Shown: positions 1 through 64,000 of the stretch, piece after piece
How positions within the stretch are numbered: the stretch's first letter is position 1
Layout: the number at the start of each line of letters is the position of its first letter
Assembly: GCF_000002425.4 (NCBI RefSeq)
Contig: NC_037265.1
Span: forward strand, 7,572,850 to 7,636,849
DNA: 64,000 nt
Direction of reading: 5' to 3'
Source: Physcomitrium patens
Lineage: Eukaryota > Streptophyta > Bryopsida > Funariales > Funariaceae
The notes under the pieces: generated by a model
Database searches by the model: none
Seen by the model: only the letters and a program-made list of their open reading frames with translations
What the model was told of the DNA's origin: nothing
Position numbers and translations under genes: made by a program

Positions 1-429
1 ATTACAATTCGTCTCCACTAAACTTACAACCTCGCGATAAACAGTGACTGGAAACTTCCATACATCTTCAATCTTTCACAGCAATTGATAAACAGTGATC
101 CATAAATAAATTCCTAAATCAAACATTAATTCATTAAATCGATTCTCTTCACTAGAATCAACATTAACATAAAAGAAACAAGAAAACTAAGAAGAAGAGA
201 TAACACCAAGCTTATCCCCGGCTTAGTACTATCGCAGTCTGGCATTTTTTCCCCCTCTCCCATCCTCTTTATACTATCCCGAGATACCAACTCCTATATT
301 ACAGATGATAACTACTTTTCTTGACTATACATCTATTCTATCTGCTAAACTACCTTTTCAGCAGTTATCTATCCCTGTTTATACTATACACTAGGTATCT
401 ACATTCTAAAAATAACTACTTATTCTACA
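1..429 (-). repeat. Partial 3' LTR of element A
   Basis: It matches 6760-7189 at roughly 90% by eye and ends in CA at 429, so it is the same LTR cut by the window edge. A shared stretch near 200 and 6970 (AAGAAGAAGAGATA) anchors the alignment. The outer flank that would carry the target duplication is not in the window. Confidence 0.9.
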
Positions 430-442
430 TAGCCCCACTCCT
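430..442 (-). other. Polypurine tract of element A
   Basis: On the minus strand it reads AGGAGTGGGGCTA and abuts the 3' LTR. This is the expected place for the plus-strand primer of reverse transcription. Confidence 0.7.
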
Positions 443-627
443 AACTGTGCAGCATCCTCACAAACACTCAATTGATACCTATCTAAAATTTATCTTACAA
501 AACTCTACAAAAATTGCGATCCTTGTGGCCTATCTAATTAATCAATTACCGTAGTATCTATTATTGGTTCCACCAATTTCGGTTCCAACTGCAAATCTTC
601 GTCCTCCTCCAATCCTTCTATCGGCTC

Positions 628-1047
628 CTACCTCAACTGAGCTGAAAGGTCTTCATTGTACTCGCCCAGTTCACGGACTTGAGCTTCCAATTTCAAGATT
701 TGGACATCTCTCAATTTCAACTGGCACTGAAAGTGACTCCTCTCTTCTAAAACTTCGAGAACTGGCAACGTTGATACTTGTGCTTGACCAATATTGACTA
801 AATCTTCTACCAATCTTATCACCTCGGCATTCAAGGCCTCAATTTTAGCCCTTAACTGCTTCATTTTACATCTGTATTGGTCACTCGATACCAATTTCTC
901 TTGCGCGAATAACTCAGTCTTTTCTTGTTCCATTACCAACTGACCCTTCGCTTTTTCCAGTTCCAAAATTGAATGACTGTGAGCCCAAAATAGTTCTTGC
1001 CTGTGGATCTCCACCATGCATTCTCTTTCTTGTAACTGGCTCTTCAC
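628..1047 (-). pseudogene. Coiled-coil ORF near the 3' LTR of element A
   Basis: An open frame of 139 codons, rich in Glu, Lys, Leu and Gln, with heptad-like spacing through most of its length (for example ELEKAKGQLVMEQEKTEL and LRAKIEALNAEVIRLVEDL). I do not recognise it. It follows the RT start directly and lies about 200 bases from the polypurine tract, where Athila-type elements can carry an extra gene. No signal peptide or membrane segment is visible, so it does not look like an envelope protein. It could be an extra retrotransposon gene, a displaced piece of gag, or a captured fragment. It is part of a broken element. Confidence 0.45.
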
Positions 1048-1049
1048 TG

Positions 1050-2447
1050 TTAATTCTTAACTTGAACTACTACTCTTGAAAACACAAGAAATACAAGAAA
1101 ATGGCACTCCAGCCAACCCAAAACAACACCACAGAATGACTTTAACTGGTGCCCTACTCCTATTCTTTTACTACTTGGTGATAATACCAATATGTTACCC
1201 ATACTTTCCATGAAAGGTAATGAGAAGTAATCTTTTTTGGTGGCCATATTAAGTTTCCAAAAATCGTGAAAATTCCCATTCTTTTTCAGTACCATCACGA
1301 TTGGCGACACCCATGCACTATGCGGAATAAGATAAATAAAATCCACGTCAAGAAGTTTCTCCAATTCCTCTTTCACTAAAAGGGAATATTTTGGGTTAAG
1401 CCGATTTTGCCTCTATCGTATCGGTTTAGCGTTCTCCTCTAAAATGATATGATGCTCACAGACTTCAGCGGGAATACCTTTTAAATCATCATAAGTCCAA
1501 GCAAAAGTGGATTTATGATGCAAGAAAAATTCGGTCCAACAGGTCAACTCTTGTTCCTTAATACCTTCGTAGACCTTAATTGTCCGAAGTTTTGCTATGG
1601 TCGCCAAGTTGATAGTTTGACATAAAGGTGCAATGGCGATGTTCTGTTTCAATCCCCACACTGGTTTAAAGTCAGTCGATAAGTTCAACATATATGAAGT
1701 ATTGAATCCTGTGTCTAGAGCACTAATATGGTACACATCATACTTGGTCATGCAATCAATACTAACATACTCAGAGTTTTTTGAATCTGTCAGGTATATC
1801 AAGTACTCTCCCGGACCTCCACATTGGTACACCACTCCAGGGTGTAGTGCTGCCTCCACGGGCGCCTCCGTAATTGATGCTACTGTGTCGTCATCAGAGC
1901 TAAGCTTAATGCCCGACGTTAATACAGATGCTGGCAATTGAGACTCCCCGTGATAGTATATTGGGTACATTTGTAACACCATTTTGTCTTTGTCCTTACC
2001 AATTGTCAAAGTACCCCGACTCCAATCGTTCTTGGCCTTTGTTTGATAAAGCCAGGGTCGTCCCAATAAAATTGGATACGATAAAGTCAAATATTGTAAT
2101 CGAAAGAGGATATAGTCGATTTCATATGCAATACCGGTAATCATAGTTTGAACACTTTGTAAGATATCTATTGGTTTAACCCAGCTATGATGTGCCATCC
2201 ATAATACCAATGTCGTGGGTACTAAGTGTTCCAAATCTAAAGCATCCATTGTATTAGGGTTCATTAAATTGACGTTGGAACCACCATCCACCTGAACACC
2301 CAAGATCATAACACCGTCAATCGAAACATTGATGGTTGGTGCACCTGGATCAAGGTTCAAACTGACTTCACAAACTTCTTTATTATAGTGCCTATGCCGT
2401 ATTAACGATGAATTCAATATAGAACGGCACTCTGATGTGACCGCCAA
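1050..2447 (-). pseudogene. pol: Element A pol remnant: aspartic protease and start of RT
   Basis: In element order, the protease-like part comes first, with a D-G-G-S motif (VQVDGGSNVNLMN) and a later ILLGRPWL box, the usual flap-side motif of retropepsins. It is followed by the start of an RT, with an EELEKLLDVDFIY motif, then VSPIVMV and LNMATKKDYF, which match the fingers region of plant Ty3/Gypsy RTs. The rest of RT, RNase H and integrase are not visible. Its role in the living element would be to cut the polyprotein and copy the RNA. This copy is decayed. Confidence 0.75.
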
Positions 2448-2450
2448 AAG

Positions 2451-3002
2451 TTACTTTATAGAAATAGAAGGCCGAATAGCATCCAAATCCTTCAAAATAT
2501 CATAGGATTCCATATTTAGGATTATTCCTAATGTCCACTTTCTTTTCATTGGTTTGAGTTTAACTCCGTGAGTTAAGATATTCTTCCGCCCTGGACTCAG
2601 AATTAGAACAGCAGCCGGAGATTCTTTAGAATTCTTGCCCCCGAGAGGATCTTTCAATGGATAGGACGTTTCTCGGAACTGCATAGAGATCGAAACTACT
2701 TGGAACGAAATTGAAGCCTCTGTAATTGGGACCTCATTGGATTGTGCCACTGAGTCAGGTATCATACTGGGTACGAAGCCCGTAACAGGACCTGGATTGG
2801 TTGGTCCCAGCCAATTGGCACATGGAACTGAATTAAGTTCCTCAGTCTGTTGAGATCTCAATGTTGGAATACGTCCCAATATTGAGATTGGTTCATTTAG
2901 TCCCGTTGACGGCACTACTTGCTCTCTTGCGATTGATTCTTCCATGTCTTGAATTGGATTCTTGTCTTTTTGTTGGCCTCTTGTAAGTATTGCGTTCACC
3001 AC
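2451..3002 (-). pseudogene. Gag-protease linker of element A, homologous to LTRs of D/F
   Basis: A 183-codon low-complexity linker between the gag zinc knuckles and the protease. Its nucleotide sequence at about 2520-2900 aligns with the U3 part of the group 2 LTRs. Compare 2585-2830 with 5630-5850, 21750-22090 and 45590-45840. Shared blocks include TTCTTCCGCC, TTGGAC and GGCCCGTA-like words in the same order. No enzymatic motif is seen in it. Confidence 0.6.
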
Positions 3003-3009
3003 CTCGACA

Positions 3010-4656
3010 CGATGTACCAGTGAGTCTCATTGAACAGGGCCTTTGTCCTCCGCCGGTTGGCTTGTTTGCATTTGCTAGTTCCGGTTATTATAATTAAAGG
3101 GCGCATTGCACTACTAATAAGTGTGACCAGACTGCTTACAATTTCCACATATTGGAGCATAGTCATCACTGGCCCTTGAATTAGAAAATTCACTCACATA
3201 ATGTCTGATTTGTCTGCAACGATAGCAACAAAGTAGTCTCCTGTCAACTCCTTCAAGGATAATGGGTGTCTCTATTGGTATATAATGGCTAGGTCTATTC
3301 CATGTCAGATGAGTAAAGGATCCTGGTTGATCCATTATTACTGTAGAGTGTGGCATTGACTTCATCATGGGTGGATATTGATGGTATCCTAGTTGATTCA
3401 TCGCCAATCCCTGAGTATTGGATACACCTTCTTCGTGAAATTCAGAGTTGAGGAAATTAGAATAATTCCTATTTTGTTTATTCGCTCGATTTCCATTCCA
3501 ACCAAACCTATTATTCATTTGTACTTGATTGACATCCTACAAAGTTGGTTGAGTCATTATCTGGTTACTGAGCTATTGTTGCTTCTGTAAATTCCAACAG
3601 TTGGTGGTAATATGCTTACCTCCTCAAAAGGTACATTGTACAGTCATTTGGGGTGGTGAAGGACATTCTGTTACTAAATGACCTTGCCCCTTATAATTTT
3701 TGCATTAGACATTGGGATGCATATTGGTTGGTTTATGCCTTTTTTTTTTTTTTTTTTTAATCCTTGGCCAGATTCACAGCCAATTCATCCATTTTTTTTG
3801 TCAATGTTAACAGCAATGATTCATTGGGATCCCTTGATACCAATGCATTTGGCAATTCCTTTATAGGTATTGATTTCTGATACGTGGAATAAAACGCATA
3901 CAAGTGTGATGATGATGATGGTATAACTTGTAATAAAACGGCATCCACTATTCCCTGTGGAATTATACCATAATCATTTCTTCCCAAATAACTTTTCGAT
4001 GCGTCATTCCAATTTGTCATTTAATAACCTCCTTGAGATGGAATTATTTTGGCTCCAACTGTTAAGTTCTGGTCATAGTGACATTCCTCCCATACTTTTG
4101 CTCGCTCAAGAGATGATGGAATGGTGGCTGATTGGGCCTCCTTTACAAACATTTTCAATTCTGGTGGGTGTGGTCCATTAACCAATATGGACAACACAAA
4201 TGATTTTGACATTTGGTTATTTGGCCATTTTCAAAGTATATCCGCTACACGACTATAATATGACTGTACTGCTTCCTTTGGTACCATTCTGCTGTTCATT
4301 AATTTTTTTCTAAGACGTTCTTCAAAACCAATTGGTCAAAAATGGGCTAAAAATATATTTTTCAATGCCTTCCAATTGATAAATTGTCCCACAGGTTGGC
4401 GGTTATACCACTCAAACGCTGTGTCTTTCAATGTCGCTGGCAGCCATCTCAGCCAAATATCTTCTGTTCTTCCATTATTGGCTACACACACCGTCAAGAA
4501 TTGAGACAAATATTGATCTGGATCTGCACCTAGCAAATCCCAAAAAGTAGGTAATGGCACGACGCTAGTCATTTGATCATCCACTACACCCATTTTAACT
4601 ACAATCGAAATTGCTGGGCCTCCGAACATCATTAAAGATGCCAGTGTTCCACTCAA
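3010..4656 (-). pseudogene. gag: Element A gag remnant with zinc knuckles
   Basis: The upstream part (4656-4336) has a Retrotrans_gag-like core: WLRWLPATLKDTAFEWYN followed by INWKALKNIFLAHF, typical of plant Ty3/Gypsy capsids. The downstream part (about 3518-3114) holds two Cys/His knuckle-like clusters (CYRCRQIRH and CGNCKQSGH), expected in nucleocapsid. A run of 19 T on the plus strand lies at 3740-3758. Gag would form the virus-like particle. This copy is broken in several places. Confidence 0.75.
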
Positions 4657-4958
4657 TTTCTTATTAAAATAAAAACTGTCTCCTGCAAAAGTCTTTTTTG
4701 GACTTCCAGGCCTTCTCGATTGACTATTATTAACTCCAAATAATTTTACTTATTGAATATGAGGTGAAAACGACAGGTATTGATATACTCTGAATTGATC
4801 TTTATTGGTAAATGATTTATGTCGATCTTCAGAACTAGTCTTGTTAGGATTGGACGTATTTCTAATTGAGAGGATACCCAATGGAATACCTAATTCCTTT
4901 GTGCATTCTTCATTTTTCGTTAATAGCTTCGAGAGGTTTGCTAGACTATTAGCAACGC
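4657..4958. other. 5' part of element A gag/leader
   Basis: Decayed sequence between the recognisable gag core and the nested solo LTR B1. I see no reliable coding segment here. Confidence 0.4.
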
Positions 4959-6086
4959 TGTCGTATTACGTGCTTTTTAGCTCGAGAATGCATCGGGCAT
5001 CTGGCTATAGGAGGTAGTATGGAGATTCGCTAATATTCAAGAAGTCTATTGATTTTTGACTGTTGGAATATAGATGATTATAAGAATATATCGTAAATCT
5101 ATACGGATGTCCTTCGACTGCTCACTGAAATCCTTTTTGCCCTAGCCGGTAGGTCTCTAGAAGTTATAGAGAACCTCGAACAACCTAATCTGCTAATCTC
5201 CGATATCGCTTTATACTCACGACCTTATATCCACTGACTCTCTTGTTAGATTAATCCAAAAATTTTCATTCACTCCGCATACTCAATCCTATAGACATCT
5301 TTTTAATTCTTCAATCACAGACGTAACTTTGATTTCACAAAGCAGTCAAGAGTAATCACACCCACTTCATTAAAATCCCGATTCATCAGTACAAAACATC
5401 AACTTTCGAGCATTGATCGCCAGAAGTCCCTTTTCTGACACTACCCAAAAATCTTATATCCTCCCTTTTTCTTAACCTCCCTAATTCTCGAATCCCTGAA
5501 TGCCCCACAACCCTCTGAAATCCGAATCTCTTCCCTAACCATTTTCGAATGTTTTTTTTTTTTCTCTCAAATCCTAGCCTCTGAAATTCTTCAATTTTCT
5601 ATCTTGGATCTGGAATTGGCTCCGTCGTCAAAGCTTTCTCTTCTTTTTTTTGCCTTTTAAAAGGTTCTTTTTCCGAAAACAATGTTCTCTAAAAGAGCAC
5701 AGAGAATAGGACAGCCTGAAACGGAATCGAAACTCCCGTAATCGGGACCACATTGAGTCGCCCGACCAAATCAGGTCTCATATTAGCTAAGAGGCCCGTA
5801 GTAAGACCTAGATGTTCCCGTAATTGGATCAAATTGGTCCTTTTCGTCAGGCTCGCTCAGTCATCAATTTAGTCCTTTCAATTCTGTTGACTGCTATTAT
5901 TGGACTCGAATGGAGCATTTTGTTACTGGTAAGTATGCCCTGATCGACTGTGACGGGGTCTCTGAAACTAGTCCCTGAATATTGGCACTAGAATCGGTCG
6001 TTGCTCCCAATATTTGAGGTAACTGAACATTAATAAAAGTCTCCTTTCTTTATATTTTCACAGTATACTCGTGTTACAACACGACA
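4959..6086 (-). repeat. Solo LTR B1 (group 2, D/F family) inside element A
   Basis: It begins TGTCGTATTACG and ends CGTGTTACAACACGACA, the same termini as the LTRs of D and F, and aligns along its length with 21054-22357. It contains the U3 segment related to element A coding sequence (about 5630-5850). No internal element sequence is attached, so it is a solo LTR. The flanking 4-mers are ACGC on the left and GCGT on the right. They are not a direct duplication, though both are centred on CG. Confidence 0.85.
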
Positions 6087-6420
6087 GCGTTTCCTACGAG
6101 TGCTCTTGGTAATTTCTTTAACGGTATGTACTTCTGAAATATTAGAGGCTGATCTTCTTCTGGGTACGATCGAATATGCCAACAGGCATGCAACCATGAC
6201 TTAATCCAACTTTATCGATGCTTCTTTTTTAATTTACGATCTCGCTCATTATGCAATAAATTTCTTGCTTATGATCGCTCTGTTTTTTCTTTTGATTGCT
6301 TTATTCTCTATGCTGTTAAATTCTCATTCTTAATAACCATACTCTTTCATTATTTCTATTGAGTTTGCTTCCTAATCTCCTTTAGTACTTCGATAGTAAA
6401 TTCCTAACACTCAATAATGT
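6087..6420. other. Untranslated leader of element A
   Basis: AT-rich sequence between solo LTR B1 and the primer-binding site of element A. No coding or RNA feature is recognised. Confidence 0.5.
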
Positions 6421-6426
6421 TGTCAA

Positions 6427-6444
6427 TCCCCGATAACGGTGCCA
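6427..6444 (-). other. Primer-binding site of element A (tRNA-Asp)
   Basis: On the minus strand it reads TGGCACCGTTATCGGGGA, three bases from the 5' LTR. The complement of the 3' end of plant tRNA-Asp is TGGCGCCGTTGCCGGGGA, so 15 of 18 positions match and the differences are transitions. This class of primer is known for plant Athila-type elements. Confidence 0.85.
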
Positions 6445-6447
6445 AAA

Positions 6448-7189
6448 TGTGATTGCTCGTTTTACTTTTTGCGAAAGAAACCTCCCAGAATAAATCTATA
6501 TAGGGAGATTCGAATATGGGGAATGACCATGTATATAAGCTCCAATTGTTAGGGTCATACAATTAATCGCTACTGCTGAATGCTTACCATACCGAAGAAT
6601 ACTTAACTTTTCTTCCTACTGTCCACTCTCTCATACCAATACAATAACATCCACGAGAACGATTTCAATACCCTGTGTAATTCACGAACACACGAGCATA
6701 TCCTAAACCCTAGAACGAACAACTTCCAATCCACAAAATCTAATCAAGATAATTCCTTCGATTACAATTCCTCTCCACTAAACTTACAACCTTGCAATAA
6801 ACAATGACTGGAAACTTCTATACGTCCTCAATCTTTCACAACAATTGATAAACAATGATCCATAAATAACTTTGTAAATCAAACATTAATTCATTAAATC
6901 AATTCTCTTCACTAGAATCAACACTAACACAAAAGAAACAAGAAAAATAAGAAGAAGAGATAGCACCAAGCTTATTCCCAGCTCAGTACTATCACAGTCT
7001 GACATTTTCTTCCCCTCTCCCATCCTCTTTATACTACCCCGAGATACCAACTCCTATATTATAGATGATAACTACTTTTCTTGACTATTCATCCATTCTA
7101 CCTACTGAACCATCTTTTCAGCAGTTATCTATCCATGTTTACACTATACACTAGGTATCTACATTCTGAAAATAACTACTTATTCTACA
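6448..7189 (-). repeat. 5' LTR of element A
   Basis: A 742-bp LTR. In element sense it starts TGTAGAATAAG and ends GAGCAATCACA. It matches 1-429 over the shared part. Confidence 0.9.
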
Positions 7190-7254
7190 CTTGGTAATAA
7201 ATCACTTCGTAAATAATCCCGATTGCGCTCATAGTTTGTAGGTACTATTAGAAA

Positions 7255-7605
7255 TTACACTGCCTTTTTTCCATCTTGACTTCTAATATGGGCACATGTT
7301 GATCCATCATCCAAAACTTTGGTCTCCATCCTCACAGCTATAATATATGATTGACCAAGAATCACTGGGTATGAAGTAGTGTCTTGAACAAAAAAAATTT
7401 GTTTTGTGGTCACATCTCCAACTTTTATCTTCATATTTGGGCAAGTACCATAAAGATCTCCTCGTGTATTATTTGCTATCCGAATCACCCATCCATGGTT
7501 AATATCAATGGGCCACCTTCCATGTTTATAGACTTCTTTTGACATAATATTAATTTCAGATCCATGGTCAATGAAAGCAATTACTGGTTCTACCAAGTCT
7601 TCCAT
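7255..7605 (-). pseudogene. Element G aspartic protease region
   Basis: A retropepsin-like segment. The active-site-type motif is AFIDHGSEINIMSK, followed by a conserved YGTCPNMKIKVGDV stretch, FFVQDTTSYPVILGQSYI (the ILGQ flap-side box) and METKVLDDGS. The same order is seen in D (about 26380-25980) and F (about 42670-42290). In the element it would process Gag-Pol. It lies just downstream of gag and just upstream of the point where element A inserted. Confidence 0.75.
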
Positions 7606-8565
7606 TTTTACTAAAGTCTCTGTGGTGGCTCTTGCCTAATGTCCTTTGATATAGTGTCTAGGGCCCTTGTCATCATCCTTGTATTCATCCAAATCAAATT
7701 GTCCCTTTTTATTGATACAACATTCTGCCAATTCATGTTCCTCTTCTTCAGTCAAGATTGTATCCAAAGCATTAGATATAGCAGATTCTCCTGTCAACTG
7801 CCTCTTTTACTTAATAATGTCTATGATGACTTCATGAAACTCTCTCTTTGTAATGTCTAAAATTTCTCGTAGAGTAAATTCAATTTTGGCATTCAATACT
7901 CTTTCTTCCAAAACTCCTTTAAAATCTATGGCTGCCTCAATATCATATTAAATCTTATAAGTAACATGCTTACTCTTCCCTTTGTCTTTATCAACCTCTA
8001 TCCTTTCTTCCCATTTTTCTTTTGGCAGTGAAGCATTTTTAGGATGCAATATTGATGGCCCAAGTTTGGACGGTCTATTACCATGTGGTATAGGTATTTC
8101 TTTATTTTGTGCTGTTTCTGCATGCCTTTGAGATCTCCTCTTATTTAGTGGCTCTTCTGGATTTTCTTCTATTTCATTTCTTTCCCTTTTCACCTCTATT
8201 AGGACTTCATGTTGAGACTTTGCCAAATAAGCATGTACAGACATAGTATCTACAGGATCATCTCATCTTGTAGCATTTCTAATTATTATGGCTATATTAA
8301 GTAATTCCTGCCTTATTATTTTTTCTTTATTCATGCTGATAATAGCATGATTCTATAGATCCCCTGTGTTTATATGCTTATCAAAAACATCCTCCTTCTC
8401 CCTTACAACCTCAATGCCATAAGTAATAGCTTCTCTTGATGCCATAGCTTGTTGAGATAAATGCTCTTCCAAAACCTTTTTCATACCTCCCTTTCCAAAA
8501 TTGGTTTTGACAAACTCACTTGTATCTCGCAACGCAATTTTTCCATCTTTCCATAAAATTACTCC
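7606..8565 (-). pseudogene. Element G gag-protease connector
   Basis: It corresponds to the connector at 26385-26909 in element D. The segment at 8244-7948 is rich in charged residues (EVLIEVKRERNEIEENPEEP), like the KR/E-rich connector of D. No catalytic motif is seen. It is decayed. Confidence 0.5.
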
Positions 8566-9462
8566 CTATCGCAGAATATCAATAAAATCTCTACACCTCC
8601 TTCGAGAATGCTCCATACTATCGCACCAAACACATCGTTGTATAAATCCTGGCTTTGATACAGATTTGCTCTCAGGTAATCTTTCTTTCTCTTTTAGCTT
8701 TACTAGTTTGATTTGTAAGTCTTTCATTCTTTTTACCAACTCATCAATTGCATCTTTCTGTGGTGCAATTGTAGACATAGGAATTGGAATAATATTTACT
8801 AGTATAGCAGGTTCTGGCTGTTGCCTACGAGATGTTGTAGTTTGTGGAGGTCTAGTCTCTTGCCTTACTACCACCTTACCCCTCCGATACTCTCTTTTGG
8901 CAAGTATGTCCACAGCTTCAGAGACTTTCTTCCAATCAATAGTAAGTCCATTGTCCTCTGTATTATCTTCTAATAATAATTTCAACTCTCTTTATAAATC
9001 ATTGCTAACTAATTGAAGAAATAACTCCACCTTATCATTTTCAAGTGTAAGCTTTTCCACTCGGGACAATTGAAGAAACTGTCTTTCAAACTCTTGAAAT
9101 AACTCTGTTGCAACCAACTCCTTATTGGATTTATTGACCCATTCCATAAACAATTTTCTTGTCACCCTTTCTGCATCTTCCAAAGAATACTCTTCTTTTA
9201 GCTGAAGGATAAAATCCTCCCATTTCTCTCCATGAGTTTTAATAATCCCTTTTATATGCTCACAAAGCTCTGGTACAATTGCAAGCTCAAATGTTAGGAT
9301 CATATCTTTCTCCAGCACTTTATTGAGCTCCATCTCCTGAGAAAAATACTTAAGATACTTCGAAATATTTCTTCCATCAAATTGATCTAATAAACCAACA
9401 ACAAATTGTAAGGCTTTCGTAGCCATTGCCTCCTTACGTTCCACAACTTGCTGTTGTTGCAT
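8566..9462 (-). pseudogene. gag: Element G gag
   Basis: The N-terminal part (9462-8992) has the capsid-like words LDQFDGRNISKYLKYF and WEDFILQLKEEYSLEDAERVT, which match the gag of D and F. The C-terminal part ends with one zinc knuckle, CVWCDSMEHSRRRC (CX2CX4HX4C), just upstream of the connector. A coiled-coil-prone stretch (VKRMKDLQIKLVKLKEKE) precedes the knuckle. Its role is particle assembly and RNA packaging. It is broken. Confidence 0.75.
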
Positions 9463-9609
9463 AAAAAATACAAATGCTTAAAACATTTGATTTATAGCAA
9501 GATCAAGTTGCAATAGAGATTCCCCAATGCAATTCCTACTACCACTTCCTTGCCCCCTTTCCATAATAAAAGCCAAAATATTTCTTCAAAACTCTCTACC
9601 ATAGAATTT

Positions 9610-9627
9610 TTCACATCGGATTCACGA
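9610..9627 (-). other. Primer-binding site of element G (tRNA-Trp)
   Basis: The plus strand reads TTCACATCGGATTCACGA, four bases from the LTR. Plant tRNA-Trp ends TTCACGTCGGGTTCACCA. The sites in D and F have the same spacing of four bases. Confidence 0.7.
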
Positions 9628-9631
9628 GGTT

Positions 9632-9805
9632 TGTCGTATGGCATGATTTGCTATCGGGGAATACACTAGGTATCTAGCTGTAGAGAGTGTACCTTAAACC
9701 TTTATATTATTCTTTTCTTAGCTTCCAAAACTCCTTTATTTTTGTATAAAACTCCAAATACAACAAAATCCCTTCAAAACATATTTTTCCCACAAAGAGA
9801 TTTTC
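9632..9805 (-). repeat. 5' LTR of element G, left segment
   Basis: It begins TGTCGTATGGCATG and matches the reverse complement of 56330-56500 (solo LTR G2). C1 interrupts it after the 5-bp target TTTTC (9801-9805). The LTR resumes at 31151. Confidence 0.85.
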
Positions 9806-10357
9806 TGTCAAGGACAAAGACTTGATGAGGGAAAATATACACAAAAAGGCTATCTCGATATAATAAGCCAAAATATAAACAAGTAGGTATATTAAAAGGA
9901 AACTGGAATGGCTATTGCCACAAGACAAGAAACTAAAGACTCTAGAACCTGGACTAGAAGCAAAAAAGGAGTTGACAAGAGTGAAGAAGCCTTCACTCTT
10001 GTCTCTATATATACTATCTAACTAGGGGCTACGTGGCGACGTTCTATAGGACCTCCAATATGTGTTGACTTTGTAGGACACATGCCTTGACTTACAAGGC
10101 AAGTTTTTCTATGTGTGGGCCATATAATTAGCTTGATATTCAAGCTAACAACATGTGTGGCACATGGCCAACTTGTTGACCACGTTTCTAATCCAAAAAG
10201 TCAATTAAAGACACCTATGAAGTCAAAGCAGTATCTAGGAAGTTTCTAGGAAGCTTCTATATTAAATATTATAGAATTAACTTATTTTTATCTACTTTTA
10301 CTTACTTCTACCTATTTCTATATGTAATTATAAGCTTACATGATTATGGCCGTGACA
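9806..10357 (-). repeat. 3' LTR of C1
   Basis: 552 bp, starting TGTCAAGGACAAAG and ending GGCCGTGACA on the plus strand. It aligns base for base with the split 5' LTR of C1 and, inverted, with both LTRs of C2. Confidence 0.95.
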
Positions 10358-10371
10358 TTACCCCCCCTTCT
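10358..10371 (-). other. Polypurine tract of C1
   Basis: The minus strand reads AGAAGGGGGGGTAA directly before the 3' LTR. The same tract is found at 30395-30408 in C2. Confidence 0.85.
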
Positions 10372-10398
10372 AGAGACGAGTTCCACGAGGAGCGGTCA

Positions 10399-10821
10399 TC
10401 ATATGTTGAAGAAATCTATGATGCGACGAATTGTATTCACAACATATTCTGATCTCTGTTCAATTCGAAGATGATTGATAGGGCCTCTCAACCATCGGTA
10501 GTGTCCCATACTAGGGCGGAAAGACCACCCAATTATTTGATCATTGTTGAGGCCTTAGTAACTTCATTCGAATAGAATATTTGAAACACCATCAGGAGTT
10601 GTTCCTACCTCTACCAAAATCACCAAACATCGGGAATCCCTTCCCAAATCATGATACCAAACGCGTTGTATTTCACCATCTATTCGAGGAAGAACATGTC
10701 GTTCTTGAAGATCTTCATCTCGATTGCGTCGTCTTGAAGGTTGTGACAATCGTAATGTCTCGTCCGGCAGGTCAGCAAACGAAGGTTCTTGAGTTGAATC
10801 CACTGGTTGTTGGCTCTCCAT
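10399..10821 (-). pseudogene. Extra ORF (ORF3) of C1 downstream of the chromodomain
   Basis: A 423-nt region that starts MESQQPVDSTQEPSF and contains RRRNRDEDLQERHVLP, then VWYHDLGRDSRCLVILVEVG. It lies between the pol stop and the polypurine tract. The start, the stop and the length of 423 nt recur in C2 (29945-30367) and in I (46436-46858), with close to the same length in K. I do not recognise the protein. It is hydrophilic, with no membrane segment and no zinc-binding motif. Conservation of frame across old and young copies suggests it is a real gene of the family. It could be an accessory protein or the remains of one. Confidence 0.6.
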
Positions 10822-10915
10822 CTAATTAGCGTCACAAATGTAAAGAAGTTACAAACAAGGATAGGAAATTGAATGTTATCTTGCCTCAATCTTATCTCTT
10901 TTATAAGAGAGATTT

Positions 10916-12487
10916 TCATCTTGGTTTTGATGGATGTCGTTGATGAAAAACTTTGACTTTAGCTGATGCATTTCCTAGATTCCTGGATGGCTCCCATGTG
11001 CGTTCACTAATATCATATCCGCGCCAATGAACAAGATATTCCAGCTTATTTTGGCGCCGCCTTGAGTCTAATATCTCTTCCACCTCAAATTCTTCATTAT
11101 TATCTACTTCAATAGGAGGCGGTGGCATTTGTCTTCTTCCTTATATATCCACTGTCTTATATGGTTCAAGAAGAGACACGTGGAATACAGGATGGATCTT
11201 CATTGACTCCGGTAGATGTAACCGATATGCAATTGGGTTGATCTGTTCAGAAACAGAAAAGGGGCCAAGCCTACGATAGTCCAACTTGTCACAAGGTCGA
11301 GTAGTCTTGATATTGCGACAAAGTAGCCATACCTTATCACCCACATTGAGTTGAAGTTGCTCTTTATGATATGGATCTGCGTTTATCTTTTGTCATTCTT
11401 GAGCTTCCTTCAATTGTGTCTTCATTATTGCATGTAACTCTGACAACCGATTTGCCATATCTTCTGCTGCAGGATTATCAACTTTTGAAAAATCAAAAGT
11501 ATCAAGTCGTGGATGATAGCCATAATTGGCAAAGAAAGGTGTTTGTTGGGTGGAAGAATGTACTGTATTATTATAAGCAAACTCTGCCAATGGCAGAAGG
11601 GTTGTCCAATCATCTTGTTGGTAGTTGATAGTACACCTTAAATACTGCTTCAAGACTTGGTTTACACGCTCTGTATGTCCATCAGTTTGAGGATGGAAAG
11701 CCGAAGATAGTTTTATGTCCACTTTTAAAATCTTGAAAAGGGTCCTCCAAAATCTTGACACAAATTGAGTTCCCCTATCTGATATGATATCTTTAGGTAA
11801 TCCATGATAGCGATAGATATTATCAATGAAAAACTTAGCTGTTTCTTCACCTGTGATAGATTTTGTACATGGCACAAAGTGTGCCATCTTGGTGAAACGA
11901 TCTACTATCACAAATATAGAATCATAAGATCTTGAGCTTGGAAGATCTGTGATGAAATCCATAGAAACAGAAGACCATGGTTGTTCTGGTATAGGTAATG
12001 GCTGAAGAAGTCCGTAAGGTCGATGACGAGGAATTTTTGATCTTGAACAAATATCACATGATTGTACAAAGTCTTTGATTGACTTCCACATTTGTGGCCA
12101 CCAAAAATCTCTTGATATGAGTTCCAAAGACTTATTATATCCAAAGTGCCCTGCTGCTAGAAAGTCATGACGTGCTTGAAGAACACGTAAACGTGCTTCT
12201 CCTTTTGGAACATATAGGCGTCTTTCAAAATATAATAGATTATTCTTGAACTCGAACTTAGAAGGATCATGAGACTTAGAAGAATTATTCTCGATATCAT
12301 AAACAAGAGGATCTGAGGACATACTGGACTGGATTTGCTTGAGAAAAGTTGAATCAACAGTCAATGTTGATTTCATTGCTCGGAGATGAAATTGCTCCGG
12401 TTTCAAGAGGACCGTTCTTTGTTGCTCAAAAGCCGCATCTCCTTCTTTTGGTGCAAAATAAGAACGTCTAGATAGGGCATCAGACAA
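10916..12487 (-). pseudogene. pol: C1 pol, 3' half: integrase and chromodomain
   Basis: In element order: an integrase zinc-binding domain (HDFLAAGHFGYN ... CDICSRSK), the catalytic core with MDFITDLP, IISDRGTQFVSRFW and HPQTDGHTERVNQ (the D, D and E regions), the GPF module near 11280 ([23 protein letters not shown]), and a C-terminal chromodomain at 11100-10940. The chromodomain has a full aromatic-cage pattern (EFEVEEILDSRR, then YLVHWRGYDISERTWEP), the kind that binds methylated histone H3K9. This would steer integration into heterochromatin, in keeping with the setting. It is broken. Confidence 0.85.
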
Positions 12488-13501
12488 ACCTTGTTGTTTT
12501 CCTGGCCGATAAGTGATAATGAACTCGAATCATGATAAAGACATACTCCAACGAGCTTGACGACGATTCAACACGCGTGCTGACATGAAATACTCGAGGT
12601 TCTTGTGATCTGTATACACAGTGACTGGACTAGAAGTGCCTTCTAGATAATGATGCCATTCTTGAAAGGAATCAACGATCGCAAGAAGTTCTTTATCATG
12701 GATCTCATAATTGATCTCGGCTGCTGAGAATTTTCTTGAATGAAAAGCTATCGGATGAAGTTTGTCATCTGTTCCCATTTGTGATAAAACTGCACCCAAG
12801 GCAAAATCTGATGCATCTGTTTCCATAAAAAATGCCTTAAAAAAATCAACACGATATAAGACTGGTGCAGAGACAAACGATGTCTTCAAGGCTTCAAATA
12901 CTGCTTCCGCTTCTTGATTCCATTGGAATTTATCTTTACTAGTCAAGCGTGTAAGTGGAGCTGCAACTCGTGAGAAATCTTTGATGAAGATCCGATAGTA
13001 ATTGGCAAATCCCAAGAAACATTGGACATCTCTTACCATCCTTGGAATCTTCCAATCCATGATTGTTTGGACTTTCTTAGAATCCATCATGAGACCATCA
13101 TTTGAAATGATGTATCCTAAAAAGTCAACTTGAGTAGTGTGAAATACACACTTTTCCATCTTGGCGTACAATCCTGCATCTCTAAGTTTTTGTAATACTT
13201 GACGAATATGTATTTCATGTTCTTCAACGTTCTTAGAATAGATCAGGATATCGTCTAGATAGCAGACGACAAAATTGTCTAAGAATTCACGAAATACATC
13301 ATTCATGAGATGTTGAAAAGCAGCTGGTGCATTCGTGAGTCCAAAGGGCATGACATTATATTCGAAATGTCCATACCTGGTTCGAAATACAGTCTTCCAT
13401 TCATCTCCTTCTTTGATCCGTACTAGATTATATGCTCTTCTTAGATCTATTTTTGTATAGATCTTAGCTTGATTCAACTGGTCAAAGAGTCCTGATATCA
13501 A
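12488..13501 (-). pseudogene. pol: C1 pol, middle: reverse transcriptase and RNase H
   Basis: RT motifs occur in order: [31 protein letters not shown], the catalytic [11 protein letters not shown] box, and LGYIISNDGL (thumb side). RNase H follows with METDASDFALGAVLSQ, NYEIHDKELLAIV and VYTDHKNLEYF. The order and spacing are those of Ty3/Gypsy chromoviruses. The region aligns along its length with 18660-19690 in C2. Confidence 0.9.
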
Positions 13502-13546
13502 AGGTAATGGATACCTGTTCTTGATTGTAATCTTGTTGAGTCCTCG

Positions 13547-14404
13547 TTAATCAACACACATTCGTAAAGATCCATCTTTTTTCTTTACGAATAGAATTGG
13601 AGCTCCTGCTGGAGATTTTGAATGGCGTATGAAATTCTTCGCTAAATTCTCGTCAATATATGTCTTGAGTTCAGCCATCTCATCTTGCGATAAACTGTAA
13701 ATTGGTCCAAATGGTGGCTGAGTTCCTTCCTTGAGGTCGATTGAAAAATCATATGGATGATGCTCAGGAAGAATATCTGCATTCTTTTTCTCAAAAACGT
13801 CCTGATACTCCTGATATTGACTTGGAATGCCATTTGAAGTCTTTACGTTTTCAGAAATAGGTGCAGCATAAATAGCAAAAGTTGATCCTTCTTTTGCTGC
13901 GTGTATAAATGCTTTTGCACCTATCAGTACGGGTTTTACTATACTAGACTTATAATTTTTTACTTGGTTGGTAGAACTATTAATAACGCTTTGGTAAAAG
14001 TCAAGTTTACGCAAATTCCAATCTATTCGAGGATTATATTTTTCTAGCCAGGATAAACCTAAAATAACTAGATTGGACGGGGATTTAATTATGTTAAAAG
14101 CTATGTAGCTATCATGACCGTCTATTGTTACTTTTATAGGATGAATTTCATAAGTGACATCTCCAGAAGACAAGGAACGATCATCTATGACTTCTACATG
14201 TACTGGTTTAGGTTTCTGTACAAAAGATATTTTACGACTTTTAACAAATTGTTCATCTAAAAAACATGCTGAGGCTCCCGACTCTAATAAAGCAGAGGCT
14301 TTGTAATTCTTAGGTCCTAAATATAAGTCTATTATAAAACAAGGAGAGGGTTCTGAAGAGAGGATAGGACCTTCATTAGGAATTGTACAAGGTTCCAGCT
14401 GCAC
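13547..14404 (-). pseudogene. pol: C1 pol, 5' part: protease and RT N-terminus
   Basis: A retropepsin-like domain comes first: CFIIDLYLGPKNYKASALL, then SGASACFLDEQF and VILGLSWLEKYNP. It is followed by the conserved lead-in to RT, YQDVFEKKNADILPEHHPYDFSIDL and [20 protein letters not shown]. In C2 the same region begins just after the gag zinc knuckle and overlaps it closely, so Gag and Pol are probably made as a linked product. Confidence 0.85.
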
Positions 14405-14409
14405 GGTCC

Positions 14410-15363
14410 CTATTGTAGCTGGACGAATCCGTTTTCCGACATGTTGTCTTCTTTGACCGTCGTACCCCTCATTTTATAGTTGCGTTGTTTCTTTGGACAA
14501 TGTTGAGCAGTGTGCTTAGGTTCTCCGCAATATAAACATAATCCTTCTTGACGACGACGAATCATTTCTTGTTCAGTTAGGGGTTTAAAACGTACCGCGT
14601 CAATTTGCATGTCTTCTACTTCTGAATGTACGTTTGGCAAAGATGTTGATGTTGCCATTGCGTAATAACGTTGAGGTTCCCATGAGTGATTCTCAGATTA
14701 AAATTTGAAAAGTCGATTATCACGTTTTACCGCAAAATCGATTGCTTGACTCAAAGTTTGAGGATCAGGTAAGTTGAGCATCAATTTCTTTACTTCGTAT
14801 TGCAATCCATAAAGAAATTGACTGATGAGTGTAGCATCATCCCACTTGATGTCAATTGCAAGTTGTCGAAATTGTGAAGCATATACTGTTATTGAGCAAT
14901 TTCTTTGTCGCAAAATTCGGATCTTATTTGTTGCAACACGAGTTGCATCGTGTTCACCATACATAGATCGAAACTCTGCCAAAAAAGCTTCCAAATTGTC
15001 CAATATTGGATTTTGTTGTTCAAGAAAAGACGAAAACCACGATAATGCAAAACCAGAAAGTAGAGTGCCAATAAACCTGACTTGTGATCCTGGAGTTGGA
15101 TAGCTTTGCGGTTGAAGTTCAATTGCCAATTGTACTTGATTAATGAACCCTCGAAACTTTGATCTCGTACCATCAAATTTCTCAGGTAAGGGAATTCTTG
15201 GTTCTCTAGTGCTTATAGGGTGTTGTACAATTGGAGAAGGAACGTGATTTGTTGTAGATGTTGAAGCAGCTCCGATTATGTCTATATCTCCACTTTTGGC
15301 TATTCTTATTCTTTCATGTGTTGGTGAATTGAGTTGATGCATCGCAAGCATTAACTCCCTCAT
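14410..15363 (-). pseudogene. gag: C1 gag with zinc knuckle
   Basis: The capsid-like part (15363-14698) contains RIPLPEKFDGTRSKFRGFINQV, VRFIGTLLSGFALSWFSSFLE and TVYASQFRQLAIDIKW, a Ty3/Gypsy gag core. It is followed by one nucleocapsid knuckle, CLYCGEPKHTAQHC (CX2CX4HX4C), near 14550. It is almost identical to C2 16809-17762. The few differences make C1 and C2 recent sisters. Confidence 0.88.
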
Positions 15364-15626
15364 TTGCTCTTACATTTGTGCCATTGCACTCTTCATTTCA
15401 ACAAGCTCTGCCATAATGACACTAAGAAGAAAAATTTGTTTGATATTGCTCAAGACAAAAGAAAAGAAAGACTTGATAATAAAGAAGATACTAAGAACAA
15501 TATCAGTTTAGAAGTGGGTAATCCGCAAACTTCTAATACGCTTATGTCTTATCAAGAGAAAGGGGTAATCCACTCTTACGCAAGAAAAAACAAAGCTCTG
15601 ATATTGTAAGTGTACTCTTGTCAATC
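15364..15626 (-). other. 5' leader of C1 including self-priming site
   Basis: Leader between the 5' LTR and gag. Reading from the LTR on the minus strand, it begins GATTGACAAGAGT. TTGACAAGAGT (15614-15624) is the exact complement of the predicted first 11 nt of the transcript. No gene is supported in the leader, although chance frames exist on both strands. Confidence 0.6.
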
Positions 15627-15993
15627 TGTCAAGGACAAAGACTCGATGAGGGAAAATATACACCAAAAGACTATCTCGATATAATAAGTCAAAATATAAA
15701 CAAGTAGGTATATTAAAAGGAAACTGGAATGGCTATTGCCACAAGACAAGAAACTAAAGACTCTTGAACCAGGACTAGAAGCAAGAAAGGAGTTGACAAG
15801 AGTGAAGAAGCCTTCACTCTTGTCTCTATATATACTATCTAACTAGGAGCTACGTGGCAACGTTCTATAAGACCTCCAATATGTGTTGACTTTGTAGGAC
15901 ACATGCCTTGACTTACAAGGCAAGTTTTTCTACGTGTCGGCCACATAGTTAGCTTGATCTTCAAGCTAACAATATATGTGGCACATGGCCAAC
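15627..15993 (-). repeat. 5' LTR of C1, left segment
   Basis: It runs from TGTCAAGG to GGCCAAC, where C2 inserted. The last five bases, CCAAC (15989-15993), recur at 30961-30965 as the target duplication of C2. Confidence 0.93.
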
Positions 15994-16545
15994 TGTCACG
16001 GCCATAATCATGTAAGTTAATAATTACATATAGGAATAGGTAGAAGTAAGTAAAAGTAGATAAAAGTAAGTTAATTCTATAATATTTAATATAGAAGCTT
16101 TCTAGAAACTTCGTAGACGCTGCTTTGACTTCATAGGTGTCTTTAATTGACTTTTTGGATTAGAAACGTGGTCAACAAGTTGGCCATGTGCCACACATGT
16201 TGTTAGCTTGAAGATCAAGCTAATAATGTGGCCCACACGTAGAAAAACTTGCTTTTTAAGTCAAGGCATGTGTCCTACAAAGTCAACACATATTGGAGGT
16301 CTTATAGAACGTTGCCACGTAGCTCCTAGTTAGATAGTATATATAGAGACAAGAGTGAAGGCTTCTTCACTCTTGTCAACTCCTTTCTTGCTTCTAGTCC
16401 AGGTTCAAGAGTCTTTAGTTTCTTGTCTTGTGGCAATAGCCATTCCAGTTTCCTTTTAATATACCTACTTGTTTATATTTTGACTTATTATATCGAGATA
16501 GTCTTTTGGTGTATATTTTCCCTCATCGAGTCTTTGTCCTTGACA
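15994..16545 (+). repeat. 5' LTR of C2
   Basis: 552 bp with a TATA box at 16338. The predicted transcript start near 16369 divides it into U3 and R/U5. It lies directly against the interrupted C1 LTR. Confidence 0.95.
16338..16379 (+). promoter_or_regulatory. TATA box, dyad and predicted transcript start of C2
   Basis: TATATATA at 16338-16345 is followed by an inverted repeat with arms GACAAGAGTGAAG and CTTCACTCTTGTC. ACTCTTGTCAA begins at 16369, 31 bases from the start of the TATA box, the usual plant spacing to a start site. This 11-mer is exactly complementary to 16548-16558. The start site is inferred; the motifs and spacing are seen. Confidence 0.65.
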
Positions 16546-16547
16546 GA

Positions 16548-16558
16548 TTGACAAGAGT
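16548..16558 (+). other. Predicted self-priming site of C2
   Basis: TTGACAAGAGT lies two bases after the 5' LTR, where the primer-binding site belongs. It pairs perfectly with the predicted first 11 nt of the RNA. Tf1/sushi-type elements are known to prime reverse transcription from the 5' end of their own mRNA through an 11-nt match. No tRNA match of comparable quality lies beside the LTR. Confidence 0.6.
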
Positions 16559-16808
16559 ACACTTACAATATCAGAGCTTTGTTTTTTCTTGCGTAAGAGT
16601 GGATTACCCCTTTCTCTTGATAAGACATAAGCGTATTAGAAGTTTGCGGATTACCCACTTCTAAACTGATATTGTTCTTAGTATCTTCTTTATTATCAAG
16701 TCTTTCTTTTCTTTTGTCTTGAGCAATATCAAACAAATTTTTCTTCTTAGTGTCATTATGGTAGAGCTTGTTGAAATGAAGAGTGCAATGGCACAAATGT
16801 AAGAGCAA
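16559..16808 (+). other. 5' leader of C2
   Basis: An untranslated leader before the gag start, the mirror of 15364-15613 in C1. No feature besides a TATCAGAGC word (16569-16577), discussed under rejected items. Confidence 0.5.
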
Positions 16809-17762
16809 ATGAGGGAGTTAATGCTTGCGATGCATCAACTCAATTCACCAACACATGAAAGAATAAGAATAGCAAAAAGTGGAGATATAGACATAATCGG
16901 AGCTGCTTCAACATCTACAACAAATCACGTTCCTTCTCCAATTGTACAACACCCTATAAGCACTAGAGAACCAAGAATTCCCTTACCTGAGAAATTTGAT
17001 GGTACGAGATCAAAGTTTCGAGGGTTCATTAATCAAGTACAATTGGCAATTGAACTTCAACCGCAAAGCTATCCAACTCCAGGATCACAAGTCAGGTTTA
17101 TTGGCACTCTACTTTCTGGTTTTGCATTATCGTGGTTTTCGTCTTTTCTTGAACAACAAAATCCAATATTGGACAATTTGGAAGCTTTTTTGGCAGAGTT
17201 TCGATCTATGTATGGTGAACACGATGCAACTCGTGTTGCAACAAATAAGATCCGAATTTTGCGACAAAGAAATTGCTCAGTAACAGTATATGCTTCACAA
17301 TTTCGACAACTTGCAATTGACATCAAGTGGGATGATGCTACACTCATCAGTCAATTTCTTTATGGATTGCAATACGAAGTAAAGAAATTGATGCTCAACT
17401 TACCTGATCCTCAAACTTTGAGTCAAGCAATCGATTTTGCGGTAAAACGTGATAATCGACTTTTCAAATTTTAATCTGAGAATCACTCATGGGAACCTCA
17501 ACGTTATTACGCAATGGCAACATCAACATCTTTGCCAAACGTACATTCAGAAGTAGAAGACATGCAAATTGACGCGGTACGTTTTAAACCCCTAACTGAA
17601 CAAGAAATGATTCGTCGTCGTCAAGAAGGATTATGTTTATATTGCGGAGAACCTAAGCACACTGCTCAACATTGTCCAAAGAAACAACGCAACTATAAAA
17701 TGAGGGGTACGACGGTCAAAGAAGACAACATGTCGGAAAACGGATTCGTCCAGCTACAATAG
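16809..17762 (+). pseudogene. gag: C2 gag with zinc knuckle
   Basis: The capsid-like domain starts MRELMLAMHQLNSPTHERIR and continues with the LPEKFDGTRSKFRGFINQ and LSGFALSWFSSFLE cores. The nucleocapsid part, with the knuckle CLYCGEPKHTAQHC, ends at 17762, six bases before the first methionine of pol. A methionine-rich start and the match to C1 support the start at 16809. Confidence 0.88.
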
Positions 17763-17767
17763 GGACC

Positions 17768-20700
17768 GTGCAGCTGGAACCTTGTACAATTCCTAATGAA
17801 GGTCCTATCCTCTCTTCAGAACCCTCTCCTTGTTTTATAATAGACTTATATTTAGGACCTAAGAATTACAAAGCCTCTGCTTTATTAGAGTCGGGAGCCT
17901 CAGCATGTTTTTTAGATGAACAATTTGTTAAAAGTCGTAAAATATCTTTTGTACAGAAACCTAAACCAGTACATGTAGAAGTCATAGATGATCGTTCCTT
18001 GTCTTCTGGAGATGTCACTTATGAAATTCATCCTATAAAAGTAACAATAGACGGTCATGATAGCTACATAGCTTTTAACATAATTAAATCCCCGTCCAAT
18101 CTAGTTATTTTAGGTTTATCCTGGCTAGAAAAATATAATCCTCGAATAGATTGGAATTTGCGTAAACTTGACTTTTACCAAAGCGTTATTAATAGTTCTA
18201 CCAACCAAGTAAAAAATTATAAGTCTAGTATAGTAAAACCCGTACTGATAGGTGCAAAAGCATTTATACACGCAGCAAAAGAAGGATCAACTTTTGCTAT
18301 TTATACTGCACCTATTTCTGAAAACGTAAAGACTTCAATTGGCATTCCAAGTCAATATCAGGAGTATCAAGACGTTTTTGAGAAAAAGAATGCAGATATT
18401 CTTCCTGAGCATCATCCATATGATTTTTCAATCGACCTCAAGGAAGGAACTCAGCCACTATTTGGACCAATTTACAGTTTATCGCAAGATGAGATGGCTG
18501 AACTCAAGACATATATTGACGAGAATTTAGCGAAGAATTTCATACGCCATTCAAAATCTCCAGCAGGAGCTCCAATTCTATTCGTAAAGAAAAAAGATGG
18601 ATCTTTACGAATGTGTGTTGATTATCGAGGACTCAACAAGATCACAATCAAGAACAAATATCCATTACCTTTGATATCAGGACTCTTTGACCAGTTGAAT
18701 CAAGCTAAGATCTATACAAAAATAGATCTAAGAAGAGCATATAATCTAGTACGGATCAAAGAAGGAGATGAATGGAAGACTGTATTTCGAACCAGGTATG
18801 GACATTTCGAATATAATGTCATGCCCTTTGGACTCACGAATGCACCAGCTGCTTTTCAACATCTCATGAATGATGTATTTCGTGAATTCTTAGACAATTT
18901 TGTCGTCTGCTATCTAGACAATATCTTGATCTATTCTAAGAACGTCGAAGAACATGAAATACATGTTCGTCAAGTATTACAAAAACTTAGAGATGCAGGA
19001 TTGTACGCCAAGATGGAAAAGTGTGTATTTCACACTACTCAAGTTGACTTTTTAGGATACATCATTTCAAATGATGGTCTCATGATGGATTCTAAGAAAG
19101 TCCAAACAATCATGGATTGGAAGATTCCAAGGATGGTAAGAGATGTCCAATGTTTCTTGGGATTTGCCAATTACTATCGGATCTTCATCAAAGATTTCTC
19201 ACGAGTTGCAGCTCCACTTACACGCTTGACTAGTAAAGATAAATTCCAATGGAATCAAGAAGCGGAAGCAGTATTTGAAGCCTTGAAGACATCGTTTGTC
19301 TCTGCACCAGTCTTATATCGTGTTGATTTTTTTAAGGCATTTTTTATGGAAACAGATGCATCAGATTTTGCCTTGGGTGCAGTTTTATCACAAATAGGAA
19401 CAGATGACAAACTTCATCTGATAGCTTTTCATTCAAGAAAATTCTTAGCAGCCGAGATCAATTATGAGATCCATGATAAAGAACTTCTTGCGATCGTGGA
19501 TTCCTTTCAAGAAAGGCGTCATTATCTAGAAGGCACTTCTAGTCCAGTCACTGTGTATACAGATCACAAGAACCTCGAGTATTTCATGTCAACATGCGTG
19601 TTGAATCGTCGTCAAGCTCGTTGGAGTATGTCTTTGTCAAGATTCGAGTTCATTATCACTTATCGGCCAGGAAAACAACAAGGTTTGTCTGATGCCCTAT
19701 TTAGACATTCTTATTTTGTACCAAAAGAAGGAGATGCGGCTTTTGAGCAACAAAGAATGGTCCTCTTGAAACCGGAGCAATTTCATCTCCGAGCAATGAA
19801 ATCAACATTGACTGTTGATTCAACTTTTCTCAAGCAAATCCAGTCCAGTATGTCCTCAGATCCTCTTGTTTATGATATCGAGAATAATTCTTCTAAGTCT
19901 CATGATCCTTCTAAGTTCGAGTTCAAGAATAATCTATTATATTTTGAAGGACGCCTACATGTTCCAAAAGGAGAAGCACGTTTACGTGTTCTTCAAGCAC
20001 GTCATGACTTTCTAGCAGTAGGGCACTTTGGATATAATAAGACTTTGGAACTCATATCAAGAGATTTTTGGTGGCCACAAATGTGGAAGTCAGTCAAAGA
20101 CTTTGTACAATCATGTGATATTTGTTCAAGATCAAAAATTCCTCGTCATCGACCTTATGGACTTCTTCAGCCATTACCTATACCAGAACAATCATGGTCT
20201 TCTGTTTCTATGGATTTCATCACAGATCTTCCAAGCTCAAGATCTTATGATTCTATATTTGTGATAGTAGATCGTTTCACCAAGATGGCACACTTTGTGC
20301 CATGTACAAAATCTATCACAGGTGAAGAAACAACTAAGCTTTTCATTGATAATATCTATCGCTATCATGGATAACCTAAAGATATCATATCAGATAGGGG
20401 AACTCAATTTGTGTCAAGATTTTGGAGGACCCTTTTCAAGATTTTAAAAGTGGACATAAAACTATCTTCGGCTTTCCATCTTCAAACTGATAGACAAACA
20501 GAGCGCGTAAACCAAGTCTTGGAGCAATATTTAAGGTGTAATATCAACTACCAACAAGATGATTGGACAACCCTCCTGCCATTGGCAGAGTTTGCTTATA
20601 ATAATACAGTATATTCTTCCATGCAACAAACACCTTTCTTTGCCAATTATGGCTATCATCCACGACTTGATACTTTTGATTTTTCAAAAGTTGATAATCC

Positions 20701-21053
20701 TGCAGCAGAAGATATGGCAAATCGGTTGTCAGAGTTACATGCAATAATGAAGTCGCAATTGAAGGAAGCTCAAGAACGACAAAAGATAAATGTAGATCTA
20801 TATCATAAGGAGCAACCACAAATCAACGTGGGTGATAAGGTATGGCTACTTCGTCGCAATATCAAGACTACTCGACCTTGTGACAAGTTGGACTATTGTA
20901 GGCTTGGCCCCTTTTTTGTTTCTGAACAGATCAACCCAGTTGCATATCGGTTACATCTACCAGAGTCAATGAAGATCCATCCTATATTCCACGTGTCTCT
21001 TCTTGAACCATATAAGACAGTGGATATACAAGGAAGAAGACAAAGGTCATCGC
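17768..21053 (+). pseudogene. pol: C2 pol: protease, RT, RNase H, integrase
   Basis: A long, mostly open region. In order: retropepsin-like domain (about 17830-18200), RT lead-in (18340-18600), RT (18600-19200, with LRRAYNLVRI and [18 protein letters not shown]), RNase H (19320-19690, METDASDFALGAVLSQ, VYTDHKNLEYF), integrase zinc domain (about 19980-20130, HDFLAVGHFGYN ... CDICSRSK), catalytic core (20200-20760) and GPF module (20890-21010, ending [11 protein letters not shown]). Element D cuts it just before the chromodomain, which resumes at 29644. It is nearly whole, with about two breaks besides that insertion. Confidence 0.9.
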
Positions 21054-22357
21054 TATCGTATTACGTGCTTTCTTGCTTAAGAACGCACCGTGTGTCTGGC
21101 TGTAGAAGGTAGTATGGAGATTCACCGATAGTCAAGCAGTGTAAGAGTTTTTGACTGCTGGAATATAAACGACTGCAACAACGTACTGTAAATCTATACG
21201 GATGCTCTTCGACTGCTTGTCGAAGTCTTTTTTTTTGCCCCAGCCGATAGGTCTCTAGACGTTACAGAGAACCCCGAACAACCCAAATTGTTAATCTTCA
21301 ATACTCCTTTGTACTTACGATCTTGTATCCACTGACTGTCCTGTTAGATTAACCCAATAAATTTCATTCACTCCGCATACTCACACCTATAGACACCTCT
21401 TTAATCCTTCAATCACAAATTTAACTCGATTTTACAAAACAGTCAAGAGCATTCAAACCCACTTCATTTAAAAATCCCGATTCACCATTACAACACTGAC
21501 TTCAGCAGCGATTGCCTCAGTCTTCCCAAAACTCTACGAAGAAGAAAAATCCAAATTCTATGTCTTTCCTTCCCCGACCCAAAGCATGAAGCTCCACTCT
21601 CTAATTCCCTTGATCTTCAAAAACCTCCAATAAAACTCGAACTGGTAACCTTGCAAAAGCTTGAAAAACTAGCTCCCCCCCGATTCCCCCTAATCTTATC
21701 CTCCATCCTCTTCAATCTTCCATCTTAGATCCGGAATTGGCTCCCGTCGTCAGAGCTTAGATCCGAAATTGGCTCACGTCATCAAGGCCTTCTCCTCCGT
21801 TTTTACCTTTAAGAGATCCATTTACCATAAACAACGTTCCCTGAAACGGCACAGAGAACAGGACAGTCCGAAACAGAATCGAAACGCCGTAATCGGGACC
21901 ACATTGAGTCCCCCTACCAATTCAGGTCCTATGTTGGGTAAGATGCCCGTAGTAACCTGGATGCTCGCGTAATTGGGTCAAATTGGTCTTCGCGTCAGAC
22001 TGGCTGAGGCCCGTAGTAAGACCCGGATTTTCCCGTAACTAGACTGCATTGGGTTGCCCCACCAATACAGGTCTCATATTGGGTAAGAGGACCCGGATTG
22101 GATTCTCGAAATTTGATCCAATTGGTTCTTCAAACCCATCGTGTGAATTGGTCCTTCTCATCCTACTAATACCCGTTATTAGAATCGAATGGAGCATTTC
22201 AGTATGCCCCGGCTGACTGTAACGGGGTGACTGAACCTGACCACTCAGTACTTGCGCTGGAGTTGGTCGATGCTCCGAATATTCGAGGTAACTGAATATT
22301 AATAAAATTCCCCTTCTTTTTTTTATTTTCACTGTATACTCATGTTACAACACGTCA
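21054..22357 (-). repeat. 3' LTR of D
   Basis: 1304 bp, with ends TATCGTATTACG and CATGTTACAACACGTCA. Its U3 (about 21690-22190) is made of short, partly repeated modules (CCCGTAATCGGGACC, GCCCGTAGTAA) that align with the coding linker of element A. The frames found in it look like chance. Confidence 0.93.
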
Positions 22358-22369
22358 TCCACCCGCTCT
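22358..22369 (-). other. Polypurine tract of D
   Basis: The minus strand reads AGAGCGGGTGGA directly before the 3' LTR. F has AGAGGGGATAGA at 38658-38669. Confidence 0.75.
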
Positions 22370-22419
22370 GAACCTGTGCATCCTCCAGTATGCACGAATT
22401 TATCCAATTGCTGTTTGAT

Positions 22420-23643
22420 TCAGAATATATCCCCTACGTCTTTGTCCAGTTCGTCTTCGTCACCTTCATTATCCAAATCACTTTCATCTTCTTGCTGCGG
22501 AATCTCTGTACCTTCATTAAGGTCTTCGATATTCATCTCTGTGTGTCTTTGTTTAAATATTTTTATTGGCTTCCCTGCAATTGGTATTTTCAATTTTGTA
22601 CCATCTAACTCCCGTAATGAGTAAGTCGCATTATCATGAAGAGTTGTTACCACATATGGTCCAAACCAACGTTTTGAAAATTTCCGCAAAGTACTATGTT
22701 GATTATCCAGACTATTGTCATAAACAAGTACCCAGTCACCTTTCTCGATTGCTTTTGGTCTCAATCGATGTTGCTTATCGAATCGCGCCTTGTTTTGTAA
22801 CCTTGCTCTTTTTAACCTTTCCAATGCTATCTGGACATCTTCCGTTCTTTGCTCCAATTGTCGAATCCTAATAGCCAGAAGTTCTTCTCTTGTCAATCCA
22901 TCTTCCCATGGTAGCATACTCCAAGTAAGTACCTTTTCTTCAATCGGCATAATTGGTTTTTGACCTGTCATAAGTTCTACTGGCATATATCCTGTCACCG
23001 AACTATGTGTTGTTCGATCAGCCCATAATGTAAATGACAAAAGCCGTGGCCACTCTTTAACTTTCCCATTACAAGCTTTAACCAATGCTTTCATAATCGG
23101 TGAGTGACCACGTTCGCTTTTTGCATTCCCTTCTGGATTATAAGCAGTAGTCAGTGATAGTTTAACTCCACATCTTTCAAAGAACTTATGAGCTTCTTGT
23201 GCATTTAATTCTCCACGATCTGCAGTGATTTTTCCTACGCACCCGTAACGGCAAATGACATCTTCAAGCAAAAACCTACAAATCCCCTCTGTAGATTTTG
23301 TCCTCAATGTTCTTCCTTCTACTTGATTTGATAAATCTTCACGAGCTAAAACCAAATATCTCATCTGCCATAACCCAACCGACATAATAACCAAATCAAC
23401 AACCCATTAAAAATGAATAGTCAGAGGATACATAGGATGAAGACCATCTCGATGTCGGATATTAGAATATGATTGACAGATTTCACATGACTCTACAAAT
23501 GAGAGCACATCTCGATACATATTTTTCCACCAATATCGTTCCTTGAGTTTAGCAAAAGTAGCCTAGATTCCTCTATGCCCTGCCCATAAACTATCATGAA
23601 ACTCCTTTAATAATTTTAGTTTTTCTTCCCTTTTGCCTATCAC
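22420..23643 (-). pseudogene. pol: D pol, 3' part: integrase
   Basis: In element order: a zinc-binding region near 23600-23480, then a core with ITADRGELNAQEAHKFF (second Asp) and TAYNPEGNAKSERGHSP (Glu region, written NPEGNAKSERGH where most Ty3/Gypsy have HPQTDGQTERVN). A C-terminal RWFGPYVVTTLHDNATYSL is the GPY/F module, and it ends with an acidic tail (QQEDESDLDNEGDEDELD). There is no chromodomain. It would insert the DNA copy, and this integrase presumably determines the 4-bp, CG-centred target. Confidence 0.8.
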
Positions 23644-25818
23644 TCATTGTGGCATCCCAATTCCTTTCTTCGGTCTCTTCCATAAGAATCCATCTCGGAG
23701 TAAAAATCCATATGCTTTTTTTCTTATTTGTTTGAATTTTTCTGTAGACCAATTCCCCTGCTTAGACAAGGTATTCAAATAATGACCAATATCCAATAAT
23801 TCTCCTTCATAAGATTCTTCAAGAAATAGCTTGTCTTCTCTGTTGAGATTTGATATTGAATAGAATTTCAATCCGACATCATCAATGTCTTCAACCATTT
23901 CGTCCTCCCTCTCGTATCTTGCTCGAGATAGCATGTCTGCTACTAAATTGTCCTTTCCAGTTACATGCTTAAATTCCGGATTTAGTGACTTAATATAAGC
24001 AATCCATCTCAACATTGCAATATCTGGCATTGAACAGTTAATAATCATTTCAAGCAATGGCAAGCAATCTGTTTCAATTACTACTACTGCCCCACTCAAA
24101 TAGTCCTTTTTAGCTTTCATAGCCGAAACGACTCCCCAAAGTTCTCTTTTGACTTGCGAATATGCACGCTGACGAATACTTAAAACTTTAGCCCCAAATC
24201 GAACTGCAAATCTACTCCCATTCCAATCATCTTGACCCACAGCCCATCGAATGGCAATTGCACTAGCGTCTACAGTAAGAATCACTGGTCTACTGCACTT
24301 ATAATCAACCTTCCTCAATATTGGAGGTGACATCAATAATTTCTTCAATCTTTGCATTGCCTGAATATGCCTTTCTTCCCATTCAAATCGGTAACCCTTG
24401 CGTAATAGTTCATATAATGGATCCGCTATGTGAGTAAAATGAGGGATCCAGATTCGATAAAATACACATGCACCCAAAAACCTGCGAACCTCTGTTAAAG
24501 AACCACAATCCTCTTTCATCCTTCCAATTGCATCAACTTTAGTCGGATCTGGTTTTCTTCCGTAAGATCCGCATAAATGTCCAACAATTACAACCTCTCG
24601 CACTTCAAATACGGACTTCATACCCGATAATGTAAGATGAACTTCTCCAAGCCGAGTTAAAATCTTTTCACAATCTTGTATATGATCAACAACATATCTG
24701 CGACACCCCCTCGTATCTAAAGTTTCATCCTTGTCTCCTTCTCTGCACCCTTTTATAGGAACATCATCCAGAAAAGGCATAGTCTTTTCCGGAATAAAAT
24801 CTCTCAATACCTTATTCATCCCATTCATCATATGCGCAACTGAGTTGGTCGCGCCTTGAGGAAGAGTGGACATTCTAACCAATCCAAGCGGTGTCCTCAT
24901 CGTTGTCATATCTCTACTTCCTTCGGCAAGTTGAAATTGATCATAACCTGAATACAAATCATCCATTGAATAGATCGCCCTTCCAGCAAACGCCTCAGCA
25001 AATTCATCCACAATAGGTCCAATTCCTGCATTCCTGACAGTTACAACATTCACCGGCTGCATAACTTGAATAAACCGCAGTGACCCATTCTTCTTAGGTA
25101 CCGTAAACCATCGACTAGAATACGTCGCAAATGAGGGTTCCAATATTTTCATCTTCATCTTTTCTTTTAATAATTCCACCAATTTAGGTAAATCTATCCT
25201 TGATACTGGAATCGGTCTTAGATTCCAACGTACATGCAGTACAGTGAAGATAACCATAGGTGTTATAATATTCCGATCCACACATCCAATTTCATAAGAT
25301 TTGAAGGCAAATGATCTACTTTGTTTAGCCAACATCTTTTTGAAGCAAGTAATTTCTTCCGGCAATAAAGAACCATCAGAATCAATCTTCAATTTTTCAA
25401 AAGTCTCTTTAGTAAACTGATGTCCAATACTCATTGGATCTCTTAAACTTGCTTCTTTTGATGCTTCTCCCATTTGTTCCTTAGAATCTTCTGGTAATGC
25501 TCCGACAACAGGCTTTACCTTCTTATCTGCCGTTTTATATCTCGTCTCTATAGTGACTTCTGGTGCTTGAAAAGATTCAAGTATGGTATAAACCTCTCTC
25601 GAATGAATCTCAACAATCTTATCATGATCCCCTAATCCAATAGGTGTAATCAATTCCAATGAATCTTCCAGTCCATTTTCTTCATAAACACCTAAAATCC
25701 TCTCATCATCTTGCAATGTACCTAACTTGCATAATTCTCCTTCAATATTATATAATCTTTTTCTTTCTTTTCTTTTAAAATCATCAACTTTCTTATACAT
25801 AATATTTCCATTCTCCAA
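23644..25818 (-). pseudogene. pol: D pol: reverse transcriptase and RNase H (FLDD type)
   Basis: One continuous 724-residue frame. After a lysine-rich start and a connector come the RT lead-in (GHQFTKETFEKLKIDSDGSL, about residues 130-150), fingers (SSRWFTVPKKNGSLRFIQ), MDDLYSGYDQFQLAEGSRD, LPQGATNSVAHMMNGMNKV and the catalytic box MPFLDDVPIKG, with FLDD in place of the usual Y-x-DD. HLCGSYGRKPDPTKVDAI and EVRRFLGACVFYRIWIPHF follow. RNase H has LTVDASAIAIRWAVG, KRELWGVVSAMKAKKDYLSG and VIETDCLPLL, then HVTGKDNLVADMLSRA. The family is Ty3/Gypsy-like but well apart from the C elements. Confidence 0.88.
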
Positions 25819-25979
25819 AATACCAATAAAACTCGCATCAAAGGCACCTTCATCTCGCGAGAGTACCTCCTCTTTTGTACCTCCATAATCTCGCTTTATA
25901 GTGGCACCTCCCCAAAATCCTTAAATCCTTCAACAATCTTTGGCAATGGTTTCTCCCTCAACCTATCTCGATTTCGTTC

Positions 25980-26384
25980 ATGGTTAAGAGGTACTGTTAG
26001 AAATTATACAGCATTCCTCCCATCTTCGCTATGTACCTTTGCATAAGCAGAACCATCGTTAAGTACTTTTATTTCCATCCGTATTGTCATAATATAAGGT
26101 TGTCCTAAAATCAACGGATAAGACGTTGTATCTTGAACAAAGAAATGTTGCTCCATTGCAACATCTCCAATCTGAATTTTGACATCTGGACAAGCTCCAT
26201 ATAATTCGCCTCATGTATTATTAGCTGCTCGTAGTGCCCATCCATGTTCCATATCAATTGGCCATTTTTGCTTCTTATAAAGATTTTTAGACATAAGATT
26301 TATTTTAGAACCATAGTCGACTAAAGCAACAATTGGTTCCTCTATATCTCCTACTTTCACCAATATCTCAGTAGTTGCCCTTGC
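25980..26384 (-). pseudogene. D aspartic protease region
   Basis: It aligns with the clearer protease of element G (7605-7255). Recognisable pieces are a GSKINLMSKNLYKK-like start, WPIDMEHGWAL, GDVAMEQHFFVQDTTSYPLILGQPYI and IKVLNDGSAYAK. It lies between the connector and pol. It is not fully open in this copy. Confidence 0.65.
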
Positions 26385-26909
26385 CTAATGCTTTCGAATA
26401 TAATGGCTCAAAGTTTCCATTTCCTTATCACTATAATCTTTGAAATGTACTCGTTGATTATATCCATTCTTTTCATTTGTTGGTTGCTTGTAACCAATAT
26501 CAACCTCTTCTTCGTCTTTATATATCCTTGCATCAATAGCATGACTCATTCCAGTTTCGCCCATTAATTGCCTCTTTCGCTTAATGCTGTCAATGATAAC
26601 ATCATGAAACTCCTTCTTTGCAATTTTCAAGACTTCTTTCAATGTGAATTCCACCTTAGCGTTTAATATACGTTCTTCCAACACCCCTTTCAAATTTGTT
26701 GCCGCTTCAATGTCAGAAAGTAGCTTATAAGCAATTGATTTGCCCTTATCTTTTGTCTCCATTGTTTTTTCTCCCAATGATGCTGAGATATCCTTTACAG
26801 GCAATTCTTGTGAAGCTGCCTTCTGAGCCTTGTCTCCTTGAGTTTGCCTCTTAAAAGAATTTCCTTCTCTAGTATCATCAAAATTTCCTCGTCTTTTTTC
26901 TTCCATCAA
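26385..26909 (-). pseudogene. D gag-protease connector
   Basis: A 174-residue charged linker (KRQTQGDKAQKAASQELPVKD; AKVEFTLKEVLKIAKKEFHDVIIDSIKRKRQLMGE; ending DKEMETLSHYIRKH). Its FTLKEVLKIAKKEFHD stretch is a predicted helix conserved in G and F. The residues just after lead into the protease. The function is unknown; similar linkers in Ty3-like elements join nucleocapsid to protease. Confidence 0.6.
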
Positions 26910-26984
26910 AGCTTCATGTTGGCTCTTAGGAATATATGCATGAACTGAAAGAGACTCAACAGGATCCTCCCAACCTGTTGCACC

Positions 26985-28292
26985 TCATATTGTAGCTGCA
27001 GTTCTCAATAACGCTTCTCGAGGTAATTTCCCTTCTTGCATTGTAGAAACGGCAAAAGCCCAAAACTCACTAGTTTCCGTACTTCCACCAATTTCATCAT
27101 CTACTCTAGCACCATAACTTGCACTTTCTCGTACTACTGTTTCATGCTCTTTTAAGTAATCTTGAACCAATGCTCTCATTCCTCCCTTGCCAAAATTGGT
27201 TTGAAGAAGATCCTCCCTATCTTTCAATACTATCTTCCCATCTTTCCAGCAAATAATTCCCTGCCGTATCATATTATTAAATTCATTGCAATCTTTTCTA
27301 GAGTGTGAAGCATCATCACACCAAATGCATCTTTGTACATATCCTTGTTTTGAAACATTCTTCGAATTGTTTATAGAAGTATTCTCTTCAAGTCTTGCTA
27401 ATTTGATTTGAAGATCTCGCATTCCTCGTATAATTTCTTCTATACCCATATCTGCTTTCTTTGACAAGGATGTCGAAGGTTGAACTGTAGGAATTGTCGG
27501 TGGTGTTGTACGTACTGGAGCTTTGGGTGCTTGTACTGTTTTCAGAATATTGCTCCTATCCTTCCTCCTTTCTTTTTTTGTAAGCAACCCCACCGCATCT
27601 TCAACGTTCTTCCACTTCGTTGTTAATCCTTCATCTTCTTCTTTGTCTTCAAGAAGGGGTTCTAATTTCTCTTGCAATTCTCCATCAGCAGCTTGAAGAA
27701 ATAGATCAACTTTGTTCGGCTCCAATGTCAATTTTTCTACCTTCGATAATTGAGAGTACTGCCTCTCAAATTCCCTTAGTAGCTCTGTTGCTTGCAAATT
27801 CTTGTTAGGTCGTTCAATCCATCCCAAAAATAGCTTCTTAGTAACGCGATCAGCATCTTCCAAGAAATATTCGTCTTTCAATGCATGTGAAAAATCCTCT
27901 CATGAATTCCGACAATGATCCGTAATCGATGTAATGTGGTCCCTTATCTCCGGTATCGTGGCAAGTCCAAATAGTGCAACCATTTTCTTCTCAGAAACCC
28001 GATTTAATTCTATTTCACGAACATAACATCTTAAATACCTTGAAATATTCCTCCCATCAAATTGATCAATTTTATTGACCACTGCTTGCAATGCTTTGGT
28101 TGCCAAAGCTTCCTTTCGATCATTGCTTTGCTGTTGCTGCATTGACAATGAGAAGGCTTGAAACAAACTAGCAATAGACGGATCCATGTGCATACCTTGT
28201 CCTTTAGAAGACTCTCCACCAGAAACTTCTTCCAAAAATCCTTCAAAATTTTTATTTTTGTTTTTAATAAAAATAAAGATAAAATCAACCAA
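26985..28292 (-). pseudogene. gag: D gag with zinc knuckle
   Basis: The N-terminal part (28292-27900) has MHMDPSIASLFQAFSLSMQQQQ and KIDQFDGRNISRYLRCY. The capsid core follows (DADRVTKKLFLGWIERP, LREFERQYSQLSKVEKLTLEPNKVDLFLQAADGELQ). A helix resembling that of G (IRGMRDLQIKLARLEEN) and one knuckle, CIWCDDASHSRKDC (CX2CX4HX4C, near 27330), follow. The capsid core begins about 45 bases from the primer-binding site. Confidence 0.8.
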
Positions 28293-28317
28293 AATCTAAT
28301 ACCTTCCACCTCAAGCT

Positions 28318-28335
28318 TTCACGTCGGATTCACCA
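28318..28335 (-). other. Primer-binding site of D (tRNA-Trp)
   Basis: The minus strand reads TGGTGAATCCGACGTGAA, against TGGTGAACCCGACGTGAA expected from plant tRNA-Trp: 17 of 18 match. It is four bases from the 5' LTR. Confidence 0.88.
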
Positions 28336-28339
28336 CTTA

Positions 28340-29643
28340 TGTCGTATTACGTGCTTTCCTGCTCGAGAACGCACCGGGCGTCTGGCTGTAGAAGGTAGTA
28401 TGGAGATTCGCCGATAGTCAAGCAGTCTATCAGTTTTTGACTGCTGGAATATAAACGACTGCAACAACGTATCGTAAATCTATACGGATGCTCTTTGACT
28501 GCTTCTCGAAGTCTTTTTTTTTGCCCCAGCCGATAGGTCTCTAGACGTTACAGAGAACCCCGTACAACCCAAACTGTTAATCTTCAATACCCCTTTGTAC
28601 TTACGATCTTGTATCCACTGACTGTCTTGTTAGATTAACCCAATAAATTTCATTCACTCCGCATACTCAATCCTATAGACACTCCTTTAATCCTTCAAAC
28701 ACAGACGTAATTTGATTTTACAAAACAGTCAAGAGTATTCAAACCCACTTCATTTAAAAATCCCGATTCACCATTACAACACTGACTTCAGCAGCGATTG
28801 CCTCAGTCTTCCCAAAACTCTACGAAGAAGAAAAATCCAAATTCTATGTCTTTCCTTCCCCGACCCAAAGCATGAAGCTCCACTCTCTAATTCCCTTGAT
28901 CTTCAAAAACCTCCAATAAAACTCGAACTGGTAACCTTGCAAAAGCTTGAAAAACTAGCTCCCCCCCGATTCCCCCTAATCTTATCCTCCATCCTCTTCA
29001 ATCTTCCATCTTAGATCCGGAATTGGCTCCCGCCGTCAGAGCTTAGATCCAAAATTGGCTCACGTCATCAAGGCCTTCTCCTCCGTTTTTACCTTTAAGA
29101 GATCCATTTACCATAAACAACGTTCCCTGAAACGGCACAGAGAACAGGACAGCCCGAAACAGAATCGAAACCCCGTAATCGGGACCACATTAAGTCGCCC
29201 GACCAATTCAGGTCCTATGTTGGGTAAGATGCCCGTAGTAACCTGGATGCTCGCGTAATTGGGTCAAATTGGTCTTCGCGTCAGACTGGCTGAGGCCCGT
29301 AGTAAGACCCGGATTTTCCCGTAACTAGACTGCATAGGGTTGCCCCACCAATACAGGTCTCATATTGGGTAAGAGGACCCAGATTGGACTCTCGAAATTT
29401 GATCCAATTGGTTCTTCAAACCCGTCGTGTGAATTGGTCCTTCTCATCCTGCTAACTCCCGTTATTAGAATCGAATGGAGCATTTCAGTATGCCCCGGCT
29501 GACTATAACGGGGTGACTGAACCTGACCACTCAGTACTTGCGCTGGAGTTGGTCGATGCTCCGAATATTCGAGGTAACTGAATATTAATAAAATTTCCCT
29601 TCTTTTTTTTATTTTCACTGTATACTCGTGTTATTACACAACA
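28340..29643 (-). repeat. 5' LTR of D
   Basis: 1304 bp, starting TGTCGTATTACGTGC, nearly identical to 21054-22357 from about 250 bases in. The flanking TCGC at 29644 is the right copy of the target duplication. Confidence 0.93.
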
Positions 29644-29850
29644 TCGCCTCCTATAGAAGTAGATAATAATGAAGAATTTGAGGTGGAAGAGATATTAGAC
29701 TCAAGGCGGCGCCGAAATAAGTTGGAATATTTTGTTCATTGGCACGGATATGATATTAGTGAACGCACATGGGAGCCATCCAGGAATCTAAGAAATGCAT
29801 CAGCTAAAGTCAAAGTTTTTCATCAACGACATCCATCAAAACCAAGATGA
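29644..29850 (+). pseudogene. pol: C2 pol, last part: chromodomain
   Basis: The continuation of C2 pol after element D. It encodes IEVDNNEEFEVEEILDSRRR, a YFVHWHGYDISERTWEP block and a helix (ASAKVKVFHQRHPSKPR). The aromatic residues F, W and Y sit at cage positions, as in HP1-type chromodomains. It ends with the pol stop at 29850. Confidence 0.85.
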
Positions 29851-29944
29851 AAATCTCTCTTATAAAAGAGACAAGATTGAGGCAAGATAACATTCAATTT
29901 CCTATCCTTGTTTCTAACTTCTTTGCATTTGTGACGCTAATTAG

Positions 29945-30367
29945 ATGGAGAGCCAACAACTAGCGGATTCAACTCAAGAACCTTCGTTTACTGACCTACC
30001 GGACGAGACATTACGATTGTCACAACCTTCAAGATGACGCAATCGAGATGAAGATCTTCAAGAACGACATGTTCTTCCTCAAATAGATGGTGAGATACAA
30101 TGCGTTTGGTATCACGATTTTGGAAGGGACTCCCGATGTTTGGTGATTTTGCTAGAGGTAGGAACAACTCCTGATGACGTTCAAAATGTTCTATTTGAAG
30201 GAAGTTATGAAGAACTCAACAATGATCAAATAACTGGGTGGTCTTCTCGCCCTGGTATGGGACACTACCGATGGTTGAGAGGCCCTATCAATCATCTTCA
30301 AAGAGAACAGAGATCAGGGTATGTGGCGAATACAATTCGTTGCATCATAGATTTCCTCAACATATGA
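29945..30367 (+). pseudogene. Extra ORF (ORF3) of C2
   Basis: 423 nt, starting MESQQLADSTQEPSF 94 bases after the pol stop and in another frame. The C-terminal part reads EVGTTPDDVQNVLFEGSYEEL, RPGMGHYRWLRGPINHLQRE and ends IIDFLNI. It has the same start, stop and length as C1 10399-10821 and I 46436-46858. I know no homologue. It would need its own means of expression (splicing, reinitiation or a subgenomic RNA), which the sequence does not show. Confidence 0.6.
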
Positions 30368-30394
30368 TGACCGCTCCTCATGGAACTCGTCTCT

Positions 30395-30408
30395 AGAAGG
30401 GGGGGTAA
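30395..30408 (+). other. Polypurine tract of C2
   Basis: AGAAGGGGGGGTAA immediately before the 3' LTR. Confidence 0.88.
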
Positions 30409-30960
30409 TGTCACGGCCATAATCATGTAAGTTAATAATTACATATAGAAATAGGTAGAAGTAAGTAAAAGTAGATAAAAGTAAGTTAATTCTATAATAT
30501 TTAATATAGAAGCTTCCTAGAAACTTCCTAGACGCTGCTTTGACTTCATAGGTGTCTTTAATTGACTTTTTGGATTAGAAACGTGGTCAACAAGTTGGCC
30601 ATGTGCCACACATGTTGTTAGCTTGAATATCAAGCTAATTATGTGGCCCACACGTAGAAAAACTTGCCTTGTAAGTCAAGGCATGTGTCCCACAAAGTCA
30701 ACACATATTGGAGGTCCTATAGAACGTCGCCACGTAGCCCCTAGTTAGATAGTATATATAGAGACAAGAGTGAAGGCTTCTTCACTCTTGTCAACTCCTT
30801 TCTTGCTTCTAGTCCAGGTTCAAGAGTCTTTAGTTTCTTGTCTTGTGGCAATAGCCATTCTAGTTTCCTTTTAATATACCTACTTGTTTATATTTTGACT
30901 TATTATATCGAGATAGCCTTTTGGTGTATATTTTCCCTCATCGAGTCTTTGTCCTTGACA
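30409..30960 (+). repeat. 3' LTR of C2
   Basis: 552 bp, the same length as 15994-16545, with about a dozen differences by eye. It is followed by the right copy of the target duplication, CCAAC. Confidence 0.95.
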
Positions 30961-31150
30961 CCAACTTGTTGACCACGTTTCTAATCCAAAAAGTCAATTA
31001 AAGACACCTATGAAGTCAAAGCAGCATCTAGGAAGTTTCTATGAAGCTTTTATATTAAATGTTATAGAATTAACTTACTTTTATCTACTTTTATTTACTT
31101 CTACCTATTTCTATATGTAATTATTAGCTTTCATGATTATGGCCGTGACA
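30961..31150 (-). repeat. 5' LTR of C1, right segment
   Basis: It resumes with CCAACTTGTTGACCACG and ends GGCCGTGACA. It corresponds to 10168-10357 of the C1 3' LTR. It is followed by TTTTC, the target duplication of C1. Confidence 0.93.
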
Positions 31151-32316
31151 TTTTCTCACTCCAAACTTTAGAAAATCATAACCATTGATCTAACCGTTTA
31201 GTTTGTTTCAAATTTATAAGATAGGTTTAATTTATTCTTAAATTTTACTACAAAAAAAAATCAACCACAAATTCACTCCCGATCTTTTGGCATCTAAGAA
31301 ACCCTTGCAGACACTCCAAACCCTAATTTATAAGCACCGAAAAAACTATTTTCCTTATATCTCAAAAGCCCGAATTCCAAATATCATAAAACTTATGTAC
31401 AAAGTTTATTAACATGAAATTACACATTCCTTGAAATTTTGAGCCAAAACCTTGTCAAATTTCTCAAGGTATAGCTCAAGAGACAATCACTAGTAAATCG
31501 GTTTACTTACTACCCTTAGATTGCATGTACTGACTTCAAAATCCAATAACTCCTTCATCCCAACTTAGAATCCACTAAGCAGTATGCGAAAAGTATAGCT
31601 ACAAAAGTGCTCTCTCTAGTCATAGTTGCCGATCCTCAATTGCCATCTATACGCGTGCGTTATGCCCAAAAGAGTGACAGTAGGTCCAAAACTAACATCT
31701 TAACTTTGAGCGCCTATAACTTCTTCATAAAAATCCCAAATGACACAAAACTTGCACCAAAACCTTAACCAAAAACCTAAACCTTCTGATCTTAGCCTTC
31801 AAAGTTCGAATCTCCTGAGAAACTAACCCTAATCCCTAATATGGCCTCGGGCAGCCTCCTCAAACCCCATTGGTCATGATTTTTGACCAATAGGAACGGA
31901 GATTTTTATTTTTCATCTCCATTCATCTATATTAGTGCCCTAATTATTCCCTTTGCTACCAAAATCCTTCTTCAATCCTTTTTCTTATAAGATTTACATA
32001 ATTTATGCTCTAAACACCAAATAAAAGAACCAAAATAAGTTTTCAAATGTCACCAATGTCTAACAAAGGTGACTCTAAATATTTAGAAGTTACTATCAAC
32101 CAAAAGCAATCTTAAAAGCTACAATCAAAAGAAAATTAAAGTTATACAAATTCTATAGTAATCTTTTTAAACAACCTCTTCTTAAAGTAATACTCATATT
32201 ATATTCTACAACCAACTAAAATCTACTAACATGGCTCTCACCATGCTACTTAATAAATTATATATTAAGTACATAATTACATTATTTTCATATAGTAGCC
32301 GAACGACAACACGACA
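31151..32316 (-). repeat. 5' LTR of G, right segment
   Basis: It completes the LTR begun at 9632 (about 1.34 kb in all) and aligns with the reverse complement of 55169-56330 (G2). A conserved CATGGTGAGAGCCATG-type hairpin lies near its U3 end, at about 32230-32247. There are no genes; short frames in it are chance. Confidence 0.85.
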
Positions 32317-32319
32317 ATG

Positions 32320-33013
32320 GATGATTAATTCAGTTATTAGAAGCGGTTATTATAGGATTACGGTTAGAATCTGAAAATTAGTAGCAATTATATAGGAGTT
32401 GTAGAAGTTTGTTGGGGAGCCAGATTGTGTTAGTCATGAGCCGAGGTAAGCTTGGTGCTACCTCTTTGTGTTCTTGTTTCTTTGTTTTCTTTGTTGTTGA
32501 AGAGTAATGGATAGTTTCTGAATACTAAGAAGTGAGTCTGTGTAATAAATCAAAGATTGATTTATGAGTTATTGATTATGTTATTAGAGTACTGAGTGAT
32601 TGAATTATATGAAAAGTTATTGGAAGATTGATTATGGATGGAAGATTATGATTTTTGTTTATTGAGAGTTGTGTGTGTGTGTTTCGACAGAGGAAGTTTG
32701 TAATTACAAGAATTCTATGAATTCATATTGATTGGAGTGAAGTCTGTTATTCTTGAAATTGGATAGAATTTATTGAGTTTTGAGTGATCTTTTGAGAGTG
32801 CAAGATTGCACATTGTGATTATCAATTGATGAAGGAGTATTCTTACTGGGAGGAAGCATTGTAGTATTTCTTAGTGTTTTAGTGGTTCTGAATATAGTTA
32901 ATTAAGTGACCCTAACAAGTGAAACCCATGCACTTATTCTTTCCTAGTGTTCGAATTTCCCTATATAGGTTTATTCTGGAAGGAATTATAGAATAAGTAA
33001 AAAAATAATCACA
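32320..33013 (+). repeat. Solo LTR A2 (family of element A), diverged
   Basis: The plus strand aligns with the reverse complement of the element A LTR. Anchors are TAAGCTTGGTGCTACCTCT near 32450, a TTCTTGTTTCTTTG block, GACCCTAAC near 32906, TTCGAATTTCCCTATATAGG near 32950 and the AATCACA end. CAATG flanks it on both sides (32315-32319 and 33014-33018), a 5-bp target duplication. It sits three bases beyond the end of the G LTR and is old. Confidence 0.75.
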
Positions 33014-33937
33014 CAATGTTACTTAGCCGCCAACTTGAAAAGTGAAGCAAAAATCTCAGCAATAATTTTCCCTTCTTCAATTGTTAATTTTGTCTCAAAA
33101 TTGGTGTGTGGCTTGATCTTCAAGTCTTCTAAGACCATGCCAATTTTCATCTTAATGTAACTGATAGATCTTCAGATATCATAGAAATTCTACCCAACCT
33201 CAAACTGCCACCTTCCAAAATCCTCTTGTGCTAAAAACTAAATATCTTTAAACCACATTCTTAGATTATAACAAAATTTTGTATACACTTAGTACATCCA
33301 ATAATCCAAATAGTATTAAGTTTTGAACAATAGATATCTCACCAATTGCACAAACTAGCCAAAATTTCTAGCCCTAATTATATTATATAAATTCCAAATC
33401 ACTAATATAAATCTTGACTTTGAATAACAATTGCTAAGTCCTTCAAAACTCTTTCAAAGCAATTCTCATGTTTTTAGAAAGAAATTCAAGCTAGCACTCA
33501 AATCCTTACCTCCGATCTTTGAATGATCCTCTATTTTGCCTTAAGTCGTTGTTTTAGTCGCCAGAGGTCTGATTTCGACCGTGTCTCACAAATGGTCGAT
33601 CCCTAGATATCAATCTAACCTATCCTAAGGTGTTTTTAGTCCAATCTTGCTCTCAATTTAATCCTAGTACCAACTATACTAATTATTTACCTCTTCTAAC
33701 CTGATTTTATTAATTTATGGTCTTTCTAAGGTAGTAGAAGAGTCTTTATAACCTAAAAGGTAAGATTATTAACTAACCTTTAACCTACTAATTATTAAGA
33801 TAAAAAATAACCTAAGAAGCTTTTATAAAAGCCATGTTTAAATATCTCAAATTATAATTAAACTAAGATAATTAGATATTGATTAGAAATTCAATTTTGA
33901 TTATAATTTCACTATATAGTCGTATTATATTACGAAA
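33014..33937 (-). repeat. Remnant of a group 2 LTR (B7)
   Basis: It aligns with the right two thirds of solo LTR B4 (about 35030-35926). Anchors are TGATAGATCTTCAGATAT, the CGCCAGAGGTCTG segment near 33560, CCCTAGATATCAATC and the CGT...TTACGA end. The other end is missing because element G inserted there. The next four bases, ATGA, correspond to ACGA in the sister copy C1, again a CG-centred site. Confidence 0.65.
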
Positions 33938-34545
33938 ATGATCTATTATCATGAATATAGAATCATAAGAACCTGAGATTGAAAGATCTATGATGAAATC
34001 TATAGAAACAGAAGACCATGGTTGTTTTGGAATAAGTAATGGCTGAAGAAGTCCGTAAGGTCGATAACGAGGAGTTTTTGATCTTGAGCAAATATCACAA
34101 AATTGTACAAAATCTTCGATTGCCTTCGACATTTGCAGCCACCAAAAATCCCTAGATATTAGTTTCAAAGTTTTATTGTACCCAAAGTGTCCTGCTCCTA
34201 GAAAGTCATGAAGAGCTTGAAAAACACGTAATCAAGCTTCACCTTCTAGAATATGTAGGCGTCCTTCGAAATATAATAGATTAATCTTGAATTCAAACTT
34301 AGAAGTATCATGGGATTTAGTAGAAGTATCCTTGATATCCCAAACAAGAGGATCAGAGGACATACTTGATTGAATTTGCTTCACAAATATTGAATCAACA
34401 GTCAATGTTGATTTTATAGCTCGAAGAAGAAAATACTTGGGCTTCAAGAGAATTGATCTTTGTTGATCAAAAGATGCATCTCCTTCTTTTGGTATAAGAT
34501 AAGAATGTCTAAAAAGAGCATCCAATTGACCTTGTTATTTTTTGG
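33938..34545 (-). pseudogene. pol: Element E integrase remnant
   Basis: Encodes recognisable integrase zinc-domain words (KLISRDFWWLQMSKAIEDF, CDICSRSKTPRYRPYGLLQPL) and the start of the core (SIDFIIDLSISGSYDSIF). A downstream stretch (34525-34232) matches the RNase H-integrase connector of C1 (STLTVDSIFVKQIQSSMSSDPLV). Confidence 0.8.
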
Positions 34546-35926
34546 TGTTGTATTATGTGCTATCTTGCTTGAGAATGCATCGGGCGTCTCGCTGTGGAAC
34601 ATAAAACAATGTTTTACAAGTATTCAAGTAATCTAATGGGTTTCAACCATCTAAATACAAACTATTTCGGATTTCAATGTAAAAGCTTAATTCCAATACA
34701 AAGTACTTAGAAATATTATTTTTAATAACTTCAAGCTATTATAAGTACAAATTCCTTTGTTACTTTGTTAGTTTTATTTTTTTTATTAGTATTATTCTTT
34801 TTTTTTTAAAAAAAAAATTAATTTTTAATTTTTTAATTTTTAAATCCTAACCTTAGACAACAAGCTTTGGTAAGCTGTAATTTTCAATCTGACCGTCCGA
34901 TTGTTGTAAAACTTCTATCACTTGTGTCTTTACAAGTCTTCTAAATGTTCAAGAAGTTTCAATCAAATCCAACTTATCGAATGCAAGAAAATGTCGTAAA
35001 TCCACACTGATGTCTCTTGACCGCCGCCTAGAAAGTTGTTGACAAACTTTGAATTGTAAATTATTCTTTTTTATTCGTTAATTCTCATTCAAACTTTTTG
35101 TCCACCTCTGCCTTTAAGACTTCAACTTATCACGCCAAAATTCACCTTACTCCACTTGATAGATCTCTAGATATTACAAAAATCCTAAATGATCGCAATA
35201 GGTCAACTTCTAATACCTCATTATACTAATGATCAAATATCCTCTATTTATACCGTTAGATTAATACAAATTTTTGCAAACACTTCGCATACTCAACCAT
35301 TTAGATATCTTTAAAATTTCAACCGTAGATGTTTCTTTAATTTTACAAAACAATCAAAAGTACTAGCTTTAATTTTATTGCAAAAAATCCAAATCACCAA
35401 TACAAATACTGACTTTGAACAATGATTGCAAAGTCCTCCCAAACCCTATGAAATTAAATCTTATTCTTTTAAAAGGAGCTTGAAGCTAGCTCTCCATCCT
35501 CAAATCCCGATCTCCAAATGCCCCCCTACTTTGCCCTATGTGGTCATTTTAGTGGCTAGAGGTCTGGTTTCAACCTCGACCCACAATTGGTCGTCTCCCA
35601 GATATCAATCCTACTTATCTTAGAGGGTTTTCAATACTTCCTTATATTCAAATTCACCTTATTATCTACCATTTCATTTTTTTACTTCATCTGTATTGTT
35701 TTTACTAATTTATGGCCTTTTTAAAGTGCTAAAACAGTTTCTACAATCTAGAAAGAAATTTTAATGACAAGCTTTTATCTACTAGCTATCGAGACAAGAA
35801 AATACTCTAATAGCTTTTATAAAGCCTTCCCAAATTATCTTGAGCTCTTATCAACTAAGATGACTAAATATTAATAAAATTATTTTTATTTATATTTCTA
35901 CCATACAGCCGTGTTACAACATGACA
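34546..35926 (-). repeat. Solo LTR B4 (group 2, old subfamily)
   Basis: 1381 bp, TGTTGTATTATG ... CGTGTTACAACATGACA. Flanks are TTGG (34542-34545) and TCGG (35927-35930), a 4-bp duplication with one C-to-T change. Element E sequence continues on both sides. Unlike B1, D and F, its U3 lacks the segment related to element A and has another sequence there (the GGCTAGAGGTCTGG region near 35550). Several T and A runs lie near 34780-34830. Confidence 0.85.
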
Positions 35927-36570
35927 TCGGATCGATAAGTGATCTTGAAATTGAACCTAGATAAAGACATGCTCCAACGAACTTGACGACGATTCAAGAC
36001 ACGTGCTGACATGAGGTACTTGAGGTTCTTATGGTCTGTATACATAGTAACTGGACTTGAGGTGCCTTCTAGATAATGACGCCATTGTTGAAATGAATTC
36101 ACAATTGTAAGGAGCTCTTTGTTATGGATTTCATAATTAATCTTGATTGCTGAAAATTTCCTCGAATACAAAGCTATTGGATGGAGTTTGTCATCAGTTC
36201 CTATTTGTGACAAAATGACACTTATAGCAAAATCTGACACGTCTCTTTCCATAAAAAAATGCCTTGAAAAAGTCAACACAATATAAGATTAGTGCAGAAA
36301 TAAATTCCTTCTTTAAAGCATCAAATGATGCTTCTGTTTCTTTATTCCACTCAAGTTTGTCTTTACAAGTCAAACGTGTAAGTGGAGCTACAACTTGAGA
36401 AAAATTCTTGATGAAGATTCGATAGTAATTAGCAAACCCCAAAAAGCATTACATATCTTGTACTATTCTTGAAATCTTCTAATCTATGATAGTTTGAACT
36501 TTCTTGGGATCTATCAAAAGGCCTTCGTTGGAAATGATGTATTCTAAGAAGCCAACTTGAGTAGTGTGGA
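35927..36570 (-). pseudogene. pol: Element E RNase H/RT remnant
   Basis: The RNase H part (FAISVILSQIGTDDKLHPIALYSRKFSA, NYEIHNKELLTIVNSF, MYTDHKNLKYLMSARVLNRRQ) is followed by the RT thumb part (GFANYYRIFIKNFSQVVAPLTRL). It aligns with C1 12530-13110. Element I interrupts it at 36570. Confidence 0.8.
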
Positions 36571-36799
36571 TATCAAAGACATGAACTCCAAAGAAAGATA
36601 ATCTCAATACACTCTTGTGTCACTCGAAAATACTTAGAAATCACTCAAAGGTTATAATATATTGAACTAGAATGACTCTTGCCAAAGATTAGAAAATATG
36701 ACGACTCTTGAAACTAGACTAGAAATAAGAAAAGAGTTGACAAGAGTGAAGAAGGCTTCACTCTTGTCTCTATATATACTATCAAACTAGGAGTTACAT
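36571..36799 (-). repeat. 3' LTR of I, left segment
   Basis: It matches 53012-53240 of the I 5' LTR. Element F follows, with target duplication ACAT (36796-36799) against ACGT (46068-46071). The uninterrupted site in the 5' LTR of I reads GCTACGTGGCG. Confidence 0.88.
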
Positions 36800-38657
36800 T
36801 GTCGTATTACGTAATATCTTACTTGAGAACGCGTCGGGCGTCTGGCTGTAGGAGGTAGAATGGTATTTTGCTAGTACTCAAGCAGTCTATCGTGTTCTTG
36901 ACTACCCAAATACAATCTATATTGGATTGCAATGTAAAAGCTTAATTCCAATATAAAATGCCTAGAGACCCTATATACTTCAATCTCTTTTGTTATTTTT
37001 ATTTTATTTTATTTATTTTATGTTTTTTTTTTTTATTATTTTATCTTTATCGTTAATTATCTTAATCCTAGACCGTGAACTTCGGCAAGCTGTGATCCTC
37101 GATCTGTCCTTCTGACTTGTTGTGAAACATCTATCGCTAGTGTATCTGCAAGCCCTTTCGAATGCTCAAGAAATTCCAGTTCAACTGTTAGGGACATAGT
37201 CCTTAGAACCTTCTAGAGACAAGTTTCTAGAACTTTCTAGAGACAAGCTTCTAGAACCTTCTAGAAGCAAGTCTCTAGAACCTTCTAGAAGCTTCTTAGT
37301 TAGTAGAAGATGTTAGGGACATAGTCCTTAGAACCTTCTAGAGATAAGTTTCTAGAACCTTTTAGAAGTAAGTCTCTAGAACCTTCTAGAAGCTTCCTAG
37401 TTGGTAGAAGTTGCTTGAGAAGCTTCTTAAATAGGAGTATATATTGGAATCGAGGCTGAAGAGTTCTTCAGTCTCGACAACACATCTCTTGGAGCTCTAG
37501 CTCACCTCTCTGGTGTTGTTCTTGTATTCATCTGAATAATCTAGTTCTTGCCAGTTCTTCTTGAACTTCTTGGTAGATATCAAGTCTGTATTCTGTGTCC
37601 ATGACATCAACCCCGCTTACAAATTGTAAGGCTATGCTGCAATCCGCACCGATGTTCCTTGGCTGCTTGCCGATATTTTTCTTATCCCTATCGGTAGGTC
37701 CTCAGTTATCATAGACACCCTAAACAACTTCTAATTCGTCAACTTCCAATACCTCTTTAAACTATTGGCAGATATCCTCTATCCATACAGTTAGATTAAC
37801 ACAACCACGCATGCATTCAGCATACTCAACCTTCTAGACAACTCTGAATTTCAACCACAGAAGTATCTCCCATTCCATCAACAATTAAGAGTACCAGATT
37901 TTTCTCTCTTTCGGAAAAAAAATCCAATTCATCAATACAACACTAACTTTTAGCAACGATTGTCTCAGTCTTCACAAAATCCTATGAAGAAAAAAAAATC
38001 CCCAATTCTTTGTTTTTTCCCCCGAAAGCATGAAGCTAGCTCTCAGACCCTTAAAAAACCCTAATTCTCCAATTTTTCCAAAAGCATGAAGCTAACTCTC
38101 CGACCTTTAAAAACCCTGATTCTCTCCTTTTTCATTTCTTAACCTATCTTCCCCTTTTACCCTGAGAAGATCCTATTCTTCCACCTTGGACTCCCCGAAT
38201 TGGAACAGCCGACGGAGCTTTCTCTCCCATTTTTGCCTTAAAAAGATCTTTTTACTAAAAGGATGTTCCCCGAACGGCACAAAGAACAGAACAGCCTGAA
38301 ATAGAATCGGAGCCCCATAATTGGACCGCATTGGGTTGCCTGACTAAGTCAGGTCTCATATTGGATAAGAGGCTCGTAATAAGACCTAGATTAGAGGTCT
38401 TCTGAAATTAGATCCAATTGGCTCTTCGAACTAGGCTCACCCGTCGTTGAATTGGTCCTATCCCTTTCTGCTGACTCCCATTATTGGAATCAAACGAGCA
38501 TTTCAGTATGCCCCGGCTCACTGTAATGGGGTGACTGAACTTGGTCTCTCAGTATTTGCACTGGAATTGGCCACCGCTTCTAATACCCAAAATGACTAAA
38601 TATTAATAAATCTTCTTCATTTATATTTTCATCATATAGACGTGTTACGACACGACA
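36800..38657 (-). repeat. 3' LTR of F, with nested solo LTR M
   Basis: It begins TGTCGTATTACG and ends CGTGTTACGACACGACA. Minus the 421-bp insert M it is the same length as the 5' LTR of F. Confidence 0.92.
37186..37606 (+). repeat. M: 421-bp solo LTR with internal duplication
   Basis: TGTTAGGGACATAG ... GTGTCCATGACA, flanked by the 5-bp direct repeat TCAAC (37181-37185, 37607-37611). The empty site is intact in the other LTR of F (near 45022). The first ~130 bases occur twice in tandem, from 37186 and about 37312, and are rich in TTCTAGAAC words. A TATA box (37438) is followed by a dyad (TCGAGGCTGAAG / CTTCAGTCTCGA) in the same layout as in the C-family LTRs. The orientation is inferred from the TATA box. 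Confidence 0.8.
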
Positions 38658-38699
38658 TCTATCCCCTCTGAACTTGTGCATCCTCCGGTATGTACCAAT

Positions 38700-40200
38700 T
38701 AACTTAGTTGCCGTTTGATTCATAATATGTTCTCCAAATCTTCGTCTAGTCCATCTCCACTGTCTTTGCTATCCAAATCAATTTCATCTTCCTACTACGA
38801 AATATCTATGTCTTCATTAAGGTCTTCTATATTTATTTCTATATTTCTTTGTTTAAATAATTTCACTCTCTTCCCTACAATTGGTATTTTTAACCTTGTA
38901 CCATCTAACTCCCACAATGAGTAAGTTGTATTATCATGAACAGTTGTTACCACATACAGTCCAAACCAACGTTTTGAAAACTTCCATAAAGTGCTATATT
39001 GGTTGTCCAGACTACTATCATAAACAAATATCCAATCACCTTCTTCAATTACTTTAGGACTCAATCGATGTTGCTTATCGAATCGTGCCTTTTTTTGTAA
39101 CCTTGCTCTTTTTAACCTTTCCAATGCTATCTGCACATCTTCCGATCTTTGCTCCAATTATCAAATCCTAATAGCGAGAAGTTCTTCTCTTGTCAATCCA
39201 TCTTCCCATGGTAGCATACTCCAAGTAAGTACCTTTTCTTCAATCGGCATAATTAGTTTTCGACTTGTCATAAGTTCTACTGGCATATATCCTATCACTG
39301 AACTATGTGTTGTTCAATCAGCCCATAATACAAATGACAAAATCCGTGGCCACTCTCTAACTTTCCTATTATAAGCTTTAACTAATGCTTTCACAATCGA
39401 AGGGTGACCACGTTCGCTTTTTGCATTCCATTCCGGATTATAAGCAGTAGTCAGTGATAGTTTAATTTCACATCTTTCAAAGAACTTAAGAGCTTCTTAT
39501 GCATTTAATTCTCTACGATCTGCAATGATTTTTCCTACGCATCCGTAGTGGCAAATGACATCTTCAAGCAAAAACCTACAAATCCTCTCTGTAGATTTTG
39601 TCCTCAATGCTCTTCCTTCTACTTGATTTGATAAATCTTCACGAGCTAAGACCAAATATCTCATGTGCCATAATCCAACTGGCATAATAACCAAATCAAC
39701 AATCCATTTAAAATGAATAGTCAGAGGATACGTAAGATGAAGACCATCTCGATGTCGAATATTAGAATATAATTAACAGATTTCACATGACTCTACAAAT
39801 AAGAGCACATCTCAATACATATTTTTCTACCAATATCGTTCCTTGAGTTTAATAAAAGTAGCCCAGATTCCTCTATGCCCTGCCCATAAACTATCATGGA
39901 ACTTCTTTAATAATTTTAGTTTTTCTTCCTTTTTGCCTATCACTCGTTGTGGCATCCCAATTCCTTTCTTCGGTCTCTTCCATAAGAATTCATCTCGAAG
40001 CAAAATTTTATATGTTTTTTTTCTTATTTGTTTGAATTTTTTTGTAGACCAATTTCTCTGCTTAGTCAAAGTATTCAAGTAATGACCAATATCCAATAAT
40101 TTTCCTTCATAAGATTCTTCAAGAAATAGCTTGTCTTCTCTGTTGAGATTTGATATTGAATAGAATTTCGATCCGACATCATCAATGTCTTCAACCATTT
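38700..40200 (-). pseudogene. pol: F pol, 3' part: integrase remnant
   Basis: It aligns with D 22420-23950. The recognisable parts are a C-terminal GPY-like module (RWFGLYVVTTVHDNTTYSLWEL) near 38950, a core segment near 39500-39690 (VIMPVGLWHMRYLVLAREDL) and the zinc-domain side near 39830-40200 (EKLKLLKKFHDSLWAGHRGIW, with conserved His). It is decayed. Confidence 0.75.
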
Positions 40201-42116
40201 CGTCCTCCCTCTCGTATCTTTCTCAAGATAGCATGTCTGCTACTAAATTGTCCTTCCCAGTTACATGCTTAAATTCCGGATTTAGTGACTTAATATAAGC
40301 AACCCATCTCAACATTGCAATATCTAGCGTTGAATAGTTTGTAATCATTCCAAGCAATGGCAAGCAATCTGTTTCAATTACTACTACTACACCAATCAAA
40401 CAGTCCTTTTTAGCTTTCATAGCCGAAACAACTCCCCAAAGTTCTCTTTTGACTTGCGAATATGCACGCTGACGAATACTTAAAACTTTAGCTCCAAATT
40501 AAACTACAAATCTATTCCCACTTGAATCATCTTGATCCACACTCCATCCAATGGTAATTGGACTAGTATCCAAAGTAAGAATCACTGGTCTACTGCACTT
40601 ATAATCAATCTTCCTCAATATTGGAGGTGACATCAATAATTTCTTCAATCTTTACATTACCTGAATATGCTTTTCTTCCCATTTAAATCAGTAGCCCTTG
40701 CGTAACAGTTCATATAATGGATCCGCTATGTGAGCATAATGAGGGATCCAGATTCGATAAAATACACATGCACCTAAAAACCTACGAACCTCTATTAAAG
40801 AATCACAATCCTCTTTCATCCTTCCAATTGCATCAACTTTAATCAGATCTCGTTTTTCCATAAGATCCACATAAATGTCCAACAATCACAACGTCTTATA
40901 CTCCAAATATGGACTTCATATCCAATAATATAAGATGAACTTCTCCAAACCAAGTTAAAATCTTTTCACAATCTTGTATATGATCAACAATATATTTGCG
41001 ACATCCCCTCTTATCTAAAGTTTCATCCTTGTCTCTTTCTCTACACCCTTTTATAGAAACATCATTCAGAAAAGGCATAGTCTTCTCCAGAATAAAATCT
41101 CTCAATACCTTATTCATCCCATTCATCATATGCGTAACTCAGTTGGTCGCGCCTTGAGAAAAAGTGTACATTTTAACCAATCCAAGTGGTGTCCTCATTG
41201 TTGTCATATCTCTACTTCCTTCGGCAAGTTGAAATTGATCATAACCTGAATACAAGTCATCCATTGAATAGATTGCCCTTCCTGCAAACGCCTCAATAAA
41301 TTCATCTACAATAGGTCCAATTCCTGCATTCTTGACAGTTATTGCATACACCGATTGCATATCTTGAATAAACCGTAGTGACCCATTCTTCTTAGGTACC
41401 GTAAACCATCGACTAGAATACAGTGCAAATGAGGGTTCCAATATTTTCATCTTCATCTTTTCTTTTAATAATTCCACCAATTTAGGTAAATCTATCCTTG
41501 ATACTGGAATCGGTCTTAGATTCCAACGTACATGCAGTACAGTGAAGATAACCATAGGTGTTATAATATTCCGATCCACACATCCAATTTCATAAGATTT
41601 GAAGGCAAATGATCTACTTTGTTTAGCCAACATCTTTTCGAAGCAAGTAATTTCTTCCGGCAATAAAGAACCATCAGAATCAATCTTCAATTTTTCAAAA
41701 GTCTCTTTAGTAAACTGATGTCCAATACTCATTGGATCTCTTAAACTTGCTTCTTTTCATGCTTCTCCCATTTGTTCCTTAGAATCTTCTGGTAATGCTC
41801 CGACAACAGGCTTTACCTTCTTATCTGCCGTTTTATATCTCGTCTCTATAGTGACTTCTGGTACTTGAAAAGATTCAAGTATGGTATAAACCTCTCTCGA
41901 ATGAATCTCAAAAATCTTATCTTTATCCCCTAATCCAATAGATGTAATCAATTCCAATGAATCTTCCAGTCCATTTTCTTCATAAACACCTAAAATCCTC
42001 TCATCATCTTGCAATGTACCTAACTTGCATAATTCTCCTTCAATATTATATAATCTTTTTCTTTCTTTTCTTTTAAAATCATCAACTTTCTTATACATAA
42101 TATTTCCATTCTCCAA
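40201..42116 (-). pseudogene. pol: F pol: RNase H and RT remnant
   Basis: It aligns with D 23900-25818. Pieces include GHQFTKETFEKLKIDSDGSL, IGCVDRNIITPMVIFTV, DDLYSGYDQFQLAEGSRD, RRFLGACVFYRIWIPHYAH and VIETDCLPLLGMI. The N-terminal part (42116-41757) is almost the same as D, with the MYKKVDDFKRKERKRLYN start. It is broken. Confidence 0.8.
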
Positions 42117-42279
42117 AATACCAATAAAATTCGCATCAAAGGCACCTTCATCTCGCGAGAGTACCTCCTCTTTTGTACCTCCATAATCTCGCTTTATAGT
42201 GGCACCTCCCCAAAATCCTTAAATCCTTCAACAATCTTTGGCAATGGTTTCTCCCTCAACCTATCTCGATTTCGTTCAT

Positions 42280-42682
42280 GGTTAAGAGGTACTGTTAGAA
42301 ATTATACAACATTCCTCCCATCTTCGCTACGTACCTTTGCATAAGCAGAACCATTGTCAAGTACTTTTATTTCCATCGGTATTGTCATAATATAAGGTTG
42401 TCCTAAAATCAATGGATAAGACGTTGTATCTTGAACAAAGAAATGTTGCTCCATTGCAACATCTCCAATCTGAATTTTGACATCTGGACAAGCTCCATAT
42501 AATTCGCCTCATGTATTATTAGCTGCTCGTAGTGCCCATCCATGTTCCATATCAATTGGCCATTTTTGCTTCTTATAAAGATTTTTAGACATAAGATTTA
42601 TTTTAGAACCATAGTCGACTAAAGCAACAATTGGTTCCTCTATATCTCCTACTTTCACCAATATCTCAGTAGTTGCCCTTGC
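42280..42682 (-). pseudogene. F aspartic protease region
   Basis: The counterpart of D 25980-26384, with very few base differences. It has the same SKINLMSK, GDVAMEQHFF and ILGQPYI pieces. Confidence 0.65.
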
Positions 42683-44600
42683 CTAATGCTTTCGAATATA
42701 ATGGCTCAAAGTTTCCATTTCCTTATCACTATAATCTTTGAAATGTACTCGTTGATTATATCCATTCTTTTCATTTGTTGGTTGCTTGTAACCAATATCA
42801 ACCTCTTCTTCGTCTTTATATATCCTTGCATCAATAGCATGACTCATTCCAGTTTCACCCATTAATTGCCTCTTTCGCTTAATGCTGTCAATGATAACAT
42901 CATGAAACTCCTTCTTTGCAATTTTCAAGACTTCTTTCAATGTGAATTCCACCTTAGCGTTTAATATACGTTCTTCCAACACCCCTTTCAAATTTGTTGC
43001 TGCTTCAATGTCAGAAAGTAGCTTATAAGCAATTGATTTGTTCTTATCTTTTATCTCTCTTGTTTTTTCTTCCAATGATGCAGAGGTATCTTTTACAGGT
43101 AATTCTTGTGAAGCTGCCTCCTGAGCCTTGTCTCCTCGAGTTTGCCTCTTAGAAGAATTTCCTTCTCTCGTATCATCAAAATTTGCTAGTTTCTTTTCTT
43201 CCATCAAAGCTTCATGTTGGCTCTTAGCAATATATACATGAACTGAAAGAGACTCAACAGGATCCTCTCAACCTGTTGCACCTCATATTGTAGCTGCAGT
43301 CTTCAATAATGCTTCTCGAGGTAATTTCCCTTCTTGCATTGTAGAAACGGCAGAAGTCCAAAACTCACTAGTTTCCGTACTTCCACCAAGGTCATCATCT
43401 ACTCTAGCACCATAACTTGCACTTTCTCGTGCTTCTGTTTCATGCTCTTTTAAATAATCTTGAACCAATGCTCGCATTCCTCCCTTGCTAAAATTGGTTT
43501 GATGAAGATCCTCTCTGTCTTTTAATGCTATCTTCCCATCTTTTCAACAAATAATTTCTTATCATATCATATTATTAAATTCATTGCAATCTTTCCTAGT
43601 GTGTGAAGCGTCATCACACCAAATTCATCTTTGTACATGTCCTTGTTTTGAAACATTCTTCAAATTATTTATAGAAGTATTCTCTTCAAGTCTTACCAAT
43701 TTGATTTGAAGATCTCGCATTCCTCGTATAATTTCTTCCATCCCCATATCTGCTTTCTTTGATAAGGATGTCGAAGGTTGAACTATAGGCATTGTTGGTG
43801 GTGTTGTGCGTATTGGAGCTTTGAGTGCTTGTACTGTTTTCAGAATAATGCTCCTATCCTTCCTCCTTTCTCTTTTTGCAAGCAACCCCACTGCATCTTC
43901 AACGTTCTTCTACTTCGTTGTCAATCCTTCATCTTCTTCTTTGTCTTCAAGAAGGAGTTCTAATTTCCCTTGCAATTCTCCATCAGCAGCTTGAAGAAAT
44001 AGATCAACTTTGTTCGGCTCCAATGTCAATTTTTCTACCTTCGATAATTGAGAGTACTGCCTCTCAAATTCCCTTAGAAGCTCTATTGCTTTCAAATTCT
44101 TATTAGGCCATTCAATCCATTTCAGAAACAGCTTCTTAGTAACGCGATTAGCATCTTCCAAGAAATATTCGTCTTTCAATGTATGTGAAAAAATCTCCCA
44201 TGAATTTGCATAACGATCCGTAATCAATGTAATATGGTCTCTTATCTCCGGTATTATGGCAAGTCCAAATAATTCAACCATTTTTTTCTCAAAAACCGGA
44301 TTTAATTCCATTTCACAAACATAACATCTTAAATACCTTAAAATATTCCTTCCATCAAATTGATCAATTTTATTGACCACTGCTTGCAATGCGTTGGTTG
44401 CTAAAGCTCCTTTTCGATCTTTGCTTTGCTGTTGCTACATTGATAATGTGAAGGCTTGAAACATACTAGCAATAGATGGATCCATGTGTATACCTTGTCT
44501 TTTAGAAGAACCTCCACCAGAAACTCCTCCCAAAGATCCTTCAAAATTTTTATTTTCGTTCTCCATAAAAATAAAAATAAAATCAAACAAAATCCAATAC
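42683..44600 (-). pseudogene. gag: F gag and connector
   Basis: The connector (43207-42683) is nearly identical to that of D. The gag part (44600-43283) holds IDQFDGRNILRYLRCY, VTKKLFLKWIEWPNKN, ERQYSQLSKVEKLTLEPNKVDL and the helix IRGMRDLQIKLVRLEENT. The zinc-knuckle region lies near 43600. It is decayed in parts. Confidence 0.78.
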
Positions 44601-44615
44601 CTTTCACCTCAAGCT

Positions 44616-44633
44616 TTCACATTGGGTTCACCA
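44616..44633 (-). other. Primer-binding site of F (tRNA-Trp)
   Basis: The minus strand reads TGGTGAACCCAATGTGAA; 16 of 18 positions match the complement of plant tRNA-Trp. It is four bases from the LTR, as in D and G. Confidence 0.85.
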
Positions 44634-44637
44634 CTTA

Positions 44638-46067
44638 TGTCGTATTACATGCTATCTTGCTTGAGAACGTGCAGGACGTCTGGATGTAAGAGGTAGTATG
44701 GTGTTTCGCTAGTACTCAAGCAGTCTATCATGTTCTTGACTATCCAAATACAATCTATATTGGATTGCAATGTAAAAGCTTAATTCCAATATAAAATGCC
44801 TAGAGATCTTATATACTTCAATCTCTTTTATTATTTTTATTTTATTTTATTTATTTTATATTTATTTTATTTTATTTTATCTTTATCATTAATTACCTTA
44901 ATCGTAGACCGTGAACTTCGGCAAGCTGTGATCCTCGATCTGTCCTTCTGACTTATTGTGAAACATCTATCGCTGGTATCTCTTCAAGTCCTTTCGAATG
45001 CTCAAGAAGTTCCAGTTCAACTTTGCTTACAAATTATGAGGCTATGCTGCAATCCGCATCGATGTCCCTTGGTTGCTCACCAATATTTCTCTTATCCCTG
45101 TCGGTAGGTCCCCATTTATCATAGAAACCCTAAACAACCTCTAATTTGCCAACTCCCAATACCTCTTTAAACTGTTGGCAGATATCCTCTGTCCGTACAA
45201 TCAAATTAATACAACCATGTATGCATTCAGCATACTCAACCTTCTAGACAACTCTGAATATCAACCACAGAAGTATCTCCCATTCCATCAACAATCAAGA
45301 GTACTAGATTTTTCTCTCTTTCAGAAAAAAAGATCCAGTTCACTAATACAACACTAACTTTTAGCAACGATTGCCTCAGTCTTCCTAAAACCCTATGAAG
45401 AAAAAAAAATCCCCAATTCTCTGTCTTTTCCCTCGAAATCATGAAGCTAGCTCTCGGACCCTTAAAAATCCTAATTCTCCAATTTTTCCGAAAGCATGAA
45501 GCTAGCTCTCCGACCTTTAAAAACTGTGATTCTCTCCTTTTTTATTTCTTAACCTATCCTCCCCTTTTACCCTAAGAAGATCCTATTCTTCCGCCTTGGA
45601 CTCCTCGAATTGGAACAGCTGACGGAGCTTTCTCTCCCATTTTTGCCTTTAAGAGATCTTTTATCGAAAGGACGTTCTCTGAACGGCATAAAGAATGGAG
45701 CAGCCTGAAACAGAATTGGAGCCCCGTAATTGGACCACATTAGGGTCCCCGACCAAGTCAGGTCTCATATTGGATAAGAGGCCCGTAATAGGACCTAGAT
45801 TAGAGGTCTTCTGAAATTGGATCTAATTGGCTCTTCAAACTAGGCTCATCCGTCGTTAAATTGATCCTTTTCCTTTCTGCTGACTCCCATTATTGGAATC
45901 GAATGGAGCATTTGAGTATGCCCCAGTTGATTATAATGGGGTGACTGAACTTGGCCTCTCAATATTTGCACTGGAATTGGCCACCGCTTCTAATACCCAA
46001 GGTGACTAAATATTAATAAATCTTATTCATTTATATTTTTATCATATAGACGTGTTACAACACGACA
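44638..46067 (-). repeat. 5' LTR of F
   Basis: 1430 bp, TGTCGTATTACATG ... CGTGTTACAACACGACA. It contains the U3 segment homologous to the element A linker (about 45540-45850). It is followed by ACGT, the right copy of the target duplication. Confidence 0.93.
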
Positions 46068-46394
46068 ACGTGGCGACGTTTTATAGGACCTCCAATATGT
46101 GTTAACTTTGTAAGATACTTGCCTTGACTTATAAGGCAAGTTTTTCTATGTGTGGGCCATATAGTTAGCTTGGTCTTAAAGCTAACAATATGTGTGGCAC
46201 ATCGCCAACTTGTTGACCACGTTTCTAATCCAAAAAGTCAATTAAAGACACCTATGAAGTCAAAGAAGCATCTATAAAGCTTCTAGGAAGCTTCTATATC
46301 AAATATTATACAAATAACTTATTTTTACCTACTTTTATTTACTTCCTTCTATTTGTATATGTAATTATTAGCTTACATGAATATGTCTGTGACA
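46068..46394 (-). repeat. 3' LTR of I, right segment
   Basis: It resumes ACGTGGCGACG and ends CTGTGACA. It is followed by a polypurine tract (AAGGGGGGATAA on the minus strand, 46395-46406). Confidence 0.88.
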
Positions 46395-46435
46395 TTATCC
46401 CCCCTTCTAGGAACTAGTTTCACGAGGAGCAATCA

Positions 46436-46858
46436 TCATATGTTGAGAAAATCTATGATGCGATGAATTATATTCACTACATACTCTAATCTTTGTTCTC
46501 TTCAAAGATGATTGATAGGGCATCTCAACCATCGGTAGTGTCCCATATCACGGCAGAAAGACCACACAATTATTTGGTCGTTGTTGAGGCCTTCATAACT
46601 TCTTTCAAATAAAACATTTGGAACACCATCAAGAATTGTTCCTATCTCTAGTAAAATCACCAAACATCGAGAGTCCCTTCCAACGTCGTGATACCAAATG
46701 TATTATATCTTACCATCTATTTAAGGAAGAACATTTTGTTCTTGAAGATCTTCATCTCGATTGCATCATCTTGAAGATTGTGACAATTGTAATATCTTGT
46801 CCGGCAAGTCAGTAAATGAAGGCTCTTGAGTCAAATCTGTTGGTTGTTGGTTCTCCAT
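46436..46858 (-). pseudogene. Extra ORF (ORF3) region of I
   Basis: It starts MENQQPTDLTQEPSFTDLPDK and has exactly the same 423-nt start-to-stop span as in C1 and C2, although the copy is much more diverged. It lies between chromodomain and polypurine tract. The coding frame is only partly open in this old copy. Confidence 0.5.
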
Positions 46859-46959
46859 CTTTTTAGTGTCACAACTACAAAGAAGTTACAAACAAGGATT
46901 GAAAGTAGAATGTTGTGTTGTGTAGATCTTGTTTCTTTTATAAAGAAGATTTTGATCTT

Positions 46960-48530
46960 AATTTTGATAGATGTCGTCGATGAAAAGCCTCCATCGCCTT
47001 TTTTATATTTACAAGATTCTTTACTGACTCCTATGTGCGTTCACTAATATCATATCCGCACCAATGGATAAGATATTCCAATTTATTTTGACCTCGCCTT
47101 GAATCTAAGACTTCTTCCACTTCAAACTCTTCATTATTGTCCATTTCTATAAGAGGAGGTGGAGCTTGTCTTCTTCTTGGTATGTCCACTATCTTGTATG
47201 GTTCAAGAAGAGACACATGAAATACTAGATGGATTTTTATTAATTCTAGTAGATGTAAATGATATACAACTGGATTGATTTGTGCGGAAATAAAAAATAG
47301 TTCAAGCCTTCGATAGTCCAACTTGTCTTAAGGACGAGTGGTCTTGATATTACGACAAAATAACCATACCTTATCGCCCATGTGGAATGGTGGTTGTTCC
47401 TTTAGATAGACATCTGCATTTATCTTTTGTCGTTCTTGAGCTTCTTTTAATTGCGCCTTCATTGTTGCATGTAACTTTGACAATCGATTTGTCATATCTT
47501 CTACCACAGGATTATCAACTTTTGAAAAATCAAATGTGTCAAGTCATGGATTATAACCATAATTGGTAAAAAAAGGTGTTTGTTGCATAGAAGAATGCTC
47601 CATATTATTATAAGCAAACTCTGCCAATGGCAAAAGAATTGTCCAATCATCTTGTTGGTAGTTGATGGTACATCTTAAGTATTGCTTCAAGACTTGGTTT
47701 ACACACTCTGTCTGTCCGTTAGTTTGAGGATGAAAAGTCGAAGATAGTTTTATATCCACTTGTAAAATCTTAAAAAAGGTTCTCCAAAAACTTAATACAA
47801 ACTGAGTTTCTCTATCCGATATAATATCCTTTGGTAACCCATGATAGCAATAGATATTGTCAATAAAGAGCTTAGCTGTTTCTTCATCCGTGATGGATTT
47901 TGTACATGGTACAAAATGTGCCATCTTGGTGAAGCAATATACTATCACAAATATAGAGTCATAAGAATCTAAACTTAGAAGATTTGTGATGAAGTCCATA
48001 GAAACAGAAGACCATGATTGTTCTCAAATGGATAATGGCTGAAGAAGTCCAAAAAGATGATGACGAGGAGTTTTTGATCTTGAGCAAACATCACATGATT
48101 GTACAAAAACTTTGACTGCCTTTCATATTTGAGGCCAACAAAAAATCCCTAGATATCAGCTCTAAAGTCTTATTATATCCAAAATATCTTGCTGCTGAAA
48201 AGTCATGATGAGCTTGAAGAACACGTAAACATACTTCTCCTTCTATAATATATAGGCATCCTTTGAAATAGAGTGGATTCTTGAACTTGAATTTAGAAGG
48301 ATCATGAGATTTAGAAGAATTATTCTTAATATCGTGAACAAGAGGATCTGAAGACATACTTAAGTGGACTTCCTTGAAAAAAGTTAAATCAACAGTCAAT
48401 GTTGATTTTATTGCTTGAAGATGAAATTGCTCCGCCTTCAAGAGAACCATTCTTTGTTGCTCAAAAGCTGCATCTCCTTCTTTTGGTATAAGATAAGAAC
48501 GTCTAGACAAAGCATCAGACAAATCTTATT
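46960..48530 (-). pseudogene. pol: Element I integrase and chromodomain remnant
   Basis: The chromodomain side (47160-46970) has EFEVEEVLDSRRGQNKLEYLIHWCGYDISERT. The GPF-module side (47321-47200) reads [33 protein letters not shown]. The integrase core (47999-47544) has MDFITNLLS, IISDRETQFVLSFW and HPQTNGQTECVNQ. The zinc-domain side lies near 48200-48090. The order matches C1. Confidence 0.8.
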
Positions 48531-48540
48531 ATTTTTTTGC

Positions 48541-50430
48541 TCAATAAGTGATGATAAACTTGAATCTTGATAAAGATATGCTCCAACGAGCTTGACGATG
48601 ATTTAATATGCGTGCTGATATAAAATACTCGAGGTTCTTATGATCCATGTACACGGTGATTGGACTTGAGGTGCCTTCTAGATAATGACGCCATTGTTGA
48701 AATGAATCCACAATTGTAAGAAGCTCTTTATTGTGGATTTCATAGTTAATCTCGGCTGTTGAAAATTTCTTGGAATGGAAAGCTACTAGATGGAGCTTGT
48801 CATCTACTCCCATTTGTGACAAAACGGCACCTAAGGTAAAGTTTGATGCATCTATTTCCATAAAAAATACCTTAGAGAAGTCGACGCAATACAAGATTGG
48901 TACAAAAGTAAATTCTTTCTTTAAAGCATCAAACACTACTTCAGCTTTTTTATTCCACTCAAATTTATCTTTACAAGTCAAACGCATAAGTGGAGCTGCA
49001 ACTTGAGAAAAGTTCTTGATGAATATTTGATAGTAATTTGCAAAGCCCAAAAAGCATTGCACATTTCATACTGTTTTTGAAATCTTCCAATCTATGATAG
49101 TCTGGACCTTCTTGGGATCTATTATTAGGCCTTCGTTAGAAATGATGTATTCTAAAAAGTCAACTTGAGTAATGTAGAATATACACTTTTCTAACTTGGC
49201 ATATAATTCTGCATCTCTTAGTTTTTGTAACACATGACGAATATGGAGTTCATATTCTTCTTTGTTCTTAGACTAGATTAGAATGTCATCTAAATAAAAA
49301 ACAACAAAATCATCTAAAAACTCACAAAAAAAATCATTCATAAGATGTTGAAAAGCAGCTGGTGCGTTTGAGAGTCCAAAAAGCATGACATTATATTCAA
49401 AATGTCCATACCTAGTTCGAAAAGCAAACTTCCATTCATCTCCTTCTTTAATGCGGACCAAGTTGTGTGCTCTTTGTAGATCTATTTTTGTATAGATCTT
49501 TGTTTGATTGAGTTGATCAAAAAGTTCTGAAATCAAAGATAAAGGATACCTGTTTTTGATGGTGATCTTGTTAAGGCCCCGATAGTCTACGCACATCCGT
49601 AGAGTTCCATCTATTTTCTTTACAAATAAGATCGACGTTCTTGCTGGAGATTTTGAATGGCGTATGAAGTTTTTAGTCAAGTTCTCGTCAATATACTCCT
49701 TTAGTACAACCAACTCGTTTTGTGATAAGCTATGGATTGGTCCAAATGGCGGTTGAGCTCCTTCTTAAAGATCAATTGAACAATCATAAGATTGATGTTT
49801 TGGAAGAATATTTGCATTCTTCTTCTCAAAAATATCTTAGAATTCTTGATATTGACTAAGAATATCACTTAACATCTTTTCACTATCTGAAATGGATGTG
49901 GCATATATAGCAAAAGATGACCTCTCTTTGGCTGCATGCATGAAAGCTCTTGCCCCAACTAGTAAGGGCTTAGATGCACTAGACTTATATATTTCTTCTT
50001 GATTAATAGAATTTTGAAATAAACTATTAGGAAAGTTAAGGTTACGAGAAATCCAATCTATCTAAGGGTTATATTTTTCTAATCAGGATAGTTATAAAAT
50101 AACTAGATTCAAAGGAGATCATATTACATTAAATATTATTACACTATTCTAATCTTTAATTATTACATCTAAACGAACAGTCTGATGGATAACATCACTA
50201 GAAGACAACAAACGACCATCTATGACTTCCACATGTACGGATTTGATTTTCTTGATTAATGATATTTCTTATTTTTTGACAAAGTCTTCGTCTATGAAAG
50301 AAGCTGAGGCTCCTGAATCTAATAATGCAAAGACTTTATGATTTTTGGATCCTAAACACACATCTATTATAAAACAAGGTGAGGGATGTGAGGAGAGAAT
50401 AGGACCTTAACTAGGTATTGTACATGGTTT
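48541..50430 (-). pseudogene. pol: Element I RNase H, RT and protease remnant
   Basis: RNase H (FMEIDASNFTLGAVLSQM, NYEIHNKELLTIVDSFQ, VYMDHKNLEYF) and the RT thumb part fill 49062-48541. The RT body at 49713-49273 has [43 protein letters not shown] and FYLDDILI. A protease-like stretch lies at about 50380-50030, with the GASASF-type motif. Confidence 0.8.
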
Positions 50431-51327
50431 CAGTCGCACGGTCCCTATTATAGCTAGAGGAACTCGTTTTCTGACACATTGTCTTCTTTTGCAATCATAC
50501 TCCTCATTTTGTGATTGCGTTGCTTCTTTGGACAATCTTGACTAATATGTTTAGCTTCTCCGTAATATAGACATAAGCCCTCTTAACGTCGTCGAGTCTT
50601 TTCCTGCTTTGTGAGAGATTTAAAACGTACCGTATCACTTTGCATTGGCTTTGGCCTTGATGGAAAGGTTTCCAAAAACTTAGAAGGTATTGCCATGACT
50701 TGACTTCTTCCTCTCTAGTCATATCTTTGTTCTTCACATCTTTCAAATAAACGATTATCACATGTAATAGCTTGAGCAATGAATTATTTTAAAGAATCTA
50801 TTTTTGATATTGTCAATAATAAATCTTTGACATTATCCTTTAATCCATAGCAAAATTGATTGATAAGGGCTTTATCATTCCAATCCACATCACAAGTAAG
50901 ACTTTGGAATTCAGTGGCATATGTGGTGGCTGAATGTGATCCTTGTCGTAGTGATATAAGCTTGGTCTTTGCTACCCTTTCTCGATCATTTTTTCCAAAT
51001 ATAGCCATAAATACTTCCAAGAATGAGTTCAAATCACAGAGTAGTCCTGAATCTTTTTTCATCAAAGGTGCAAACCAAGAGAGAGCACTTTCAGATAGAA
51101 GTGCGCCTATGAATCCAACTTAGGTAAATCCATCAAGGTAATGGAAAGGATGCAACCTTAAGTAGAGTTTAACTTGTTGTAAAAATCCTCGAAATCTTGA
51201 TCTTATTCTGTTAAAATTTTCAGACATACTAATCCTTGCCTTCCTTGAGCTTATAGAAGCAAAACTCCCAGAATTTGGTTGTGAGGCTAATCAACTTGTT
51301 TCCTTCAATTGCACAACTTCTTGGCGT
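50431..51327 (-). pseudogene. gag: Element I gag remnant
   Basis: It encodes gag pieces matching C1: LNSFLEVFMAIFGKNDRERVAKTKLISLRQGSHSATTY, FQSLTCDVDWNDKALINQFCYG and, further on, the zinc-knuckle side near 50560. Solo LTR J interrupts it at 51327. The N-terminal part resumes at 52605. Confidence 0.75.
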
Positions 51328-52408
51328 TGTCGGGGTAGAGAGAGTTTGCCTCAAGAAAATGCTGGGCTTCTGGTTGTCACTAATTATTCAATCAAGCTTG
51401 AAAATAAGAGAAGCCCTAAGTTTATATATAATTTTTCTCTTTTTGAGTAATTACACTAAATACACAATCCTCAAGTAACCCACAACTTCCAAAATATGAT
51501 AAAATCTTCTAAATCCTTGTTTATTCTTATGTGGAGATTTTTCCAAACTTCAACACATCATATCTCTTAATCCGACCGTCCAAACAAACTCAAATTTTAC
51601 ATGAGGTACTAATGTATTCTTATTAACTTCTACAACAATTTTCAACTGCAAATTCGTTGCAAATCTTGAGATATCTTGAAAACCCTAACGGTCACTTCAA
51701 ACCCTTGTTTTTATACATCCGCGTGCAATGTTTTTCATATCTCACAAAATATAAGCTCAAATTCTACGAAATTTGTATGTATAGCTTCTTAACACAAAAA
51801 CATATTTTCCAAAAAGTTTGAGCCAAAAATTCATCCGAATACTCAAGTTATGGCTCCAACCATTACTACAAACAAAACCGCTTACTTACTGCCTTTGATT
51901 TGGAAGCGCCGCCTTCAATTCCTTATAATTCCTTCATTTGAACTCCAAAAGCAATAATTCTTTCGTGAAAGATGTAGGTCTTGAAATCGCCGATCCAGTC
52001 GAACCTTTCGATCTTCAAAAGCTACTGTAAAACTCCACGTACTCTCAAAAGAGTAACAATATATCTTAAATAAACACCTTAACTTCAAATGGCTATAATT
52101 TTTTCATCCTAACTCCAAATCCTCTAATTTTTGTATACAAATTGTACCCTAAACCCTAAACTTTACAACCCTAGCTTATAATCTCCGAATGCCTCCGAAA
52201 AAGGAACCCTAATCCCTAATAAGGCCTCGGGCAGCCTCCTCAAAGTCCATTGGACATGGTATTCGACCAATAGGGATGAAGTTCTCCATTCCTTGCCTTC
52301 ATCCGACCATGCCTTACTTTCATCCCTCCCAATTAGCCTCCTATTAGTTTAGATTTTCATCCTTAGGTTTCCACCTTCTCCCAAGGCTTCATACTAAACA
52401 TTTAGGTC

Positions 52409-52446
<38 letters not shown>

Positions 52447-52604
52447 TAATATCAAAATCAAAAGAAGTTAAGAAACAAAGTAAAGTTTCTTATACCAACT
52501 CCTTATAATTTAATCTACTAGCCACTCTAATACACATCTAGATTTATCAACATATAACATGTTTTAGCTAATTTTTACACACTGTAAGCATTTACAGTAC
52601 GACA
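51328..52604 (-). repeat. Solo LTR J (distant member of the G LTR family)
   Basis: 1277 bp, TGTCGGGG ... CAGTACGACA, with the perfect 4-bp duplication GCGT (51324-51327 and 52605-52608) inside gag of I. The sister site in E (near 57200) is uninterrupted (TTGTCGTAGACTC). It shares with the G LTR the GCCTCGGGCAGCCTCCTCAA block (52226-52245, compare about 31842-31861) and a similar middle part. No coding sequence is supported. Confidence 0.85.
52412..52441. repeat. (TA)15 microsatellite in solo LTR J
   Basis: An uninterrupted TA run of 30 bases. Confidence 0.95.
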
Positions 52605-52796
52605 GCGTAGACTCTGAACTTCTTCTATTGTAGTAAGAATAGTGCTTCCATGGTTAGTGTTGGTGATGCGTGAAATTTTGGTCCTAAGAGTGTTAACAGG
52701 CTCTTGAAGATCTACAATAGTTACAAATTTATTTTTACTTCCACCAAGTGTAGCATCCATGATTTTTCCTTCCATAGACAATTCAAACGAATTCAA
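52605..52796 (-). pseudogene. gag: Element I gag N-terminus
   Basis: The start MNSFELSMEGKIMDATLGGSKN matches the E gag start at 57391 (MNSFELSIEGKIMDATLNGSEN). It is the continuation of the gag interrupted by J. Confidence 0.7.
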
Positions 52797-53011
52797 AAGT
52801 TAAATAAGAGGAGAGTAATCGGCAACTTCTAAACACAAATTTCACAAAGAGGGGTAATCCACTGTCTTTAAGAAAAAGATCAATGTCAGAAAATAAGATT
52901 TTTTGTTTAAACGTGGATAGTCTGTAATCTTAAAAATACAATAATAGAAGTAGGGTAATCCACTCACTTCTAGAATAAGATAGAAACAATATGTTAGCAC
53001 TCTTGTCAAAC
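52797..53011 (-). other. 5' leader of I with self-priming site
   Basis: Next to the LTR the minus strand reads GTTTGACAAGAGT. TTGACAAGAGT is the same 11-mer as in C2, and its LTR carries the complement ACTCTTGTCAA after the TATA box. Confidence 0.6.
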
Positions 53012-53562
53012 TATCAAGGACATGAATTCCAAAAAAAGATAATCTCAATACACTCTTGTATCACTCAAAAATACTTAGAAATCACTCAAAGGTGATAATA
53101 TATTGAACTAGAATGGCTATTGCCAAAGATTAAAAAACATGACGACTCTTCAAACTAGATTGGAAATAAGAAAAGAGTTGACAAGAGTGAAGAAGGCTTC
53201 ATTCTTATCTCTATATATACTATCTAACTAGGAGCTACGTGGCGACATTCTATAGGACCTCCAATATGTGTTGACTTTGTAGGATACTTGCCTTGACTTA
53301 CAAGGTAAATTTTTCTACGTGTTGGCTACATAGTTAGCTTGGTCTTCAAGCTAACAACATGTGTGGCATATGGCTAACTTGTTAACCACGTTTCCAATCC
53401 AAAAAGTCAATTAAAGACACCTATGAAGTCAAAGTAGCATCTATGAAGCTTCTAAGAAGCTTTCATATTAAATACTATAGAATTAATTTACTTTTATCTA
53501 TTTTTTTTACTTCTACTTATCTATATATGTAATTACTAGCTTATATGAGTATGTCCTTGATA
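53012..53562 (-). repeat. 5' LTR of I
   Basis: 551 bp, TATCAAGGACATG ... GTCCTTGATA on the plus strand. It is the uninterrupted version of the split 3' LTR of I. Confidence 0.9.
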
Positions 53563-53811
53563 GTAGAATACACACTTTTTCAATTTGGCATATAATACTA
53601 CATCTCTAAGTTTCTATAACATGCAACAAATATGAAGCTCATGTTCTTTTGGGTTCACTTACTTCTACTTATCTATATATGTAATTACTAGCTTACATGA
53701 GTATGTCCGTGATAGTTGAATACACATTTTTTTAATTTGGCATATAATCCTGCATCTCTAAGTTTCTGTAACATGCAACAAACATGAAGCTCATGTTCTT
53801 CTGAGTTCTTA
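53508..53811. repeat. Tandem duplication (period about 152 bp) spanning the I/E junction
   Basis: Each unit holds the last ~55 bases of the I LTR (ACTTCTACTTATCTATATATG...) followed by ~95 bases of E RT sequence up to ATGAAGCTCATGTTCTT. The two units (from about 53508 and 53660) differ at about ten positions. The duplication therefore arose after I inserted into E. Confidence 0.85.
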
Positions 53812-54979
53812 GAGTAGATTAAAATATCGTCTAAATAGCAAACAATGAAATCATCTAAAAACTCATGAAAAATATCATTCATAAGATGTTAAAAAGCGGC
53901 CAATGCATTAGTGAGTCCAAAAGGCATGATATTATATTCAAAATGTCCATATCTAGATCAAAAAGCAGTCTTCCATTGATCTCTTTCTTTGATACGAACT
54001 AAGTTGTAAGCTCCTCGTAGATCTATTTTGGTATAGATCTTTGCTTGATTGAATTGGTCAAGAAGTCTTGAAATCAAAGGCAAAGGATACCTATTTTTGA
54101 TGGTGATCTTGTTGACTCCTCAATAATCCACACACATTTGCTGAGATCTATCTTTCTTCTTCACAAATAAGATAGGAGCTCCAGTTGGAGATTTAGCATG
54201 GCGTATGAAGTTCTTTACCAAATTCTTATCAATATACTCCTTCAATGCAGCCAATTCATTCTGCGATAAGCTATAGATTGGTCCGAATGGTGGTTGAACT
54301 CCTTCTTGAAGATCAATTGAACAATCATAAGGTCGATGCTCGGGGAAAATATTTACATTTTTTTTTTCAAAAACATCTTGGAATTCTTGATATTGGTTAG
54401 GAATACCACTTGACGTTGTTTCATTATTGGAAATGGATGTAGCATATATAGCAAAAGATGATCCTTCTTTTGCAGCATGCATGAAAGCTTTTGTACCTAC
54501 TACTAAAGATTTAGGCATACTGGACTTACATACTTCTACTTTGCCAATGCGATCTTAGATTATATTATCAAGAAAGTTAAGATTATGAAAAATCCAATCT
54601 ATTTGAAGATTATATTTTTTTTTAGCCATGATAATCCTAAAATAACCAGATTAGAAGGAGATTATATTATATTAATATACTAAGCTGTTATGATCTTTAA
54701 TTGATATATCTAAAGGAATGATTTCCTAGATAACATTACCAGAAGACAATGAACGACCATCTATGACTTCTACATGTACGGATGTAATTTTCTTCACTAA
54801 AAGTATTTTTTGATTTTTAACAAAATCTTCATAATAAAACATACTAAGGCTCCTGAATCTAATGAGGTAAAGACTTTGTGATTATTACGTCCTAAATATA
54901 CTTCTATTATAAAAGAAAGTGAAGGGTCTGAGGAGAGTATAGGACCTTTATTAGTTGTTGCACATGATTCCAGCCGCAT
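53812..54979 (-). pseudogene. pol: Element E RT and protease remnant
   Basis: RT palm pieces appear near 53882-53812 ([17 protein letters not shown]). The RT lead-in at 54518-54120 has [44 protein letters not shown] and YIDKNLVKNFIRHAKSPTGAP. The protease side near 54979-54800 has SFIIEVYLGRNNHKVFTSLDSGA. The order is as in C1. Confidence 0.8.
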
Positions 54980-55168
54980 GGTCCCTATTATAGATCAAAA
55001 AACTCGTTTTCTCACATAGTATCTTCTTTGGTAAATGTGCTCCTCATTTTGTAATTGTGTTGCTTCTTTGGACAATATTGAGCAGTGTGCTTAGCTTCTC
55101 CACAATATAAGCATAATCCTTTTTGGCAACGTCGAGTCTTTTCTTGCTTTGTGAGAGGTTTAAAACGT
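54980..55168 (-). pseudogene. gag: Element E gag, zinc-knuckle side
   Basis: It aligns with C1 14410-14600, including the CLYCGE-like knuckle region and the KPLTKQEK-type lead-in. G2 interrupts it at 55168. Confidence 0.6.
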
Positions 55169-56500
55169 TGTCATGTTATGGTTTGGCTATTATATGAAAA
55201 TAATATAATTATGTACTTAATATATAATTTACTAAGTAACATGGTGAGAGCCATGTTAGCAGATTTTAGTTGGTTTTAGAATATAATTTGATTATAACCT
55301 TGAGAAGAGGTTCTTTAAAAAGATTACTATAAAATTTGTATAACTTTAATTTCTTTTGATAGTGGCTTTTAAGATTGGTTTTGGTTGATAGTAACTTCTA
55401 AATATTTAGAATCACCTTTGTTAGACATTGGTGACCTTTGAAAATTTCTTTTGGTTCTTTTATTTGGTGTTTAGAGCATAAATTATGTAAATCTTATTAG
55501 AAAAAGGATTGAAGAAGGATTTTGGTAGCAAAGGGAGTAATTAAGGCACCAATATAGATGAATGGAGATGAATAATGAAAATCTCTATTCCTATTGGTCA
55601 AAAATCATAACCAATGGGATTTGAGGAGGCTGTCCGAGGCCATATTAGAGTTTAGGGTTAGTTTCTCAAGGCCATTCGAGTTTTGAAGGCTAGGGTCAGA
55701 AGGTTTAGATTTTTGGCTATGGTTTTGGTGCAAGTTTTGTATGGTTTGGAGTTTATATGAAGGAGATACAAGTGTTCAAAGTTAAGGTGTTGATTTGAGA
55801 GCTATTGTCATTTTTTTGGCATAACGCACGCGTATAGATGGCAATTGAGGATCGGTGACTGCGACTAGAGAGAGCACTTTTGCAGCTATACTTTTCATAC
55901 ATTGCTTATTGAATTCCAAGTTAAAATGAAGGAGTTATTAGATTTTGAAGTCAGTGCATGCAATCTAAGTGTAGTAAGTAACCCGATTTGCTAGTGGTTG
56001 TCTCTTGACCTATGTCTTGAGCAATTTGACAAGGTTTTGGCTCAAAATTTCAAGGAATGTGTAATTTTATGTTAGTAAATTTTATGCATAATTTTTATGA
56101 CATTTGAGTATTGGATTCTTGATATATTAAGAAAATAGTGTTCGGATGCTTGTAAATTAGGATTTAGAGCATCTGCTAGGGTTTCTTAGATGCAAGAATA
56201 TCAGGAGTGAATTTGCAATTGTTTTTTTTTTTTTGATAAAATTGAAGGGTGAATTCTACCTATTCTATAAACTTGAAACAAATTGAATGGTTAAATCAAA
56301 AGTTATGATTTTCTAAAGTTAGGGACAAAAAAATCTTTTGGGAAAAAATATGTTTTGAAGGGGTTTTGTTATATTTTGAGTTTTATTTAAAATAAAGGAG
56401 TTTTGGGAGGCTAACACAAGATTCATATAAAGGTTTAAGCTACACTCTCTATAGCTAGATACCTAGTGTATTTCTAGACAGCAAATCATGCCATACGACA
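55169..56500 (+). repeat. Solo LTR G2 (G family, opposite orientation)
   Basis: 1332 bp, TGTCATGTTATGG ... CATGCCATACGACA, the reverse complement match of the G 5' LTR. Flanks are ACGT (55165-55168) and ATGT (56501-56504) inside gag of E. The corresponding site in I (about 50630) is uninterrupted and reads AACGTACCG. It carries the CATGGTGAGAGCCATG hairpin (55240-55255). Confidence 0.88.
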
Positions 56501-57391
56501 ATGTATCATATCAATTTGCATTGATTCTGGCTTTGACGAATACGTTTCAAAAAACTTGGGAGCTGATGCCATTACTTGACTTGTTCCTCTCCAATCAAAC
56601 ATTTTTTCTTGACGCCTTTCAAATAAATGATTATCGCATGTAATGGCTTGAGTAATAAATTGTTCCAAAGATTCTAATTTTGGTATTGTCAATAACAAAT
56701 CTTTGACACTATCCTTCAATCCATATCAAAATTGGTTGATAAGTGCTTTGTCATTCTAGTCCATTTCGCAAGCAAGATTTTGGAATTCGGTAGCATATAT
56801 AGTAACTGATTGTGATCCTTACTGTAAGGATAAAAGCTTAGTCTTTCTTACTTACTCTCAATGACTTTCGCGAAATGTGGCCGTAAACACCTCTAGATAT
56901 GAATTCAAATCATGAAGGAGTCATGAATCTTCTTCCATTAAAGGTGCAAACTAAGAAAGATCACTTCCTAATTGTAGTGCGCCTATAAATCTGACTTGGA
57001 TAAATCCATCAGAATATTGGAAAGGATGCAACCTTAGATAGAGCTTGACTTATTGTAAAATTTCTTGAAATTTTGATCTTGTTCCATCAAACTTCTCAGG
57101 CTTACTAATCCTTGTCTGTGTCATACATGTAGAAGTAAAACTCCCTGGATTTGGTTGTGACATTGATCTACTTGCTTCTTTCAACTGCACAACTTCTTGT
57201 CGTAGACTCTGAACTTCTTCAATAGGCATAAGCATAGTACTTCCATGATTCACATTGAAAATATGTGCGATTTCTATTCTTAGAGAATTGACAAGCTCAT
57301 GAAGATCTGCTATAGTTGCAAATCTATTCTCACTTCCATTGAGAGTAGCATCCATAATCTTTCCTTCTATAGATAACTCAAATGAATTCAA
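56501..57391 (-). pseudogene. gag: Element E gag
   Basis: The N-terminus MNSFELSIEGKIMDATLNGSEN is at 57391, then FTSTCMTQTRISKPEKFDGTRSKF, and near 56700 KDSVKDLLLTIPKLESLEQFITQAITCDNHLFERRQ. It matches the gag of I closely and C1 more distantly. It is decayed. Confidence 0.72.
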
Positions 57392-57605
57392 AAGTTAAAT
57401 TAGAGGAGGATAATCCGCAACCTCTAAAAACAAATTCTACAAAGAGAGGTAATCCACTCTCTTTAAGAAAAAGATTAGTGTTAGAAAAAAAAATTTATTG
57501 TTTAAAGGTGGGTAGTTTGCAACCTGTAAAATACAATAATAGAAGTGTGGTAATCTAGTCACTTTTAAACAAGATAGAAACTATATGTTAGGACTCTTGT
57601 CAAAC
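57392..57605 (-). other. 5' leader of E with self-priming site
   Basis: The minus strand next to the LTR reads GTTTGACAAGAGT, as in I. The E LTR carries ACTCTTGTCAA on the minus strand near 57770-57790. Confidence 0.6.
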
Positions 57606-57884
57606 TATCAAGGACATGGATCGCGAAGAAAGGAAATCCTCAATACACTCTTCTATCACTGAAGAGAACTAGAAAGTCACTCAAAAGGTGATGTAATATT
57701 AACTAGAATGGCTATTGCCAAAAAACAAGAATACTAAAAAGACTTGAAATAAGACTAAGACTACAAAGGTCTTGACAAGAGTGAACAAGGCTTCATTGAT
57801 GCCTCCATATATACTATCTAATTAAGAGCCTCGTGGCGATGTCCGATATGACCTCCAACATGTGTTGACTTTGCTAGCCACATA
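57606..57884 (-). repeat. 5' LTR of E, left segment
   Basis: It starts TATCAAGGACATGG and is interrupted by K after ACATA (57880-57884). It resumes at 63636 with ACATG. Confidence 0.85.
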
Positions 57885-58444
57885 TATCAAGGACAAGAAC
57901 TCGATGAAAAAGCAATTCAAACAAGTATGCCTTCACTCAAAGAAAGGTAAAAAAATATAAATAAATAAGTATGTATATTGAAAGAGAAACTGGAATGGCT
58001 ATTGCCAAAAGACAAGAAAAATAGAGACCCTTGAAACTATACTGGAAGCAAGAAAGGAGTTGAAAAGAATGAAGCCTTCTTCACTCTTGTCTCTATATAT
58101 ATTATCTAACTAGGGACTATATGGCCACGTTTTATAGGACCTTCAATATGTATTGACTTTGTAGGACACATGCCTTGACTTATAAGGCAAGTTTTTCTAT
58201 GTGTGGGCCACATAGTTAGCTTAATCTTCAAGCTAACAACATGTGTGGCACATGGCAAACTTCTTGACCACGTTTTTAATCCAAAAAGTCAATAAAAGAC
58301 ATCTATGAAGTCAAAGCAGTGTCTATGAAGCTTCAAGAAGCTTCTATATTAAATATTATAGAATTAACTTACTTTTACCTACTTTTACATACTTCCACCT
58401 ATTAGTATATGTAATTACTAGCTTACATGAGTATGTCCGTGACA
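57885..58444 (-). repeat. 3' LTR of K
   Basis: 560 bp, matching 63076-63635, with the polypurine tract on its inner side. Confidence 0.92.
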
Positions 58445-58485
58445 TTACCCTCCCTTCTAGGAACGAGTTCCATGAAGAGTGGTCA

Positions 58486-58906
58486 TCATACGTTGAAAAA
58501 ATCTATGATGTGACTAATTGTATTTGCCACATACTCTGATCTTTGTTCTCTCGAAGATGATTGATAAGGCCTCTCAACCATCGATAGTGTCCCATACCAA
58601 GTCGGGCAGACTACCCAATTGTTTGATCATTGTTGAGGCCTTCATAACTTCCTTCGAATAGAACATTTGGAACACCATCAGGAGTTCTTTCTACCTCTAG
58701 CAAAATCACCAAATATCGAGAGTCCCATCCCAAATCATGATAGGAAACGCGTTGTATCTCGCCATCTATTCGAGGAAGAACATGTTGTTCTTGAAGATCT
58801 TCACCTCAATTGCAACGTCTTCAAGGTTGTGACAATCGTAATGTCTCATCCGAAGGTCAGTAAATGAAGGTTCTTGAGTCAAATCCACTGGTTGTTGGTT
58901 CTCCAT
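58486..58906 (-). pseudogene. Extra ORF (ORF3) region of K
   Basis: It starts MENQQPVDLTQEPSFTDL and aligns along its whole length with C1 10399-10821, ending just before the polypurine tract as there. It is the fourth copy supporting an ORF at this place. Confidence 0.5.
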
Positions 58907-59000
58907 CTCTTGAGCGTCACAACTACAAAGATGCTATGAACAAGGATTGAAAGTAGAATGTTATCTTGCCTAGGTATTGTTTCTTTTATAAAGAAGATTT

Positions 59001-60560
59001 TCATCTTGATTTTGATGGATGTCGTCGATGAAAAACCTCCACCATCTTTGCTACATTTGCAAGATTTTTTATTGGCTCCCATGTGCATTTACTAATATCA
59101 TATCTATGCCAATAGATAAGATATTCTAATTTATTTTGGCAGCGCCTTGAATCTAAGACTTCTTCTATTTCAAACTCTTCATTATTGTTCACTTCTATAG
59201 GAAGAGGTGGAGCTTGTTGTCTTCTTGATATGTCTACTGTCTTGTATGGTAGAAGAAAAGACACGTGGAATACTAGATGGATTTTCATTGACTCAGATAG
59301 ATGTAAATGATATGCAAGTGGATTGATTTGTATAGAAATAGAAAATGGTCTCAACCTTCGATAGTCCAACTTGTCACAAGGACGAGTGGTATTGATATTG
59401 CAACGAAGTAGCCATACCTTATTACTCAAGAGGAATGGTGGTTGTTCCTTTTGATAGGCATCCGCAATGACCTTTTGTTGTTCTTGAGCCTCTTTTAACT
59501 ACTCCTTCATCATTGTATGTAGCTTTGATAAATGAATCGCCAAATCATTTGCAGCAGGATTATCAACTTTTGAAAAGTCAAAAGTATCAAGTCATGGATG
59601 ATAACCATAATTAGCAAAGAAAGGTGTTTGTTTTGTAGAAGAATGTACCGTGTTATTATAAGCAAACTCTTCCAATGGAAAAAGAGTTGTCTAATCATCT
59701 TATTGGTAGTTAATGGTACATCTTAAATATTACTCCAAAACTTGATCAATACGCTCAGTTTGTCCATCAGTTTGAGGATGGAATACCAAAGATAGTTGTA
59801 TATCCACTTTTAGAATCTTGAAAAGAGTCCGCCAAAATCTTGATACAAATAGAGTTCCCCTATCTGATATAATATCCTTGGGTAATCCATGATAGCAATA
59901 GATATTGTCAAGAAAGAGCTTAGCTGTTTCTTCACCTGTGATAGATTTTGTATATAGTACAAAATGTGTCATCTTAGTAAAACGATCTACTATCACAAAT
60001 ATAGAGTCATAAGAACCTGAGATTGAAAGATCCGTGATGAAGTCCATAGAAATAGAAGACCATGATTGTTCTGGAATGGGTAATGGTTGAAGAAGTCCAA
60101 AAGGTTAATGACGAGGAATTTTTGATCTTGAGCAAACATCACATGATTGTACAAAATCTTTGACTGCCTTCTACATTTGAGGCCACGAAAAATCCTTAGA
60201 TATCAACTCCAAAGTCTTATTATATCCGAAATGTCCTACTGTTGAGAAGTCATGACGAGCTTGAAGAACACGTAAACGTGCTTCTCCTTCTAGAACATAT
60301 AGACATCCTTCGAAATAGAGTAGGTTGTTCTTGAATTCAAATTTAGAGGGATCATGAGATTTAAAAGAATTATTCTTGATATTATGAACAAGAAGGTCTG
60401 AAGACATACTTAATTGGACTTGCTTAAGAAAAGTTAAATCAACAGTCAATGTTGATTTTATTGCTCGAAGATGAAATTACTCAGGCTTCAAGAGAACCAT
60501 TCTTTGTTGCTCAAAAGCTGTATTTCTTTTTTTTGGTGCAAGATAAGAACGTCTAGACAA
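59001..60560 (-). pseudogene. pol: K integrase and chromodomain
   Basis: Chromodomain (about 59210-59030): EFEIEEVLDSRRCQNKLEYLIYWHRYDISKCTWEP. GPF side: RRLRPFSISIQINPLAYHLHLSESMKIHLVFHVS. Integrase core (60047-59730): MDFITDLSISGSYDSIFVIVDRFTK, IISDRGTLFVSRFW, HPQTDGQTERIDQ. Zinc side (60449-60171): ARHDFSTVGHFGYNKTLELIS. The order matches C1. Confidence 0.85.
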
Positions 60561-61900
60561 GGCATCGGACAAACTTTATTGTTTTTCTGGCTGATAAGTG
60601 ATGATGAATTCGAATCTTGATAAAGACATGCTTCTATGAGGTAAAGGATGATTTAATATGCGTGCTGACATAAAATACTCAAGGTTCTTGTGATCCGTAT
60701 ACACGGTGACTGGACTTAAAGTGCCTTCTAGATAATGATGCCATTCTTGAAAAGAATCAATAATTATAAATAGTTCTTTGTCATGGATCTCATAATTAAT
60801 TTCTACTGTTGAGAATTTCCTTGAATGAAAGGCTACTGAATGAAGTTTGTCATCTATTCTCATTTGTGATAAAACCGTACTCAAAGCAAAGTCTGATGCA
60901 TCTGTTTCCATAAAGAATGCTTTAGAAAAATCAACACGATCCAAGATTGATACAAAAACAAACGCTGTCTTCAAAGATTCAAAAGCAACTTCTAATTTTT
61001 GATTCCATTGAAATTTGTCTTTACAAGTCAAACGTGTAAGTGGAGCAATAAATCGAGAGAAGTCTTTGATGAAGATCCGATAGTAGTTGGCAAATCCCAG
61101 AAAGCATTAGATATCTCTTACCGTTTTTGGGAACTTCCAATCTATAATAGTTTGAACTTTTTTATGATCCATCATAAGTCCATCATTTGAAATCATGTAA
61201 CCTAAGAAATCGAATTGAGTAGTGTGGAATACACACTTTTCTATCTTGGCCTAGAGTCTTGTATCTCTTAATTTTTGTAACACATGACGAACATGAAGTT
61301 CATGTTCTTCTGGATTCTTAGAATAGATCAAGATGTCATCTAGATAACAAACCACAAAATCGTCCAAAAACTCTCAATAAACATCATTCATTAGATGTTG
61401 AAAAGCTGCTGGTGCATTTGTAAGTCCAAAAGGCATGACATTGTATTCAAAATATCCATATCTAGTTTGAAACACAGTCTTCTATTAATCTCCTTCTTTG
61501 ATGCATACTAGATTGTATGCTCTCCAGAGATCTCTTTTTGTATAGATCTTAACTTGATTTAGCTGATCAAGAAGTCCAGATATTAAAGGTAGTAGATACT
61601 TGTTCTTGATGGTAATCTTCTTGAGTCCTCGATAATCAATACACATCCGCAATGATCTATCTTTTTTCTTTACAAATAGAATTGGAGCTCCTGCCGAAGA
61701 TTAAGAATGACATATGAAATTCTTGGCTAGATTTTCCTCAATATAGTCCTTGAGTTCAGTCAACTCATTTTGTGATAAACTATAGATTGGTCCGAATGGC
61801 GGTTGTGCTCCTTCTTAAAGGTCAATTGAGTAATCATAAGGACGGTGTTTCGAGAGTGTATCCATATACTTTTTTTTCAAATACATCTTGAAATACATCT
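60561..61900 (-). pseudogene. pol: K RNase H and RT
   Basis: RNase H (61031-60576): FMETDASDFALSTVLSQM, NYEIHDKELFIIIDSFQEW, VYTDHKNLEYFMSARIL. RT follows to about 61640, with readable pieces of the YLDD region near 61330 and the LNKITIK region near 61620. The lead-in ([11 protein letters not shown]) lies near 61780. It is more decayed than RNase H. Confidence 0.78.
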
Positions 61901-62870
61901 TTCACAGCCATACTCCTCATTTTGTGATTGCGTCATTTCTTTGGATAATGTTGAGTAGTGTGCTTTGGTTCTCTACAATATAAACATAATCCTTCTTGAC
62001 AATGACGAGTCTTTTCTTACTTAATAAGAGGTTTGAAATGTATTGCATCAATTTGTATATCCTCGACTTTCGAATGTATGTGTTGAAGAGGTATTGGTGT
62101 TGCCATTGAACTATAGTAATATTGAGGTCTACTTGTACGGTTCTCAGATCGAAATTCAAAAAGGCGATTGTCATACTTCACAGCAATGTCAATTGCTTGA
62201 CTCAATGTTTGAAGATCAGGTAAGTTGAGCATTAATTTTTTTATCTCATATTGTAATCCGTAGAGAAATTGACTAATAAGTGCAACATTATCCCACTTGA
62301 TATCAGTTGTAAGTTGTCAAAATTATGAAGCATACAACGTTATTGATCGATTACCTTATCATACAATACGGATCTTATTGGTTGCAACACAAATTGCATC
62401 ATGTTCTCCATACATGGATCGTAACTCCGCCAGAAAAGCCTTTAGATTATCCAATATTGGATCTCGTCGTTCAAGAAAAGATGAAAACCACGATAGTGCT
62501 GAACCTAAAAGAAGCCTACCAATGAATCTAACTTGCGATACTGGAGTTAGATAGCTTTGGAGTTGAAGTTCAATCACAAGTTGCACTTGATTGATAAATC
62601 CTCGAAATTTAGATTTGGTACCATCAAACTTCTCGGTAGGGTAATTCTTGGTTTTTTAATACTGGAATGACGTTCCACTATAGAAAAAAGGACATGATTT
62701 GGTGCAGATGTTGAAGCAGCTCCAACCATTTCTATATCTTCACTTTCTGCCAATTTGTTGCTCCTTGTGGTGGTAAATTGAGTTGATGCATTGCAAGCAT
62801 TATCTCCCTCAATTGTTCTTGCATTTGTGCCATTGCACTCTTCATTTCATCAAGTTTTGCCATGATAACA
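61901..62870 (-). pseudogene. gag: K gag
   Basis: Capsid pieces at 62586-62359: VRFIGRLLLGSALSWFSSFLERRDPILDNLKAFLAELRSMYGEHDA. The C-terminal part at 62232-62017: MLNLPDLQTLSQAIDIAVKYDNRLFEFRSENRTSRPQYYY. The knuckle side is near 61980. The N-terminal part near 62870-62600 aligns with MRELMLAMHQLN of C2. Confidence 0.75.
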
Positions 62871-63075
62871 CTTAGAAAAGAGAAGATGTCTAGTATCACT
62901 TAAGATAAATAGAAGAGAGGACTTGAGAACAAAGAAAATACTAAGGATAATATCAGTTTAGAAGAGGGTAATCTGTAACTTCTAATATGCTTATATCTTA
63001 TCAAGAAAAAGGGATAATCCACTCTTAATCAAGATTAGACAAAGCTTTGATATTATAGGTGTACTCTTGTCTATC
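62871..63075 (-). other. 5' leader of K
   Basis: It aligns with the C1 leader. The site next to the LTR reads GATAGACAAGAGT on the minus strand, a slightly changed version of the self-priming site. Confidence 0.55.
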
Positions 63076-63635
63076 TGTCAAGGACAAGAAGTCGATGAAA
63101 AAGCAATTCAGTCAAGTGAGCCTTCACTCAAAGAAAGGTAACAAAATATAAATAAATAAGTATGTATATTGAAAGAGAAACTAGAATGGCTATTGCCAAA
63201 AGACAAGAAAACTAGAGACCCTTGAAACTAGACTAGAAGCAAGAAAGGAGTTAACAAGAGTGAAGAAGGCTTCACTCTTGTCTCTATATATACTATCTAA
63301 CTAGGGACTGTGTGGCAATATTCTATAGGACCTCCAATATCTGTTGTCTTTGTATGACACATGCCTTGACTTACAAGGCAAGTTTTTCTATGTGTGGGCC
63401 ACATAGTTAGTTTGATCTTCAAGCTAACAATATGTGTGGCACATGGCCAACTTGTTGACCATGTTTCTAATCCAAAAAGTCAATTAAAGACACCTATGAA
63501 GTCAAAGCACATCTATAAAGCTTTTAAGAAGCTTCCATATTAAATACTATAGAATTAACTTATTTTTATCTACTTTTACTTACTTCTTCCTATTTGTATA
63601 TGTAATTACTAGCTTACATGAATATGTTTGTGACA
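63076..63635 (-). repeat. 5' LTR of K
   Basis: 560 bp, TGTCAAGGACAAG ... GTTTGTGACA. The TATA box and dyad are conserved near 63250-63295. Confidence 0.92.
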
Positions 63636-63880
63636 ACATGTCTTATCTTGCAAGGCAAGTTCTCTATATATGAACCACGTAGTTAGCTTGTTCCACAAGC
63701 TACCAATACATGGTTAGCTTTTTGGCCAAGTTTCTAACCTGCAAACACATATAAAGTCATAAAGGCATCTATAAAGCTTCTAAGAAGCTTTTTAAGAAGA
63801 CTTGATGAAATTATTCTATTTTACCTACTTCTACTTAATCATATAAGTAATTATTGAGGTAAATATATATGTCTATTACA
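63636..63880 (-). repeat. 5' LTR of E, right segment
   Basis: It continues the E LTR after K, from ACATGTCTTATC to GTCTATTACA. It aligns with the U3 side of the C-family LTRs (CAAGGCAAGT, GTTAGCTTG, AAGCTTCTAAGAAGC). Confidence 0.8.
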
Positions 63881-64000
63881 TATCTGTTGTATATTATAAA
63901 AACTTAGAGATATAAGATTATATGCCAAGATAGAAAAGTATATATTTTATACTACTTAAATTTATTTTTTTGGATATATAATTTCAAATAATGGTATTAT
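63881..64000 (+). pseudogene. pol: Element L: plus-strand RT fragment into which E inserted
   Basis: It aligns with C2 18965-19080 in the same orientation (AAAACTTAGAGATATAAGAT..., AAGATAGAAAAGTATATATTT, ATTTCAAATAATGG), the stretch after the RT catalytic box. It runs off the window. It is the deepest layer of the nest. Confidence 0.75.

Follow-up and report, generated by a model that had tools for sequence, protein, structure and literature searches.

The elements described here most resemble Phygy, a non-chromovirus clade of Ty3/gypsy retrotransposons in the moss Physcomitrium patens for which the plant retrotransposon survey of Neumann et al. (2019) reports a preference for NCGN targets (PMC6317226). 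Phygy duplications are most often 4 bp long, and Phygy inserted into Tcn1 is the commonest repeated nested pair in P. patens (PMC6911290). The survey terms Phygy species-specific, and reports 5-bp duplications for 93.4% of the plant LTR elements it covers; the passages of it drawn on here place tRNA-Trp among the primers of non-chromoviruses and make no link to Phygy (PMC6317226). A further P. patens family, RLG1, bears a chromodomain, and polymorphic RLG families of the moss have been catalogued (PMC7466625).

Related targets are described in animals. Ginger1, an animal DNA transposon with terminal inverted repeats, combines a Gypsy-type integrase and TGTNR termini with 4-bp duplications of CCGG (75%) or CCGT/ACGG (24%) (PMC2836005). 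ZAM, an env-carrying Drosophila element, targets CGCGCg, and its integrase binds this site in vitro (PMC2527525); its duplication was 4 bp in all three insertions reported, and Drosophila Gypsy likewise prefers 4-bp duplications (PMC3276498). Among retroviruses that duplicate 4 bp, a flexible pyrimidine-purine (YR) step occupies the target centre (PMC4422553).

Here we follow a CG-centred target pattern in a 64,000-nucleotide stretch of the P. patens genome (hereafter the window) and in a sample of LTR ends from the rest of the assembly. The pattern is real and extends beyond the window. An earlier note on this DNA had suggested that it would be a new integrase habit. The elements are very probably Phygy, whose NCGN preference is already in print, and the habit is therefore not a new discovery; what we add is how strong the preference is and that the target CpG decays afterwards.

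Target sites in the window

Every readable outer LTR junction in the window (9/9, with the two flanks of B1 entered as separate sites) matches NCGN or its one-step CpG decay, and seven of the nine retain CG on at least one flank (Table 1). The LTR termini read TGTCG...CGACA or decayed versions of these, and the TG and CA ends fix the LTR boundary. On rereading, the paired flanks previously given for D, J, F, G2 and B4 were unchanged, as were the unequal, CG-centred flanks of B1 and the one-sided ATGA of B7. The ATGT proposed beside the G LTR did not survive: the LTR end is followed by ATGG, which itself adjoins another LTR-like sequence. The window holds 1281 CG dinucleotides (frequency 0.020; observed/expected 0.62), so that CG at the exact centre of 7/9 sites has a binomial P of about 4e-11, in keeping with the original judgement that chance was an unlikely source.

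Table 1. Elements, target flanks and element D coding parts in the window
Feature	Position	Strand	Flanks or basis
Element D, full-length non-chromodomain Ty3/gypsy	21054..29643	-	TCGC 21050-21053; TCGC 29644-29647
Element D, integrase part	22420..23394	-	rve match below cut-off; GPY/F-like WFGPYVV by eye
Element D, reverse transcriptase / RNase H frame	23644..25818	-	Pfam matches
Element D, putative primer binding site	28318..28335	-	TGGTGAATCCGACGTGAA, read in sequence
Element F, full length	36800..46067	-	ACAT 36796-36799; ACGT 46068-46071
Solo LTR B4	34546..35926	-	TTGG 34542-34545; TCGG 35927-35930
Solo LTR J	51328..52604		GCGT 51324-51327; GCGT 52605-52608
Solo LTR G2	55169..56500	+	ACGT 55165-55168; ATGT 56501-56504
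Solo LTR B1	4959..6086	-	ACGC 4955-4958; GCGT 6087-6090; unequal, both CG-centred
B7, one-sided target	33938..33941	+	ATGA, beside LTR end 33937
G LTR, one-sided flank	32317..32320	+	ATGG, beside LTR end 32316
Outer B element with nested insertions	9806..31150		TTTTC 9801-9805 and 31151-31155
Inner B element, received D	15994..30960		CCAAC 15989-15993 and 30961-30965; chromodomain in 29656-29847

Related sequences without the insertion give a mixed picture of the original targets. Both relatives of the B7 site (at 11.9 kb and 60 kb) read ACGA, as claimed for one such site before, and the single relatives read for J (near 57200) and G2 (50625) are TCGT and ACGT. For F, three of five relatives are ACGT, the others being ATAT and GTGT. 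Only one of three relatives of the D site has CG (CCGC, near 11.1 kb), and none of three does for B4, where two read CTGG and the third has neither CG nor TG there. The CG-poor relatives of D, B4 and, in part, F count against a CG-centred original target.

Window targets for which comparable sequence exists sit inside other repeats. Inner B carries a chromodomain (E 2.6e-15), and outer B belongs to the same family by DNA similarity; by our reading, B is of Tcn1 type. These chromodomain elements share superfamily and neighbourhood with the CG-flanked elements but differ in having a chromodomain and 5-bp duplications without CG in the three window cases read. Three of the 5-bp, non-CG sites reported for them were reread and recovered, with TTTTC and CCAAC duplicated and the third neighbour reading ACATA/ACATG. 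The accompanying generalization that Ty3/Gypsy elements normally duplicate 5 bp suits the 93.4% of surveyed plant LTR elements (PMC6317226) but not Drosophila Gypsy (PMC3276498).

LTR-end flanks across the genome

The earlier note had proposed collecting flanks from many copies, and we did so on a sample. Two pattern searches for LTR-end flanks were run over the 470,438,890-bp genome (101 contigs), and the first 100 of 220 and first 100 of 1282 matches were taken in genome order; they fall on contigs C1-C11 and C1-C2, respectively. Removal of internal junctions (13 and 4) left 87 and 96 outer flanks. Sixty loci (L038-L097) were checked individually and the remainder sorted by their ten printed bases; one of the sixty, L092, is an internal LTR/PBS junction and was left out of the outer-flank counts. 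Since either pattern matches only intact LTR ends, young copies are favoured; the first pattern also excluded T ten bases outward of the LTR end.

Among the matches listed, 60/87 outer flanks in the first search and 81/96 in the second have a central CG. The other centres are only CA, TG or TA, making the centre YR in 183/183; without exception, these intact-end flanks are centred on CG or on a product of its C-to-T / G-to-A change. The eight remaining offsets of the 10-bp flank carry 0 to 5 CG each, and the outer target bases vary (ACGT, ACGG, CCGG, CCGT, GCGG and others). Some flanks recur on contig C1 (GTTGATACGG and ACGGAAAATA), and L068, L069 and L071 have common flanks and are hence non-independent. 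When similar flanks are collapsed, CG is central in 40/64 (40/63 without the internal L092) and 52/66 of the matches listed. By comparison, CG accounts for 8.9% of the window's YR steps (P 3e-26 for 40/64 and 5e-42 for 52/66).

A sample of the older TGCTATC variant taken without the not-T filter comprised 30 loci, namely 7 internal junctions, 1 duplicate and 22 outer flanks. Their centres were CG in 7, CA in 8, TG in 2 and TA in 3, with 2 misfits (L039 GGAG and L066 CAGG). Four of the five TA or misfit flanks carry T ten bases out and would be dropped by the filter, so the filtered sample may understate exceptions. Among the matches listed, CG is central in 52/65 flanks of the TGCTTTC variant against 8/22 of the TGCTATC variant (Fisher P 4e-4, calculated with 66 TGCTTTC flanks, L092 included). 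Element D, whose LTRs are identical at 1254/1304 positions (96.2%), belongs to the former, and element F (1296/1428 aligned positions, 90.8%) to the latter. With one element dated per variant, this contrast fits decay with age.

Duplication length

LTR pairs gave a direct reading of the duplication length. Sixteen were assessed (17 minus L092). Seven show an exact 4-bp duplication, and none has flanks equal at 3, 5 or 6 bp. Four further pairs differ by one transition within the CpG. The other five (L042, L071, L073, L093 and window B1) fall outside a single-CpG-transition account. Window junctions, listed flanks and LTR pairs agree with the 4-bp, CG-centred target and CpG decay first suggested from the window: most pairs are spaced by 4 bp, central CG stands far over background, and a decay pattern is evident.

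Explanations for the pattern

We assign a probability of about 0.92 to the reading that these are Phygy-type Ty3/gypsy elements whose integrase makes a 4-bp, CpG-centred stagger, followed by independent CpG decay. On this model, integrase would join the LTR ends CGACA and TGTCG to the target across a 4-bp stagger centred on the CpG step, and a fresh copy would bear NCGN at both flanks. The two flanking CpGs would then decay separately to TG or CA, and mismatched duplications would arise because that decay is independent on the two sides. The integrase itself probably reads the C-G base pairs, and the decay of the flanks probably stems from methylated CpG.

An integrase that needs only a flexible YR centre within its 4-bp stagger would make the CA and TG flanks original targets rather than decay products. 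The YR centre of all 183 listed flanks, and of 20/22 in the unfiltered sample, accords with this idea, as do the precedent of 4-bp-duplicating retroviruses (PMC4422553) and the L088 pair, which has ATGG at either side. Step flexibility alone is nevertheless rejected because CG, 8.9% of window YR steps, occupies 52/66 and 40/64 collapsed flanks. TA, although more frequent in the window than any other YR step, appears in 1/87 and 1/96 listed flanks (3/22 unfiltered), and pairs mixing CG with TG or CA, together with several CG-bearing uninserted relatives, indicate decay. We regard this account as improbable. It is scarcely credible that the pattern stems from wrongly drawn LTR boundaries, from segmental duplication or from a handful of target repeats common to several insertions, instead of from target choice. 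CG does occur within the LTR ends themselves (TGTCG, CGACA) and some flanks are repeated on contig C1, but the boundary is set by the TG and CA termini, and central CG persists after collapsing while adjacent offsets hold few. Boundary error and duplication artefact were accordingly rejected on the termini, the collapsed counts and the offset counts, as step flexibility alone was on the YR background.

It is likewise improbable, and marginally more so than a bare YR requirement, that the integrase or a bound host factor recognises methylated CpG and directs insertions to methylated DNA. The targets are CG, the flanks decay as methylated CpG does, and comparable window targets lie in other repeats. 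Yet any methylated repeat would yield such decay after insertion, whether or not the target had been methylated when the element arrived. CG targets are also used in animals by Ginger1 (PMC2836005) and by ZAM, the integrase of which binds its target in vitro (PMC2527525).

Relation to described elements

The CpG-stagger elements share with published descriptions of Phygy the P. patens host, the polyprotein domains, the lack of a chromodomain match, mostly 4-bp duplications, the NCGN preference and insertion into a chromodomain element. Set beside those descriptions rather than reference sequences, they show no difference, and the lineage is probably Phygy in the strict sense. To the published picture of Phygy we add that the target CpG decays, that the two flanks of some LTRs are unequal, and that relatives of the integrase occur beyond P. 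patens.

ZAM is alike in being an LTR element with a palindromic, CG-containing target and a 4-bp duplication; it differs in needing CGCGCg, where the moss elements strongly fix the central CG only, as well as in its Drosophila host and its env gene (PMC2527525, PMC3276498). Ginger1 shares the Gypsy-type integrase and TGTNR termini, and its reported 4-bp targets are all NCGN, but it is an animal DNA transposon with terminal inverted repeats whose outer target bases are also restricted (PMC2836005). Unlike a Ginger1-type transposon, the moss elements have LTRs and reverse transcriptase.

Phygy offers a good plant system for studying the recognition of two base pairs by a Gypsy integrase, and any sensitivity of that enzyme to CpG methylation. 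The 4-bp CpG duplications tag insertions and log CpG decay separately on each side. As a long shot, a Phygy-like integrase clade of mosses, liverworts and ferns might read CpG directly, perhaps as methylated CpG, and so target itself to CG-methylated repeats without a chromodomain, while its chromodomain neighbours reach the same repeats through a histone mark.

Coding parts and relatives

Element D encodes RVT_1, RT_RNaseH and RT_RNaseH_2 matches above their Pfam cut-offs in its reverse transcriptase frame. The rve match in the integrase frame scores 20.6 bits against a curated cut-off of 32.6; PF00665 or PF17921 is present in many of the 120 relatives listed. A scan of that integrase frame for Chromo gave no match at E 0.1. 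The putative primer binding site, TGGTGAATCCGACGTGAA, is one we take to be of tRNA-Trp type.

The elements are kin to bryophyte and fern elements. Relatives of the integrase outside P. patens occur in Riccia, in Ceratopteris and on contigs in a Trichormus bin, and the relatives named in protein listings are Riccia, Ceratopteris and Physcomitrium; the match to a P. patens protein reaches 86% identity over 166 residues. These named relatives and the genome size led us to abandon a fungal (rust) host, which the protein sequences had initially suggested. Two scans for relatives on viral contigs confirmed none. Contigs of the GTDB collection hold seven relative loci, of which six lie in a Trichormus MAG and the seventh in a Synechococcales MAG; we take them as plant contamination. 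Two of them (L001 and L002), read through, each contain one LTR with internal sequence on either side and no outer flank. In six of the seven (L001-L005 and L007), CGACA precedes the primer binding site, and the primer block is GGTGAACCCGACGTGAA in four and GGTGAACCCAACGTG in two.

Target sites read in the window

Self-comparison of the window shows nested LTR elements within a repeated background, and uninserted relatives of many insertions are therefore present in the window itself. The termini of the LTR elements read TGTCG and CGACA, or decayed versions of these. Where target sites could be read, nine of nine were NCGN (4 bp with central CG) or its one-step decay product, the unequal solo LTR being counted as two sites, and in seven of nine one flank or both still had CG. 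With a CG share of 2.0% among window dinucleotides, the binomial P for seven of nine is ~4e-11. These readings uphold the proposal of an earlier note that the LTR elements it described as tRNA-Trp-primed make 4-bp CG-centred duplications, one side of which may carry a C-to-T or G-to-A change. Beside LTR G the note gave ATGT; the four bases that come after position 32316 are ATGG.

LTR elements of the window and their flanking or duplicated bases
Feature	Coordinates	Flanks or duplication
Element D (full-length, non-chromodomain)	21054-29643	TCGC / TCGC
Element F (full-length)	36800-46067	ACAT / ACGT
Solo LTR	34546-35926	TTGG / TCGG
Solo LTR	51328-52604	GCGT / GCGT
Solo LTR	55169-56500	ACGT / ATGT
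Solo LTR	4959-6086	ACGC / GCGT, unequal
LTR end	33937	next 4 bases ATGA
LTR end	32316	next 4 bases ATGG
Two B elements (chromodomain type)		5-bp duplications TTTTC and CCAAC
Third neighbouring pair		ACATA / ACATG

Uninserted relatives of the F site read ACGT in three of five cases and ATAT and GTGT in the other two; those of the D site include CCGC (one of three), those of 34546-35926 CTGG (two of three) and those of 33937 ACGA (both read). Single relatives of 51328-52604 and 55169-56500 read TCGT and ACGT. Taken together, these sites appear to be mixed evidence: CpG loss there would be unsurprising, because the relatives are themselves diverged copies, yet it is no proof.

Flanks across the genome

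We searched the genome (470,438,890 bp, 101 contigs) with LTR-end patterns. A 23-base pattern with up to three mismatches matched 6446 times, and its control 0 times; the 100 matches listed fall on contigs numbered up to C26, plus one on C80. P. patens has 26 chromosomes, according to the part of PMC12885004 consulted. Adding nine free positions and a leading not-T to the pattern exposed the flank in the matched text. For the first LTR end, 220 matches (100 listed) gave 87 outer flanks after removal of 13 internal LTR/PBS junctions, L092 included; the opposite end, with 1282 matches (100 listed), gave 96 after removal of 4. Among the matches listed, the centre was CG in 60 of the 87 (CA 15, TG 11, TA 1) and in 81 of the 96 (CA 11, TG 3, TA 1), and CG occurred 0 to 5 times at the remaining offsets. 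This samples the check on flanks of many copies that the earlier note proposed, and supports its reading. Merging listed flanks at two or fewer mismatches left CG 40, CA 14, TG 9 and TA 1 of 64 (L092 among them), and CG 52, CA 10, TG 3 and TA 1 of 66 at the opposite end. The outer target bases show a weak preference, A or C first and T or G last, clearest in the 96 listed flanks of the opposite end. Listed flanks are the earliest in genome order, and both patterns require intact LTR ends.

For the TGCTATC variant, carried by F, a sample of 30 loci free of the not-T filter left 22 outer flanks after removal of 7 internal junctions and 1 duplicate: CG 7, CA 8, TG 2, TA 3 and other 2. Exceptions to NCGN therefore exist. 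Of the five TA or misfit flanks, four carry a T at the tenth base outward, so the filter of the first search would drop them. The two clear misfits, L039 (GGAG) and L066 (CAGG), have LTR ends that look intact.

Duplication length and CpG decay

We compared 60 loci (L038-L097) and six window elements, keeping pairs with both outer ends within reach; 17 distinct pairs became 16 (10 among the loci and 6 in the window) once the internal L092 was dropped. The expected 4-bp duplication holds for most of them: flanks are equal at 4 bp in 7 of 16 and at 3, 5 or 6 bp in none, and in 4 more a single transition inside CpG separates the flanks. It fails in the remaining 5 (L042, L071, L073, L093 and window 4959-6086), which differ otherwise, perhaps through recombination between separate insertions or other mutation. 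All of these except L071 carry their own NCGN-like 4-mer on each side, perhaps a trace of such recombination. L068, L069 and L071 share flanks and hence are not independent. On contig C1 (~2.0-2.4 Mb), several LTRs of L068-L071 have near-identical flanks (left GTTGATACGG, right ACGGAAAATA), which would be duplicated insertions or a repeated target.

Among the matches listed, CG is kept in 52 of 65 flanks with D's LTR variant (TGCTTTC) versus 8 of 22 with F's, L092 removed (Fisher P 4e-4, calculated with 66, L092 still in). LTR identity is 96.2% for D and 90.8% for F.

A known insertion habit

The NCGN target pattern is real and strong. We give a probability of about 0.92 to the whole explanation, namely Phygy-type elements whose integrase joins at a 4-bp stagger on CpG, with later CpG decay. 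Retroviruses with 4-bp duplications have a pyrimidine-purine step at the centre (PMC4422553, in part), and an integrase preferring any such flexible step, CG being one of several, would be the rival account. CG is only 8.9% of these steps in the window, so that preference fails to account for the CG excess. The filter bias of the sampled flanks and the mixed uninserted sites weigh slightly the other way, a little against CpG joining and in favour of the rival, which stays improbable.

The CG-centred habit is already known. The earlier note called it new; the sections consulted of Neumann et al. 2019 (PMC6317226) describe Phygy, a non-chromovirus clade that they name as specific to P. patens, as preferring NCGN, in print since that year. 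In the portion consulted of Jedlicka et al. 2019 (PMC6911290), 4 bp is the commonest duplication length in Phygy, and Phygy into Tcn1 is the commonest kind of repeated nested pair, mostly in P. patens; element D within a chromodomain element resembles it. Among the 14 papers that a literature search on NCGN, retrotransposon and Phygy gave, NCGN stood, beyond PMC6317226, only in a DNA methyltransferase paper, judged by title. Related targets, from partial texts, are CCGG/CCGT for Ginger1 (PMC2836005), CGCGCg for ZAM (PMC2527525) and the palindromic 4-bp TATA/ATAT of Drosophila Gypsy (PMC3276498).

Relatives and neighbouring elements

The D-group elements of the window are very probably Phygy. 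Named relatives of D's integrase ORF, among 120 listed of 251, come from Riccia and Ceratopteris, and those of its reverse transcriptase ORF (120 listed of 358) from Riccia and Physcomitrium patens; a P. patens protein is 86% identical across 166 residues. Primer-site blocks like those of D's group follow CGACA in six GTDB contigs. Phygy-like plant retroelement contigs (L001-L007) are binned in cyanobacterial MAGs of GTDB, six in a Trichormus MAG and one in Synechococcales AVDCRST_MAG81, and are apparently plant contamination. The Trichormus bin suggests a link to the Azolla symbiosis.

Pfam places a chromodomain at 29656-29847 in the inner B element (E 2.6e-15) and found no chromodomain match in D's integrase ORF. 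The interval 9801-31155 is a three-level nest: D lies in a B element with the CCAAC duplication, and that B element lies in another one, whose duplication is TTTTC. Inside the left LTR of F, a small LTR-like insert at 37187-37602 (TGTTAGGGACATAG...TCCATGACA) has TCAAC on both sides (5 bp) and is missing from the right LTR. A further element occupies 1-7215. Near 6425-6445 it has a block resembling a primer site of plant type (TGGCACCGTTATCGGGG), and self-comparison shows LTR-like copies at 1-429 and 6761-7189 that are 91.6% identical.
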